64,000 nt of DNA from NCBI RefSeq assembly GCF_018320785.1, contig NC_054884.1, positions 18,601,667 to 18,665,666 on the forward strand, read 5' to 3'. A program made the position numbers and the translations under genes. The stretch comes from Cheilinus undulatus. Its lineage: Eukaryota > Chordata > Actinopteri > Labriformes > Labridae. This document shows, in pieces, positions 1-64,000 of the stretch (its first letter is position 1; each line of letters starts with the position of its first letter). The notes under the pieces are model-generated. The model had not been told where the DNA came from, did no database searches, and saw only the letters and a list, made by a program, of their open reading frames with translations.

Positions 1-56
1 AAATGGCCAGTGAATGGGGTAGCACCTTAAACCACTCGACCATCTGCATGCCCCAT
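1..56 (-). repeat. tRNA-derived SINE head, cut by window edge
   Basis: Read on the minus strand, this stretch contains a tRNA Ser/Leu-like A-box (TGGTCGAGTGG) followed by a short loop. No complete tRNA fold or B-box is visible before the window ends, so a SINE head is more likely than a tRNA gene. Confidence 0.35.
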
Positions 57-360
57 TAAGTTTTTTTCTAATCTCGTAGTAGAAGTGTCTCCTTAGCTTT
101 CTGTGGTCCATGTTCAGTGTGGTACACACCATGACACCTAACAGCACAGTGACTACTTTTAAATAGGCAGACTGACAGTTTTTCCAAGTTTAAAGAGACC
201 TGTGATGCTAATTACAGGACACACCTTTTTGTAACATGTCCCTATGATTCAATTTTTTTCAACCTTTTCTAGGGGTAGTTTATTAGTTTGTTTCCATTTT
301 TTAAATTATTCCATTGAACCACAATTCAAAAGCAATGTCTGATATTAATTAGTACATTTT

Positions 361-388
361 TAGTATTTATTTATTTATTTATTTATTA
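361..388. repeat. Simple repeat (ATTT)n
   Basis: A short run of tandem TTTA units lies in the intron before the first visible mmp25 exon. Confidence 0.8.
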
Positions 389-547
389 TCACTTTTGTCA
401 GCCTCAAGTTATTTCAGCGACCATTGTGGTTTTTTCTTTCTTTAACAAAAAAATACCAACAATCTTGTCTAAGTGTGTATTTTCACATTATCAGAGCCTT
501 CATTTCCTGTTATTTGCTTTTAACAATATAATAAACTTCTATTCTAG

Positions 548-689
548 ATGCTGCAACCTTCAAACTCATGTCCACACCACGCTGCTCCCTGCCTGATATT
601 GTTGGAAGTGAAGAGATGCTGAGAAGAAGGAGGAGGAAGAGATACGCCCTGTCAGGCCTTAAGTGGCATAAGACAGACCTCACATGGAG
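548..689 (+). CDS. mmp25: mmp25 exon: cysteine switch and furin site
   Basis: The exon starts after ...ttctag and ends before gtgtgt. Its first two bases complete a codon from an upstream exon. The Cys codon of PRCSLPD is at 583-585; this Cys would hold the catalytic zinc in the latent enzyme. The basic run at 622-642 (RRRRRKR) is a furin-type site for activation in the secretory pathway. Canonical MMPs have PRCGxPD. As I recall MMP25 has Ser after the Cys, so Ser here fits that family. Confidence 0.9.
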
Positions 690-3600
690 GTGTGTTTCCT
701 GTCAGACTACACTGGGGGTTTTATGTCTTTTTTTATGAATCATAAAGCTGTATGTATCACAGGTTTGGTGGTTTTATTTTTGGAGAAGTATGGGTTTCTG
801 TAGCTTTGTCTGTGTTTCTTGTTTATTTTTGTAACTGGTAAACTGGAAATTTGTGTTGTCATGTGATGACCTTTCTAATCAAATATAGCTTAACACAAGT
901 ATGTAGAAACTTGCGGTGTACCAGGTCAGAGATACTTTGGTGAAAACATTAATTTGAATACAGACACTTACTGGATTAGGCAAAGTTAATTTTTTCTGAA
1001 ACATGTGTCAACAAGACAGCTACTGTTAAAAGGTCTGGCATCAGATATGAGAGATGTTACAAACAGAAAAACAGATTATTCAAAGACACCAAAAAATTGG
1101 GTATACTCCATAGAGATTGAAAAATGAGTGTGTATACTGCATACTTGTGTATACCCTGCACTACACCACAAGCAATGGACTGAGGTGTCCTGATTTATAC
1201 TGATTTTCAGGGGTCAGTGATCCAACAACAGTGCCTATAAAAAGTATTCTCCCCCTTGGATGTTTTACCTTTGTATTGATTTTTATAAATCAATAATGGA
1301 GAATATAATTCTGCATTTTGGACAAAACAATTACAAAACATTCTAATGTACAAGTGAAAACAGATTTCTACACAGTCAAAGTTTTATGGGAGAATGGCAA
1401 AGAAAAAGACACTGCTAAAGAAAACATATTCAATCTCAACTAGAGTTTGCCAAAAGGTACTATATGTAGGAGACTCCATGGTCAAGTGGAAGAAAGTTCT
1501 TTGGTAGGATGAGACCAAAATGGTGCTTTATTGTCATCAGACAAGATACAAATCCCCACAAACACACCATCCTGACCATGAAGGAAGGTGGTGGCAGCAT
1601 CATGCTGTGGGGATGCTTCTTGGGAGCCCTGGAAGGCTTGTAAAGGTAGAGGGTAAAATGAATACAGCAAAAAATAAAGGAAAATCAGGAAGGATAATCG
1701 TATGCAGTCTGCAGCAAGAGAACTGCAGCTTGGGAGAAGATTTGTTTTCCAGAAAGACAATTACTTGGCGAAAGCTACACAGACATGGCCTAAAGACAAC
1801 AAGGTTAATGTTCTGGAGTGGCTGAGTCAAATCCCAGACCTCAATCCAATTGAGAATTTGTGGCTGGACTTGAAAAGGGCTGTTCACACCTGGTCCAGCG
1901 TGACACATTCAGCTAAAGGTTGACACAGTCACCTGTTAAACCAAACAATAGGACTACTTTGTACTTATTGTGGAAAAACCCAGATTTTATACTAAAGACA
2001 CACTTAAGGCAGACAAATCTCATGACACATATGATTGTTGTCCTTTGTGGTCATGCCCAGGACACTAAATACTAATAATACTATGGTTTCTGCCTGTTGG
2101 GGACAGATATACTAGAAGCAAGAACATGAATAAAGCTATACATGCCTTGGGCTATAATAAACAATGTTCCTACAATGATATGCATTCTATGGCTAGGTTA
2201 GCAGCAAATCTTTGTTAATTATTCAACTGAGTATTTGATATATGTTAGAACACTGTAAATCCATATATGGACTGCTTCTCTGTTTCTTTCTGCTTGCTCA
2301 GGGTGTTTTTGCCCATGCTACCACTGTGGCGTAATGGCAACAACTTCTCCAAACTGGTCTATTCAAGCCCTCTTTATTTGTCTGTGGCCCTCTATGGAAA
2401 AAGAAGTTAATACGATTCACACCTTGGTTTACACCTACAACAACACAACCAAAAATAAGTGTCTATTTTAGCTTCTTACTAATACATATTCACTGTGATT
2501 AAAGACAAAGGTATTATGCATGAGAGATAAATTTGGACTTCGCTCACCATTTTCCCAGTAATGATGAGAACAAACCACCAAGTGCAGAAGTGTGGCAGAC
2601 TGTTGGGGGATTTTTTTAACCTTTTTGAACATCAGTGAAGCTGTGTGACACAAAGAATTAAGTCTACTAGGTTTTGGTTACACAGGCAATATTTTCTTGG
2701 ATTCTTCTTAGCTGATTTTAGTACTTCCATCAGACATGTTGAAGATCAGAAGTTGTAAACATTACAATCCCAATCACTGTAGAGGATGTGTAAGTAATAG
2801 TCTATTTTGTGATACAGAAAAGGTATAACAAATCTAAGAAAGTCAGAATTCTTAGAAAATGCACAATGTAAAGATTTAAAGGATAATTACTTTTTAACCT
2901 ACCCCTTTCTGCAGTGTCCACAATTACCCATCGCCCTCACTCTCCCCTGACTTGTCAAGCCATTTGGTAGACAACATCCTGATTCACGCCTTCAAAGCCT
3001 GGAGCGACGCCGCCCCCTTGATTTTCCGTCGGCTTGACGTTGACAGCAGGGGGGCGGGGCCCGGAGGGGACATCAGAGTGTCTTTTTCCCGCTCGCTTCA
3101 CAACGACGGGTACCCTTTTGACGGGCAGGGTGGCACCCTGGCCCATGCCTTCTTCCCCACCGGGGATGAAGTGGCTGGTGACACTCACTTTGATGATGAT
3201 GAGAGCTGGAGCTATGGAGGTATTTCCTGATTCCAATTACAAATACATAGGTTAGAAAATACCTGTTATCAAGACTCATACAATGTACATTAAGAAGTGA
3301 TCTACAGTGGCAAATAAATGAAAGAGATTGGCTTACTTTATGTCATTGAACCCCAATTAAATGCTGTTCATGTGATGCAGTGAGCTAACACTTTGCTTCA
3401 CACTTCCTCAGGTGACGATGGCACTACAGACTTGTTCACAGTTGCAGTGCATGAGTTTGGCCATGCACTTGGCCTGTCCCATTCTTCAGCTGATCCGTCC
3501 ATCATGAGGCCCTACTACCAAGGCCCTGTGGGAAGCATCTCCAACTTCCATCTGGCCCTGGACGACAGGCTGGCCATCCAACAGCTTTATGGTCAGTGAG

Positions 3601-6600
3601 CAATTACATTTCATCGCATTTACAGAATATGCAGAAGGTTTTTTTTACCCCGTATGTTTATCAGATACTGCAGACTTTGTAAAGCTTCTATTAGCTCAAT
3701 TATGTTTTTATTTTGGTAAATGAAAGTAAGCGTCATTATATTAAAAAAAGTTAAAAACAAAGACTTGATTTACAAGTACATCAAATATGGAGAACTGTTG
3801 TAATTTTTTGGCAGGCTAAAAGCTCTCTGAAGCTGTATTTAGAGCTAGCATGATAGCATAAATAATGTTAACATCTCAGTGAAGCTATATATATATAGAG
3901 CTAGCATTATAGCATAGATAATACTAGAAGCTCTATAAAGTTGTGTTAAGAGTTTACATGCTAGCATATAATGTGAAAGGCCCAGTGAAACTGTATTTAG
4001 AGCTAATATGACAGCATAAATAATGCTAATAGCTCAGTGAAGCCGTATTTAGAGCTTATATGATAGCATTTATAATGCTAACAGCTCAGTTAAAATGTAT
4101 TAAGAGCTAATATGATAGCATATGTAATGCTAACAGCACAGTGAAGCTGTATTTAGAGCTAACATGATAGCATAAAAAATGTTAACGTCAGTGAAGCTGT
4201 ATTTTGAGGTGACATGCATACATATTCCTGCCAAAGAGCTCCTGCTTTTAGAGCTGACATGCTGACACAATCAAGCTTATAGCTCTATGCAGCTGTGTTT
4301 ATAGCTAGCATGATAACATACCTATCTATAAAGCTGTGTTTGGAGATAACATGTTTAAGCTCTATTAAAGTGTATATAGATAACATGCTTTGAGAACATT
4401 TTGGTAAGACAATGAAGTTTTATATAGGGCCAAAATGCTAATATTATTTTGCTAAAAGCGCGATGAAGCTAAAATGAGCCAAAGATATAACCATGATAAT
4501 ATTTTATTTAGAGTTTGCATTCTAGTTTAATCATGGTATTAGGTCTATTTGGCAGTAGTAACGCTATATGACAGCTAACACGCTAAATACATTATGCTTT
4601 AAAGCTCACAGCTGTGATATTTTAGACAAGCATAACCAAGGCTGGTGGGTTGGGATAGTGCTTGGCATATGACATAGAGGACTTTAGGAACAGAAAGCAG
4701 GACAATATGACAGAAAATAAAATTAAAGACATAATAAGAGATAGTTTAAGTAGAGTAAAGCTTGCTTTATTTTTTTGAGGTTTAAAAATGTCACTGAAAG
4801 AAAGACTGCGTCAATGCCTTCTTTATTATTCCATTGCACTCACCGCAAAGCCAAATGCTTATGATGCACAGTTTCACACTGACCATTTTCACATGCCGCA
4901 ACATTATAAGGGTAAATTTTCTATGCCTGGAGAACTATTTTTAGCTGCTGACTAATATTTTGTGCAAGACTGGTGGTTAAGCCAAAGGCCAAAGTATTAT
5001 GAGAATCATTTGAACTATGGATGTAATTTTTCCACTAATGAAAGGATGGTGTCAGTAATAGAATAGACGGAGAGTGCTATTTTTTATTGATATTGAGCCT
5101 ATACACATAAATATAATTCTTATTGATCCAAAGGGCAAGAAAAAGCAGCAATATGTTTTAAACTGACGTGGTATAAGGTGAGTAAAGTTTGAGTAAAACG
5201 TTATCGGTCATAATTCCTTCTTTTCTATTTTATATAGCTAACCAACAAAGAAAGAGCACATTCTCACAACTATATAGCTTAAAGTTTCTTATCATCTTTT
5301 TCTTATTATATTTCTTTTCCTAAAATCTTTTTCTTGATGTAACATTTAAACACATTATGAAATGTTATATGCATTTGCCTAAAAGTTTAATGAGCCAACC
5401 TTAAGCACATCATAATATAACCAACAGTAGGCTCAATGATTGAGCCGATTGACCATTAAGCCTGTTTCAGACTGGCTACGTGTTTTGCTGCACGCATGTG
5501 CTGCGCGTCTGCTCCCAAGAAACACACTGTAAACATATTCTACCAAGCGGACATGCATGTGTGATACAACAAGTTAAATATGGCTCTCCATTTATTATTT
5601 TTCTGTCTATAATGGTCCATAACTGCACACGATGTGTGGAAAAAATTGCAGAGACCTTCAATCTCTAAATTCTCCATCCCTACTAGCGTATTAGGCACAT
5701 GAGACATAGCGCACATGCAGGCAGTCTGAAAACCCTGCAGATGAGGAGGATAATACCGTTTTCCCACTAAAATTAGCGTGTAAAGGTGGATTTTTTAAAC
5801 GCGGGTAAACCCGCTAAGAGGGTTAACAATCAGCAGACAAGCTGCATGGCTGCGTTTTCTTTTTCTCTGGTGTGTAAAGCTGATGTCATCACATTGATGA
5901 CATCACATTGAAACACAGCTAGGTAAACAATGGAAAGGAGTACGGAAGCCATGGACAGTGGTCAACTGTTTTCTGTACTTTGTACTTTTGTCCCTCTTTC
6001 AAAATATACAAACTCAGCGCAGACTGAATGACATTCAAGCGCTGATGATATGAAGGCGGATGAAATTTCAAAGTTCAAAAAACAACAATGCTCGCTTCAG
6101 ATGGCGGTGTCCCTTTGTTGGCCCAAGGCGCGATACTATGATGTAGGCACGTTACGCCAAAGTCATCCCGCGTTCACCCAGGTGTGACGTTCCCACTGGA
6201 GCCGATCAGAGGCGAGCTGATAAAAACCCGTGTCCATTGCAGGGTCAGTCAACGCGGGTCTGAATGCCGATTAGAGCCTTTCTCACTGCCGACAGGAGCA
6301 GATTGTTAGCATGTTTAAACAGGTTTTTTCGGCCAGTGGGAAAGGGGTATAACTCTCCTACTGCAGCTAAAGTAAATGTAATCAATATATGCTACTCCCA
6401 GTGCAGCCATAGGTTTTTATCCCCTAGCCAACAGCTGAGCTTAAGTCCCCCGTTGCAAGAAATTATTTATCTTTTTGCACCTGTGATATGACAAAATGCT
6501 GCTAAGTCACAGTACACTGAGACTCATAAGTAGTATTGGTAAGCTAAAGCATTGCGGGTTTTCAAGTTTTGATAAATATAGAACCTCGTTCTTATGGAAC

Positions 6601-9600
6601 CAGTCCCCTAATAGAGAGTATCCTTAGTTTTGCTGGTATTTGAAGCATGCAGATTTGAAACTGCAGTTCCTAGAAAGGCCACCTGAGGCTGGCTCCAAAG
6701 TTAAATCCATCTCCATAGAGCCCACTGTTAAATCACCAACTGGACAGCTGAATTAAACTTTTTTCCAGGCATTATAAGAACAACCCACTAGTGTGAACTG
6801 ATTTCTCCATTCACATTAGCAGTCAAAGGGCTGCTTTTTTACAAAAGTCATGAACTTCTTATAATCTATGGTCACAAACAAGAATTTATTTTAGTTCTAG
6901 AATTGACATTCTACATCCTTTTAATCTTTTTTAACATTAAATGCTAAATATGCATGTAAACAATGATTACTTGTGTTGTATGTTTTGGGCTAGGACCATC
7001 AAAGATCTCCAAAAAATAGAAAAGTGGCCCTGAAATGTTCAAAAAGTGTTGTTTAAATTTTTTTATTCTAGTAAATATCTCATAAAAAACCTAATCAATA
7101 CTAATGTGTATAAAGGTTCAGCAGTTTCAACAGCTTCCGTCCATGTGTTAAAATAAGAGGTTGCATCCTGTTTGTCAAACCCCCAGGCTTCTGAGAACAA
7201 TGTTGATCACTTGCACAATTTTGCTGGTGCTGTCTTCAGCTTTCACAGCCTTTTTGACAGTATGTGCTGTCATGTTTTTTTTCTGTTGTAGGTGTGAAGG
7301 ATGGTGGGCAACCAGGTGGTGGTAATCCTGACCTCCCACGCCTGCCCAGTCCTCCTCCTCCCAGACCAACACAGCAGTGAGTAGAGCCAGAGGAAACACT
7401 AAAGAGCACCACACATCTATGCAGCCAATAAGCCCCCTAACACATGCATTTACAAACTATGAATGCCCTTTCTATGCACTCAGTTTACTCTCAGACAAAT
7501 GAATGATGAAGAGTAATTTAAGACCAGTGGTTTCAGATAAAAGCCCGCTGATCAATTCTTGCTGTAGCAGGGTTTAGTCTTATTACACCCTCTAGTGGAT
7601 TTTTAACAAACTACATGCTAAAAAATAAAGTTTGACTCAAGTTTCTCCCTCCCAGTGCTGATCCCTCGTTCAATGAGCGCTGTCAGGGAGGTTTTGACGC
7701 TGTGGCAAACATCCGGGGAGAGGTCTTCTTTTTTAAAGGTGAGAGAAAATCATTACAAAAGATGAAGATGGAAGTCACATTTGCTTGTGTTCCATAAATA
7801 CAGGGGTGGAAGGAAAACAAGAATGTTGTGTTCAGGTAAAAGGAAAGCATTTATTTAGCAGCAACATTTAGTATGTAGCGGTTCCCTCTTGCTGTCCAGG
7901 CTGGAGCAGGAAATACATTGTAATATTAGATGCATATAGTTGATACTGTAAGTATGTATGCAGCAACTTGTGTTCTTTAAAATCATTAGATTCTGGATAA
8001 AGCCAGATATTTTCAGATCCAACCAGGCAAGCCCCAGCCAGGGTTAGAACCCAGAACTTTCGCACTGTAAAGCGCCAGTCTGATTACTTTGCTTGTTGTT
8101 TTTTGAGAGTGAGCAAACATGTTCTTTCTTTGCTATGTGTAGTCACCTCGTAGTCACATGGTAGACTTCAGCCAATCATGGGACCAGTTTCACACATTTG
8201 ATAAAAAGCCTAATCCTTTTTCGGTCAGTAACGTATGTTTTGGGAAATGTACAAAAGCACAATACTTCCCTCCAAAAACACTAAAATACTGATTAAAAAA
8301 TGCTATTCAAAAAAGTTAAAGGGGCCAATACCCAAATGCTCCTCTATTACATTAAACTGAGTGAATGTAGTTGGTTACTTTCCACACCTGTTTTCATAAA
8401 ACCTCCTCTATCTTCTGAGCTTTCTGTCTCTTCTTTTTGCCTGTGCAGGGGCCAACTTTTGGAGGACCAAGAGGGATGGGTCTTTGGTGTCACTCTACCC
8501 GGCCCAGATCAGAAACTTCTGGATGGGCCTTCCACCAGGAACAAAAAAGATCGACGCTGTGTATGAGAGGAGGAGTGACAGCCACATCATCTTCTTTATC
8601 GGTGAGAAACAAACCCTGTGGTTAATGTGTGGGTTAGTCAAATCTAAATCTGGTAACTGAGTCAGAGAAGGAGGTGAGAATGACATTGATGCTTCCTCTT
8701 TATTTTGCAAGGAGATAAACATTAGCAATGTCCTTGTAAAGAACTGTATGCTAATATCTCAATGCTATCTTTAACAATTAAAAATGTTAAGAATAAAGCC
8801 TTTAAACTAAGGGAAACAACAAATACTTGGAATGTGTAGAAATATATAAAAAAGATGGCATATGGAGGCTTAAATCAGAAATTGGGCCAAATATAAGAGA
8901 AGTAAAATACCAGCAAGTCAGACATTTTCACATATTTTATCGGTCCTTTAGAACCTGGAATTAGAATGTAAAAACAGAATGTTTCATTAAAAATCTTCAG
9001 TGTAAAAATGTGATCTCCTCATAGAGCTTGTTAAGATACAACCCCAATTCCCCCCATAATTGGCTCACTGTATAAAATGTAACTTGCAAATATCAAACAT
9101 AAAAATTATGTCAGTTGCTGAAACTGGGGAATTTTACCATTTCATGAAAAATAGCTCATTTTGATTTGATGGCAGCAACACATCTCAAAAAAAAGAAGGA
9201 TGGGGCAACAAGAGGCTTGAAAAGTAAGAGGTACTGATGAAAAACAGCTGGAGGAGCATTTTACAAATTATGAAGTTTACTGTCAGCAAATCAGTAACAT
9301 GGCTGGGTATAAAATGATCATTTAGAGAGGCAGAGTCTCTCAAAAGTAAATATTGGCAGAGGTTCAACAATCTGTGATACAATTTCAATTCCTCAATGTA
9401 AAATTGCAAAGACTTTGAATATCCCACCATCTACAATCCATAATATCATTAAAAGATTCTGAGAATCTGGTGAAGTCTCTGTGCACAAGAGTCAAGGTCA
9501 GTATTGATGGTTGTGGTTTTCAGGCCTTCAAGTGGCACTGCATTAAAAACAGACATACTTCTGCACAGGAAATGACTGCATGGGCTCAGGAACATTTCCA

Positions 9601-12600
9601 AAAATCACTGTCAGTCAGCGCAGATCTTTGTGCTATCCACAAATGTAAGTTAAAGCTGTATCATACAAAGAAGAAGCCATATATGAGTACAAGCCAGAAG
9701 TGACACCATCTTCTCTGAGCCAAAGCTCATTTAAAATGGACTAAGTCTATATGGAAAACTGTTCTGTGGCCAGGTGAATCATAATTTGAAAATCGTTTTG
9801 GAGACCATGGACACCATGTCCTGCAGACTAAAGAGGAGAGGGACCATCTAGCGTGACCATCTGATGGTATGGGGTTGCATTAGTGACTGTGGGGTGGGCA
9901 GCTTACACATCTGGAAAGACACCATCAATGCTGGAAAGCATATAGAGGTTTTAGAGCAACATGTGCTCCCATCCAGAGAACGTCTCTTTCAGGGAAGGCC
10001 TTACATATTTCGGCGAGATAGTGCTTAACCACATACCTTGTCACAACAGCATGGCTTCACTGTAAGAGTGCTGAACCAGTCTGCCTCCAGTACAGACCTT
10101 TCACCAATAGAAAACGTGGTGCATCAAAAAATGAAAAATCCAGCAAAGGACTGTTGAGCAGCTAGAATCCTACATCAGAAAATAATGGAACAGCATTCCT
10201 TTCCCAAGTTATCTTCTCACTCCCCACACATTTACCAGCTGTTGTTAGAAGAAGAAGGGATGCTACATAATGAAAAACAGGGCCACGTACCATGTAAAAT
10301 CATTGCATTCATTTTTATTAACATTTTACAGAATTAGCTTAGGGGTTGTCAATGTTTTTTATAAAACCTGTGTTTTTGATTGAGATGTTAAAAGCTTGTT
10401 TTTACCCCCAGGACAGCTGTTGAATCCATCTGAGTTTAATAACATAAGAATGTTTTTCTACCGTATGTTCAAAACAAATAAAGATAAAACGGAAAAAAAA
10501 TAACAGAGTTGAGGAGAGTTAAGCAAAGTCAGTTTTGTCTTTCCAGGGTCTCAGTACTGGGTCTTCAAGGACACACAGGCCATGAGAGGCTATCCTCGGC
10601 CACTCTCTGACTGGGGCATGAAGACGAGCAGTGGGAAGGATGTGGACAAAGTGGATGCAGCCTTCATCTGGGCACACAATGGAAAGACATATCTGTTCAG
10701 TGGTGGAGAGTTTTGGAGGTTTGATGAGACCCAAAGAGGTGGGCCAAGTCCCAGGAAGCCTGACCAGAACTACCCTCGACGCAACAGCCTGTGGGCTGGA
10801 GTTCCCCCTGACATGGATGATGTCATCAGCTGGGGTGAAGGTAACATAATGTTAACAGACAGAAATATGTGATGGAATCTGATAACACTAGATAAACAAA
10901 CAAAAAGGTAGAGAGGGTTAGATAGGGTGGCAACATTTTTTTAATGGTCATGCAAAGCCTGCTGTGAGGTATGAATGTTATCATAAGAATGGAAAAACCT
11001 CAAACTCACGATAAGAAGAACATCATAAATCAACTATGTGGTCTGATAAACAGTCTACTGTCAATTCTCTCAGGTTTATTTAAGACTAACTTTGCTCCAA
11101 AGTAATAAGGATAGATTTATGTGAGGAAATCAACACATTAAAGTAAGCTAACATCTAGAGATGTAGTCAGTATTTTGCCACAGTATAAGAACTCTAATCT
11201 TACCTAACTTATAAAGGACTCTGTGGAGTTTTTTTCCACAAGGGAGATATCATTTCATATTTACCCAGCAGCATTTCCCTTTGAGGTTGTGTTCTGGTAG
11301 TGTTGTAACACTCATGCTTTTGTTTGTTTATTTCATACTTTATAGCATAATTTACTACAACACTGTGACTTGACCTGAAAGGACAATAGATAATGCCATT
11401 GCACCTGGAAATCAGGCATGGTGAGATATAAAACAACATATCTTAAAACCTATTAGCTCCTGTTACATAGCAGTTAGCATACAACCACCCTTTAGATAAT
11501 GTCAAATAACAGCTACTAGCAGTGATCAGCTAATTACGAACATTTACAGTGGGTTAAAAGGTGACAATATTGTCTGTTTGTCATCTTGATCCAAACGAGT
11601 GAATAAGCTGACTGTAATGCTACAAATAGGTTATTAATTGTGTTGTTTTACTCTCTGGGCCTGATGTCCCACTGAATTTCCGCTATCCATTCACCTTTAC
11701 AGTTAGGTGTCACAAGAACTCTTTTCATTTTACACAATTTCCTAACAACATTACAGCAAAGTTTGAAACATCCGAGGAAAAGGCCGCCATGAGAATAAGC
11801 TGAACAGAGGTCAAAATGAGCTATTGCTGTTAGTCTTTTTGCAGAACAGGCAGCATTCAGTCAACTTCAAAATGTACAAGCTCCTAATAGTAAATTATCA
11901 CTTTATCAACATTATGTCTCATCCTGTGTCACAAGCTTCAGGTTACCTGTCGGTCATTGGTCCACAGGTGTACTATGCTGCCATTTACAAAGAAAAGTTC
12001 ACTTTTGAGGTGAAAAACCACAGCATTTAACAAAAAAATGTTTTTTAATTTCCTGATGTATCCACCTATGGGGAAGCAAAAGAGATATGGAATAAAATTG
12101 AAATGGATGACATATCAATCCCAGAAAGGAAAAATAACCCGATGTTTACATACTCACCCCACAGGATCTTGTGATCTCGAGTCTCCAGCTGCTCAGAACT
12201 GTCCTCTGCTGCACTGTGCTACAGTAGCCAACAGCTTGTTCTGTTGGTCAGCCCTAAGCGCTGGGCATCCACAAGCAGTGCAGATGGGATATGTGCAATT
12301 TGGAGACAAGAGAGCCAAAATGACTCAAAATATGCCACAAAGTCAGTAAATATGTATTCATGTCCTCTGTACAGTGCCTACAAAGAGTATTAACCCCCTT
12401 GTTTACACTGATGTTTTACACTTTCATTGCCCCACTGTGAAGCATGGTGGTGGGCAACATCATGCTGTGGGGATTTCTCTCTGCAGCCAGTCCTGGAAGG
12501 CTTGTAATGAAAGAATAATGCACCAAAATATAGGAAAATCCTAGGGGCCAATCTTATTCTGTCTGCAAGAGAACTACGGCTTGGGAGAAAATGTATTTTC

Positions 12601-13651
12601 CATAAAGACAATGACCTAAAGCATACAGCGAAAGCTACACAGAAATGGTTGAAAAGCAACAAGGCGGATGTTCTGGAGTGGCCGAGTCAAAGCCCAGACC
12701 TCAGTCCAATAGAGAATTTGTGGCTGGACTTGAAAGGGGCTGTTCATGCCTGTTCAACCTGACAGAGCTTGAGCAGTTTTGCAAAAAAGAATGGAGTGTA
12801 AGTGCGGTGTCCAGATGTGTATTATTCACACAGACTCAGTGCTGTGAGCCAAAGGTGCATCTACTAAATACTGACTTGAAGACTTGAAGGGGATAAATAT
12901 TTATGCTGTCACTTATTTTATATCACATATTTTCATTTAATTGACTTTACTGTAGAAATCCTTTTTTGTTTTTGTTTTTGGAAAAAAAAAGATTTATTTA
13001 GGTCTTTTCGTGCCTTTATTCAATAGAGTAGGACAGTGGATAGAGTTGGAAACGGGAGAGAGAGAGTGGAGAGAGACATGCAGTAAAGGGCTGCGGGCCA
13101 GGTTCGAACCCGGGCCACCCGCGTACATGGGTAGAGCCTTAGACTGCTAGGCCATCTGCGAGCCAGAAATCTGTTTTCACTTGACATTAAAAATGGCCCA
13201 TGCCTGTTGTATGGCAGCATGATGATGTGTAAAAGAGGTAGCCGGTGTGAGTTCAGGCCAGCGGAAGACAATACTTCAGCATGTTACAAGGGGCAGTGAG
13301 GCCAAGTGTGAGTGGGCCATTTGAATATTAGTTAATGTATTTTAGTTGAAAAGTCTGATCCTAGATTTAAGTAAAGAAGAATCACAGTACCATTGTTTAT
13401 GTTTTTTAGGAGACGCCTACTTCTTCAAAGACAACCTTTACTGGGTGCTGAGCAATGGAGGACTGAACCAGGGCGACATCACTCCCAAATCAATTGCTGT
13501 GGAGTGGCTCAGATGCCCTGCAACCTCCACTGCAGCCGCTCCTCGGGGGCCAAAGGAATGCAGCTGTGACTTAAAGGCTTCATCTTCATTTGTAAAAAGC
13601 AGCTGGCCCCTCCTGCTCTCTGTTGTATGTATAGCTAATATGTTTATTTAA
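548..13651 (+). CDS. mmp25: Matrix metalloproteinase-25-like (MT6-MMP), GPI-anchored; 5' exons missing
   Basis: This is a zinc endopeptidase of the membrane-type MMP group, which cleaves extracellular matrix and other secreted proteins at the cell surface. Eight exons join without a frame break: 548-689, 2915-3219, 3412-3591, 7292-7376, 7656-7738, 8449-8601, 10547-10840 and 13410-13651, all with GT-AG borders. Together they encode about 493 residues ending in TAA. Seen in order: the cysteine switch PRCSLPD, a furin-type run RRRRRKR, the catalytic domain with [11 protein letters not shown] and the Met-turn SIM, a short Pro-rich hinge, a four-blade hemopexin domain closed by a Cys pair, and a Cys-containing stem with a hydrophobic tail. 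The YALSG..W motif after the furin site, the short hinge and the GPI-type tail favour MMP25 over MMP17 and over transmembrane MT-MMPs. The signal peptide and most of the propeptide should lie upstream of the window. Fish can carry two mmp25 paralogs, and I cannot tell which this is. Confidence 0.93.
1229..1925 (+). mobile_element. Tc1-like transposon remnant, 5' part
   Basis: It starts with CAGTGCCTATAAAAAGTATT, an end shared with the element at 12372. Broken transposase text follows: a [10 protein letters not shown] block near 1590-1620 and a [13 protein letters not shown] block near 1835-1875, the latter part of the DDE domain of Tc1 transposases. The reading frame is interrupted and no matching 3' end is visible, so it is dead and truncated. 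It sits in an mmp25 intron. Confidence 0.8.
2915..3591 (+). CDS. mmp25: mmp25 catalytic-domain exons (2915-3219 and 3412-3591)
   Basis: Two exons separated by a 192-bp intron encode the catalytic domain. The first carries the structural zinc and calcium segment ([16 protein letters not shown] and GDTHFDDDE). The second carries the zinc-binding helix [11 protein letters not shown] at 3450-3482, the Met-turn and the conserved RPYYQGPVG loop. All three zinc His and the catalytic Glu are present, so the enzyme should be active. Confidence 0.93.
3813..4260. repeat. Minisatellite, about 52-bp unit, 8-9 copies
   Basis: The motif AGAGCTAACATGATAGCATA recurs with small changes at about 3841, 3897, 3949, 3999, 4051, 4103, 4155, 4205 and 4249. 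Each copy is followed by a segment like AATGCTAACAGCTCAGTGAA. It lies in the 3.7-kb mmp25 intron and decays on its 3' side to about 4400. Confidence 0.85.
5460..5745. mobile_element. Short hAT-like MITE
   Basis: The left end CCTGTTTCAGACTGGCTACG is matched in inverted form by GCAGGCAGTCTGAAAACCC at about 5720-5738. It is roughly 285 bp long with no coding capacity. Confidence 0.5.
5752..6351. mobile_element. MITE with inverted ends
   Basis: The left end TACCGTTTTCCCACTAAAAT and the right end GGCCAGTGGGAAAGGGGTAT are imperfect inverted repeats about 600 bp apart. It immediately follows the MITE at 5460-5745. The interior is non-coding. Confidence 0.5.
7292..7376 (+). CDS. mmp25: mmp25 hinge exon
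   Basis: This 85-nt exon begins after ttgtag and ends before gtgagt. It encodes a Gly/Pro-rich linker ([12 protein letters not shown], then a PPPP run) between the catalytic and hemopexin domains. Its short length suits MMP25. Confidence 0.85.
7656..13510 (+). CDS. mmp25: mmp25 hemopexin-like domain exons
   Basis: The domain is built from exons 7656-7738, 8449-8601, 10547-10840 and the start of 13410-13651. It opens with [20 protein letters not shown] and closes with EWLRCP, giving the usual bridging Cys pair. Repeated blade signatures [29 protein letters not shown] and [10 protein letters not shown] mark the four blades. Hemopexin domains guide substrate choice and dimer formation in MT-MMPs. 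Confidence 0.9.
9037..10350 (+). mobile_element. Tc1/mariner-class transposon remnant
   Basis: Its start, ACAACCCCAATTCCCCCCAT, is an end shared by an abundant fish family. Transposase-like text is visible on the plus strand: a block reading [10 protein letters not shown] near 9860 and an SPIEN block near 10100. Stop codons interrupt the frame near 9850 and 10025. A likely relative in the other orientation lies at 42510-43865. Confidence 0.65.
12372..13195 (+). mobile_element. Tc1-like transposon remnant, interrupted by a SINE
   Basis: It belongs to the same family as 1229-1925, starting CAGTGCCTACAAAGAGTATT. The transposase block [15 protein letters not shown] is encoded near 12687-12733. 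The right part is split by a SINE at 12961-13164, after which Tc1 sequence resumes (CTGTTTTCACTTGACATTAA). It lies in the last mmp25 intron. Confidence 0.75.
12961..13164 (-). mobile_element. tRNA-derived SINE inside Tc1 remnant
   Basis: Read on the minus strand, it has a tRNA-like head with B-box GGTTCGAACCTGGC, then a CT-rich body and an A-rich tail. It is flanked by a 7-bp target-site duplication AGAAATC (12954-12960 and 13165-13171). This indicates insertion by LINE machinery into the older Tc1 element. Confidence 0.75.
13510..13651 (+). CDS. mmp25: mmp25 stem and GPI-attachment tail
   Basis: After the hemopexin domain comes a stem with a Cys-rich patch (ECSCD), then a Ser-rich stretch and a short hydrophobic C-terminus ([15 protein letters not shown]) with no cytoplasmic residues. 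This is the pattern of a GPI signal. The MT4/MT6 MMPs are GPI-anchored, unlike the other membrane-type MMPs. Confidence 0.82.
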
Positions 13652-14630
13652 GAATAGCAACCTTAAATGGATCAAAAACCGAGTGTCTTCAGGTTTTTAT
13701 TGTTTATTTTTTTACTAGCTCCTTAATCCCTTGGAGAGTAGTAAAAGCTCTTTACACCATCATCCACACAGAGTACATTACAACCTGCCCACTGGTTTCA
13801 AATTACAAAGTAGTGACATGAAAGCATATATATTAAATCTCCTCCTTATGCTTTAACAAAAGGCCAGTGCTAATGTAAATCCCTTGCCTTATCAGAACGT
13901 ATCGCTGACTTGTTAAAGCAGTGCATTTTGCATCCTCCAACCCTCCTGCTATGGGATTACAGTTCTTCTTTAGTGGGTTAGATTACATGGAGGGTGTGTA
14001 GGATAATGCATGGAAATACTATACAGAAACCCAGCACTCAGGCCACTCCCACACTATGAGGTCTTACAAAACAAACCTTTATTGCGATTGTGAAACTGGT
14101 GACACAAACATAATTAATAGCAATAGTCCACTTCTACATCAAAGCTATAATTGCTGTGCCTCTACAAACAAAAAATTTCTTTATCACATCTTAATATTTT
14201 GTATATTTTAGCTTTTGTACATGTGATTAGTGGATCGACTTTATATCACGTTGTTAAGAAAAAGAACGTTGCTTGATTGTTATTTTATGCTGTTCTTGTT
14301 ATTGCTTTGTACTTCTTATGGCTCACATGCTCTGGTGCGTTTCAGTTCAGTCAAGAGAAATTATCCAGATCATCAACATGGCATGCTTTCAAATTCTAGT
14401 GTCAAAATTCAGCAGAGGTAAACTGAGGAAAAGAGGTATGAAAACAGAATTAGGGCTGAGTGCTTCTGTGTTGCCGCTGGTGTACGTGCAGAAGAGATAA
14501 TGAACAGAGGTGGAACAGGTTTGTTGCCGGCTGATGATATCAGGTCACTTTAATTAGGTGTTGTTTTGCTAATAGAGACTAACTAAAGCTACACCAGTAC
14601 CTCACACATATGTATTGGATTTTTTAAATG

Positions 14631-14636
14631 AATAAA
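14631..14636 (+). terminator. mmp25: Candidate poly(A) signal for mmp25
   Basis: AATAAA lies about 1 kb after the mmp25 stop codon. A weaker ATTAAA is at 13832-13837. Which one is used cannot be told from sequence alone. Confidence 0.3.
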
Positions 14637-15117
14637 ACATTGAAAAGTAAACTAATTCTGATTGTAAATATAATAAAGATGGCACATCTAGAACAAAATC
14701 GTGAAAATATATAAATAAAATTAAATACACACATGCACACAAGACCAATATGCGTGATCTAAACTGATGTCTTTTGCAATCAATGTTAAAGTTGCAGTAA
14801 TCCATTTATAACAAAAATAAAATTATAGCAAACAAAGAGAAAACTAAACAGAACACATCTCACCCACCCCACTTTCCAGTATAGCTCTCTATTTCCTTTC
14901 ATTCATTTACATGTTCTTGCCTGTTTATACTCTCACATAAGTTAACTTGGTCTAGGAAGAGCCATGGTTCCAAAACCATCTTGATCTAGAGATCTTGGTA
15001 AAGAGATCCCAGATGTTATTAAAGGTTTCCGGTTTTCTCCTGACATTATATAGGATCTTTTTGGGAGTGCAGTAAGATGCCAATTCATTTATCCAATGCC
15101 TTGTTGATGGAGAGTCT

Positions 15118-15420
15118 CTAGTTTTTCACTTGGGGTGAATGCATTTCTTCGTTGCAACAAGCGAGTAATATGAAATATTTCTTTGAACTAAATGTCTTAA
15201 CAGAACTCAGGTCTCCCAGTATCCATAGTTTAGGGTCTTGCTTGATACTGCAGTTAATTATCTTTAAAGTTAGTGCTTTGGTATTTTTCCAGAAAGCTTC
15301 TATCACAGGACAACTCCAAAACATGTGGAAGAGATCTCCTTGAACAATTTTACATCTTTGACACATAGGAGATATGCTGTTATTAGTTTTATGTAGTCTG
15401 TAGAGGGATAATATGTTCTG
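15118..15420 (-). mobile_element. L1-like LINE reverse-transcriptase C-terminal fragment
   Basis: An open stretch on the minus strand encodes CQRCKIVQGDLFHMFWSCP followed by FW, the Cys/His/Trp pattern at the end of L1-type ORF2 proteins. Only this tail survives and the element is dead. Confidence 0.6.
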
Positions 15421-18267
15421 TTAAGTATGTTGAACTGTATTTGTCTATGATTTTTAATGGGCAAATTTGAGGACTTACCCTCTTTGGTGCCCTTTTAATG
15501 GACAAATTTGCCAAATTGCCCTCTTTTACATGTCTAATGGTGGAGAAAAATATAAAGTTTTGTAATTTTCATTTTATCAAGTTAATATTTAAATTTATTT
15601 AAAGTGTGTAACAACTATGTGCACATTAATTTCAGTCTGTCTAATAACCAGATAAAAACTCCTCACAGGAGTTTTGAATCAGGGAAAAGCACAGGATGAC
15701 ATGGCCAAGGTTCCTCTTGGAGCATTTAGACTCAGTTTACACCTGTCGTTAAAATACGGTGTTCATTTAAAAATACAGACATTTGGTGACACTGGAAGAC
15801 TCAAAAACACAAACTGTCATCCACCTTTGCATTAAACTTCTGCCAGACTAGTCAGACTAAGGAGATGTGCTTTCAGTGACAATAAGAAAATCCCAGAAAC
15901 AGAGGAGTACACTTAAAAGATCAGATCTCTTCCATTTGTAAATAGGAAATGTTAAAGCTTTCTTTATATGTAGCTCTCCTATACCTACATGCACAATTAC
16001 AATAATACAATAAATTCTTTTGGATATTTTATATTATCATTTGAATTTGCAGATGTGTTGTTCTTAAGCCATGTTCTGTAATTATAATGCAGTAAACCAT
16101 TGTGTGCTTAAATCAATGAGGATTTTGGATTTTTACTCAACTGTAGCGTCTCTCTGAGTAAAAGTCAAATGTAATGACTCTGAAAGTTTGTTCCATATGT
16201 TGTGTTGAAGCAGAAAAGATTTAAATAACCATTTGATAAAACTGCTTTTAAATTGTCTTTTTGTTGTTGTTTTTTTTTTTTGTCTGTGTGGTACCTTTGA
16301 CCGGGTCTGAAACTCTTTACATCTCTAGATCTCAGAGTCTTTAGTCTGACACTTTGTTCTCACCGTGCAGTCACTATCTCATGATCCACATTCATGACTC
16401 ACACAATACGATAAATCTTTACAATAGAGAACATGCTGCTCATTCTCCAGTGACAGTCCCCTATGCGTTGGGCTGGACCTCTGATTGGTATCTTTATTAG
16501 GAGCAACCCTACCTCTGGGTCGTGACATACTTATCTCACTGACATGCAATTGTAAGTGGTGCAGGTGATGAATAAAGCGGAGGTAAAGCTAGTCAAGCCT
16601 GATGAACAACTGGCAGTTCACATTTCTGTTCCACTGTCAGATGTCTTGATTTGAGGACTAGCAGCTTTGTCGTAACTAAAGGAGATAGGAGTGTAATGTA
16701 ACAAACATGAAAACTTCACTAAAACGTTGTTTTAAAAACACATAATGTGCTTCGTGTTGCAATTACAGTAAAGCACCACATACTTACTTCACAGTTTGAT
16801 TAACTGTAGACATGGTTGATCTTTTCAAGACTTTAAATGTACATCTGAGTCAGTCAAGAAGTTATAGAGACATATTTATTCAGTCTAAGTGAGGAATGTG
16901 AAGATGTAAATGGCACATGTAATTTGATAAGATTCAGAACCTTAAAGGGATCAGTTGTGACAAAAACAAAGTGACTTGGAACAAAAGAGGCAATCCTTGG
17001 AAGAAACTACACCCTCTTTGATAAATATAACCAGCTTTAATGTCATCAAACTGACTGGCACGTCTCAAGTGTCTGGCTCAAGTTCAGACCAAGTGAAAAG
17101 AAAGATTTAATTTGATACTGTTTAAACAATTTTTTAAAAGAATCATGTTTACATTTTCCTGACTTGTCAAGACTATGATTGTTCTGTTTTTTAAAGTCAG
17201 AGAGAAATGGCTAACCTTGATGGATTGGCCACATTTCATATCTGTCATCAGGCAGATTCATCTTGCAACAAGCCAGCCTGAAATGTATGAATACATATGA
17301 AAGCCAAGCAATGATGAAGAAATAAAGGGTGTGTTAAACTTAGAGAACAAAATTCAAAATTTTTATTTTATTAAGTTGTAAATTCACAAGAAACTGAACT
17401 CAAAAAATGGTTGGATCAGAGGCCTCTCCCCCTGGTTTTTGACCATGTCTCTTCAAAGTCTGGATGCTTATGATAATGTGGTGAATTTGGGCCAAAGTCC
17501 CAGTAAAAAGAAAACCTGATTTAATTAGTCTTAAGTGAAGGACTTGTGCAGGGTAAACAGCTTCATTTAGTATGATTTTCTAACATGCAACTGGCTTATT
17601 ACGGCCTTAAAAAGTTTACTTTTTGGTTCTCATAAATGTGTCTTTATGACTTAAAAATTGACCAAAAAAGTCTTTTTCTCGTAAATTTAAAACTTTTTAA
17701 ACACAAATATGTAGTTTTGTCTTGCCAAATTTACACACTTCTAAACTATTTTTTTTTCTTGTAATAAATAACCATCTTAATAATCTCTTGAATTATTTCT
17801 TTTCCCTAAGAATATCAAATCCTTATTTATTTTTAACTTTTTCCAAGGGGCCCTCATACAGTTTCATGTAGAAATGTTTTTCCCAGTCAAATGAATGGAC
17901 TGACCAGTGTCATTTAAGGAGAAAAAGGTGGTAAGAGTAACGTGGATACAGCTAGAGGGGGAGTTGTAAGCAAGTAGCCATTAGCTGGGATGTAGCTGTA
18001 GAAAGTGACAGTTTAATCAGACCTTAACGCCATTTCTTTATTAACACAAGAGCAATGAGACAAACCAAAAGGCTTCCTTGGCAGCAGGGCTGGGCCCCTG
18101 AAAACCCATCGAATGGGCCCTCTCCATTTGTGATTTTCTGATGATATCAATGCATGTGTGTTGCATTGGTGTTTGCATCCTGGCTAACAGTTCATTCATT
18201 TGAGAGCTGAAAAGTGTGTCACACTACTATTGTGTTCTCATGTTAAAATAACATCAGTGGCAATTTT

Positions 18268-18440
18268 TAACCTTATTTCATTTTTAGCCCATTTTGCCAC
18301 TTTTAAGCCACTTTTCACCATTTTTGCCACTTTTTTGCATTTCCTAACTAATTTTTGCCACTTTAAACCCATTTCTGCCTCTCTGTAACCACTTTTTGTG
18401 GGCCAGCTTTTGCCACTTTTAACCCATTTTACCAATTTGT
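18268..18440 (-). repeat. 'gtggcaaaa' repeat, inverted copy
   Basis: Irregular repeats of a unit like GTGGCAAAAATGGGTTAAAA occur here on the minus strand. The same family occurs at 23035-23430, 23700-23850, 25680-26215 and 57735-58180. Confidence 0.7.
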
Positions 18441-19880
18441 TATTTCAATTTTGAAACTATTGGTTCAAGTTCAGACCGAGTGAAAAGGCACCCTAATGTG
18501 TGTGCAGATCAGGGCAGCTAAGAAGTCTGAGATGACTTTCCAAATATGCCAATCCATTTTAACATTTGCAAAAAAATAAATAAAAAATAAAAATAAAAAG
18601 TTTTCAGAAGAGGTTTACATTTTTAAAAAGGCCATATTGTACTAAAGCATAAATAAATAAAATTCCTTTTTGTTGCTTTGATCAGAGTGGTTATTCTTTT
18701 GGTTAAATATAAAATATGGTTATCACGGATTAACTTTATGTTTTATGATTTTCCTGACCTAAACTGGCCCAAGAAAGCTCCACCCTTTATCCCCCTTAAG
18801 GGCAGCCTTGCTTGGTTGAGATCTTTTTTGTACCAGAGCTGCGTATGTCCTGAGCCCGCTAGCACATCTTGTCTTGTTACTCTGATTGGCCCCCCATGAA
18901 TATGACAGAGGGTTCCTCCAATCACCATCCTAGAATTTCTGAGATTTTTTTAAAGGTTCTGCCTTTCCAAGACTGTGTGGAGTGTTGCCCAGATGGATGT
19001 GAAATACATTCCATGCAATGGATATACGAAATAATCTGGTGTGTCAGTTTAAAAAAAAGCAGCAGAGATAGTGACATGAAATCATTTTAATTTAGAAACA
19101 TCTCACAAAAGGTCACAGTTCTGTTACATGTGCAAGTAGTGCAACACAGGGTGACGTTATACAGGTTGTTGGTGATAAATAATGGTGCTCTTTGATATGT
19201 CAATCCTTCATTACACTGACTGAAAGAGGCAACAGGGCTAGAAAACAAGTGTTTGCATTTGGCAACATAGTGTTTCTTTCTGCACTGAAAAAAACAAAGC
19301 TAAATCAAGCCAAAGTAACTAAAAAACACACATGCATTGTATTTGGTAAAGACTGAGTTTTAACCTTCATACCAGCTTTAAATATTCTTACGCTTAAATT
19401 GCACATCAAAAACTACTATTCAGCATCCATGTGGGTAAAATTAAAGTGCATCCCTCTCTGAATATAGCTTCAGCAGCTCAAAGCAGACATGAGCCATGTC
19501 CAAGCTGTAACAAAATGAATGTCAGCACTCGTTATGATTTGTAAAAATATAAGCAAGAGCATAAATACAACTATCAAAAACCTAATTATGGCTAACTTGT
19601 TACAGCTTATCATCACCTGGAATAATACAGCAAACATCCACATAAGACCATGTTCACATTCAGTTTGTCTCCAGTTTATCATGACAACATTATGAATATT
19701 TAAAGCTACAGAGGAAAGCAACAAGGTTCTTCTAGCATTAAGGCTCAGGTTTTCTGAGTTGTGACAGGCCTCCTGCAGACTGAACTCAAGGAGCTAATGA
19801 TAAATAGTTCAGTGCATACTTCATGTTCCCAAATTAGATAAGTTGTACAGGTAAGTAGCTCAATTCTCTTTCTTTGGCTT

Positions 19881-21803
19881 TTAATGCCTCCCCAGAGCGA
19901 GGCCAAGAGCCATCAGCCCGAGTGAGTAGCATGCCTTCGAGGCACTGCTGGTGCCAGAGCCGGTAGTGGTGACAGCTTGTGCCGGCTGGATTCCTCTGAA
20001 GACATCTATCATTTTCTCTGATGTGCTGTTACCGATGAGTACTGTTGTGCCAAAGAGGTTAATCTAGAGAAGAGAAATCAACCAGTTAGCAGCAGATAGC
20101 AATATCAGGACCACAACACACTCTGGAGAAGAAAGACAATGAAGGGCAATAAACTTACAATATCTCTGCTGACTTTGATTGTCTCCTTGAACACAGTCCA
20201 AACCACAGCCTCATTACAGTTAGGTGTGGTCAAGGAACCAAGGTAGCGCCAGTAGTTGGAGCGATTCACTCCTACCAGGATATCATTCAATGAAAAGCCA
20301 GCTAGTATTGAAGCATTTTTGCCTGAGGGAAGAAAATTAAAACCTCTGAAGGGGCTGTAGCTGTTGGGTTTTTAACCCCAAACCAGTGATAGGAAAAATG
20401 AATCGCATCTTCCTACCTTGGGTCTGGATTTGACTCAGTAACTCAGTCAAGTTTTTCCAGGCTTCAGGTAGCCCTGTGCTATTGCCTGACGTTCCCTGTA
20501 AAGTTTTCACATGGTTTAGTTCAAGGTAACAAATATTGTTAATTTGAGTTGTATAACACAAAAGTTAGAGAGACACTCTAAATGATGCATTCACAATCCT
20601 GCAAATGCTCTGAAGTTAAAGCTCCTGTGAAGAAGTTCACAAGTGGGCAGCTAAACCCCCTGGCAGTGGTTTCAGGCATTAAGAATTGCAATACATAATT
20701 TTATGGCTGATGGTCCATTTTTCTTTTCTAGTTTATTTTTTTAAATTCTTTTTCATAATCATAAAACTTCTCAGAACAGGTTTAAAAGGTTTGTTTTGTC
20801 TTTAGTGCAGAGGTAGCAGACCCAAGGAGTGTTAGGGCTTTTAGATGCATTAGAACTTGAGTGCCTCTTTCCTTACCTCAATGAAGAAGCCAAGAGCAGC
20901 CAGACCAGTACCGTTTGCAACAGCCAGAGTCGTGTTCTTGTTAAAGGATTCCCTGACATGAACAATGTGCAACTGTGAGCATAAAAAAAGAGAAGTTTAT
21001 AAAGAATGATGTCATTTCTATAATGTGCTCTACTGGAATTAAAAACAGTGCGTTTTACCTCCATGGGGTAGCGCTTGCCATTCACAGTGTGTTCAGAGCC
21101 AGGGCTCATGGTGCCATTACCCCAGTGCAAGTGGAACTGCAGGGCATCATAGGTCTCATTCAGACCTCCTCCTGAGACTTTTACTCCATCTGCAAGCAGA
21201 ACTTTGACTGGAAGAGGTTTAAAGCAAAGATTGATCATTGGAACGTATGAGAAACTCTAGAAAGAAGGATACTCTGTACACTTAAATTGAAATTCCTCTC
21301 AGATTAGCCATGAGCCATGTGCATGACAAACTTTGAGTGGGCCTCTCCTCACCTGTCCTTCCAGTGTTCTCAATAATCGTCATGGCGGTGGTGCTGTCAT
21401 AGTTCGTGAAGGTGAAGTCAGTCAGGCTGGCGTCAACTGTTGCGTCTGCTGTCACGATGTTAATAGGCGACTGTCGCGAGCGATTGCAGAAATTAGGTGC
21501 AATGGTCGGCCACCTGGTGTAATCTAGAAAACAATGAGGACGATTTAGAGGAGCTAAGTGGGTGAATTTTGTGATAACACAAAATTCAGGGGTAAAGATG
21601 ACTTACTGCAAGAGTCTAGGTGATAACACCACACTGAAAGAGAGGGAAAAGAAACACGTTAGGGTTAAATGGAGATTTAGCAAAGTCTTTATTGATAAAG
21701 GAAAGAAAAAAGTCCAAATATGGTACCTACCGACACTGTCATCCGCACAGTGGCTGGTGGACACCAGGACGAACACAGCAAACGCAGCTAGCAACCACTT
21801 CAT
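19881..21803 (-). CDS. GPI-anchored carbonic anhydrase, CA IV type (single domain)
   Basis: This enzyme should reversibly hydrate CO2 at the outer cell surface. Eight coding exons join in frame: 21803-21731, 21633-21607, 21523-21353, 21207-21059, 20972-20877, 20495-20417, 20322-20159 and 20063-19881 (942 nt, 313 residues). The start is chosen because ATG follows an acceptor (ttttag) directly and opens a clear signal peptide (MKWLLAAFAVFVLV...). Zinc ligands equivalent to His94/96/119 are H116, H118 and H142, and Thr199 is T230 in SLTTP. The four CA IV cysteines are present (WCY..DSC, FCNRSRQSP, TPNCNEAV). The C-terminus is Ser/Thr-rich and then hydrophobic with only RH after it, as in GPI proteins. 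Several N-glycosylation sites are visible (NET, NGT, NST, NAS). The His64 proton-shuttle position is R89 (ENTGRTVKV), which should slow the proton-transfer step. It is closest to the CA4/CA15 group, and I do not assign a specific fish paralog. Confidence 0.93.
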
Positions 21804-22286
21804 CTAAAATAGAACAAGCCATACATCAAAACACGAGCATCCCTGTTACATTTTCGGCGGGTAAAGGGCCATACAAGTTTGAAAAAAAGCCTATGCTCGT
21901 TCAGTTTGATGCCTTTATGATGCGTGAATCGAAGACTATAAATATATATTTTTAAAAAAAGCTCAAATGCGAGTAAAATCCAAAGAGCCCCTGGAGCTGG
22001 TGTAACGGCGTAAAGAGTGACCGTGGTAATTGGTGACTCGCAGCCAACTGTGAGAGGCTGTGATGACAACTGAAAAGTCCTCATGAATGCCTCCTTCAGG
22101 TTTTCTTTATCATGTGTAACTTTCAGATAAGTAGGCTGTTAAATGGAAAATCGCACAAACTGACATTTGAAATAACATTTTTTGAACGCTAAGTCTGGAA
22201 CCACCCAAAGTCACCAGTTAACACGGTCATTCGTTAAAGTGAACACAAGTCCTTGAGGCGCAGCTGAATCCAGAAGTGACTCTTAC

Positions 22287-22325
22287 CTTTGACGAGCAGG
22301 TCTGTTCCTCCTCTCAATCTATTAA
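22287..22325 (-). other. Noncoding first exon of the single-domain CA gene
   Basis: A donor AAAG|gtaaga ends at 22287. It would splice to the acceptor directly before the ATG at 21803. The 5' limit is set only by the TATA-like box upstream and is approximate. Confidence 0.55.
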
Positions 22326-22349
22326 CAGCTGCGGAGTCTCTCCCAGCCG

Positions 22350-22358
22350 CTTTTTATC
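22350..22358 (-). promoter_or_regulatory. TATA-like box for the single-domain CA gene
   Basis: The minus strand reads GGATAAAAAGC here, about 30 bp upstream of the inferred first exon. The spacing suits a TATA-driven start near 22325. Confidence 0.5.
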
Positions 22359-23034
22359 CTCTCAGCCCTGCAGCACCTGACCCGAACCACCTCTATCAGA
22401 CATCTGGGAGGCTTTTATCTCCCTGCAGGAATGTTTCAGGGTTGATGACTTTTCTGATTGTGTTTTGGGGCGTTTTGAGAAAGGAGTTATTCCAGGAGAA
22501 CAGGATTTATGATATCTGCAGTCAGGTACCTACACATACCCTGCTGCCGTTTATGTTCTCTGCAAATCTGAGGCATTTTAATCACCATCTCAGTCTTTAA
22601 AATAATCCTGAAATAAACACTTTCAAATGGCTATTTGCTGATTTATCAAATAGGTTGCATTTTATAGGCCATAGTCTCTGTTTCATTTATTTTCTACTTA
22701 CCCAGAAATTTGTTCCTAACTAGAGAAATGCTCCTGCTTTTAGGTTTACTTTTGTGTTTTTGAGCAGTGTTGCATTGTGACAGAGTAACTTGGTACATTT
22801 TTGAGTAAATGAACATGAGTAGTCCTCCACCACATTTAAAAGACAAATATCACATTTTTGACCTAACTCCCAGTCTATCAATGTTGGTTACTTTTACACC
22901 TGTGCAGCAGCAAGATCACTTAAACATGGCTATATGCCATAAACGTCATGGCATGTTGTGGAATTAAAAGAATTAAAGAAACATAGAAGAGCTTTAATTC
23001 TAAATAATTGAATAATTGTAAATGTTAACAACAA

Positions 23035-23430
23035 ATTAGTGAAAAGTTGCAAAAATTGAAGAAGTGAAATGTGGGGGAAAAAATTGGTTTAAAGCGGCAA
23101 GAAAGGGCAAAAATAGGCGAAAAGTGGTAAATTGGGTTGGGGTAAAAAGATGTGAAAAAACTGGGCAAAAGCAAAAAAAAAATGTTATAATAAAATAGAA
23201 ATAGAATAAAGTGGCAATAAAGAAGTGGCAGAAATAGGCCAGAAGCAGCAAAAAAATGTAGCAAAAATGGGCAAAAAGCAACATGAATGCATAAAGTTGC
23301 AAAAAAGAGCAAAATTGCAAAAATAGGCAAAAGGGTGGCAAAATGGGTCGAAAGTGGCAAAAAGGATCAGGTAAAGTTACCAATATGTGGCAAAAAAAAG
23401 GCAAAAAATGACAAGAGTACCTTTATGCAG
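23035..23430 (+). repeat. 'gtggcaaaa' repeat cluster
   Basis: Purine-rich irregular tandem units such as AAAAGTGGCAAAAAGGATCA and CAAAAATGGGCAAAAAGC occur here. The strand is strongly biased to A and G. Opposite-strand open frames are long only because TAA, TAG and TGA rarely arise from these units. Confidence 0.75.
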
Positions 23431-23431
23431 A

Positions 23432-23692
23432 CAAGATGGCCGACATATTTCCAATCTATACCGGAAGTCCGAACCGGAAGTCCGTACGTCTAAGGTTAGG
23501 CTTAGGCATTAAAACCTGAGTGGTTAGGTCCAGGGTAAGGCAGTGGGGAAGGTGATATATTTGAGATCCAGCACCAAGGGTTAGGCTTAGGTGCGAAAAA
23601 GACTGACAAACACTGGCAGCTGAGTCCAACATGAAGAAGAAACTTCCGGCACGGATTGGATGTATAGTGACGCCCATGTTGGCCACCTTTAG
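23432..23692. mobile_element. Small MITE-like insert in the 'gtggcaaaa' cluster
   Basis: The ends AAGATGGCCGACAT and ATGTTGGCCACCTT are near-inverted repeats about 260 bp apart. 'gtggcaaaa' repeat text lies on both sides. No coding content. Confidence 0.35.
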
Positions 23693-23860
23693 TGCAGATG
23701 AGTCCCTCTCAAAAATGGCCTAAAAGTGGGAAAAAGTAGTAAAAGGGGTTAAGAGACACAATAGGCCTAGTATCATCAAGAGGCAAAAATTAGCAGAAAG
23801 TGGCAAGAAAGACATACGTGGCAAAATGCGGCAAAAATGGGTTAACCTTCCTGCATCACC

Positions 23861-24604
23861 TAAGGCTGGCTCAGACTACATGATTTTTCTGGTCATTCAG
23901 GACAGAACCATGCCAGACTGTGTGACCAAAATCTTGTCCTGCCTTGGCCGACAGCCTGGCCACACTACAAGAGTGGTCAGGACCGCTCAACGTATGCTGG
24001 CGTCACCACTGTTTGCGCAACTGAGTGTGAGTTCACAGGTTGTCGGGGGGCGGGTCAAAGAGTGTCAGTCACTCTACAACAGAAGCACTTTATGTGATTG
24101 TAGCGGTCTTTTGCTCAAAAAAAGGAAAATAAGAAACAATTATGGATTGGATTATGGATAATAAGAATGGATGTATCAAGAGGAGGACAATAGGGTCTGG
24201 GTCTCCTTCAGATAGACCTTCAGGTATGCATGTGATAACGTAAATAAAACAAAATAAAATGTACACATTAGTTTTAGGGAATAAAAGGTGGTAAATCTTG
24301 TAAGTGATGATGCAAAGACAATGAGCAAATGATCTCTCGTTGTTAGACATCAGGATTCACCTCGTTGACTTCAGGTCAGGGTGTCAAACTAGATGACGAT
24401 GTACGAAAAATTCTGACATGCTAGTCTTGTTGAATCGTGGTCGTGAGGAATCGTAAGGACTCTTGGACACGTTGTAATTATGTCACACTACAAGACCGTT
24501 TGTAGTTCCCGACTCTCAAAATCTGGACGAGTTTTGATGATGAGCTGCAACGTCGCAGTCGGGCTTAAATCTGGCTGAATTCGTGTAGTCTGAGCCGGCC
24601 TTAA
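23861..24604. mobile_element. DNA-transposon-derived element with terminal inverted repeats
   Basis: The left end AAGGCTGGCTCAGACTACAT and the right end GTGTAGTCTGAGCCGGCCTT are inverted repeats about 740 bp apart. The flanks are compatible with a TA duplication. No transposase is recognisable, so it is non-autonomous. Confidence 0.65.
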
Positions 24605-24754
24605 AGACTGCCACAGAAAATCAATGTATCATTTCAATTTTTTATAGAAACAATAAGTAACTTCAGTCCTCACCATACATAAAGAATATTTATTCTTTTT
24701 CAAAATTTGGACCCCTTAAATGTCAGTATTTTAGAACTTGATTAGAACTTGATT

Positions 24755-25681
24755 TTTCAACCTTTCTGTGTCCCTTTTTACCCTTTTGGACTTTTCTTTG
24801 AGATAACTTTGGTTGTGTTGATGCATATAGCATACATTTTGCTAAGGGTATGTATTTTGGGGTGAATTTTGGTATTTCAGGAAAAGAAAAAGTTAAAGTC
24901 TTTAATACACTTTATAAAATAAACATTCACATTAGTGTCCCTAAGGGTATTTTTTACCCTGTTGACTTCCATTAAAACACATATTTTAATACACTGTCAT
25001 TGCAGTTTGATTTTTTTTAATCCTTGGTGTAGAAATCCCTTCAAAATTGTAATTTTATTGTTTTTTTATAAAAGGTGATATTTTCTCATATACTATTTAC
25101 CCACCACTGAGAGGCCCTGTCAACATTTTTCCATTATCCTATTATATCACGCACTGAAGGCCAATTTAATAAATAACAAAAATTGTTTTGGTGTGTTCTA
25201 GGGATGTCATAGTGTGGTGTGAATGTGTGTAGAGGAATTGGTGTGTGTGTGTGTGTGTGTGTATGCATGTAGCCCAAACACCGCCACTAAAATCATGGTC
25301 AGTGCAATGCGAAATGATGATCCCTATTTTACAAAGCTTGCCAGATTTTTCAGGTAGATGAGGCTTGTGTGTGTGCAGGTGTAAAAAGAAATCACCACAT
25401 AGTAAAAATCAATAACAAAAAAGATTTTTTTGAAGGGACTGCAACACCAAGGAATGAAAAAAAAAATCAAACCGCAGCGGCAGTGTATTAAAGAATGTGT
25501 TTGTAATGGGAGGCAATGGGATAGAAAAATACCCTTAGGGTGTGATTTTTTTTTTTACACATGGAATTAAATATTTTAACAAAAAAATCCTGAAATACCA
25601 AAATTGCCCCAAAATACACACCCTTAGCAAAATGTATTACATACGCATCAACGCAACCAAAGGGACACAGAAGGGTTAAAA
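24755..25681. mobile_element. Foldback element with about 300-bp inverted arms
   Basis: The left arm (24755-25068) and the right arm (about 25415-25681) are inverted copies. Shared blocks are CTGTGTCCCTTT, CATTTTGCTAAGGGT, TTTTGGTATTTCAGGA, CCCTAAGGGTATTTTT, TTAATACACTG and CCTTGGTGT, in the same order when one arm is reversed. The central loop holds a GT repeat (25241-25263). Confidence 0.75.
25241..25263. repeat. Dinucleotide repeat (GT)n
   Basis: About eleven perfect TG/GT units lie in the loop of the foldback element. Confidence 0.9.
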
Positions 25682-26215
25682 GTTACCAAAAGGCTTAATG
25701 GATAATAGGCAAAAGGGTGTTAAAAAGATTTGGTTAAAGTTAGCAATAAATTGCAAAAAAAGGGGAAAAAATTTGTTTAAAAGTGGAGAAGATATGGTAA
25801 AAATGGGCATGTAGCATAAAGGGGTTTAAAGCCACACTAAGAAGTATGATCAAGAGGGTAAGAAAGGCAAGAAAGGAAAAAAACGCAAAATAGGCAAAAA
25901 GGTGGCAAAATGGGTATAGAGTTGCAAAAATGAGGCAAAAAATGATCAAGTCAAGAAAAATTAATGTTCAAGTGACAACGCAAGGCAAAGGATGGAAAAA
26001 ATGGGTTGAAAGTGGTCAAAAGGATGCACAACGGAAAAAAACGCAGCATAAATGGGTCAAAAGCTGCATGAAAAAAATATACGTAAAGATGGCAAAGTAG
26101 GTTTTAAGAGGCAAAAGTGAGCAAAAAGTGGCAAAAAAACAGGCAATTATGGGAAAAAAAGTGGCACAAAAGGTTTTAAAGTGGCAAAAAAAGTTTATTT
26201 GGCAAGAAAGATTAA
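25680..26215 (+). repeat. 'gtggcaaaa' repeat cluster
   Basis: Same family as 23035-23430, directly abutting the foldback element on the left and a Tc1-like remnant on the right. Confidence 0.75.
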
Positions 26216-26221
26216 AAGGGG

Positions 26222-27010
26222 GGGGCACAGTCATGTTGAAATAGAAAAGGGCCTTCCCCAAACTTGCCACAAAGTTGGAAGCATAGCATTGTCCAAAATG
26301 TCTTGGCATGCTAAAGCATTAAGATTGCCCTGGACATAAGGGGCATAGCCCAAACCCTGAAAAACAGCCTCATAATATTATCCCACCTTCACCAAACTTC
26401 ACAAAATGCAGTCAGAGAGGTAATTCCAAACCCAGACTCACCCATCTAGCTCCCAATCAGAGAAGCATGTTTAGTCACTCCATAGTCCAGTGACAGTGTC
26501 CTTTACACCACTCCATCTGATGCTTGGCTTTGGTCCTGGTGGTGGGAGTCTTGCATGCAACTACGCGTCCATGGAAACCCATTTAATGAAGATTCCCCCA
26601 CACAGTTTTTGTGCTCAAATTAATGCCAGTGGAAGTTCAGAACTCATCAGGTATAGAAATAGCTGAGCGGTGGCAACTTTATGTGCCTTAGCAGTCGTTG
26701 GCTCTGCTCTGAGATTTTTGCACAGCCTTCTGCTTAGTGACTGAGTTGTTGTTGCTCCTAAATGCTTCCACTTTCTAACAATGTAACTTATAGGTGACTT
26801 TGAAATATCCAGCAGGGATGTCATTTCACAAACCATTTTATTGCAAAGGTCACAGAGTTTTTCAGAAAAACCTGTTTTGTATTACACATGTTATCAAATG
26901 GAGACTGTATGGCTAGGTGCTTGATTTTATACACCTGTGGCAACAGGTCTGAATGAAACACCTGAATTTAATCATTAAGCACAGCCGAATACTTTTGTCC
27001 ATATGTGTAC
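26222..27010 (-). mobile_element. Tc1-like remnant, truncated
   Basis: It ends with ATACTTTTGTCCATATGTGT, the terminal repeat shared with elements at 35455, 40710 and 55328. The interior resembles them (GGGCACAGTCATGTTGAAAT). The left terminus is lost at the boundary with the 'gtggcaaaa' repeat. Confidence 0.7.
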
Positions 27011-28099
27011 CTGTTAAAATTGTTTTGAAAAATCGGCTGTTTAATCAGTCCTTTACTGAACAATAATGAATGAAACTGACCATTCCTAAGGTTAATAAAC
27101 ACTATTTCTTATCTTCTCTACAGTCTGTAACACAATTGTGTCCCTACTTTGAGATGAGCTACGGCCAGCGTTTAGTGAATTATTCTTTGAAGTTAATTTT
27201 TTGTTATTATGCAGTTGCTTTGGCTTTTTGTAGCACCTGTTGCATTTGCAGTGGGTTTCAGACACTGCAGTTGTTTTGGATTTTTTGCACATGCTTTTTT
27301 TGCATTATTTCTAAATATATGGTGCTTTTGTCTTAATTAGTATCAATTTTGCCATTGCTGGTCATTTGCACTTGTTGGCCACCACAGTGAGGGCTTGTGA
27401 TGATTTAAAGGTTAGGTATGTGATTGTGCTTCTTATGTTAGTGTTTATATATTTCAATAAAGTATCAAAATCATTAATTTTAATACTTTGTACATATCAA
27501 ACAACTCAACAGTGTTTAATCACATATCTATTCACGGGAAGCTTACTGACAACGCCTTTTCTCACTTTGTTTTATTCTTTTAACAAACCACACTAAGTGT
27601 TTTCATCACACAACTATTTCCTTGAATCATGGGGCTGGCTGCACAAGTTCTTCACCAAACAAAGCTGGCATTGAAGTCAGTCTCACAGGAAAATCTGCAT
27701 AAATGTGGACTGACTGAAAGTACTTTATATAATTTAGCACAGTGAGACAGAAATAACACAGGCGTGAGAATAAAACCTCAAAGTCTGTCAGCATGTGAGA
27801 ATGGAGATTGGGATCATGCTCATGCTGCTGGTGGATGTCGTTTTTTATGTGAGACACATTTGCACCATGGGTGAAGTCATCCACTGAGTTAGAGGTCCTG
27901 CCCGTCACTTTTCAGAGGATACCCTACTTTCTACAGATTTTTAAGAGTTGCAGTTCTGTCATACTGTAAAATACTTAAAATCAGCTTTGATTTATAGAGT
28001 TTAATTAACACTGTGAATATAGCTGTGTTTTTGACTTTAGAATAGAGATCTAACTTCACCTGATCGACCTGGTTAGAGATCTATTCCCTTGTTTTTCTC

Positions 28100-28268
28100 G
28101 CCAAAAAAGAAATGTTGTATTTTACTCTACTCCTCAGTAGCTACCCAGAACTTAAAATACACTTTAAATGCGTTACTCTTACTTGAGTTGATTTATAGAT
28201 CAGTGAATTTTGACTACAGTATCTGTACTTTCACTTGAGTACAGTAGTTGTGTACTTTTCCACCTCTG
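28100..28268. mobile_element. hAT-type MITE fragment
   Basis: It ends with CTTGAGTACAGTAGTTGTGT then ACTTTTCCACCTCTG, a common terminus of fish hAT MITEs. The other end is unclear. Confidence 0.5.
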
Positions 28269-29179
28269 TTTAAATCTTTAATTATAGATATGAAGGTGTT
28301 TTAGGGAGTATACAATGTAACAAAATGTATCAAGGCTATAAAATTGTACACCTAATGAATCTTATTTGTTCTTTTTTTTCAGTCAGTCATAAAGACAGAG
28401 AGGCAGGATTACACTGATTGATCGATAATAGCATGCCAGGATTTCTTCCATGCTCTCTTCATCAACAGCTTTGAACCTGCCCAGCCCACAGCCGCTACTC
28501 TCACATCGCTTCTTCCTTCAAGCAGCCAACTCCTACGGTGGGCCGTCCTAGAAAGTAAAAGACATGCAGCTTATGTAAGTCTTGAGATGTTAACACATTG
28601 ATTTCTCAAAAGTTCAAACTATTTTAAAGCTCACCTGTGGCTGGCTGAAGTCACATGCACATCTCATATTTAAAAAAGCAGAGGTAAACATGCTAATAGC
28701 CTGATTGAAACTCTGGTTGGAGCAGTTCATGGGCACACATAACTCATCTAGTCTGATTAAAGATACAACACTCAGAAGACACAAACCCCATTATTAAGAT
28801 CAGCTGGACATGTTTGCTTATAGAAGTGAATAACCCATCGTAAGAACAGCAGACTAATATTGACACAGCATGCTCCTTAAAAGTGCATTTTGCATTTTCA
28901 TGCGGATGAAGATGGTTTTGAGAATGGAACGTGTGGACAGAATTGATTTTGGAAACAGAGAGAAAGCCCAAGTTCAAAAATATCCCCTTATGTGTGGATG
29001 AGGCCTGAGACAACATTTTCTACGGTAGACACTGCGTGTTCCAAAGGGCTACTGTGAGTCAGGCTCCATTAATATTTCCTACTGTCAGTGGAGGTTGTTG
29101 GCTGGATGGTAACAGTACCTTGGTGACTGGGAGGGGTATGGTCCAGAAGAGAGGTCTTTTAGAGTTACATTCATGACAT

Positions 29180-32075
29180 AACAGCCTTGTTAACATTACC
29201 TAAGTAACTTGCATAAATAAAGCAGAGAAAAAGGTCAGAGGTCTAATCCAGGATTCAATTATTTATAGACCCATTTTAGAAGTAGTTATACAAACAGTGG
29301 CCTAGCATAGCTACACTAGCTACATAGTTAATGTTACTATATAAGCCAATTTAGCTACTTTAGCTTTAGCCATGTGAGCTTTATGAAACATACCTAATGC
29401 TAATGTAGTCATGTGAGCCAATTAGGTAACGTATCTGCATATCTTACATAGCTTAGTTAATCTAATCAAATGTAGCTAACGTTGCTTTGTTAGCTTTAGT
29501 TATGTTAGCTCTGTAGCCATTTTACATGAAAATAATATGAGTTTTATGATTTTTAAAACCATTAAAGATGTACAGTCTTTAGCTATGTTAGCCTACCTAC
29601 GTATCTTACATTACTTATGTAGCTTTGTTAGCTTAAACCTTAGCTACATCAGCTTCATTTGTGTTTTTCATGGAGGGCAAGCGTTCCTGTAAGTAGACTG
29701 TTTAACCTGCTGTAGCTAACATTCTGCCATTAGGCTTTGCAGATCAGGTTTTTGATTTTTAACTACTGGTATACTTACCCTTACCTCGAGACTTACCCTA
29801 ACTCTACCAGAAGTTAAATCAGGTTTTAGTGTGAAAGTTTTGCGTGTATTTCAGTCCTTACAGAGGTGGCGACTCACAGGAGTGGTCTGCAAGGGTGGTC
29901 TGAGATCTGTGGTGTGCAGTCGGACTATCTTGGGTTTTTTGAGTAATTCTGCTTTGCTTTTCTTTTTTAGATTCATTTGGGGCATATTGCCATTATCAGA
30001 TAGGACTGCTGAAGGAAGTCAGGAAAAACGGAGAGAAATAATGGGGAAGACATGTACCAAACATACACTATAGTCTCTGCTTATGGGTGCCTGCTCTACC
30101 CGCTGAGCCACACTGGCACTCGTAATTCTGTCTTTGACATCTTGCCTCCTTAGCACAGCAGCTTAGTGACTCATGCTTTCTTAACCTAATGTGCCAAATA
30201 TGATCACTATCAACTCTATCAAACTTCCAGACACACAGATAGCTGTCTAATTACTATACATTCATTTATTTTTCCTTCATACTGTAGTTTATTTCAATTA
30301 CATTCAAACTACTAATAACTAACAAAATCAGACAGAGTGGGCCACTCAGATCATTCAGATGTCTTCAGTTCATTGGTGTGATGCCAGCCAAAGGGTGTGT
30401 TATTTGCAGACTTACAGTTGGAGATAAGATCAATCTGCTAAAGCAGTTTCTGAAAAATGATAAACAGGGTTTGTACACCAGAGCAAAGACATTTTATTTC
30501 ACAGTGCCATCACCGTCAGGACTGGTATTTTTACTCTGCATGTGTATACACGTGAGACTTACATTGTAACATCATATGCAGACCAAAGGATTGCACTGAA
30601 TTCATGATATCATCTATTTCTCTTGAGATTTTTTTCACCTCCACTGACATGCAGCTTTTCTTTGTGCATTGCACACTTTGTGTTTTGGGGCACATTTAGA
30701 GTCTGATTAAGCTGTTTAGTGTTACAGTTGCTTGTCAAGGGCTTTCCAAATTTAGGGGTGTTTCAAATGTGGCAGATGAATAATTCCCCCTCTTCCTCAC
30801 CTTGAGCAGCATCACAATGCCTTTTTTTATAGCCCAGCAAATCATGAGATTCCTGTATGTCGACTAAAACAAACTGGCAGACTTTCTGGCAGAGCAGCAA
30901 TTAGTTTTTTAAATGCCATTCGTTTGTTTTAGCTCAGCTAAACAGCTACCTGTATAAATGTTAAAAAAGCTTTAGGGCCTTGAAACTTCAAAGTATCCTT
31001 AAAATGACAGGTTAAATATGCGACATGGAAGTATGTGTGCTAGTTTTGGTGCTGTTATTGTGGTGACAGGCAATAACAGCATTTGGCAATGCAAATGGGG
31101 AATTCTTTGTGGACCAGACCGTCCATTCCAGTCTGCACAGACTTTAAAGGCTGAGTCTACTGAAGCGCAAGATTAATTTTATTTGCTCCCAGTTTAAATG
31201 TCTGTCCTAATTTGAACCTTTTCAGAGATCATGGGTGCTTGACAAAGCAACAAAACACAGCATTTTCTCTTAGAAACTGGGTTGCACATGGATACTTCCA
31301 ACCAAAGACTGTATAAACATGGATATTGTCCCATGATATCACCCATAAGTTTCTGAGGAGGAACCGTGGAGTCAGATTTTCTGGAAATGCTATCTTCAGT
31401 GAAGATGCTATCTTCTCTGACGTAACAGTGAGTGAAAAATGGTTTCATTTAATGCCAACATGCCTAAGACAGTTCAATGTTATGCAGAAGCAAAACTTAC
31501 TTTTATTCTTGGGCCTGTTTCTTGCTATCCAATAAATTTACAGTATCAAGTGTTTTTGTCCACAGTACATGCTTATATGGTTTCAAGCTAGCGCTTCTTT
31601 AGCTACCTATAGTTCCCAACTCCCAATGCAGATAATGCAGCTAAAGCTAGGCTCACAAAGCGGCTATGCAAGCTGCGATCTATGTTATCCATGTAGCTTA
31701 ACTAGCTTTAGCAATGTTAGCCAAAGCTCATGTTACTAAAGCTAACTCAACCATCAATAACCAAGCTACGTAGCTATACCTACGCTTACAAAGCAGCCAT
31801 GTAAGCAACATAGATGTGTTATCTATGTAGCTACATAAGCTTTAGCTACGTATGCTAAAGCTCACGTTGCTGAAAGAACTCAGTAACGTCGGCTTGTGTA
31901 ATAATGTTAAATATGTAGCTAGTATAACTATGCTAACAGCTAAAGCTAACGAAGCTAAGGCAAGACACCTGTGTAGCTTAGTTTTAAATTGGGTCTATAC
32001 ATAATTTAATCCCGGATTAGAACTCTGACCTTTATCTCTGATTTATGAAATGTTTCTTGGTCTGTAATGTTTGAA
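29180..32075. mobile_element. Large inverted-repeat structure with GCTA-rich arms
   Basis: Left (about 29180-29700) and right (about 31580-32075) arms match when one is reversed. Markers are AGGTCAGAG.TCTAATCC, TATAGACCCA and ACTAGCTACATA.TTAA, in the same order. Both arms are packed with TAGCT/AGCTA motifs. The 1.9-kb centre carries a SINE fragment but no gene I can recognise. Confidence 0.6.
29955..30122 (-). mobile_element. tRNA-derived SINE fragment
   Basis: On the minus strand a tRNA-like A-box region (TGGCTCAGCGGGTAGAGCAG) is followed by a body rich in CTTCC/TCTCC. A similar body is at 49255-49430. Confidence 0.5.
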
Positions 32076-32517
32076 CTGTAACTATTTCATGAATGTAACT
32101 GCCAGACTTTGTTTATGGATCAAGTTTAATCTTAAAACTGGAAACATGTTGTACAGGCAAATTACAGCACTTCCTTTCTGAGATATATGCTGTCTCAGAT
32201 GAATGTCTGTGAGAATGATGGTCAGAGGTGTAGCCTATAGTCTCCAGTCAGACCCTCAGCTCTGCACAGCAGTGATGCTTATATCATAATCATCATGTAT
32301 TTACTACTGTATGTGAAGTACTACAGTAATCAAATGTTTGGCATCAAATAATCTGAATTCTTTTGTTACAGTCCTCATACTGTCTCCAATTAAAATCCAA
32401 ATCTCTCCTACATTTCAAAGTAGGATTCCAAAAAAGCACAATTGAAGCTCATACCAACTGTTCAAAATGTTTAGTTTCAACATCCAGCATAATTTCAATT
32501 TCCAGCCAGTCTGTACC

Positions 32518-32591
32518 TTTATTTCAGAAACCGTGAACAAAAAGACAAAAAATCATGTCAACTTTAGCTCAGCATCATACAAGTGTTTATT
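32518..32591 (-). terminator. Candidate poly(A) signals for the tandem CA gene
   Basis: The minus strand has AATAAA at 32591-32586 and 32523-32518, about 225 and 290 nt after the stop codon of the tandem CA gene. Confidence 0.4.
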
Positions 32592-32813
32592 TTTATATCT
32601 AAAACCCATTTCCCACCAAAACAGCATAATGCTACTTAGAGTATCACAGTACAATAATAAATCACCTCTGTTTGCCTCTTTGTTGTAGTTCGTGTCTTTA
32701 ATTTGCAGTTAAGCCAAACCTACAAGTATGACAATGAGAACAGGAACAGTGCAAGACAGTAAATTAGTGCAATATACATGATTCTTCACAGTAAATTTTG
32801 TTTGTCAACTGTC

Positions 32814-32984
32814 TTACAAATTCAGGTTATAAGAAAGGGCACAGAAACATGCCAGCAGCAGAAATAGTAGGACAGGAACAGGGGCACCGGCTGTAGATTT
32901 GGTGGTAAAGACTGTCCTGTTATGAAGATCCTGTGCAGGCCGAAACACGTTCTTATATCCTGCATGAGTCGGGAACATCTTCAT
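32814..32984 (-). CDS. Tandem CA gene: last exon with GPI signal
   Basis: After ccccaccag, this 171-nt exon encodes [19 protein letters not shown], a Thr/Ser stretch, then [15 protein letters not shown] and a short end before TAA. The pattern is that of a GPI-attachment signal. It joins in phase 0 to the exon ending at 34751. Confidence 0.85.
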   Translation of the reverse strand: MKMFPTHAGYKNVFRPAQDLHNRTVFTTKSTAGAPVPVLLFLLLACFCALSYNLNL

Positions 32985-35900
32985 CTGGTGGGGTTAGAGA
33001 AAATGTTAGATTGCATGTTTTGGATTTACTAAAGTTAAAAAGATATTTGGAACTAATGTACATTGATTTTAGAGGTATTTATTTGAAGTTATGTCCCTGC
33101 AAAAAGTCCAGTGACTAATGGGGTGAAGTCAGGCAGGCACCAGTCTTATTGCACAGGGAGTTGCAATTAAGTTCTATTTTCCATAAACGTTAGGGTTGGA
33201 CCAAGCATTTTAACTTAATTCTGCAAGCCAACAGGGGTAAGAACTCTATTACAAATAAAGAATAATTCTCGTCATAGCTTTAATCACAGATTAACATTCT
33301 CCAACTCTTTATAATGAGTAATTATGTTAAAAAGTACTGGGTGTGAGTTCTTGTGTAAAAGGGTGTACACAAGAACTCACACATCACATAAAAACTTTCC
33401 ATCTCAATGCCAGTGAACAACACTACAGGTTCTTCCCCTTTCACTCCTGTTTTGCTTTCTTTCTCCCACTCTCTTTTCTTCTTCGTTCTTTTCCTTCTTT
33501 CCTTTCGTTTCTTCCTCTTATCTTAATTGATAATTATAACCTCTTTTGGCACATGCCTTGTCTTTGTTTTTGTTGTCTGCATTTATTTAAAACTAATCTA
33601 GTTATCATCTCAGCACAGAGTAACTGGTAAGTCTTAATTAATCTGCCTTTAATTAGTCTTTAAAAGCAGAATTGTGGGAGCAGGACCAAAGCTCAATCAG
33701 GTTTTCCTGCGTTTCAATATATCCCTACTAGACCATCTCCTCCACTTGTTTTCAGATTCCGCAGCCTGCTTCCCACCCCTTATTCTCTATTTTCTTTCTT
33801 TCCAGAGGACCCAAAGGGAGTTTGTCTTGCCCGTGTCACATTGACACTAGTTTTTTTAAGCCAAATTATATCTAAGGCCCCTTAAGAGTTCTCTGTTTCC
33901 TTTGAAGGACCCATATATGACCTTAAATGACACACCAGTCTTGAATTTAAACTTAATCTCCATTTCATTTGAAAAATTCCTCAAACAAAGATATACAAAC
34001 ATGTTCACATAACTGAAATGCCAAAAAAATGAGGAGTGCCAGTAATACAACAACATGTTTTGATTGATTTGACGTGGAAGAGATAATGTGACATGACGGA
34101 AGAAAAAGTTCCCTAGTGAGGACGTAACCACCACATATCAGATTGCTCTTACAGATGCAACCCCAACTGTTGGCTGCCTTACACTAACGACTTTTTGTGC
34201 AATTTCAAAGTTGCAGACAAAGTTACAAAACTGGAGTAAAGTCGGTGGATTCTTGCTAAAATTGCAACGTTCCCCCTGTTGTCTCAGTTCTTAGGTGTAA
34301 GGTGGTTGTAAGACTGAATCCAAGTAGTTTTAAGGCAGTCCTTCTTCAATCTTGGATTTCTACTCAATGTAAATTATTTAAAAACATTGGATTATAAAAA
34401 ATATTAACTTCTTCTTCTATATCTTGTTCTTTGCCCAAAAATTCTTGTTGTGAATTTCCACCAGATGCATGATGGGAAATAAAAATCTCAGAAGGAATCA
34501 TATTCAAGTCCTGCTGTTGGTGACCTACAGTCCTTGCAAAATCTTAGTCCGGGACAATGAACTCAGCGACTTGCCGACAGATTGTCTTTAAATATGAGAG
34601 GGTCTTAGATGTTTGTCTTTTTAGAGTCTTTAATGTAAGGCCAGCCTTACATGTCCCAATTCATGACTTTATTCCTGTTATAAGTACAAAGCAAAAAATG
34701 CTTTCTATGTGATGTAAAATCAACACAAAGAAAAGATATGAAGCACATACCAGGTCTTTATCCACTTTGATAGACTCTTTAAAAACAGTCCAGACCACGG
34801 CTTCATTACAACTTGGGGTGGTCAGGGAGCCGTTGTAGCGATAGTATGCAGCTCGATCCACGTCACCAAGCAGATCGTCAATAGAGATCTCTTCTGTGAC
34901 AGTGGCTTTGGAGCCTAAAAGAAGCAAAAACAGAAAATTAAGTGCCAACATTCAGTGTTGTTCTTAATTTTACAAAAGTTACCATGTGCACCCACTGATG
35001 TTTTGTATGAGTGGAAGGTAGCTGGTCAGTTTCTTCCAGGCGTTCATATCAGATGTTGGCTTTGACGTGGAACTTGTCTGCAGAGATAAACAATGGAGAA
35101 GATTTAAAAGATTTGACGGGAGATTAAAACAAACAACCTGTTTGGAAAATTCTTCAGCTCTTACCTCATGATGACTAGATCCACCACTGCTGCTTTTGGT
35201 AGAATCTGTGGCCTGAAAAATTGATGCTATATTTTTAATATGAACTTTTTGGTAGCAAGTTAGATTTAAACAAAAACTTGACCTATTACTTTCATGTCCC
35301 TATTTAACATAGTGGGTTGTAAATACTAACTTAAGTCAAACATTTACTTGAGGGGGACTGTAAAGAAAAGAACAAAGAAAATATGGGGACATCTCAGGTT
35401 AAGATTAAATATTTCATTGCCTATTAGCACATGATGTTCATGGTTGTTGAACCACCTGATGCCACAGGTGTTTAAAATCTCACACCCATTCCACAGTCAA
35501 CTGTAAGTGATATTATTCAAAAGTGGAAGCTTTTAGGAACAACAGCAACCCACCCATTAAGCAGAAGACTACATAAAGTCGCAGAGGGGGGCCAACGACC
35601 ACTAAGGCACATGGCGTGTAAAAGTTGCCAAGGCTCTGCTGATTCCATAGCTGAAGAGTTCAGAACTTCCATTGGCATTAATGTAAGTACAAAAACAGTG
35701 CTGCAAAAGCTTCATGGAATGGGTTTCCATGGCTGAGTAGCTTCATGCAAGCCTCACATCACCAAGTCCAATGCCAAGCATCGGATGAAGTGGTGCAAAG
35801 CACACCAACACTGCATTGTAGAGCGCTGGAAGGGTGTGCCGTGGAGTGATGAATCATTTTGATTTTATTTGGGCAAGTCTAAGTTTGTTGGATGCTGTAA

Positions 35901-38900
35901 AAACATTACCTGCCTGACTGCATTGCGCCATGTTTGGTGGTAGAGGGATCAGGGTTTGGGCTAGGCCCCTTATCTCCAGTGTAGGGCAAATTTAATGCTT
36001 CAGTATACCAAGACATTTTGGAAAACGCTATGCTTTCAACTTTGTAGCAACAGTTTGGGGAAGGCCGTTTCTATTCCAACATGTCTGTGCCCCGGTGCAC
36101 AAAGCAAAGACTATAAAGACATGGTTTGGTGAGTTCAGAGTGGAAGGACTAGACTGGCCTGCAGAGCCCTGACCTCAATCCCATGGAGCACCTTTGGAAT
36201 GAACTGGAATGGAGATTCTAAGCCAGGCCTTCTTGTCCAACCTCAGTGCCTGACCTCATAAATGCTCTACAGAATGAATGGGCACAAATACCCACAGAAA
36301 CACTTCAAAATCTTGTGGAAAGCCTTCCAACAAGACTGGAGGCTGTTATAGCTGCAACTCCATATCACAGTACATGTATTTGAATACAATGTCATTACAA
36401 TCCCATAATGGTGTGGCAGCCAAATAATTTTGTCCATATAGTGTATGTTGGATTAAATTAATCACATGTGCCAAGAAGAAAGTAGCATTTGTGGCGCAGC
36501 TGAAGGGAGCATCCAGCTAGTTCATGATGAAGTCAGGGAGTAATCTAAGAGTGTGATGACAGACATGCTGTATTGGACTGGCACTGTTCAACATTCATCT
36601 GGACATTGGAATAGATTTAGAGGCCATTCTACTAGAGTCTCATGAAACAGGGAGATGCAAATTAACTGTCATCTTTTCATTCCTCTTAATAGCTCTACAA
36701 CAGACCTAGAGTGCATTTTTCCCATTAAGTGGCTGGCTGCATTTTATGGTGATGCAGGCATGCAAGGTTAGTGCTCTCTCTCCCCTTGATGGTTTACGCT
36801 CGTGGGAACTAGGCGTCTTACACATGCTGAATGACTTTTGTCACTCAGCCTTAATTCCACACGCCATCAAACATCTCCATCATAAAGCTTGCTTGTCCAG
36901 TTGTTTGACTTGTTCTATCTAATGAAGACCTTGGTTAGTTGCATCAGGTGCATGAGACAACACCTGATGTGTGAATGAGGAATTTACTAATAGTGGCATT
37001 TTGTGTTGAATTTGTAGAAATCACTTCTAATGTTAGTTGTGGTGAACTATTTAAATCATTTGCATTGCAAACTCCTGAAAGTCTGAAAATTATGCAGATA
37101 AGCTTGATTTGCAGTGGGGGTTAAGTAATTTCAATTTCAACTGTAGATCTTTGACCTCTTACTACCCTAAAAGCATTTCCATACATGCCTGGCTGACAAC
37201 TAAAGGGAAAGAATTTTCTATGAGGCCTAGAGGCTCTGAAAGAGTTTGCCCTGAGGACATCAGGTTAGACGACTCTTTAATCCTCTAAATCCCTTTTCAA
37301 ACATACTTTTAACAAAAAGGTTGCCCTGACTTGACTTGAAGTCAATGTATTTGATAGCTTGTGTTTAATTCAGATTTGATTCAGTTCCTTTGTAAGTTCT
37401 GAATTTTAAGTTTTAGTGATAAAAGTTGTTTAAGGGTTTTGAATCGACATGTTTGACAACACATTTATTAACCCGAGTTAGTATTTAATCTTCTTGGGGA
37501 TTCAAATATCAAGCTGTACATCAGGTACAAAGCACATAGTTAACTAGAAAAGCACTTGGAGAGCGCAGACCTCCACCAATCTACCAATCTGCGCCCTATC
37601 TCCCAATAGTACAGAATCCTTAAAAAAATTCCTGGATCCGGATCGCTCCCAAAATCTAATCAGGTCCTCCTTATGCCATTTGTGACATTTCCTGAAAATT
37701 TCATCAAAATCCGTCCATAACTTTTTGAGTTATGTTGCTAACAAACAAACTAACAAACCCTGCTGATCACATAACCTCCTTGGCGGAGGTAATTGAAATA
37801 GCTGCTTGACATGTATAGGAGTTATAAGATTAATGTCTAGACAGCACCTTGTACCTGTGCAGGTATGCACAGTGTATATGCTCTGTGATATAAGCATGTG
37901 GATAATAACACCATTACCTCAAATGGATTGTCATAGTAGCTCATGTCCCTTGTTTAGCTATGCTACTGGGCTAGTTTGGCACCTTTTTTGTGACCCCCTT
38001 TTACATTGTGTAACTTCTGAATTAAGGGCTCAGTACAGTAGGAGTGTCAAAGTGAGTTAAGAGCATGAGCTGGAATGTCACAGATGTACTGTATTGAATA
38101 TGAACACAAACAAACCATGACAAGGTCAGAGCAATCAAGAAAATAGAAACTATATTTAACTATTCATCTGGACGGCTTGTCCCGGCCCTCAAACTGGAAT
38201 CTCAGGTTCATAAAAACAAAAGAAAAAAAAAAATTTCTAAAGAAGAAAGTTAGTCTAAAATCTTAATCTCAGCAAGAATTTTTTGCCCTTTAGTAACAAG
38301 ATACACTTTTTTTTTAGTGCTGGAAAAAAGCATAATATGCTCTTAATGATCCTAGTATTCAAAATGCTGCTATAGTTCAAATTCTGACATTTATGTAAAA
38401 AAAAAGAAAAGAAAAAAAAAAGGTTGTTCCTGTTGTGCTCTGAACTTTATTAATATCTACAATCTTTCAAAAACCTACATTTTCTATGCCCCCATGTACA
38501 GGCATGGAAAATGTAGGACAGAGGCATTATCAGGTTAAATGTGCATCTGTCCACTTCTGTGTTATGTTTAAGTCTTTAGAGTAAATTTCTTATTAGTTTA
38601 AATCACATTTTAGTATTTTTTGTAACACCGATAGTTGTATTCTAGTTTTATCTGACAAAATCTAAAACCTTTTTAGTACAGATTTAGTGAAAAAAATATA
38701 TACAAGTCAAAACTTAAAGACCCTGTAAAGAGAAATCCAAAGTTTAGTTTTAACACACCAGATATGATGGAATATGGTTGCTGTAAACATGTGAAAACAG
38801 ATATACATGTGACATAATTTTGGATTTAGAGAGTATGAAAGTATTTCACCTCTTTCCTGGCTTGGTTTAATGTGGGCGGGGCCAATATGTGGGTTCATGA

Positions 38901-41900
38901 TGTCACGAGCCAACAGTCAGGAATGACCCTGCACACTACAATATAAATTCACAGAGCAGTTCATCTCAGTACAGTCTGTTGTTAGCTGATGCCACTGCCT
39001 TTATTGAAAGTTAACAGTCAGTTAAATGCTGTTTTTGTTCATTGAGAGGTAAATTTGCCAAATCTATCAGCCACAGTGGTCTATGGATCATTTTAAAGCA
39101 GCAGTATTCAAACCTATTATACCCAAGAGCCACATTGTCTTAAAAATACTATTGCGAGAGCCACAATCCAAAACAGGAGATGTGCTGATCAGTCTATTAG
39201 TTGAAATGAAACAGTGAATTGGTGGATTATTGTGTTGTTAAATGGGATGCAATAGGCTACATAAAAATGTCTGTAAAGTGTCAGAAGAAAGGATATTTCA
39301 CCGATCATAAGCATATGTTTTTATTTATCTAAGTTCCACCTTGAATAAAGTCTTTCTGATATATCAGAATGTGCCGACTTAAAGCTATGAGAAGCTCTTC
39401 AAAGAGCTGATGAATGGTGTCTGTTTGGGTATTAATATTTCATATTTGGACATTTACTGTAGTTTTGTGACTCTGTTAACTTAAAGGGATGCTTTCTATT
39501 TTTTTCCCTCTCATAGTGCTTTTAGCTAAAGGGGGAGGGTTCCCATATTGGTCTGTGCCCTGGGCCTCCAAATGTCTAAAAATAGTCCTGCCCTGCCAAA
39601 TCGTTCTGCCCTGCCAGTTTGTTGCTTTCATTTTTCTGTTTCTGCCCTTTTGACAGTATCTGTTACTTCCACCAAGGAGGTTATGTGATCAGCAGGGTTT
39701 GTTAGTTTGTAAGTTTGTTTGTTAGCAACATAACTCAAAAAGTTATGGACGGATTTTGATGAAATTTTCAGGAAATGTCACAAATGGCATAAGGAAGAAC
39801 TGATTAGATTCTATGCGATCTGGATCACCGTCTGGATCCAGGAATTTTTTGAAGGATTCTGTACTATTGGGAGATAAGGCTAATGGCGGAGGTCTGCGCT
39901 CTCTAAGTGCTTTTCTAGTTGGTAGTAGTGTTAGTATTAGTAGTTTTACTCAATTATACATTATTTCAATGTGTGCTCAATGTGTGATTGGCTTGATGAT
40001 GATGTGCATTGCAAAAATCATCATCAAATATGAGTATGAGAGAGCATTGGCAGGAAGTGACTGAAGAAATCTGTTAAAACGAGGGCATTAGAAGCTTCAA
40101 TTTGAACACAAGACAGCACACCTCTATGAATTAACTTACTGAAGTGACCGGCCATCAGCAGACTTTCTTTGCGCCCTTTTACGCACGTTCCTCTGTCCAG
40201 CGCGCATCTGACGGTAATAATATACAAGTTTTCTTTTGAATTTGGCAGTTAATGTATGTCTTCTTTGAGTGGACTTAGATTTATTAATATGACTTATTGC
40301 AATGAGTCTTTACTGCTGACAGTTTTCACCTTTATAAAGGATTTTGGGAGGATTTTTTAAAAGTAAGCTCTAAAAGAGCTGCAGCTGGTCACAAAAGAGC
40401 CCCGGGTTGAGTATCACTGTTTTAAAGCATCATAACAGGTTTGAGCCAGAGAAGGGACTTTGTCTCTCCTCTGGCACAGTGACTTATCATACAACAAACC
40501 TAAATACAGATTCATTTTCACTTTACAGGGTCTTTAAGTCAAACATTTTCTCCTTTTAAAATAAGTTAATAAGTCACGCTATGAGACATGTAAAACACTC
40601 ATTCATGCACTACCAATACTTATATATCATGGATTTCCAACGTTCAACAGTCCAGCTCTAACATTTTAGTCTGGTTTAGTCTACTTGACAAAAACTAAAA
40701 TCACTTTGTCACTACATAGACAAAAGTATTCAGCTGCCTGACTGTTAGACCAATAGACACTGTAATGACATTGCTTTCAGCTCTATAACAGCCTCCACTC
40801 TTCTTCGAAGGCTTTCTGCAAGATTTTGGAGTGCTCCTGTGGGAATTTGTGCCCTTTCATTCTGTAGAGCCTTTATGAGGTCAGGCAGTAATGTTGGATG
40901 AGAAGGCCTGACTTGCAGTCTCCATTTCAGTTCGTCCAAAGGAGCTTGATGAGATTCAGGTCTGGGCTCTGTGCGTGCCAGTCAAGGTCTTCCACACCCA
41001 ACCCAAACCATGTCTTTATCGTCCTTGCTTTGTGCACCGGGGCACAGTCATATCGAAATAGAAACGGCCTTCCCTAAACCGTTGACACTGTTGCCCAAAA
41101 TGTCTTGGTATGCCTAAGCATTAAGACTGTATATAAAGGGCCTAGCCCAAACCGTGAAAAACACCCTCATACCATTACCTCTCCTCCACCAAACTTTATA
41201 ATTGGCAAAATGCAGTCAGGCAGGTAATGCTAAACCCATGGGACTTGGTAATGTGAGGCTTGCGTGCAGCTGCCTTAACATGGAAACCCAATAAATGAAG
41301 GTCCTGCCACACAGGTTTTCATGCTTACAATGTTGCCAGAGGAAACTTGGAACTCTTCAGTTATGAAATCAGCAGAGTGTTGGTGACTTTCACACGCCAT
41401 GTGCTTTGGCAGTCGTTGACCCCCGCTCTGTATTTTAACATGGTCTCCCACTTCCTGGTTGAGTTGCTGTTGTTCCTAAATATGTCTACTTTCTAATAAT
41501 GTCACTTAATGCATTAAATGTGTGCATTCTCATTGCAAAGTGACGTCTATCACAGTACCACACTTAATGTTACTGAGCTCTTCAGAAAAATGGAGACTGC
41601 ATGGCTTGGCACTTGATTTTATACACCTGTGGCAACAGGACTGGTTGAAACAACTGACTTCAATAATTAAGAGGTGTGACTAAATACTTTTGTCCATGAA
41701 GTATAGGTCAATGCACATTAAATATCCTTCAATGTCTTTACCTGGGCAGAGCAGCCACAGTCCATTAGCGGGTTTATATCAGCAGAAATGTCCGTATTAT
41801 ACATTTTTGAGTGGACTCCTTTTGTGGTAAATATCCCTTGTATAAATGTTAAAATGTACTTTACAATTACAAACAATGAAGGCTTTGTGCTTAAATGCAT

Positions 41901-44900
41901 CAGGGGCTGGCCTTTTCACTGCTGCTCTGCCTCAGTTAAAAAGGACATATAGTATGCTTACTGTTCTGTTTAGTTACCTCAATAAAAAATCCCAGAACCG
42001 ACAGGCCATTAGGGGTGTTCACTGCATCCTCCAAACTCAAATCCTTTCTTCTGCTTACTATGTGCATCTGGACGAGGAGGAAAAAAAATATCGATAGTGT
42101 AAACAGGTTAAGTGTAAGTTAGAAAAATGCTTTTACTGCTAAATCAGGGCTGAAAGGCTTATAACCATGGTACTACCTCCATTGGGTAACTGTGTGAATC
42201 AACAGTGTGCTCTGAGCCCTCTGAGTCTTCTGACATGGAGCCCCAGTGAAAATGAAACTGAAGGGTAGTGTAGACATGTCCCAAACCCCCTCCTGAGACC
42301 GCCACCAAATCCTCCTTCAGGACACACTTTACTGGGAGTTAGAAAGGAGAAAAGTACTAGTTTTAACAGACTTATTTTTTTAAATATATCAAGATGGTGT
42401 AAACAATGTTCGTCACAATAACAGCATAAACTTTCATATGATGGCAGTATAAAACAACACTGACTCCTGTTTTGATGCTACAACAACACAAATAGAAGTT
42501 AAAGGCACCATTAGCCAATATCATTAAAGTATCAGCTCATTTTGAAATTGATAGCAGCAACACATCTCAAAAAAGTAGGGACAGGACCATGTTACCATTG
42601 TGTAGCATCCCCTCTTCTTTTAACAACAGCCTGTTCACATCTGGGAAGTGGGGAGTACAGTTGCTGGAGTTTTGGGAGAGGAATGTTGTCTCATTCTTTT
42701 CTTATGTAGGATCCTAGCTGCTCAACAGTCCTGGTTCTTCATCGCCAGTTTTTTTTGTTCAAAGGCTCATTTAGGCTCCTACGCATGCCCTCATACTGAT
42801 GTGCATCTGTTAAGTTGGAGTGGACATTTAAAAACTAATCAACTAGAGGTCACTGTCTCTCACTGAGCTACTTTGATGCTGCTCTGTAGATCCATCCCAT
42901 AGACTGAAGAAAGAACAGTCCATCTTTGCTCTGCAATGCTCTTGGAGCTGTCTGGCTTTGTGTCCAGGTGAGCCAACATCATTGACATGTTTGTATTTTC
43001 TATTAACTCACTCAATATTCGTTTATATTGCCTCAGAAAACACAATTAGGTTCTTTTAAATGTTTTCTTTGTTGCGTTTACTGCTGTGGGTTGAACCACT
43101 GGCCACACTGCCCCACAATTGGCGATGCTATTGCAGCGATTGATCTATATCCTCAAGCTTCGAGAGAACAGACAAAAAAACTGACGAAATGCCAGTACAA
43201 ACAGAAAGATCCATCCGTGTCCGTATGCTGTTCAAACATTGTGCTTAAATGAGCCTTACGTTGAGCCAAATTTTTATTTATTTATTATTATTTATTTAGC
43301 ACACATTAACAAAAATGGTGCAAGAAGGGAACGAAGCCTAATGGGCTTGTACAAATGTTGTTGTTTTTTTTAATCTGTGATAGGTCTGGACTGCAGGTCA
43401 GTTCAGCCCCTTGATTCTTCTACTGTGTTCTCTGTCAAATTTTTTACAATCTTGCATTGAGGAATTTTTTTCTGAAATTATTCCACAACTTTTAGATGCC
43501 GTTTTTGCAGATTGGTGAACCTCTGCTTCTCTAAAATGCTCCTTTTATATCCTGTCATGTTTCTGACCTGTTACCAATTAACCTTATGAGCTTAAAAAAG
43601 CTCCTCCAGCTTTTATCATTAGTACCACTTACTTTTCCAGCCTTTTTCACCCCACTTCTAATTTATGTTGCTGTCATTAAATTCAAAATGAGCAAATTTT
43701 TCATGAAATGGTAATATGTCTCTGTTTCAACATCTGATTAGTTGTTTCATTTTCTATTGTGAATAAAACATGAGGGATTTGCTGATGATTGCTTTCTCTC
43801 TCTCTTTTTTTTTTTTTTTTGCATATTTCACACATTATCCCAACTTTTTAAAACTGGGATCAAGAAGGATAAGATTCCTCTCAACACCCCACACCACAGG
43901 AAAATCTTATGTTCCAGTTATTTCATTGATAGTCTAGTTGTTTTGGTTCATGTTGCTAGTTAGAAAAAAATAGCACACTTCTTAATGCCAGGCTAATTTC
44001 TTCATGCGAGCACAAACTAGCAGGTCAAAGCCCAAGATGTTTAGATTTGTTTCATGTACAGGGAAGATTTTTTAAAAAAAAACTTAAAAACCAAGTTACT
44101 TCATATCAATAAATATGTCAAACAATTAAAGGGCAAATAAAGTGAAGTAAAGCCATCATACTTGCATGTCCCGTATTTGTGATGTACTCGACAGCACGTT
44201 TGTCTTCAAACTTTGTGTAGCCGAAGTCTGTGAGCTGCTTGTTCGTCACAGTCTTACTTGTATTTATGTTGATGGGAGACTGGCGTTCGCCACCACAGAA
44301 TGACTGAGGCAGGAGCTTCCACTTTGACGGACTGAATTCTAGAAAGGTAAATCGATGTTTTAAAGGCCAAGTTTTACTCAAATTTGACTCAAATAACCTG
44401 GAAAAATTAGCCATTCCATACCACAGTGATCATCATAGCACCAAGGATGACCTAAAAGGGAAAAACAAGTGATAAGAAATAGAACCCTCAAAGATGAAGT
44501 TGGATGGCACTCTAACACTGGTTTCTCACTCACTTGAAGGTAAAGTAGTAGCAGGGGAAGCATACACCTGACGGCCGTTAATATTTTGAGATGGCCGAAA
44601 TACATTTGAGACTCCTGTCTTCTTGGGAAACATCTCAATCTATCAATAAAAGACAGAACAGATTAGGCAAAGTGATGCTGCTGGTAGACATTCTGTAGTG
44701 GTTTATATAGCATTATCTCTTAGCATATTCTACGATAGCCTTTCCCAAACTTAAGTACACTTTAAACCTGAAATGTTCTGGTGCTCACAAAAACCCTCAT
44801 ACAACCACAGCATGAGTCAAAATATTCACCTCCATATTTCTGTTTCATAAAACAGAAGTTTAATGTGAAGACTTACTTTTCAGAAATATTGATATTACAA

Positions 44901-47900
44901 TTAGCAGTTTTGTTTGGTCAGGCATCTTTTAAGTGACCTATTCATTTTTTTATTCTTGTGATTAGTAAAAAACAGACGTGATAAAAAGGTGATATGCACA
45001 TTTAATCTTCAGGCTGTATTTGGTTAATTCTGGGGCTTAATAATAACATAATCAAGTACTTAATGATCATTTTAAAGATTATTTCAATGTGAACTATGCA
45101 GTTCCAAGGCCCACCACAGGCTATGGTGTCCTACACCTTGGGATGCACTGGTCTGTCAGGTTCAGCATAGTTAGTGAAAAAATGGACATTTAAGGGATTT
45201 CTTTCCTTAGGCAGAGTTTAAGCTTTTTACCAGCACAGAGCACTAACCGTCTAATGTGATGGGAATAATAAACCTTGAATTTTCTCAGACAGCTGTAGGC
45301 TAAAGCTGTTGTTCTCTAAAGGTGTGGTAAGGTATACCCGTGCACCACAAGGCTGATGTGCCATGGGAATTGGTACAACCATGCTACAAAAATACAAAGA
45401 CTAAAGATACTTTCACATGTTTTTCATTTTCCATGGATATAAGCATGGTGAGATTTTAGCTTGTTGTTTGGTGTGCCTTGAGCAAAACACATTTGAAAAT
45501 CCCTTGGCTAGAGACACTGAGTGAAATTATACTGCACTGAAACTGTAAGGCAGCACCTATTTCGTGACTCTCCATTGACTCTGTACAGAAGGAAGTTGTA
45601 TTTTCTCCTTCCTTTTATCAACTCATTCCTCCGGCCTCTTAAACAGTTGGTGCTGAAGCCAAGCGAGGTCTTAGTCCAGATAAGACAGTACCTGGGTCCT
45701 GGCTGTCTCGGACTGGGTGCAGGTTGGCTGTGTGGTGGCTGTGGCACGTGTCAGCTTGAGCTAGGGCTGTCGCAAACTTCATGCCGAGTTGCATGTGTGC
45801 TGTGTGTGGGCTGTCTCCCTGCTCTCCCTGTCTTTCTCTGTGAGTTTTACCTTATAAGCTCTCCCTACAAGCAGAGGGGGAACATAACTAATTACATTTA
45901 CTCCAATTACTGTAATTGAGTAGCTTATTTGTGTAGTTTTAAAATCACTATTTTATCTTTAACTTTATATACTGGGGAAAGTATTGTACTACTTTACACT
46001 CTAAAAAGCATCAATTACTGAAAAACAAATATGTAAAGCCAAAATGAGAAGGTCCAGGCTTTCTGCCAACAAGAAAATGGACAGTAGTTTGACAGTAGTA
46101 GGTGCGAATGTGAGTGTGTCTGGTTGTCTGTCTCTATATGTCAGCCCTGTGATCGACTGGCAACCAGTCCAGGGTGCCAAATGACAGCTGGGATAGTCTC
46201 CAGCCCTCCGTGACCCCCAATGGAATAAGCGGTATAGAAAATGGATGGATGGATGGTATGACAGGCCACTGTATTCTTTTTTTATTTTATTTTTATTTAA
46301 CCTTCATTTAAGCAGATGAAAAAACCCATTGAGATAGAGGTCTCTTTTACAAGGGCGACCTGGCCAAGAGGTCAGCAGCACACGTCATAATAAATACATT
46401 TCAATGACAATAAATTGGAAAGTGCATAGGTAAATTGCAGATAAAATGCTGGGAGAATAACTCACAGTAACAAATTTATAAAGACAGGCACTGTTCCGTA
46501 GTCTCATGTTGTCTGTCATTTAAGACAGAACTAAAAGCCCCAAGTGAAATGAGTTCAGACAATTTCAACTCAGACTGCAGAGTATTCCATGCAGAGGGAG
46601 CAGCAAAACAGAGTGCCCTTTTCCCTAGTTCAGTCCTCACATGAGGAACAAGCAGGTGAACAATATTGCGAGAGCGCAAGGCATAATGGCTTTCAGTTCT
46701 CTGAAGGAGAGTAGATAAATAGAAAGGAACCAAGCCGAGAAGAGCCTGATAAATCAGTCATCCAGTGAGGGTACCTGCGGGCACTCAGAGAAGGCCATCC
46801 AGATTTGGCATAGAGCTCACAGTGATGAGTGAGACGACTACACCCAGTGACAAACCTCAAAGCACAGTGGTAAACAGTATTCAAGGACTGAAGACATTTG
46901 GCTGAAGCTGTCATATACAGAACATCACCATAATCCAGCAACGGTAGAAAGGTTGCGGATACAAGATATTTTCGAGCTCTGAGGGAAAAGCAGGATTTAT
47001 TTCTGTGGTAGAAACCTACTTTCATTCTGAGTTGAGTGACCAAGTTGGCGATGTGTGCTTTGAATGAAAGCTCCTGATCGATAAGAAAACCCAGATACTT
47101 TTAGGTAGACACTAGTTCAATGGGAACAGATTCTGAACAACCAGGCTAAATTTCAGTCATGAAAAACATCTCTAATTTTATAAAATTAAGCTGCAAAATC
47201 ATGAAAAACAAGGCACAGTTCAATGACCTCAAGACATGCCCACTGACGAGAAATACGATCCTCGTCAATTTAAAGAAAAATGCTTCTGATCAGAGACTCT
47301 GTGCCACTCTAGAAAAAAAATCTGTTGATTTTCAAGAAGGAAAAAAAAAATTTGCAAAAATTCTCAAGTTTCGAAATTTGTGGTCTATGAGGAAAAAAAT
47401 TACCTGTAAAATTGTTAAGATTCTTGATTAAATATTCAAAAAAAAAAAAAAAAAAAATGGAACTACGATTTTAAGTTTGGTTTCTTGCAAAGATTTGACT
47501 TTACAAAGTCTTAAATTTTTCAATTCTAAAAACTTTGATTTTGAGTTTGTCAGAATTTAAGACTTTACAATCCTAAATTTTAAGCTTTCTTTATGTAAAT
47601 TTCCAATTTTTTGAAATCCAATATTCTGAGTTTGTTTTCTTGTAAATATCAGATCAAAGATGATTTTTTCCCAAAAAATGTTGGCCTTTTTGAAGAAAAT
47701 AAAAAAAAAAGACTATTTACTATTCAAATCTTCAAGGTTGATCCTAATCCGCCGTTGTACATTAAGTTTCTTATGATTTAAAGAATATATATACATTCAC
47801 CTAATTTTAACATCAGATCAGACAGGGTCCCCCAGGAGATCTCTGGTGTCCCCCCAGGGGTGCCTTTCCCTTAGGTTGGGAACCACAGCATTAAAAGGAT

Positions 47901-50900
47901 GCTTGCAAAAGTGTTAAAAACAAAAGTAACAAAGGCAGAAAAGAAGCGTGCAAGCTCAGTTGACCTTTTGAACAGGATGAAAAACAACTTCTTTTATCTC
48001 CTCTGAAATTTAAGCTTTGGCTCATGTAGGAGAGTCAAGCAGTCACAGACGTAAACTCCCTCAGCCAACAAGCAAGAAAAATAATGTAGTTATTATAGTT
48101 CTATACGCTGAGGTTAAAATCTGTCTTTTTTCCTTTAAAAAAATACTGCACAAGTGAGACTATTTGTCTTCCAGGAAAAACAGTGACGTCTCCTCCCTTT
48201 TAAGCCTATTAGGCTCAGCTTTGAGTACTGCTTTACTAACTTGTCTAGTCAAAGAGTTAAACCCCTGAGGAGAAGTGGAAGGATTTTCTTGAATGTCTGC
48301 AGGTGTCGCTTTCAGCTTCCTACTCTGAGCTAAATGAACCCTGAGGATCAGAAAATAGCTGGAATTGCTGCCATTTTTACACATAAATCTGAACACTGAC
48401 TGACTTTGTTATGTTCACTTGCCTTATTCTAGTTGTGAAAAATCTATTCGTGTGATTTTTTGTAACTGAAGAACTCTAAAAAAGAAATCTACAAAGATGT
48501 CTGGGACGATGCTTTGTTTTTCTGTGACTCATGGACAGACTGCAGGCAGTAGTTTAGATTGAAGTAGTTGAATGCTTTCTGAAGGAATGTTTACATCAAC
48601 CCTGCAGAAATGTAGATGTCTTATTAAAGAATAAGATATTGATTACGCCAACTAATTAAAATATGTGAAATGTTTTTTTTTGGATGGAACTTTTGCTGTT
48701 AGTTAAATGTAAATTTCTGACAATCCTACCATTTATTTAATGTCAGCCAACAACCATAAACAACCATAGAGGCTCTCTCTCTACCCTGACTTTAAACATT
48801 TTACAGGCTGTTTGTTTGAAGTTGAGGTCAAAGAGTCACACACCTGTCAACATACCTGCTGGGCCACATGCAGAGCCATGTGCATCTTATGATCTGCTGG
48901 CTGCTGATGACTGTTACAAAAGATAAGATGGAATGAAAGGCTGAATGTGTCACACTGCACCTCACGCATGACTGATGACTTCTCTCCCTGTCACATGCGA
49001 CAGCGTTTTCTCTTGTGGTTACAGTCAACAGAAAATTTAAAAAACTCAGCCTGACTTATCAAAACCAAGTTTCACAGCAGACACCAGCATGTGCAGGACC
49101 AGTATGTCCACCACTCGTCTGTTCTCTGGTGACGCTCGCCCACATTGTTGGAAGCTTGTGTAACATTTTGTGATTCCATTCACCGTAGGTCATCACAGAC
49201 ATGGCTGGTTTTCTGGTGAGGGCACAAACTAAGAATGCATGCATAGGTTTAGGTCAGATGGTAGAGAAGGCACAAATGTGCACAAACTAGAATCTTTGAT
49301 GCAGTTGGTTGTGGGATTGATTCCCAATCATGGTGCTGTTTTGTGAACGTCTTCCCCGACTCCCTCTCCTCTTACTTCCTGTTACTCTTCAGCTGTCTGA
49401 TTAAATGAAGAAAAAAGCCCGAAATATTAACCCACTATTTACTTTTAAAAGCAGTAACTTAGTAAGTATTTTTTTAGATACTTGCCCCTCACAGTTGACG
49501 AGAATCTCAGGCATGAGGGAAGTGTCGATACAAAACAGATGCGATGGAAACTTCCCCTCTTAATACCTGTGGTAGAGCTGTTGCCCTACAGCCAAACATG
49601 GAGCTTGTTTTCACCCAAACAAGTGCGCTGTCACCATGGAGAGCAGGAAGTGACTTTCACTGATTCAGACAGAATGTTCATCCAGTCACCTTCTAAAAAT
49701 TTTTGAAAACTCCTGCCATTCACAAACACTTTCTATGGTAAGTTTCCCAGATGAATGTTAATATATACAGTGCTAAACAAATTTATTAGACCACCTGCTA
49801 TATTTGTCTAAAAGACAATCCAGCATCATGAAGTGCTTTAATGCGGACTCTTTCATTTTCAGTGAGCTCTCCACGTTTTACCATTTTGAACAGGAATGAG
49901 GGATTTCAAACTGAATTCACCCAAATTTTAGCCAGCTCACTGGGCTTCTCTGAGAAGTCAGAAATCAGTCAAGCATAACATTCAACCTTCTGTTCATTCT
50001 GTTCAGGAATGCAAGTAAATAACTATAATTTGACATATTAATCAAGAAATATTAATATGCTTTACTATTTTTCAGTTTTTTGTAAATCAGTAAATTTGAA
50101 AATGCATGGATAACAATAATTATATTTTAGCAATAAAAATATCATTTGGGTTAAAGAGCTTCTACATATTGTGGCATTAACATTGCAGAAACATAAAAAT
50201 GATTTTCCTAATTACCAATGCTGTTAATTTAGGGCAGCTGTGGCATAAACCTTACTTTGGTTAGGGTTAGTGTGGTCTAATAAATTTGTTAAGCACTGTA
50301 CATGGGTCAGGTTACCAATTTCTTGCTGGTCAAGGAAAAAGGCACCGTTTGCATCTGGGCATACATGTTTATATTTGGGGCTTCATGCATTAGCCTGTGG
50401 CTAAGCTACCAGTTGTAAACAACAGAGCTTCAACTGACACAGCATGACAACAGTGAAAAACAAACATGGATGTAAAAGTAAAGCCAGTGGTCCAAGGAGC
50501 CGGGCCGTCTCCTGGCTATGTGGGCCTCAGATAACGTACAAATGTTAAATCAGACACCCACTGACGTTTACTGTGACGGAAGGAGGTGGCTCTCTGGCCA
50601 GCTCCACCTCATAGAAAGGAACCAGCAGCTTCAGCTCTGGCCCAGCATCAGCCCAGGAAATGGTTTGGTGAAGAGGTGTATGTGCCAGGAGTTACACCTC
50701 TGCACACAGGGTGCTCCAGACTCAAATATTACATGAGGCTCAGTTAACTGTCCTACAGAGACAGCTGACAGTGCACTCCTCTTCACTTTAATACCACATC
50801 CATTATTTCTCTTTATTGAGTGCCTTACCGCCTCGTCTAAGATATAATTTTATCATTTCTCTAGAAATACAGAGTTAAACCTCTTTGACCCAGTTTATGT

Positions 50901-53900
50901 CAGAACCCTGCTCAGCATGTTTAACTTGTTGATTCCAGCACGGTAACACTAAAACTTTTATAATATCAATTACAACTCAGCATCACATTTTGACACCTTA
51001 ATAATAGTGTAACAGGATCTAAGACTTATTTGCACTTGTTGCTGTTAGATGAGTCAGGCTTCAGTGTCAGTTTGATTGAAAGTATCATCATCATCAGACA
51101 TTCCAGTGTAGCTTGAGCCTTCATGGTGAAAATAATTAAACTTTGTCCTCCAGACAAGTTATCTGCTCTTTTCTAAAGCTAAAACATTTCAGTCTGATTG
51201 AGGTTATTAGTTCCTTCTAAACTGAAAAGATGTGCTAGCTAGTTTAGAGTCAGGTGTGGAAAAATGTGTATTGAGTGCAGGTCGTGCTGCTCCATGATCT
51301 ATCCTGCATGTATTTTTAACATCTGCCACTCTTTTTTTCATGCATGTGTTATGTAATTTTTTGACTGCCTGCCTACCCACCCATGCTGTTGATATGTTAT
51401 ATCTATACATAGTAATATCTAACATCTGGCCAGGGACTGCAGATGGAAACTAGCTTTATGGCTAACTGGCATATTTACTGAAATGTGGATTAATATGCAC
51501 TGTCCCTGTAAATTAATAAATAAATGAATAAATAAAAATAAGTGTGTTAATAACACACTTCATGGTCACTCATGGTGGTTATCGATCTGGAAATCCAACA
51601 TATGGTTATCACAGATTAATTATACGATGGACCATGATTTACCACATTCACAGCAGTTCTGATCAGAACTATTTCTGCCAAATGTGCATCTTTTTTGCAT
51701 TTGGAAAAATATTTAGTTTTCAAAGGTAAACATGGCCATGTAATTTTCTCTTTGCTCCATTTTCCTTCAAGAAAAAAGCACAAGGCTCATCAACTTACCA
51801 GGTCTTTGTTGACCTTGATTGGGTCTTGAAAGATCGTCCATACAACTGCTTCGCTGCAGTTGGGCGTAGTTAGAGAGCCCATGTAGCGATAGAACTTTGT
51901 GCGGTCTACATCACCAATCAGGTCATTGATGGAGATGTTGTGGGTAAAGGCAACTTCTGAGTCTGAAGAAAAAAATCAAAAACCTGAAAAGACTCAGTGA
52001 GTAGACAAAAGATCTACTTTGACAACAACACAGCCTCACCCATCTAATTCTCTAATGACTCTACACAGTATAATTTAGGATAAAGGATCATACAGACTTT
52101 TAGAAGCCTTAAAATTTTATTTCTCACGCTACTGTTACTGTTAATGTTTCAGGTGTGTGCATAGATGACAGGTCTTAACAAGGTGGCACCAAACATTTGT
52201 GCCTTATAAAATCATTGACAGTAGGTGTGACCCTTATTTTTCTGTTTTCGTTTGTGAAGTATCAGATGGCAACCCTGAGGCACTCTCAATGAACACAACC
52301 CATTTTATACCACTCTGAAAAAATACTCCAGATTTTCCTCGTCTCAATCACTGCAGCTCAGTTGTTCTCCAGAAACACAGGGAGTCAGAGTGAAACTTAA
52401 ACAGTCATCCACTGTACCTGTGTTGTTTGTCAGGTAGGATGTGAGTGAGCCCCATGGTCCTGTCATATCGCCGTCATCCGTTGCCTTTAGGGAGATAATA
52501 GGTACAAATGATTAATAAACAAATGAATCCTCCTATATTTCATGAATGTATTTTGCATCTGACCCAGTAAAAGCCAGGGTATGTTCCACGCTGTCTGTGC
52601 AGTCTGTTCTTGTAAATGCAATATCTTGTGAACACAGAAAATGTCCACACTGACTTTGTGATGAACTGGTTTGTTTTGAAGTTCAAAAGTCAGGGTTATG
52701 TGTCATGATTATAAAGTACATGTAAATGGGATCTCTCTAAAAACAGTTGAGGGATTTTTTTATTAACTTTAAGCAAATGTCCACACTGACACAAGCATGA
52801 CCTCATTACATTTTGAAAGTCAAAAGTCAAAATCATTTGGCTACTCAAGGTTACTCATGTCCGCCATCTCCTGGTGTAAAGTGGTAACAGTGCAGACCTC
52901 TGCCATTAGCCCGATCCCTCAATAGCAAAGAATCCTTAAAAATATTCCTGGATCTAGACGGTAATCCAGATCACTCCCAAAATCGAATCAATTCTTCTTT
53001 ATGCCATTTGTGACATTTCCTGAAAATTTCACCAAAATCCGTCCACAACTTTTTGAGTTATGTTGCTAACAAACAAACGAACAAACCCACCCGATCACAT
53101 AACCTCCTTGGCGGAGGTAATGACAAAATCACTCGTTAGTTTAGTTATCTCTTTAAAAGAGCTGATCAGCACTGAAGATGAAAAACATGCAGCCTACTTG
53201 TGGCATCATAAGAGCCAAATACAAATGCTTTCTAGGAAGATTTTTTTTTTCTGTCTTACTTACACTTAAGCGGACATTGATTTTGGCCCATTTTGATCTA
53301 AAATATTATAAATTATGCGGTGCAACCGTGCCTTTCTGTAGCACTTTATAGCCTTTAAACTTATTTCAAATTCAGTCAGGAATGCTTTTATCATACATTT
53401 GATCATTTAATTGCAAAATGGATTTACACTTATACTTCGTAGAGATGGCTCTGCTTAAAAGATGCTTCCTGGGTAAATCAAGCAGGATGCCTTGACTTTC
53501 CAAGGAGCACATGGCTAGAAACCCCCATATGGATGGATACATTAATAAAGCGTACTGACTACAATAAAAATTTGTTCAAATGCAGGCTTTATGCTATAAA
53601 GACGGGGGCTGGGGTGGAGGAGGTTTGCAAGCAGCAGCAGTGTGGTGGATCAGCATTAATGCAAGCAGGGATTAGTGAGATGTAAGTCATATTTAAATAC
53701 AATGCTGTGTTGAGAGAAGGAGCTGTGATTGGGAGCAATAGGTGAGAATTAGGATCGGTTGGCTGTCAGCTGATGACGGCTGGGCATATGACTACCGTGT
53801 CCTGCATGAACTAACACTGAGCATCATTCAATCAAAGGCTGGAAATTATGAGATGCTTCTGTAATATTATACTTTTTAGTTTTGGACGTACATCAATGAA

Positions 53901-56900
53901 AAATGCGAGGACAGCGATACCCTCTGGATTCTTCGCTGGCTCCGACAAATCCTTCTTTAGATTGACTACGTGCATCTGTAAGAGATACATACAGGTAGGA
54001 GACAAGTCAAGATAACAAAAGGAGCACACTTCATAAAGAAAAGTAGCACATTGCACAAGAGTCAACAATGCTTTACCTCCATTGGATATCTGTGCTTATC
54101 AATGGTGTGCTCTGAGCCTGGATGATGTTCTGTCTTGCCCCAGTGGAAGTGAAACTGAAGCGTAGAGTATGTTCCATTAAGTCCCCCTCCACTCACTTCC
54201 ACTTCATTCTCCTTCAAAGTCAATTTCACTTTTTGCATAAAAAAGAAAGTGTGAAAGTGGTGCCACTTGCATACCTCTGTCACAACTAGAGAAACAACCT
54301 CTTGGAACATGTAGGAAGAGGAAGATGAAAAATAGAGAGGACTGTACCTGTGTGGTTATTGTTTTTGAGTGATTTGATGACATTCTGTGAGGAGAAGTTG
54401 GTGAAGGTGAAGTTATGCAGGTTTTTGTCAGTTTTAACATGGCTAGGGTTTATATCAATGGGAGACTGCCTATTTCCTCCACAGACAGATCCAGGGATGT
54501 CTTTCCAGTGAGTCGGGGTGTGCTCTGTGAAAGGAAGAGATGCACTTAATACAGAAAACTAATACTGACGGATGGTGGTTTACTTCCAGTCAACTTTACG
54601 TCTTTACTCACCACAGCCAGTGTAGCACCAATCACTCCCAGCAGCTGAAAGAAAAACAGTCAATTCAAATAAATAAATGTCAGATGTGACTTTATAAAAT
54701 ATTCCCCTATAAGGGAAAAACTGACTGCTACTTTTTGTTAATCTGCTGATTCTGTGCGGTTACTTAATCTCATCAGGAAAAGGCATCATTGTCTTTATTT
54801 AGACTTCAGGGTGATCCCTCATTTACAATGACATCAGCAGATAAAAACAACAAATGTAAGATAAATGAACATAAGACATAAAGTTATCAGTTAAAAACAG
54901 ACATGACACAATCTGAGCATTTGCTTATCAAGTGGTAACTAATGCTAGGTGTGGACGCACCTCAATGCAAAATGAAGACGCATCTTATGTTGTCACTGGA
55001 GCTGTAATGCTAATGCATGGTATGCTAACGCATGGTATGAATGTACACATTGAGTGCAGTCAGCCTGAAGTCTGAATGCCCAAAACTCATTTATGGTCAA
55101 TAAATGTAAATTAGGACCTGAGTGAGCTTGACTAAAACTACATGTTATATAATGTCAGACACTTAGCTGGAATGAAGCTAGTATTGTCAGGTATTTTTGA
55201 CTAATGTTAGCTATAGCGGCTAGCTAGTTAGCAAGCATTCCAAACTGTTTTCATATACAGCTTAAGATTTGTTTCAGGCTTTTGTTATTTTAATTTTGAT
55301 CTGTAAATGTATTTTTAGATTAGCATACACTATATGGACAAAAGTATTTGGCCGCCTGCCCATTACACCAACAGGGACTGAAATAACATTGTATTCACAT
55401 AAATGTACTTTAATATGGAGTCGTCCCCCCTTATCCAGCTATAACAGCCTCCACTCTTCTTAGAAGTTTCCCTTATGATTTTCGGGTGTTTCTGTGGGAA
55501 TTTAAAATCATCTAACCGTGTCTCAATAGTCCTTGTTTTGTGCACTGGGGCACAATCATGTTGGAATAGAAAAGGGCCTTCCCTAAACTGTTGCCACAAG
55601 GTTGGAAGAATAGGATTGGCCAAAATGTCTCACTGGGGATAAGGGGACTAGCCCAATCCCTGAAAAAGAGCCCCATACTATTATCCCTCCTCCACCAAAC
55701 TTTACAGTTGGTACAATTGCACTCGGGTGGGTAATTGTTTCCCAGTATCCGCCACGTCCAGACTCGCCCATCTGACTGCCAAACGGAGTAGCCTGATGCC
55801 TCACTCCACTGCCAGTGTGCCATACACAGCTCCACCTGACCCTCTGCATTGGACTTGGTGATGAGGCTTGCATGCAGCTGCCATGGAAACCCATTCATGA
55901 AGCTCCTGCTGCACAGTTTATGTGCTCACATTAATGCCAGTGGATGTTCAGAAATCTTTAGCTATGGTATCAGCAGAGCGTTGGCAACTTTTACGCATCA
56001 TGCGTCTTAGCAGTCATTGACCCTGCTTTTACGTGGTCTTCCACTTCGTGGCTGAATTGCTGTTGTTCCTAAATGTTTCCAATTTCTTGTATCACTTATA
56101 ATTGACTGGGATATCCACCACGGATGACATTTCACAACCCATCTTATTGCAAAGTTGGCAGTCACTGAGCTCTTCAGAAAGACATATTTAAAAATGTTTG
56201 CAAATGTAGACTGCATAGCTAGGTGCTTGATTTTATACACCTGTGGTACTAGGTCTGATTGAAACACCTGAATTCAATTGCCAAATATTCTTATCATATT
56301 GTGTATTTCTGGTTGATGCTATAGTTAATTTAAGAGGAAATGTTTCTATCGTTCCCTTTATGGTAGGGGAAATACATTGTCCTGCTCGAATTAAAAGTGA
56401 TAAGAGTTCAAAACAGTCATGCTTCGATACAACTTTACTGACTTAAAGTAAAACCACCTCAATAATGGCTGCATTTCTGATGTTTTAAAAGGCTTTAGAG
56501 GGGACTTTGATAGAGCTGGTGATTCAACAGCAGTCAAAACAAACTCCAAAAATAAGGCAACCTGGCAAGCCAGATCCCCACCACTCCCTTTACAATATTT
56601 ACTTTACTATCATTGTAGTAAGTGGTGGTTGTGACAATAATAGTATTTGTAACAGTAACACTGCTTTGAATTTGTGTACTTACATTTTGATTATTATTTA
56701 TTCATTTCTTTATTATTCTTCATAATTTTTTCCCCTTTCCTCTTGTATGCTTGCATTAATTTACTGTCTGATCCCTGTTTTTTCTCTGATGGAGCACTTA
56801 TTCACGCATACATCAATGTCATTATCCTCTACCGTGACAAGCTGTTTGTTTAGTTATCTGTCATTTTGTCTCTCTCTTGTTGTTGTCTCTCTGTTAGTTT

Positions 56901-59900
56901 TTGTGTTTTTCATTTCAATAAAAGTTGTCATTAAAGGCTTTTATTTGAGCAGCTGCTGTCTGAGGAGAATAAATGGGAGCTCTCTATGACAATTAAAAAA
57001 CACAGACAGTGTACTATAATAACATGTCTACAGCAAACAAAACTATCCATTTATTTTGCCCACACTTACTTTTCAGATGTAAATACGCTACAAAGTATTT
57101 TTTAAGTATTTTTCTCAACATGAAATAGAATTTTATTTCTCTAGGTTACCTTTAATAGCAAACAAAGCCATTGGTAGGAAGATTTAAATTTCTTCTTAGT
57201 TTTAATGCACGTAATACTGGCTCCAGCTCAACATCCCACATGTGGTTTACAGAGGGATGACCAAAGGTCTCACTGTCACTTGTAAGAAGCTGATAGGTTA
57301 GCTTTTATCAGTGGACAAAAAAAACGGCAATTCCCTGAGGCTTTGCGCTCCAGCTGATCACAAGATATAATCATCACAGGTGTGCATCATTTATGAGGTA
57401 TACAGTAGATCTGAGACATGTTGTTGAATGTAAGTAAGGGACCAAGAGTGAATAAAATAACATCACAGGTTTTAATAGCCCTAAAATGTCTTTAAATCAA
57501 GCAAATTCTAATTAGAAAAAATATCTGCACATATTAAAATCGTGAATTGGTGGATTGACTCTTATCAGAGCATCAAAATAATAATTATATTTATTTGTAG
57601 TAACATATAGCCTCTTTAATAATGTAAACCCCTTTTCTCAAACAGAATTACCTTTTTATTGGTGATGTTAGCCATGTGGATGGAAACACTGAACTAAACA
57701 ATGCAATGTCAGACTACATAGTTTGGCCATGGGTTAAAGTGTTAAAAAATTAGCAAAAAAAAAGGGGGGAATCAAACAGCTAAATGGATGTAAAGTGGCA
57801 ACAATGGGCAAAATGGTAAGAAAGGGTAGAGGGGCAAAAAAAAGGTATACATGAGCGAAAAATGGCCCAAAAAAATTGGTTAAAAATTGGAAAGAAAGGG
57901 GGAAAAGTGCAAAAATGGATGAAAAGGGGCAATAATAAGCAAATAGTGGCATTAATAAGTGGCAAAAAAGTTGCAAAGTGGGTTAAAAGTGGCAAGAAAG
58001 TGCAAAAATGGGTTAGAAGTGGAAGACAGAAGTGGCAAAAAATGGGCAAAAGTAGCATACGTTTGATAGTGACAAAAAGAGATAGAAACAGCAATAAAAA
58101 AGGGGGTAAAAATGGGCAAAATATGCTTAGAGTGGCCAAAAAGTGGCAAAAGACTTGATTGGAAAAAAGTTGGTTAAAAGTGGAAAGTAGGGGCGCAGGT
58201 GGCAGAATGGATAAGGCGCGCGCCCCATGTACACGGGCAGCCCGGGCTCGAATCCGGCCCGAGGCCTGCCACCGCACCCCCACCCCCAACCCCATCCACC
58301 ACCCCCCCCCACCAAAGAAAGGCACAAAAATGCCCAAAAATAACCCTTTAAAAAAAAAAAGTGGAAAGTAAGAGAAGAAATTGGCAAAAAGAGAAAATTA
58401 AAGCAAAAAGTGCCTAGCACCAGTGCTACTGTTTTCTTCAGTTATTTATGTGTCAAAGCTGGCTGGAGAACATTTTGGTGGGAATGGTGGCCATCTTTAA
58501 ATTACACTGATAGGGTGCGTTCGAAAAGTCCAAAAAATTACCTCCTAAGTCCTTTCCTATTCACTCTTCCTTAACCCCGATGAGAAACGTCACAGGGTTA
58601 AGGAAAGGTGTGAGTTAGAGGATAGGAAAGGACAACTGTGGTGAGTAAGGAATCCGACTGCACTTTCTCTAGGCGGATGTTACGGACGTGAAGTGTGTTT
58701 TTGCCTAATTGTGATAATAAATATAATATTCACAATATAGCAACATGCCGACTTTATCGCTTTAGTTGGTTGTGATTTACAAACTTAAAACGTTTACTTT
58801 AATATTTCAAAATAGCAAGACAAATACAGTTTAAAATACTGGCTGATCGGTTTACTATTTCAATAAAATAGAAATGAGAAGAAATGAAATTGTGATCATA
58901 AGTTCAATGACAAAGTTTTTATGTCTAATATTTCTCTGTTCATCCCTACTGCCTTCCATTTATCACGTGTATTATACGTTTGACTGAATTTTACGGTTTA
59001 AATCGGGGTTAGTAAAGTTATTCTAGTTATTCAAGTTATTCACTTGTTCTGATGAGCGGTCAACAGGTGCGTCACTTTAAATGAAGTTTACGCAAAGCAT
59101 TGTGGGTCGTCTTTTCATCTCTCCTTTGGTAAAGGATGGTCCAGTGTTTCCTAGGCTAAAGGAGATAATAAAGGAAAAGATGAAGCTCCTTTCCTTAACA
59201 TTTGGAGAATTCGAACAGTCCTTATCATGGCCGACACTTAAACACTTCCGGGTCGTTTCACTCAGTTAGGAACCTTCCTAAGCAAAATGGACTTTTCGAA
59301 CGCACCCATAGTTTGTGTGCTTTTGTGACAGGATAGACAAAGTATCCATGAATGAGTCTGACAAGTATAAGTTAAGCAAATCAAGCATAATGGTGCAGGG
59401 AACCCAAAATGTAATGTCCACATATGAGGACGCACAGTTGGAGGTTAAGTTACACCTGACCTAGAGAAGTGTTAAAAGATTTAGACAGGTTGAGATTGAG
59501 TTTTGATGCTCTTCTAAGAGGTGATGGGCGAGCACTGCTGGGTATTTTTAATTTTTACATTTCAGATCTGGATATGTTCTGTAGTTCTCTGGTTTTGTCA
59601 CCAGAAGAAAAAGATATTGGTTTCACTTGTTTGCTTTAGGCTTAATTGGAAATGGCCTCATGTGAAACATTCCCTGGGGCATCAAAACCAATAAAACCAT
59701 CCCTCCCAAGAACAACAGCAATGTAATGGTTTTCTCTCAAACTTAAAACCCCCTTTCATAATTTAGTAATAGTCCCAGGACCAAAAAGGCTGAATTAGCT
59801 ACTATTTTAATTTAAAGAGTTTGGAGAAGATGAGCAACTTTTTTGAATGTTCTTTCTGCTTATCACAGGAACTTTTTAATGGAAAAGCCTCCAGACTGGA

Positions 59901-60218
59901 ATATACTGAATTGCAATAAAAGTTGCACCATATCAGGCTAAGTCAGTCACAAAATGCTGCAGTACAGAGTAGGATTTAAATTTCCTTTTTTTGCATAACC
60001 CAAACATGAAGTTGGAAACATCTTAAGCCACTGTACCATTCTTTTGTATCAGTTTCATGAAAAATGCTTTAGATTTATCAAAGACAAGACAAGTGTCCGT
60101 AGGAAAGAAGAGCTCCGCTGAATGAGGATTTCTATTTATTTTGTTTTTATTTAATTTACTTACCATAATTGACCACAGTTCCCAAAGCCAGGCACGTCAG
60201 GAAAGAGGAAAGATGCAT
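32814..60218 (-). CDS. Tandem (double-domain) GPI-anchored carbonic anhydrase
   Basis: Sixteen coding exons join in one frame (1755 nt, 584 residues): 60218-60164, 54644-54612, 54524-54348, 54228-54077, 53975-53892, 52484-52418, 51962-51799, 44639-44534, 44451-44422, 44338-44162, 42331-42177, 42067-41978, 35212-35165, 35077-34996, 34914-34751 and 32984-32814. All borders are GT-AG. Residues 1-18 form the signal peptide, about 24-265 CA domain 1, about 281-550 CA domain 2, and the rest the GPI tail. Both domains keep the zinc His (H115/H117/H141 and H375/H377/H402), the His64 proton shuttle (H87 and H347), Thr199 (T221 and T505) and the four CA IV cysteines. Both should therefore be catalytic outside the cell. 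Alternatively these could be two genes, but no separate signal-peptide exon for domain 2 or GPI exon for domain 1 was found. RNA evidence would settle it. Confidence 0.83.
34751..44451 (-). CDS. Tandem CA gene: second carbonic anhydrase domain
   Basis: Exons 44451-44422, 44338-44162, 42331-42177, 42067-41978, 35212-35165, 35077-34996 and 34914-34751 encode it. Landmarks are [26 protein letters not shown] (His64 position), [37 protein letters not shown] and AVVWTVF. Unlike domain 1 it has an extra short exon pair (35212-35165 and 35077-34996) coding a Ser/Thr-rich insert. Confidence 0.93.
35455..36446 (+). mobile_element. Tc1-like remnant in tandem CA intron
   Basis: The plus strand encodes decayed transposase ([16 protein letters not shown] near 36165-36215, then LEAVI near 36340). 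It ends TTTTGTCCATATAGTGTA. The left terminal repeat is not recognisable. Confidence 0.75.
37543..37793 (-). repeat. Dispersed repeat ending CTTGGCGGAGGTAAT
   Basis: About 250 bp, matching 39660-39920 (opposite orientation) and 52891-53121. Shared blocks are GCGCAGACCTCC, CCTGAAAATTTCATCAAAAT and CTTTTTGAGTTATGTTGC. Confidence 0.75.
39099..40419. mobile_element. hAT-like element with 8-bp target duplication and nested repeat
   Basis: The element is bounded by TTTTAAAG at 39091-39098 and again at 40420-40427, the 8-bp duplication typical of hAT insertions. The ends CAGCAGTATTCAAAC and GGGTTGAGTATCACTG are imperfect inverted repeats. A copy of the CTTGGCGGAGG repeat sits inside at 39660-39920. 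No intact transposase. Confidence 0.7.
39660..39920 (+). repeat. Dispersed repeat nested in the hAT-like element
   Basis: It starts CCACCAAGGAGGTTATGTGA and ends GGAGGTCTGCGCTCTC, the reverse orientation of the copy at 37543-37793. Being nested, it inserted later than its host. Confidence 0.75.
40710..41705 (-). mobile_element. Tc1-like remnant in tandem CA intron
   Basis: It starts CACTACATAGACAAAAGTAT and ends TACTTTTGTCCATGAAGTAT, inverted repeats 996 bp apart. A transposase piece on the minus strand ([20 protein letters not shown]) lies at 40745-40939, but the remaining frame is broken. Confidence 0.75.
42510..43865 (-). mobile_element. Rearranged Tc1/mariner-class remnant
   Basis: It shares blocks with 9037-10350: AGCAGCAACACATCTCAAAA, TTCATGAAATGGTAA and, reversed, the GAGCAGCTAGAATCCTACAT region. 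It has been rearranged or partly deleted. It lies between coding exons of the tandem CA gene. Confidence 0.5.
44534..44639 (-). CDS. Tandem CA gene: linker exon, a converted C-terminal exon
   Basis: The exon opens [19 protein letters not shown], homologous to [19 protein letters not shown] in the last exon (32984-32814). Instead of running into a GPI signal it reaches CCTTCAA|gtgagt, a strong donor. An 82-bp intron and the acceptor ttttag lead to domain 2, with the split codon AGT giving Ser. If the donor is not used, translation stops two codons later (SSE then TGA), which would leave a one-domain protein without an anchor. Confidence 0.8.
45879..46015. mobile_element. hAT-type MITE fragment
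   Basis: The start resembles CAGAGGGGGAACATAACTAA followed by TTACATTTACTCC, a typical fish MITE end. Only one end is clear. Confidence 0.5.
46130..46258 (+). mobile_element. L2-like LINE 3' tail
   Basis: The text GATCGACTGGCAACCAGTCC, then CAGCTGGGATAGTCTCCAGC and a (GGAT)n end, is the hallmark 3' tail of fish L2-type elements. Confidence 0.75.
46270..47130 (-). mobile_element. L2-like LINE reverse-transcriptase end
   Basis: Minus-strand frames encode [25 protein letters not shown] and [20 protein letters not shown], conserved pieces of the C-terminal part of fish L2/Rex-type ORF2. They sit in different frames, so the copy is broken. It is 5'-truncated in the usual LINE way. Confidence 0.75.
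47140..49250. other. Intron sequence with no recognised feature
   Basis: Part of the 7.2-kb intron between domain 1 and the linker exon. It is A/T-rich with homopolymer runs near 47438. I see no exon with proper phase that could give domain 2 its own signal peptide. Confidence 0.5.
49255..49430 (+). mobile_element. tRNA-derived SINE
   Basis: An A-box-like TCAGATGGTAGAGAAGG and a B-box GGGATTGATTCCC are followed by CTTCCCCGACTCCCTCTCCT and an A-rich end. The body resembles 29955-30122 on the other strand. Confidence 0.6.
49768..50298. mobile_element. Tc1/mariner MITE with near-perfect ends and TA duplication
   Basis: CAGTGCTAAACAAATTTATT at the left is mirrored by AATAAATTTGTTAAGCACTG at the right, continuing as AGACCAC / GTGGTCT. 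TA flanks both sides. It is 531 bp with no transposase. Confidence 0.85.
51799..54644 (-). CDS. Tandem CA gene: first carbonic anhydrase domain
   Basis: Exons 54644-54612, 54524-54348, 54228-54077, 53975-53892, 52484-52418 and 51962-51799 encode it. Landmarks are [17 protein letters not shown] (His64 position), [24 protein letters not shown] (His119), [18 protein letters not shown] and AVVWTIF. Exon phases match those of domain 2 and of the single-domain gene. Confidence 0.93.
52891..53121 (-). repeat. Dispersed repeat ending CTTGGCGGAGGTAAT
   Basis: Third copy of the family at 37543-37793 and 39660-39920, in the intron after exon 53975-53892. Confidence 0.75.
55328..56304 (-). mobile_element. 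Tc1-like remnant in tandem CA intron 2
   Basis: It starts CACTATATGGACAAAAGTAT. Minus-strand transposase pieces ([30 protein letters not shown]) lie in several frames. The right end is eroded (CAAATATTCTTATCATATTG). Confidence 0.75.
57735..58180 (+). repeat. 'gtggcaaaa' repeat cluster
   Basis: Same family as 23035-23430, continuing after a SINE insert at 58360-58405. It lies in the first long intron of the tandem CA gene. Confidence 0.75.
58190..58359 (+). mobile_element. tRNA-derived SINE with 11-bp target duplication
   Basis: The A-box TGGCAGAATGG is at 58200-58210 and the B-box GGCTCGAATCC at 58245-58255, followed by a C-rich body and an A tail. AGTGGAAAGTA flanks it at 58179-58189 and 58360-58370, so it retroposed into the 'gtggcaaaa' repeat. 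Confidence 0.85.
58513..59307. mobile_element. Non-autonomous DNA transposon with perfect 20-bp ends
   Basis: GGGTGCGTTCGAAAAGTCCA at the left is an exact reverse complement of the right end TGGACTTTTCGAACGCACCC. ATA flanks both sides, suggesting a 3-bp duplication. It is 795 bp with no recognisable transposase. Confidence 0.88.
60164..60218 (-). CDS. Tandem CA gene: start codon and signal-peptide exon
   Basis: ATG at 60218-60216 follows ctccccttaaag, a splice acceptor, exactly as in the neighbouring CA gene. It encodes [18 protein letters not shown], a short hydrophobic signal, and ends in phase 1 before gtaagt. The next exon adds WCYTGC, the first disulfide of CA IV enzymes. Confidence 0.8.
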
Positions 60219-60410
60219 CTTTAAGGGGAGAAAAGAGACCTTTTATCAATCTAATTGGACATTTTACTGCTTTTTCAGTGCCATATTTACAATGAAGCCC
60301 TCCATTCAAAGAGAAAAAGATGTGTAATTGCTAAAACCTTATTGTATGCTCTAAGTAAGTCACAAAATCAATGGTAATTTTTGGCTTTGCTGCAGCCTCA
60401 AATCATCTCA

Positions 60411-60430
60411 CCTTACTTCCAAACCTCAGG
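60411..60430 (-). other. Inferred noncoding first exon of the tandem CA gene
   Basis: Just downstream of the TATA box on the minus strand, GGAAGTAAG|gtgaga (or GGAA|gtaagg) offers a donor that can pair with the acceptor at 60219. The exact ends are inferred. Confidence 0.45.
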
Positions 60431-60457
60431 TCCTCGACGCTTTGAAATAAAGTGAGG

Positions 60458-60464
60458 TTTATAT
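60458..60464 (-). promoter_or_regulatory. TATA box for the tandem CA gene
   Basis: ATATAAA on the minus strand lies about 240 bp upstream of the start codon and about 30 bp before the inferred first exon. Confidence 0.55.
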
Positions 60465-60469
60465 GGAGT

Positions 60470-61840
60470 AAAAGAAATAGTTGTAAAATCCCAGACAAGT
60501 CCACCAGTGAGGAGTTGAAAAAGTGTCCTAGTTCGTTTCTTGTCAGTGATATAGAGCAGGAGGGGACACACAATAGGAGGGAGGGGGGCTTTTGTGTATA
60601 CATCACTAAATCAGTATGGGGGACACGTAACCTGACCACAGGACTCTTTTGTCAGAACATTGTGATCAAAATACAGGTGTTATGAGTGAGCCAATGATCA
60701 GGTTGAGGAGGGGTTAACACGGCAAAGTGACCCTGCTAATGCTGGTTCCTGTTTAGTGACACAGAACACATGTTTCCATTCACAATGCTGATGAAATATA
60801 AAGGTGAAATACCTAATGGAAATAAACCTAAATTTGGCACGATTTGATATAGTGCCAATACTTTGCCCATATTATCCCCATAAAGCTGTGTGCATTATAA
60901 ATTGGTTTAAGCAAAATGGTGCAAATAAAGATATATTAATGGTTCATGGATTTTTATATGAAAAAAAATGTATGAAACGTTGTTAAATGTAAGTGGTATG
61001 AAGACAGTTTACATTTATTATTTCTAGGAAACAGGTATTGAATGCAAACCCTGAGGTAGTAACTCAAACCACAGGCTCCTTCAAACCTAAATATAAAATC
61101 TCTACTCCAACCTGCAGAGAGGAAGTGGTATTTGACACCTGTTTGGCTTCTTCAATAACAAAGAATTAACACATATTTACAAAAGCACAATCCAGATAAA
61201 GGATATTACATGCCACTGGAATTTTTTCTATCCCCATTACATCCCTCACTAAACATACAGCGTAGTGATGCTAAGCTTTTAATTGTCAGGTGATCCTGAA
61301 AAACGATACCACAGAAGCTAAACTGGATTTGTTCTCTAAACACTGGATTAAAAAGCAGGCTTTCAAGCTGACACAAACCACTGTAATGTTGACTGTATAG
61401 ATTGTAGAAATGTGAGACGACAAAAAGCTGAGTATGAAGCGTTTGTATCATCATACGTCTGGTAACATTTCAGCTACTCAACTTGTGAAATCTTTCAAGC
61501 TTTTTTGAGACAAAAGCCTGGGAATATGTTCCCTTCCACAATAAATAAATGGATATTATTTTGCATGGTAAAGGAACCCATCACTGCTTGATGAAATATG
61601 CAAATAGCTTTATAAGAGTTAGGTAACAAGATGGATATCATTGTAAAATATCAATCAAGCATTTGGTTAGCCGCCTTTGAAAAAATAAACTTGTTCAATT
61701 CTATTTATTTATACTGATTCATCCATACTCCATAGTAACAGAGTTACTGTGATGACCACTATATACAGATGCAGTATCAGAAGAAAGAACTTTAAATTCA
61801 TAAACACGTTCGCCCTACTTAACATAGCCTGCACCATCTC
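60470..61840. other. Upstream intergenic region
   Basis: Upstream of the tandem CA promoter. I see no exon, RNA gene or clear repeat here. Confidence 0.5.
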
Positions 61841-61849
61841 GTACCCCTT

Positions 61850-62590
61850 TTCTGTAGCTCCAATAGGGTAAAAAAGTTCACTGTGGTAAAATACCTCACC
61901 TCAGATGCACATTTCCCCTAATTTCTCTATTTACTGTAACTAAAATGCTGTAAGAGAGCTCACTGTGGTAAAAAGGCTCACCGCATATGCACATTTGCTC
62001 TCATTAATCTATTTAATATCCTTACAACTCTGTAAGGGAGCTCACTGTGGTAAAATTCCTCCCTTCAGATGCACAGTTGCACTATTAAATCTATTTACTG
62101 TAATCAAAATAGTCAGAGAGCTCACTATGGTAAAATGCCTCACCTCATAATTACAGTTGCACTAATGATCTATTTACTGTTATTAAAATACAGTATGAAA
62201 GCTCACTGTGGTAAAATGCCGAGAAGTAAGTGCATATTTGCACTTACTTCTCCATTTACTGGGATTTAAATACAGTAAGAAAGCTCACTGTGGTGAAATG
62301 CCTCACCTTAAAATCACATTTGCACTTATTTTTCTATTACCTAAAATGCTGTAAAAAAATAAAGAATAAAAAAAGCTCACTGTGATAAAATGCCTCACCT
62401 CAGCTGCACATTTCCACTGATTTCTCCATTTACTCAGACTAAAATACTATGAGAAAGCTCGGTGTGGTAAAATGCCTCACCTAATATGCACACTGGCCCT
62501 TATTTCTTTATTATCTGTAACTAAAATACTGTAAGAAAGCTCACTGTGGTAAAGCTCATAAGCACATTGGCACCTATCTATGTAAACTTT
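61850..62590. repeat. Minisatellite, about 82-bp unit, 9 copies
   Basis: The motif GCTCACTGTGGTAAAATGCC recurs at about 61877, 61959, 62041, 62121, 62202, 62284, 62376, 62458 and 62540. Between copies lies a conserved spacer (ATGCACATTTGCACT..TTTCTCTATTTACTG). Confidence 0.88.
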
Positions 62591-62599
62591 TTGTATCTT

Positions 62600-62760
62600 A
62601 TCTCATTTGCTGTTTCTAATCACCTTTTACATGCTTCGTTTAAAACGTTTTCATTGAGTTTCTTTTTCCCTTTGTCATTGTATTTTAATGTCCTGTGTGA
62701 AGCACTTTGAATTGCCTTGTTGCTGAAATGTGCTATACAAATAAACTTGCCTTGCCCATC
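62600..62760 (+). mobile_element. LINE-type 3' tail fragment
   Basis: The text GTGAAGCACTTTGAATTGCC and TGCTATACAAATAAACTTGC is a common 3' tail of fish retroposons. No coding part remains. Confidence 0.5.
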
Positions 62761-63094
62761 TCCCTCATGTAAAACTGCCCACATCCTTACACACTTTATA
62801 CTGCCGATCATCTCTTGTCAGCATTCTTGCACCCTTTGCACATCCTGGCAGCAATCATACTATCAATGCACACAGACTTGTTGCACTGGAAAAAATACTG
62901 GAAATTATTTGTACTTGTTTAAATCTCAATTTTTAATACTTTTACTTTGTTTTATTTTTCATGTTTAATGTTTAATTCCTGTACATTGAAAGAAAAGCTA
63001 ACCAGAGTCAAATTTCTCGTTGCATAAGCATACTTGGCTATAAAAGTTGACTCTGACATTAAAAAAAAAAGGTAGATAAACATGTTAAAAGCGT

Positions 63095-63840
63095 CACAGT
63101 GCTTTAGAGATGAAATTTATGGCTCTTTGAAGGGAGCCAGATCTTGTGGATCAGTTCCTTTCACAGAGCTGTTCAAAAAACTGGCTCATTTAATATTTTA
63201 TGATCTAAGAAGCTAGCCAAGGAGTAACTCATTTTATCCAGGAAATAATCACTGGAAGGAATGATAGGGGACAATTTGGGTCAGAATCATTCAAACATAG
63301 AATATATATTTGTGGGTCTATGTAGGTCTATCGTTGATAAAATCACTGAAAATGTCTTTAAGAAATTTAATAAACAAGAGAAAAATATAAATACCACATA
63401 CTGTGTAGTTCTGTGCTGTTAGTATTGCATGCATATATGTAGTATGACTGAATGCAAATTTTAGAGAAAACATTTCACGCAAGAATATTCTGATAAAAAA
63501 ACTCAATACTTAAAAAAGAACAATATTTCAAGTATTAGAAAAATAGATAAAACTACAGTAAATGAAAGAAAAATGTACACACAGCCTACTAGTCCTACTA
63601 GTATTTACACTGCAATGGACTGGTGACCTGTTGGAGTTTATACAGCTGCCTTGTAAAAAGTTAAACCCTGCAGAGGACTGCTGAACTGTCCTTGGGTGTA
63701 TAATCTTCTCACTCTGTGGAGTAACAAAGGAGGGATGAAAAAACGAAGGGCTCACAACTGTGAATCGGTTCCTGTCGTTCGTGTTAAAGAGCCGTTCAAA
63801 AGATTCGGATCGTTCATGAACGTCACATCTCTACAGCGCT
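63095..63840. mobile_element. hAT-like MITE
   Basis: The left end GTGCTTTAGAGATGA and the right end TCACATCTCTACAGCGC are imperfect inverted repeats about 740 bp apart. Interior pieces such as GGCTCTTTGAAGGGAGCC and GTTCATGAACG are typical of a fish hAT family. Confidence 0.55.
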
Positions 63841-64000
63841 TGTGTAGCAGACTCGTTTTGCTAGCTTTTTTTGTTCTCTGCCATTTCCTGGCTTAAGTCA
63901 AGTAAAAAAGCAGTCTTGGAAGAGCACAGATAAGACACAAATTACAAAATAGAAACCTTTAGAAAAGGAAGCTGAACTAATTGAGGGAGCAGGTAAAGTT

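Follow-up and report, generated by a model that had tools for sequence, protein, structure and literature searches.

To our knowledge, the vertebrate CA IV/XV carbonic anhydrases (CAs) are single-domain enzymes, and the solved CA IV chains matched in this study are about 260 residues long. The protein encoded by the wrasse Cheilinus undulatus locus described here has in common with them a signal-like start, both cysteine pairs, His64, the zinc ligands and a hydrophobic tail, but where they have one domain it has two domains on one tail. The enumeration of known two-domain CAs given by Koh et al. 2018 (PMC5879104) has no vertebrate among its entries. The dual-domain CAs of giant clams and of Phreagena okutanii treated there resemble the wrasse protein in possessing two α-CA domains, a length of approximately 600 amino acids, and a proposed C-terminal GPI site. 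Both sites of the P. okutanii enzyme are proposed in that paper to face outward, as we propose for the wrasse enzyme, whereas the two sites of the T. squamosa enzyme are placed on opposite sides of the membrane, unlike our proposal. The likeness of the mollusc dual-domain CAs to the fish form is one of architecture and does not imply a common origin. A two-domain match from Pinctada (P0188) was also recovered but is not among the rows of our tree. The pentraxin-CA VI of non-mammalian vertebrates (PMC5723433) is likewise a secreted CA with an added domain, but the added domain is a pentraxin and not a second CA.

The closest described system is CA4C. Three CA4 genes were reported in Eupercaria (PMC7918649, Int J Mol Sci 2021), the third of which, CA4C, contains two consecutive CA domains, described as having arisen "in a rearrangement unique to Eupercaria" from "a recent duplication event". 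CA4C transcripts were reported there to be gill-specific in C. hamatus, at less than 5% of the level of CA1A and CA4A. The preliminary description of the C. undulatus locus did not count two linked CA domains as an established vertebrate architecture, a view that is not supported given the CA4C account already in print. C. undulatus is a labrid within Eupercaria by taxonomy, and its gene, like CA4C, encodes two consecutive CA domains in one frame and would correspond to the third CA4-like gene reported for that clade. Five species of PMC7918649 are found among the two-domain matches (T. bernacchii, Takifugu rubripes, Gasterosteus aculeatus, Eleginops maclovinus, and a "labrax", genus missing). 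We infer that this gene represents CA4C in C. undulatus, an identification based on shared species and architecture rather than on the published CA4C sequences themselves. The difference lies in age: CA4C is dated as recent in that paper, whereas here the duplication is placed before the split of the teleost lineages examined. The architecture is already known, and the revised age is the apparently new and useful part. No wider distribution of two-domain CA4 in print was found in the open-licence literature, among the matches listed. The evolution of CA IV/XV was treated by Tolvanen et al. 2013 (cited in PMC9032886), and the relevant passages of a study of CAIV in eel gut (PMC8215749) do not mention a two-domain form.

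The two-domain gene of C. undulatus

The window, a 64-kb stretch of NC_054884.1, contains on its minus strand a two-domain CA gene spanning 27 kb (60218-32814), which we rebuilt independently from the DNA (Table 1). Its 16 exons are separated by introns that are all GT-AG (15/15) with compatible phases, and the spliced coding sequence of 1755 nt gives one frame of 584 amino acids plus stop. The order within the product is a signal-like N-terminus, domain 1, a linker, domain 2, and a hydrophobic GPI-like tail. The coordinates of the preliminary description (32814, 60218, and the junctions 51799/44639 and 44534/44451) and its counts were reproduced exactly, and the single 584-residue frame it had read from 16 exons is identical to residues 1-584 of P0001, a 590-residue protein annotated as "carbonic anhydrase-like [Cheilinus undulatus]" that was found by protein search. 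P0001 runs past the TAA at 32814, using a donor that overlaps the stop and an exon at 32719-32698 that adds six residues. A chance open frame is excluded because of this identical database protein and the conserved two-domain relatives described below. The claim of one gene with two CA domains holds on the frame, the Pfam profile and P0001; of the single signal peptide and single GPI tail also claimed, what stands is a signal-like and a GPI-like sequence, by hydropathy only.

Table 1. Features of the two-domain CA gene and its single-domain neighbour in the C. undulatus window
Feature	Coordinates	Strand	Content
Exon 1	60164..60218	-	Start codon and signal-like sequence; ends in phase 1; identical in P0001
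Exon 2	54612..54644	-	Domain 1 begins
Exon 3	54348..54524	-	Domain 1; His87 (His64 equivalent)
Exon 4	54077..54228	-	Domain 1; zinc ligands His115 and His117; Glu128
Exon 5	53892..53975	-	Domain 1; zinc ligand His141
Exon 6	52418..52484	-	Domain 1
Exon 7	51799..51962	-	Domain 1; SLTTPNC (Thr221, Cys225)
Exon 8, linker	44534..44639	-	Relative of the last exon; phase-1 donor cuts before any hydrophobic tail
Intron after linker, 82 nt	44452..44533	-	If retained, frame stops at once at ...LPSSE, then stop
Exon 9	44422..44451	-	Domain 2 begins (HPWCYDDHC); model without a preceding signal exon
Exon 10	44162..44338	-	Domain 2; His347 (His64 equivalent)
Exon 11	42177..42331	-	Domain 2; zinc ligands His375 and His377; Glu389
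Exon 12	41978..42067	-	Domain 2; zinc ligand His402
Exon 13	35165..35212	-	Ser/His-rich stretch, mostly missing from domain 1; low confidence in structure model
Exon 14	34996..35077	-	Domain 2
Exon 15	34751..34914	-	Domain 2; SLTTPSC (Thr505, Cys509)
Exon 16	32814..32984	-	End of domain 2 and hydrophobic GPI-like tail; stop overlaps donor used by database model
Exon 17, database model only	32698..32719	-	FGLTAN, then stop
Single-domain CA4/CA15-like gene	19890..21803 (low end approximate)	-	Own signal-like start; distinct from the two-domain gene in the tree

The two halves of the 584-residue protein are homologous, with 50% identity over 278 aligned columns (E 1e-95). The Pfam Carb_anhydrase profile (PF00194) matches P0001 in two stretches (465.7 bits, cut-off 27); it lies above the cut-off in both halves, and each domain contains the three zinc histidines and the Thr199 gate. 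Aligned residues bear out the earlier claim that both domains keep their active-site residues: the zinc ligands are His115/117/141 in domain 1 and His375/377/402 in domain 2, the His64 equivalents are His87 and His347, and the Thr199 equivalents are Thr221 and Thr505. Each half also has both cysteine pairs. We take the CA II numbering of these residues and the pairing of the cysteines as given.

An AlphaFold2 model built on 54 sequences has a mean pLDDT of 83.4 and a pTM of 0.51, with pLDDT below 50 at residues 435-452. The model supports two well-folded domains whose placement relative to each other is uncertain at this pTM. The 50 Foldseek matches listed of 487 were all CA chains aligned over 260-299 columns, and therefore one domain was matched at a time; among these, the top fold matches were CA XII and CA XIV, followed by CA IV. 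By sequence, the best PDB match of both domains is human CA IV, with mouse CA IV next for domain 2.

The single-domain neighbour lies approximately 11 kb downstream of the two-domain gene, on the same strand. It was the one further CA gene detected when the window was searched by tblastn with parts of six relatives and with two of these at full length; the other matches listed (62841-62903, 28283-28567, and 18414-18340) were weak, with E values of 0.13 or more, and were taken as chance. Near the low end of the window, matrixin and hemopexin matches on the plus strand (3384-3596 and 10513-10869) mark a matrix metalloproteinase gene. Fragments named by eye from their translations as Tc1-like transposase-like and LINE-like are found at 35476-35736, 46693-47100, and 15121-15420; at 46693-47100 Pfam found nothing, and at 15121-15420 no more than a zf-RVT match below threshold. 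NCBIfam has no family for the two-domain protein, and Rfam gave nothing at gathering score within the window.

Two-domain relatives and their active sites

Fish proteomes do contain proteins of around 580 residues with two CA domains. From 247 proteins fetched, those in which two near-complete domains follow each other form a core set of 113, counted as proteins rather than species and including some isoforms. Each protein search was taken to its best 120 matches, and the absence of a species from that list carries no meaning. Among the best 120 listed, two CA profile matches were found in 107 proteins, three in 10, and four in 3. The extra matches are in part one domain split in two and in part a third domain, the latter being probably a joined neighbour in P0002 and P0003. 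In these three-domain models, from two other wrasses (Halichoeres and Xyrichtys), an internal signal-like sequence matching the gene start at 21803 precedes the third domain, and the models appear to be the two-domain gene merged with its single-domain neighbour. The Synaphobranchus model P0121, with a transposase-like N-terminal part (PF13843, precomputed) ahead of its two CA domains, is probably another false join.

Two-domain models are present in the elopomorphs Albula, Aldrovandia, Anguilla, Conger, Megalops, and Synaphobranchus, in the mormyrid osteoglossomorph Brienomyrus, in Osmerus, Lepidogalaxias, and Gadus, and in many percomorphs. Outside the percomorphs, early-branching teleosts included, the two-domain form is known from gene models only. 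Nine clusters of "lgn" source carry the whole frame of 575-588 amino acids, and their longest contigs are 1800-2747 nt, far too short for a gene like the 27-kb one; these contigs therefore look like transcripts. All nine clusters have percomorphs as their nearest named relatives. Examples are a grouper (89%, P0036), Takifugu (80%, P0048), and dragonets (78-79%, P0079), and four of the nine are nearest to gobies (61-68%). Gobies and dragonets lie outside Eupercaria.

Both active sites are conserved across this set. In 54 selected two-domain proteins, neither domain varies at the three zinc histidines, Thr199, Thr200, Glu106, or the second cysteine pair. By aligned column in the full 113, the three zinc histidines are present in 112 first domains and in every second domain, and Glu106 and Thr199 in 113/113 of each. 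His64 is retained in 107/113 first domains and 112/113 second domains, being replaced in six and one, respectively. Domain 1 of the stickleback (Gasterosteus) model P0083 is the sole zinc-ligand exception, with Arg for His96 (HFR for HFH), and it also has SLTIP for SLTTP; this domain may be inactive. For the C. undulatus protein, residue conservation leads us to infer that both domains are catalytically active. Among the 103 of the 113 proteins that are 540-625 amino acids long, hydropathy alone identifies an N-terminal hydrophobic stretch in 86 and a C-terminal one in 101, and P0001 has both. The tail is predicted to be a GPI anchor signal and the N-terminus a signal peptide.

Single-domain models are found in Oncorhynchus (P0149), Dallia (P0160), and Cyprinus (P0141), and are placed among the domain 1 (d1) sequences. 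In a Puntigrus model, a single d1-like domain is succeeded by two domains that resemble the neighbour gene. This distribution suggests that domain 2 was lost at least twice, in the cyprinid and the salmonid/esociform lines, although incomplete models could also explain it. Models from Chanos and Engraulis are incomplete; that of Engraulis continues across the linker as far as WCYAGC, after which homology ends. Among holosteans, one domain is found in the Lepisosteus models P0176 and P0179 and in the partial Atractosteus model P0218, and a partial Amia model consists of two incomplete pieces that group with each other.

The join between the domains

A 33-residue stretch of the linker exon matches 31 residues of the terminal exon upstream of its hydrophobic tail. 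The linker donor is in phase 1, as is the acceptor of exon 2 of the second copy, the same phase that follows exon 1 in domain 1. The distance from the linker RPxQ to WCY is 24 residues in 68 of the 99 proteins measured (range 20-27), the motif having been fitted in 99 of the 113 two-domain proteins and not in the other 14.

The two domains could instead belong to two separate CA4 genes in tandem whose exons were mistakenly chained into one model, with domain 2 possessing its own promoter and signal exon. False joins do occur here, since P0002 and P0003 hold the neighbour's signal-like sequence ahead of their third domain, and a scan of 44452-51798 gave two signal-exon-like stretches upstream of domain 2 (44925-44877 and 44605-44530), above the shuffle level of 0.17 per shuffle (30 crude shuffles). 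We regard both stretches as probably incidental. The joined frame is present on transcript-sized contigs in nine clusters, linker sequence and length are kept from mormyrid and eel to wrasse, none of the 103 linkers contains a hydrophobic stretch, and published transcriptome work includes the two-domain form (PMC7918649), all of which make two separate genes very unlikely.

It is equally improbable that the locus has more than one product, with a soluble domain 1 and domain 2 alone made alongside the two-domain protein. Retention of the 82-nt intron (44533-44452) would stop the frame at once, after LPSSE, and leave domain 1 without a tail. The minus-strand stretch 44605-44530, which is the linker exon in another frame, encodes a 25-residue signal-peptide-like sequence, from which domain 2 might be expressed, and runs up to a phase-1 donor that lies 4 nt away from the linker donor. 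Both extra products are putative, and the overlapping frame could be a chance product of the CT-rich codons of the conserved ASPATxLPP linker. We retain the reading of one gene with one two-domain product.

Age and proposed origin of the fusion

In a careful tree of 59 rows, one branch parts 18 d1 from 18 d2 (domain 2) sequences (support 100/99), and d2 forms a clade. A FastTree of 246 rows likewise parts 115 d1 from 115 d2 by one branch (99). With groups named after the tree was seen, the AU test rejected d1 plus d2 of five percomorphs as one clade (p 4.6e-31) and d1 plus d2 of four elopomorphs as one clade (p 0.0036); it did not reject the grouping of d1 as one clade together with four single-domain proteins and the first Puntigrus domain (p 0.32). 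The outgroup branch is long and d1 is paraphyletic as rooted. In Megalops P0124, d1 and d2 are up to 100% alike in 30-column windows around the zinc ligands, and in Albula P0112, 90%; in both, the domains are far more alike there than elsewhere, a pattern suggestive of gene conversion between the two. Where exactly the root lies is uncertain because of the long outgroup branch, the d1 paraphyly, and this middle-stretch likeness in Megalops and Albula.

In PMC7918649, a Bayesian tree that covers 14 Eupercaria species and human sequences led to the view that the two-domain form arose recently and only in Eupercaria. This is the least credible alternative, given the two-domain models in Albula, Megalops, Anguilla, Conger, Aldrovandia, Brienomyrus, Osmerus, Lepidogalaxias, and Gadus, the transcript-like contigs nearest to gobies and dragonets, and the single d2 clade with its rejected five-percomorph alternative. 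On this sequence evidence, the wider models and the tree contradict the published view, and the fusion seems to be much older than in that account, with relatives from eels to pufferfish. We consider it rather probable that the two-domain GPI-type enzyme arose once, before the sampled teleosts split, and kept both sites, with domain 2 apparently lost in the cyprinid and salmonid/esociform lines.

The fusion would have begun with a head-to-tail duplication of a CA4-type gene before the sampled teleost lineages split. The terminal exon of the first copy would then have gained or used a phase-1 splice donor just ahead of the GPI signal, and this donor would be joined to exon 2 of the second copy, also in phase 1. 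In C. undulatus, splicing would give a single mRNA whose product enters the secretory pathway as two domains on a short tether with one C-terminal GPI signal. Both domains would adopt their fold on the outer side of the membrane, with a zinc site in each, and the tail would be replaced by GPI, so that each anchor carries two catalytic sites in the same compartment. The two domains would interconvert CO2 and bicarbonate independently, probably on the gill epithelium. Taken as a whole, we hold with high confidence that this is a teleost two-domain CA4 gene that produces, from one mRNA, one secretory protein with two putative catalytic domains and one predicted GPI signal.

Fish depend on extracellular CA to excrete CO2 and to keep their acid-base balance. 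Should both domains be active, two sites would be present on every anchored molecule, which may be of benefit for CO2/HCO3- turnover, and species that retain domain 2 could be compared with those that seem to have lost it. With the revised age, what was taken for a eupercarian novelty becomes a feature of teleosts in general; this is a correction to the literature rather than a new kind of system. If the early origin is true, retention over so long a time would indicate that the two sites are not redundant.
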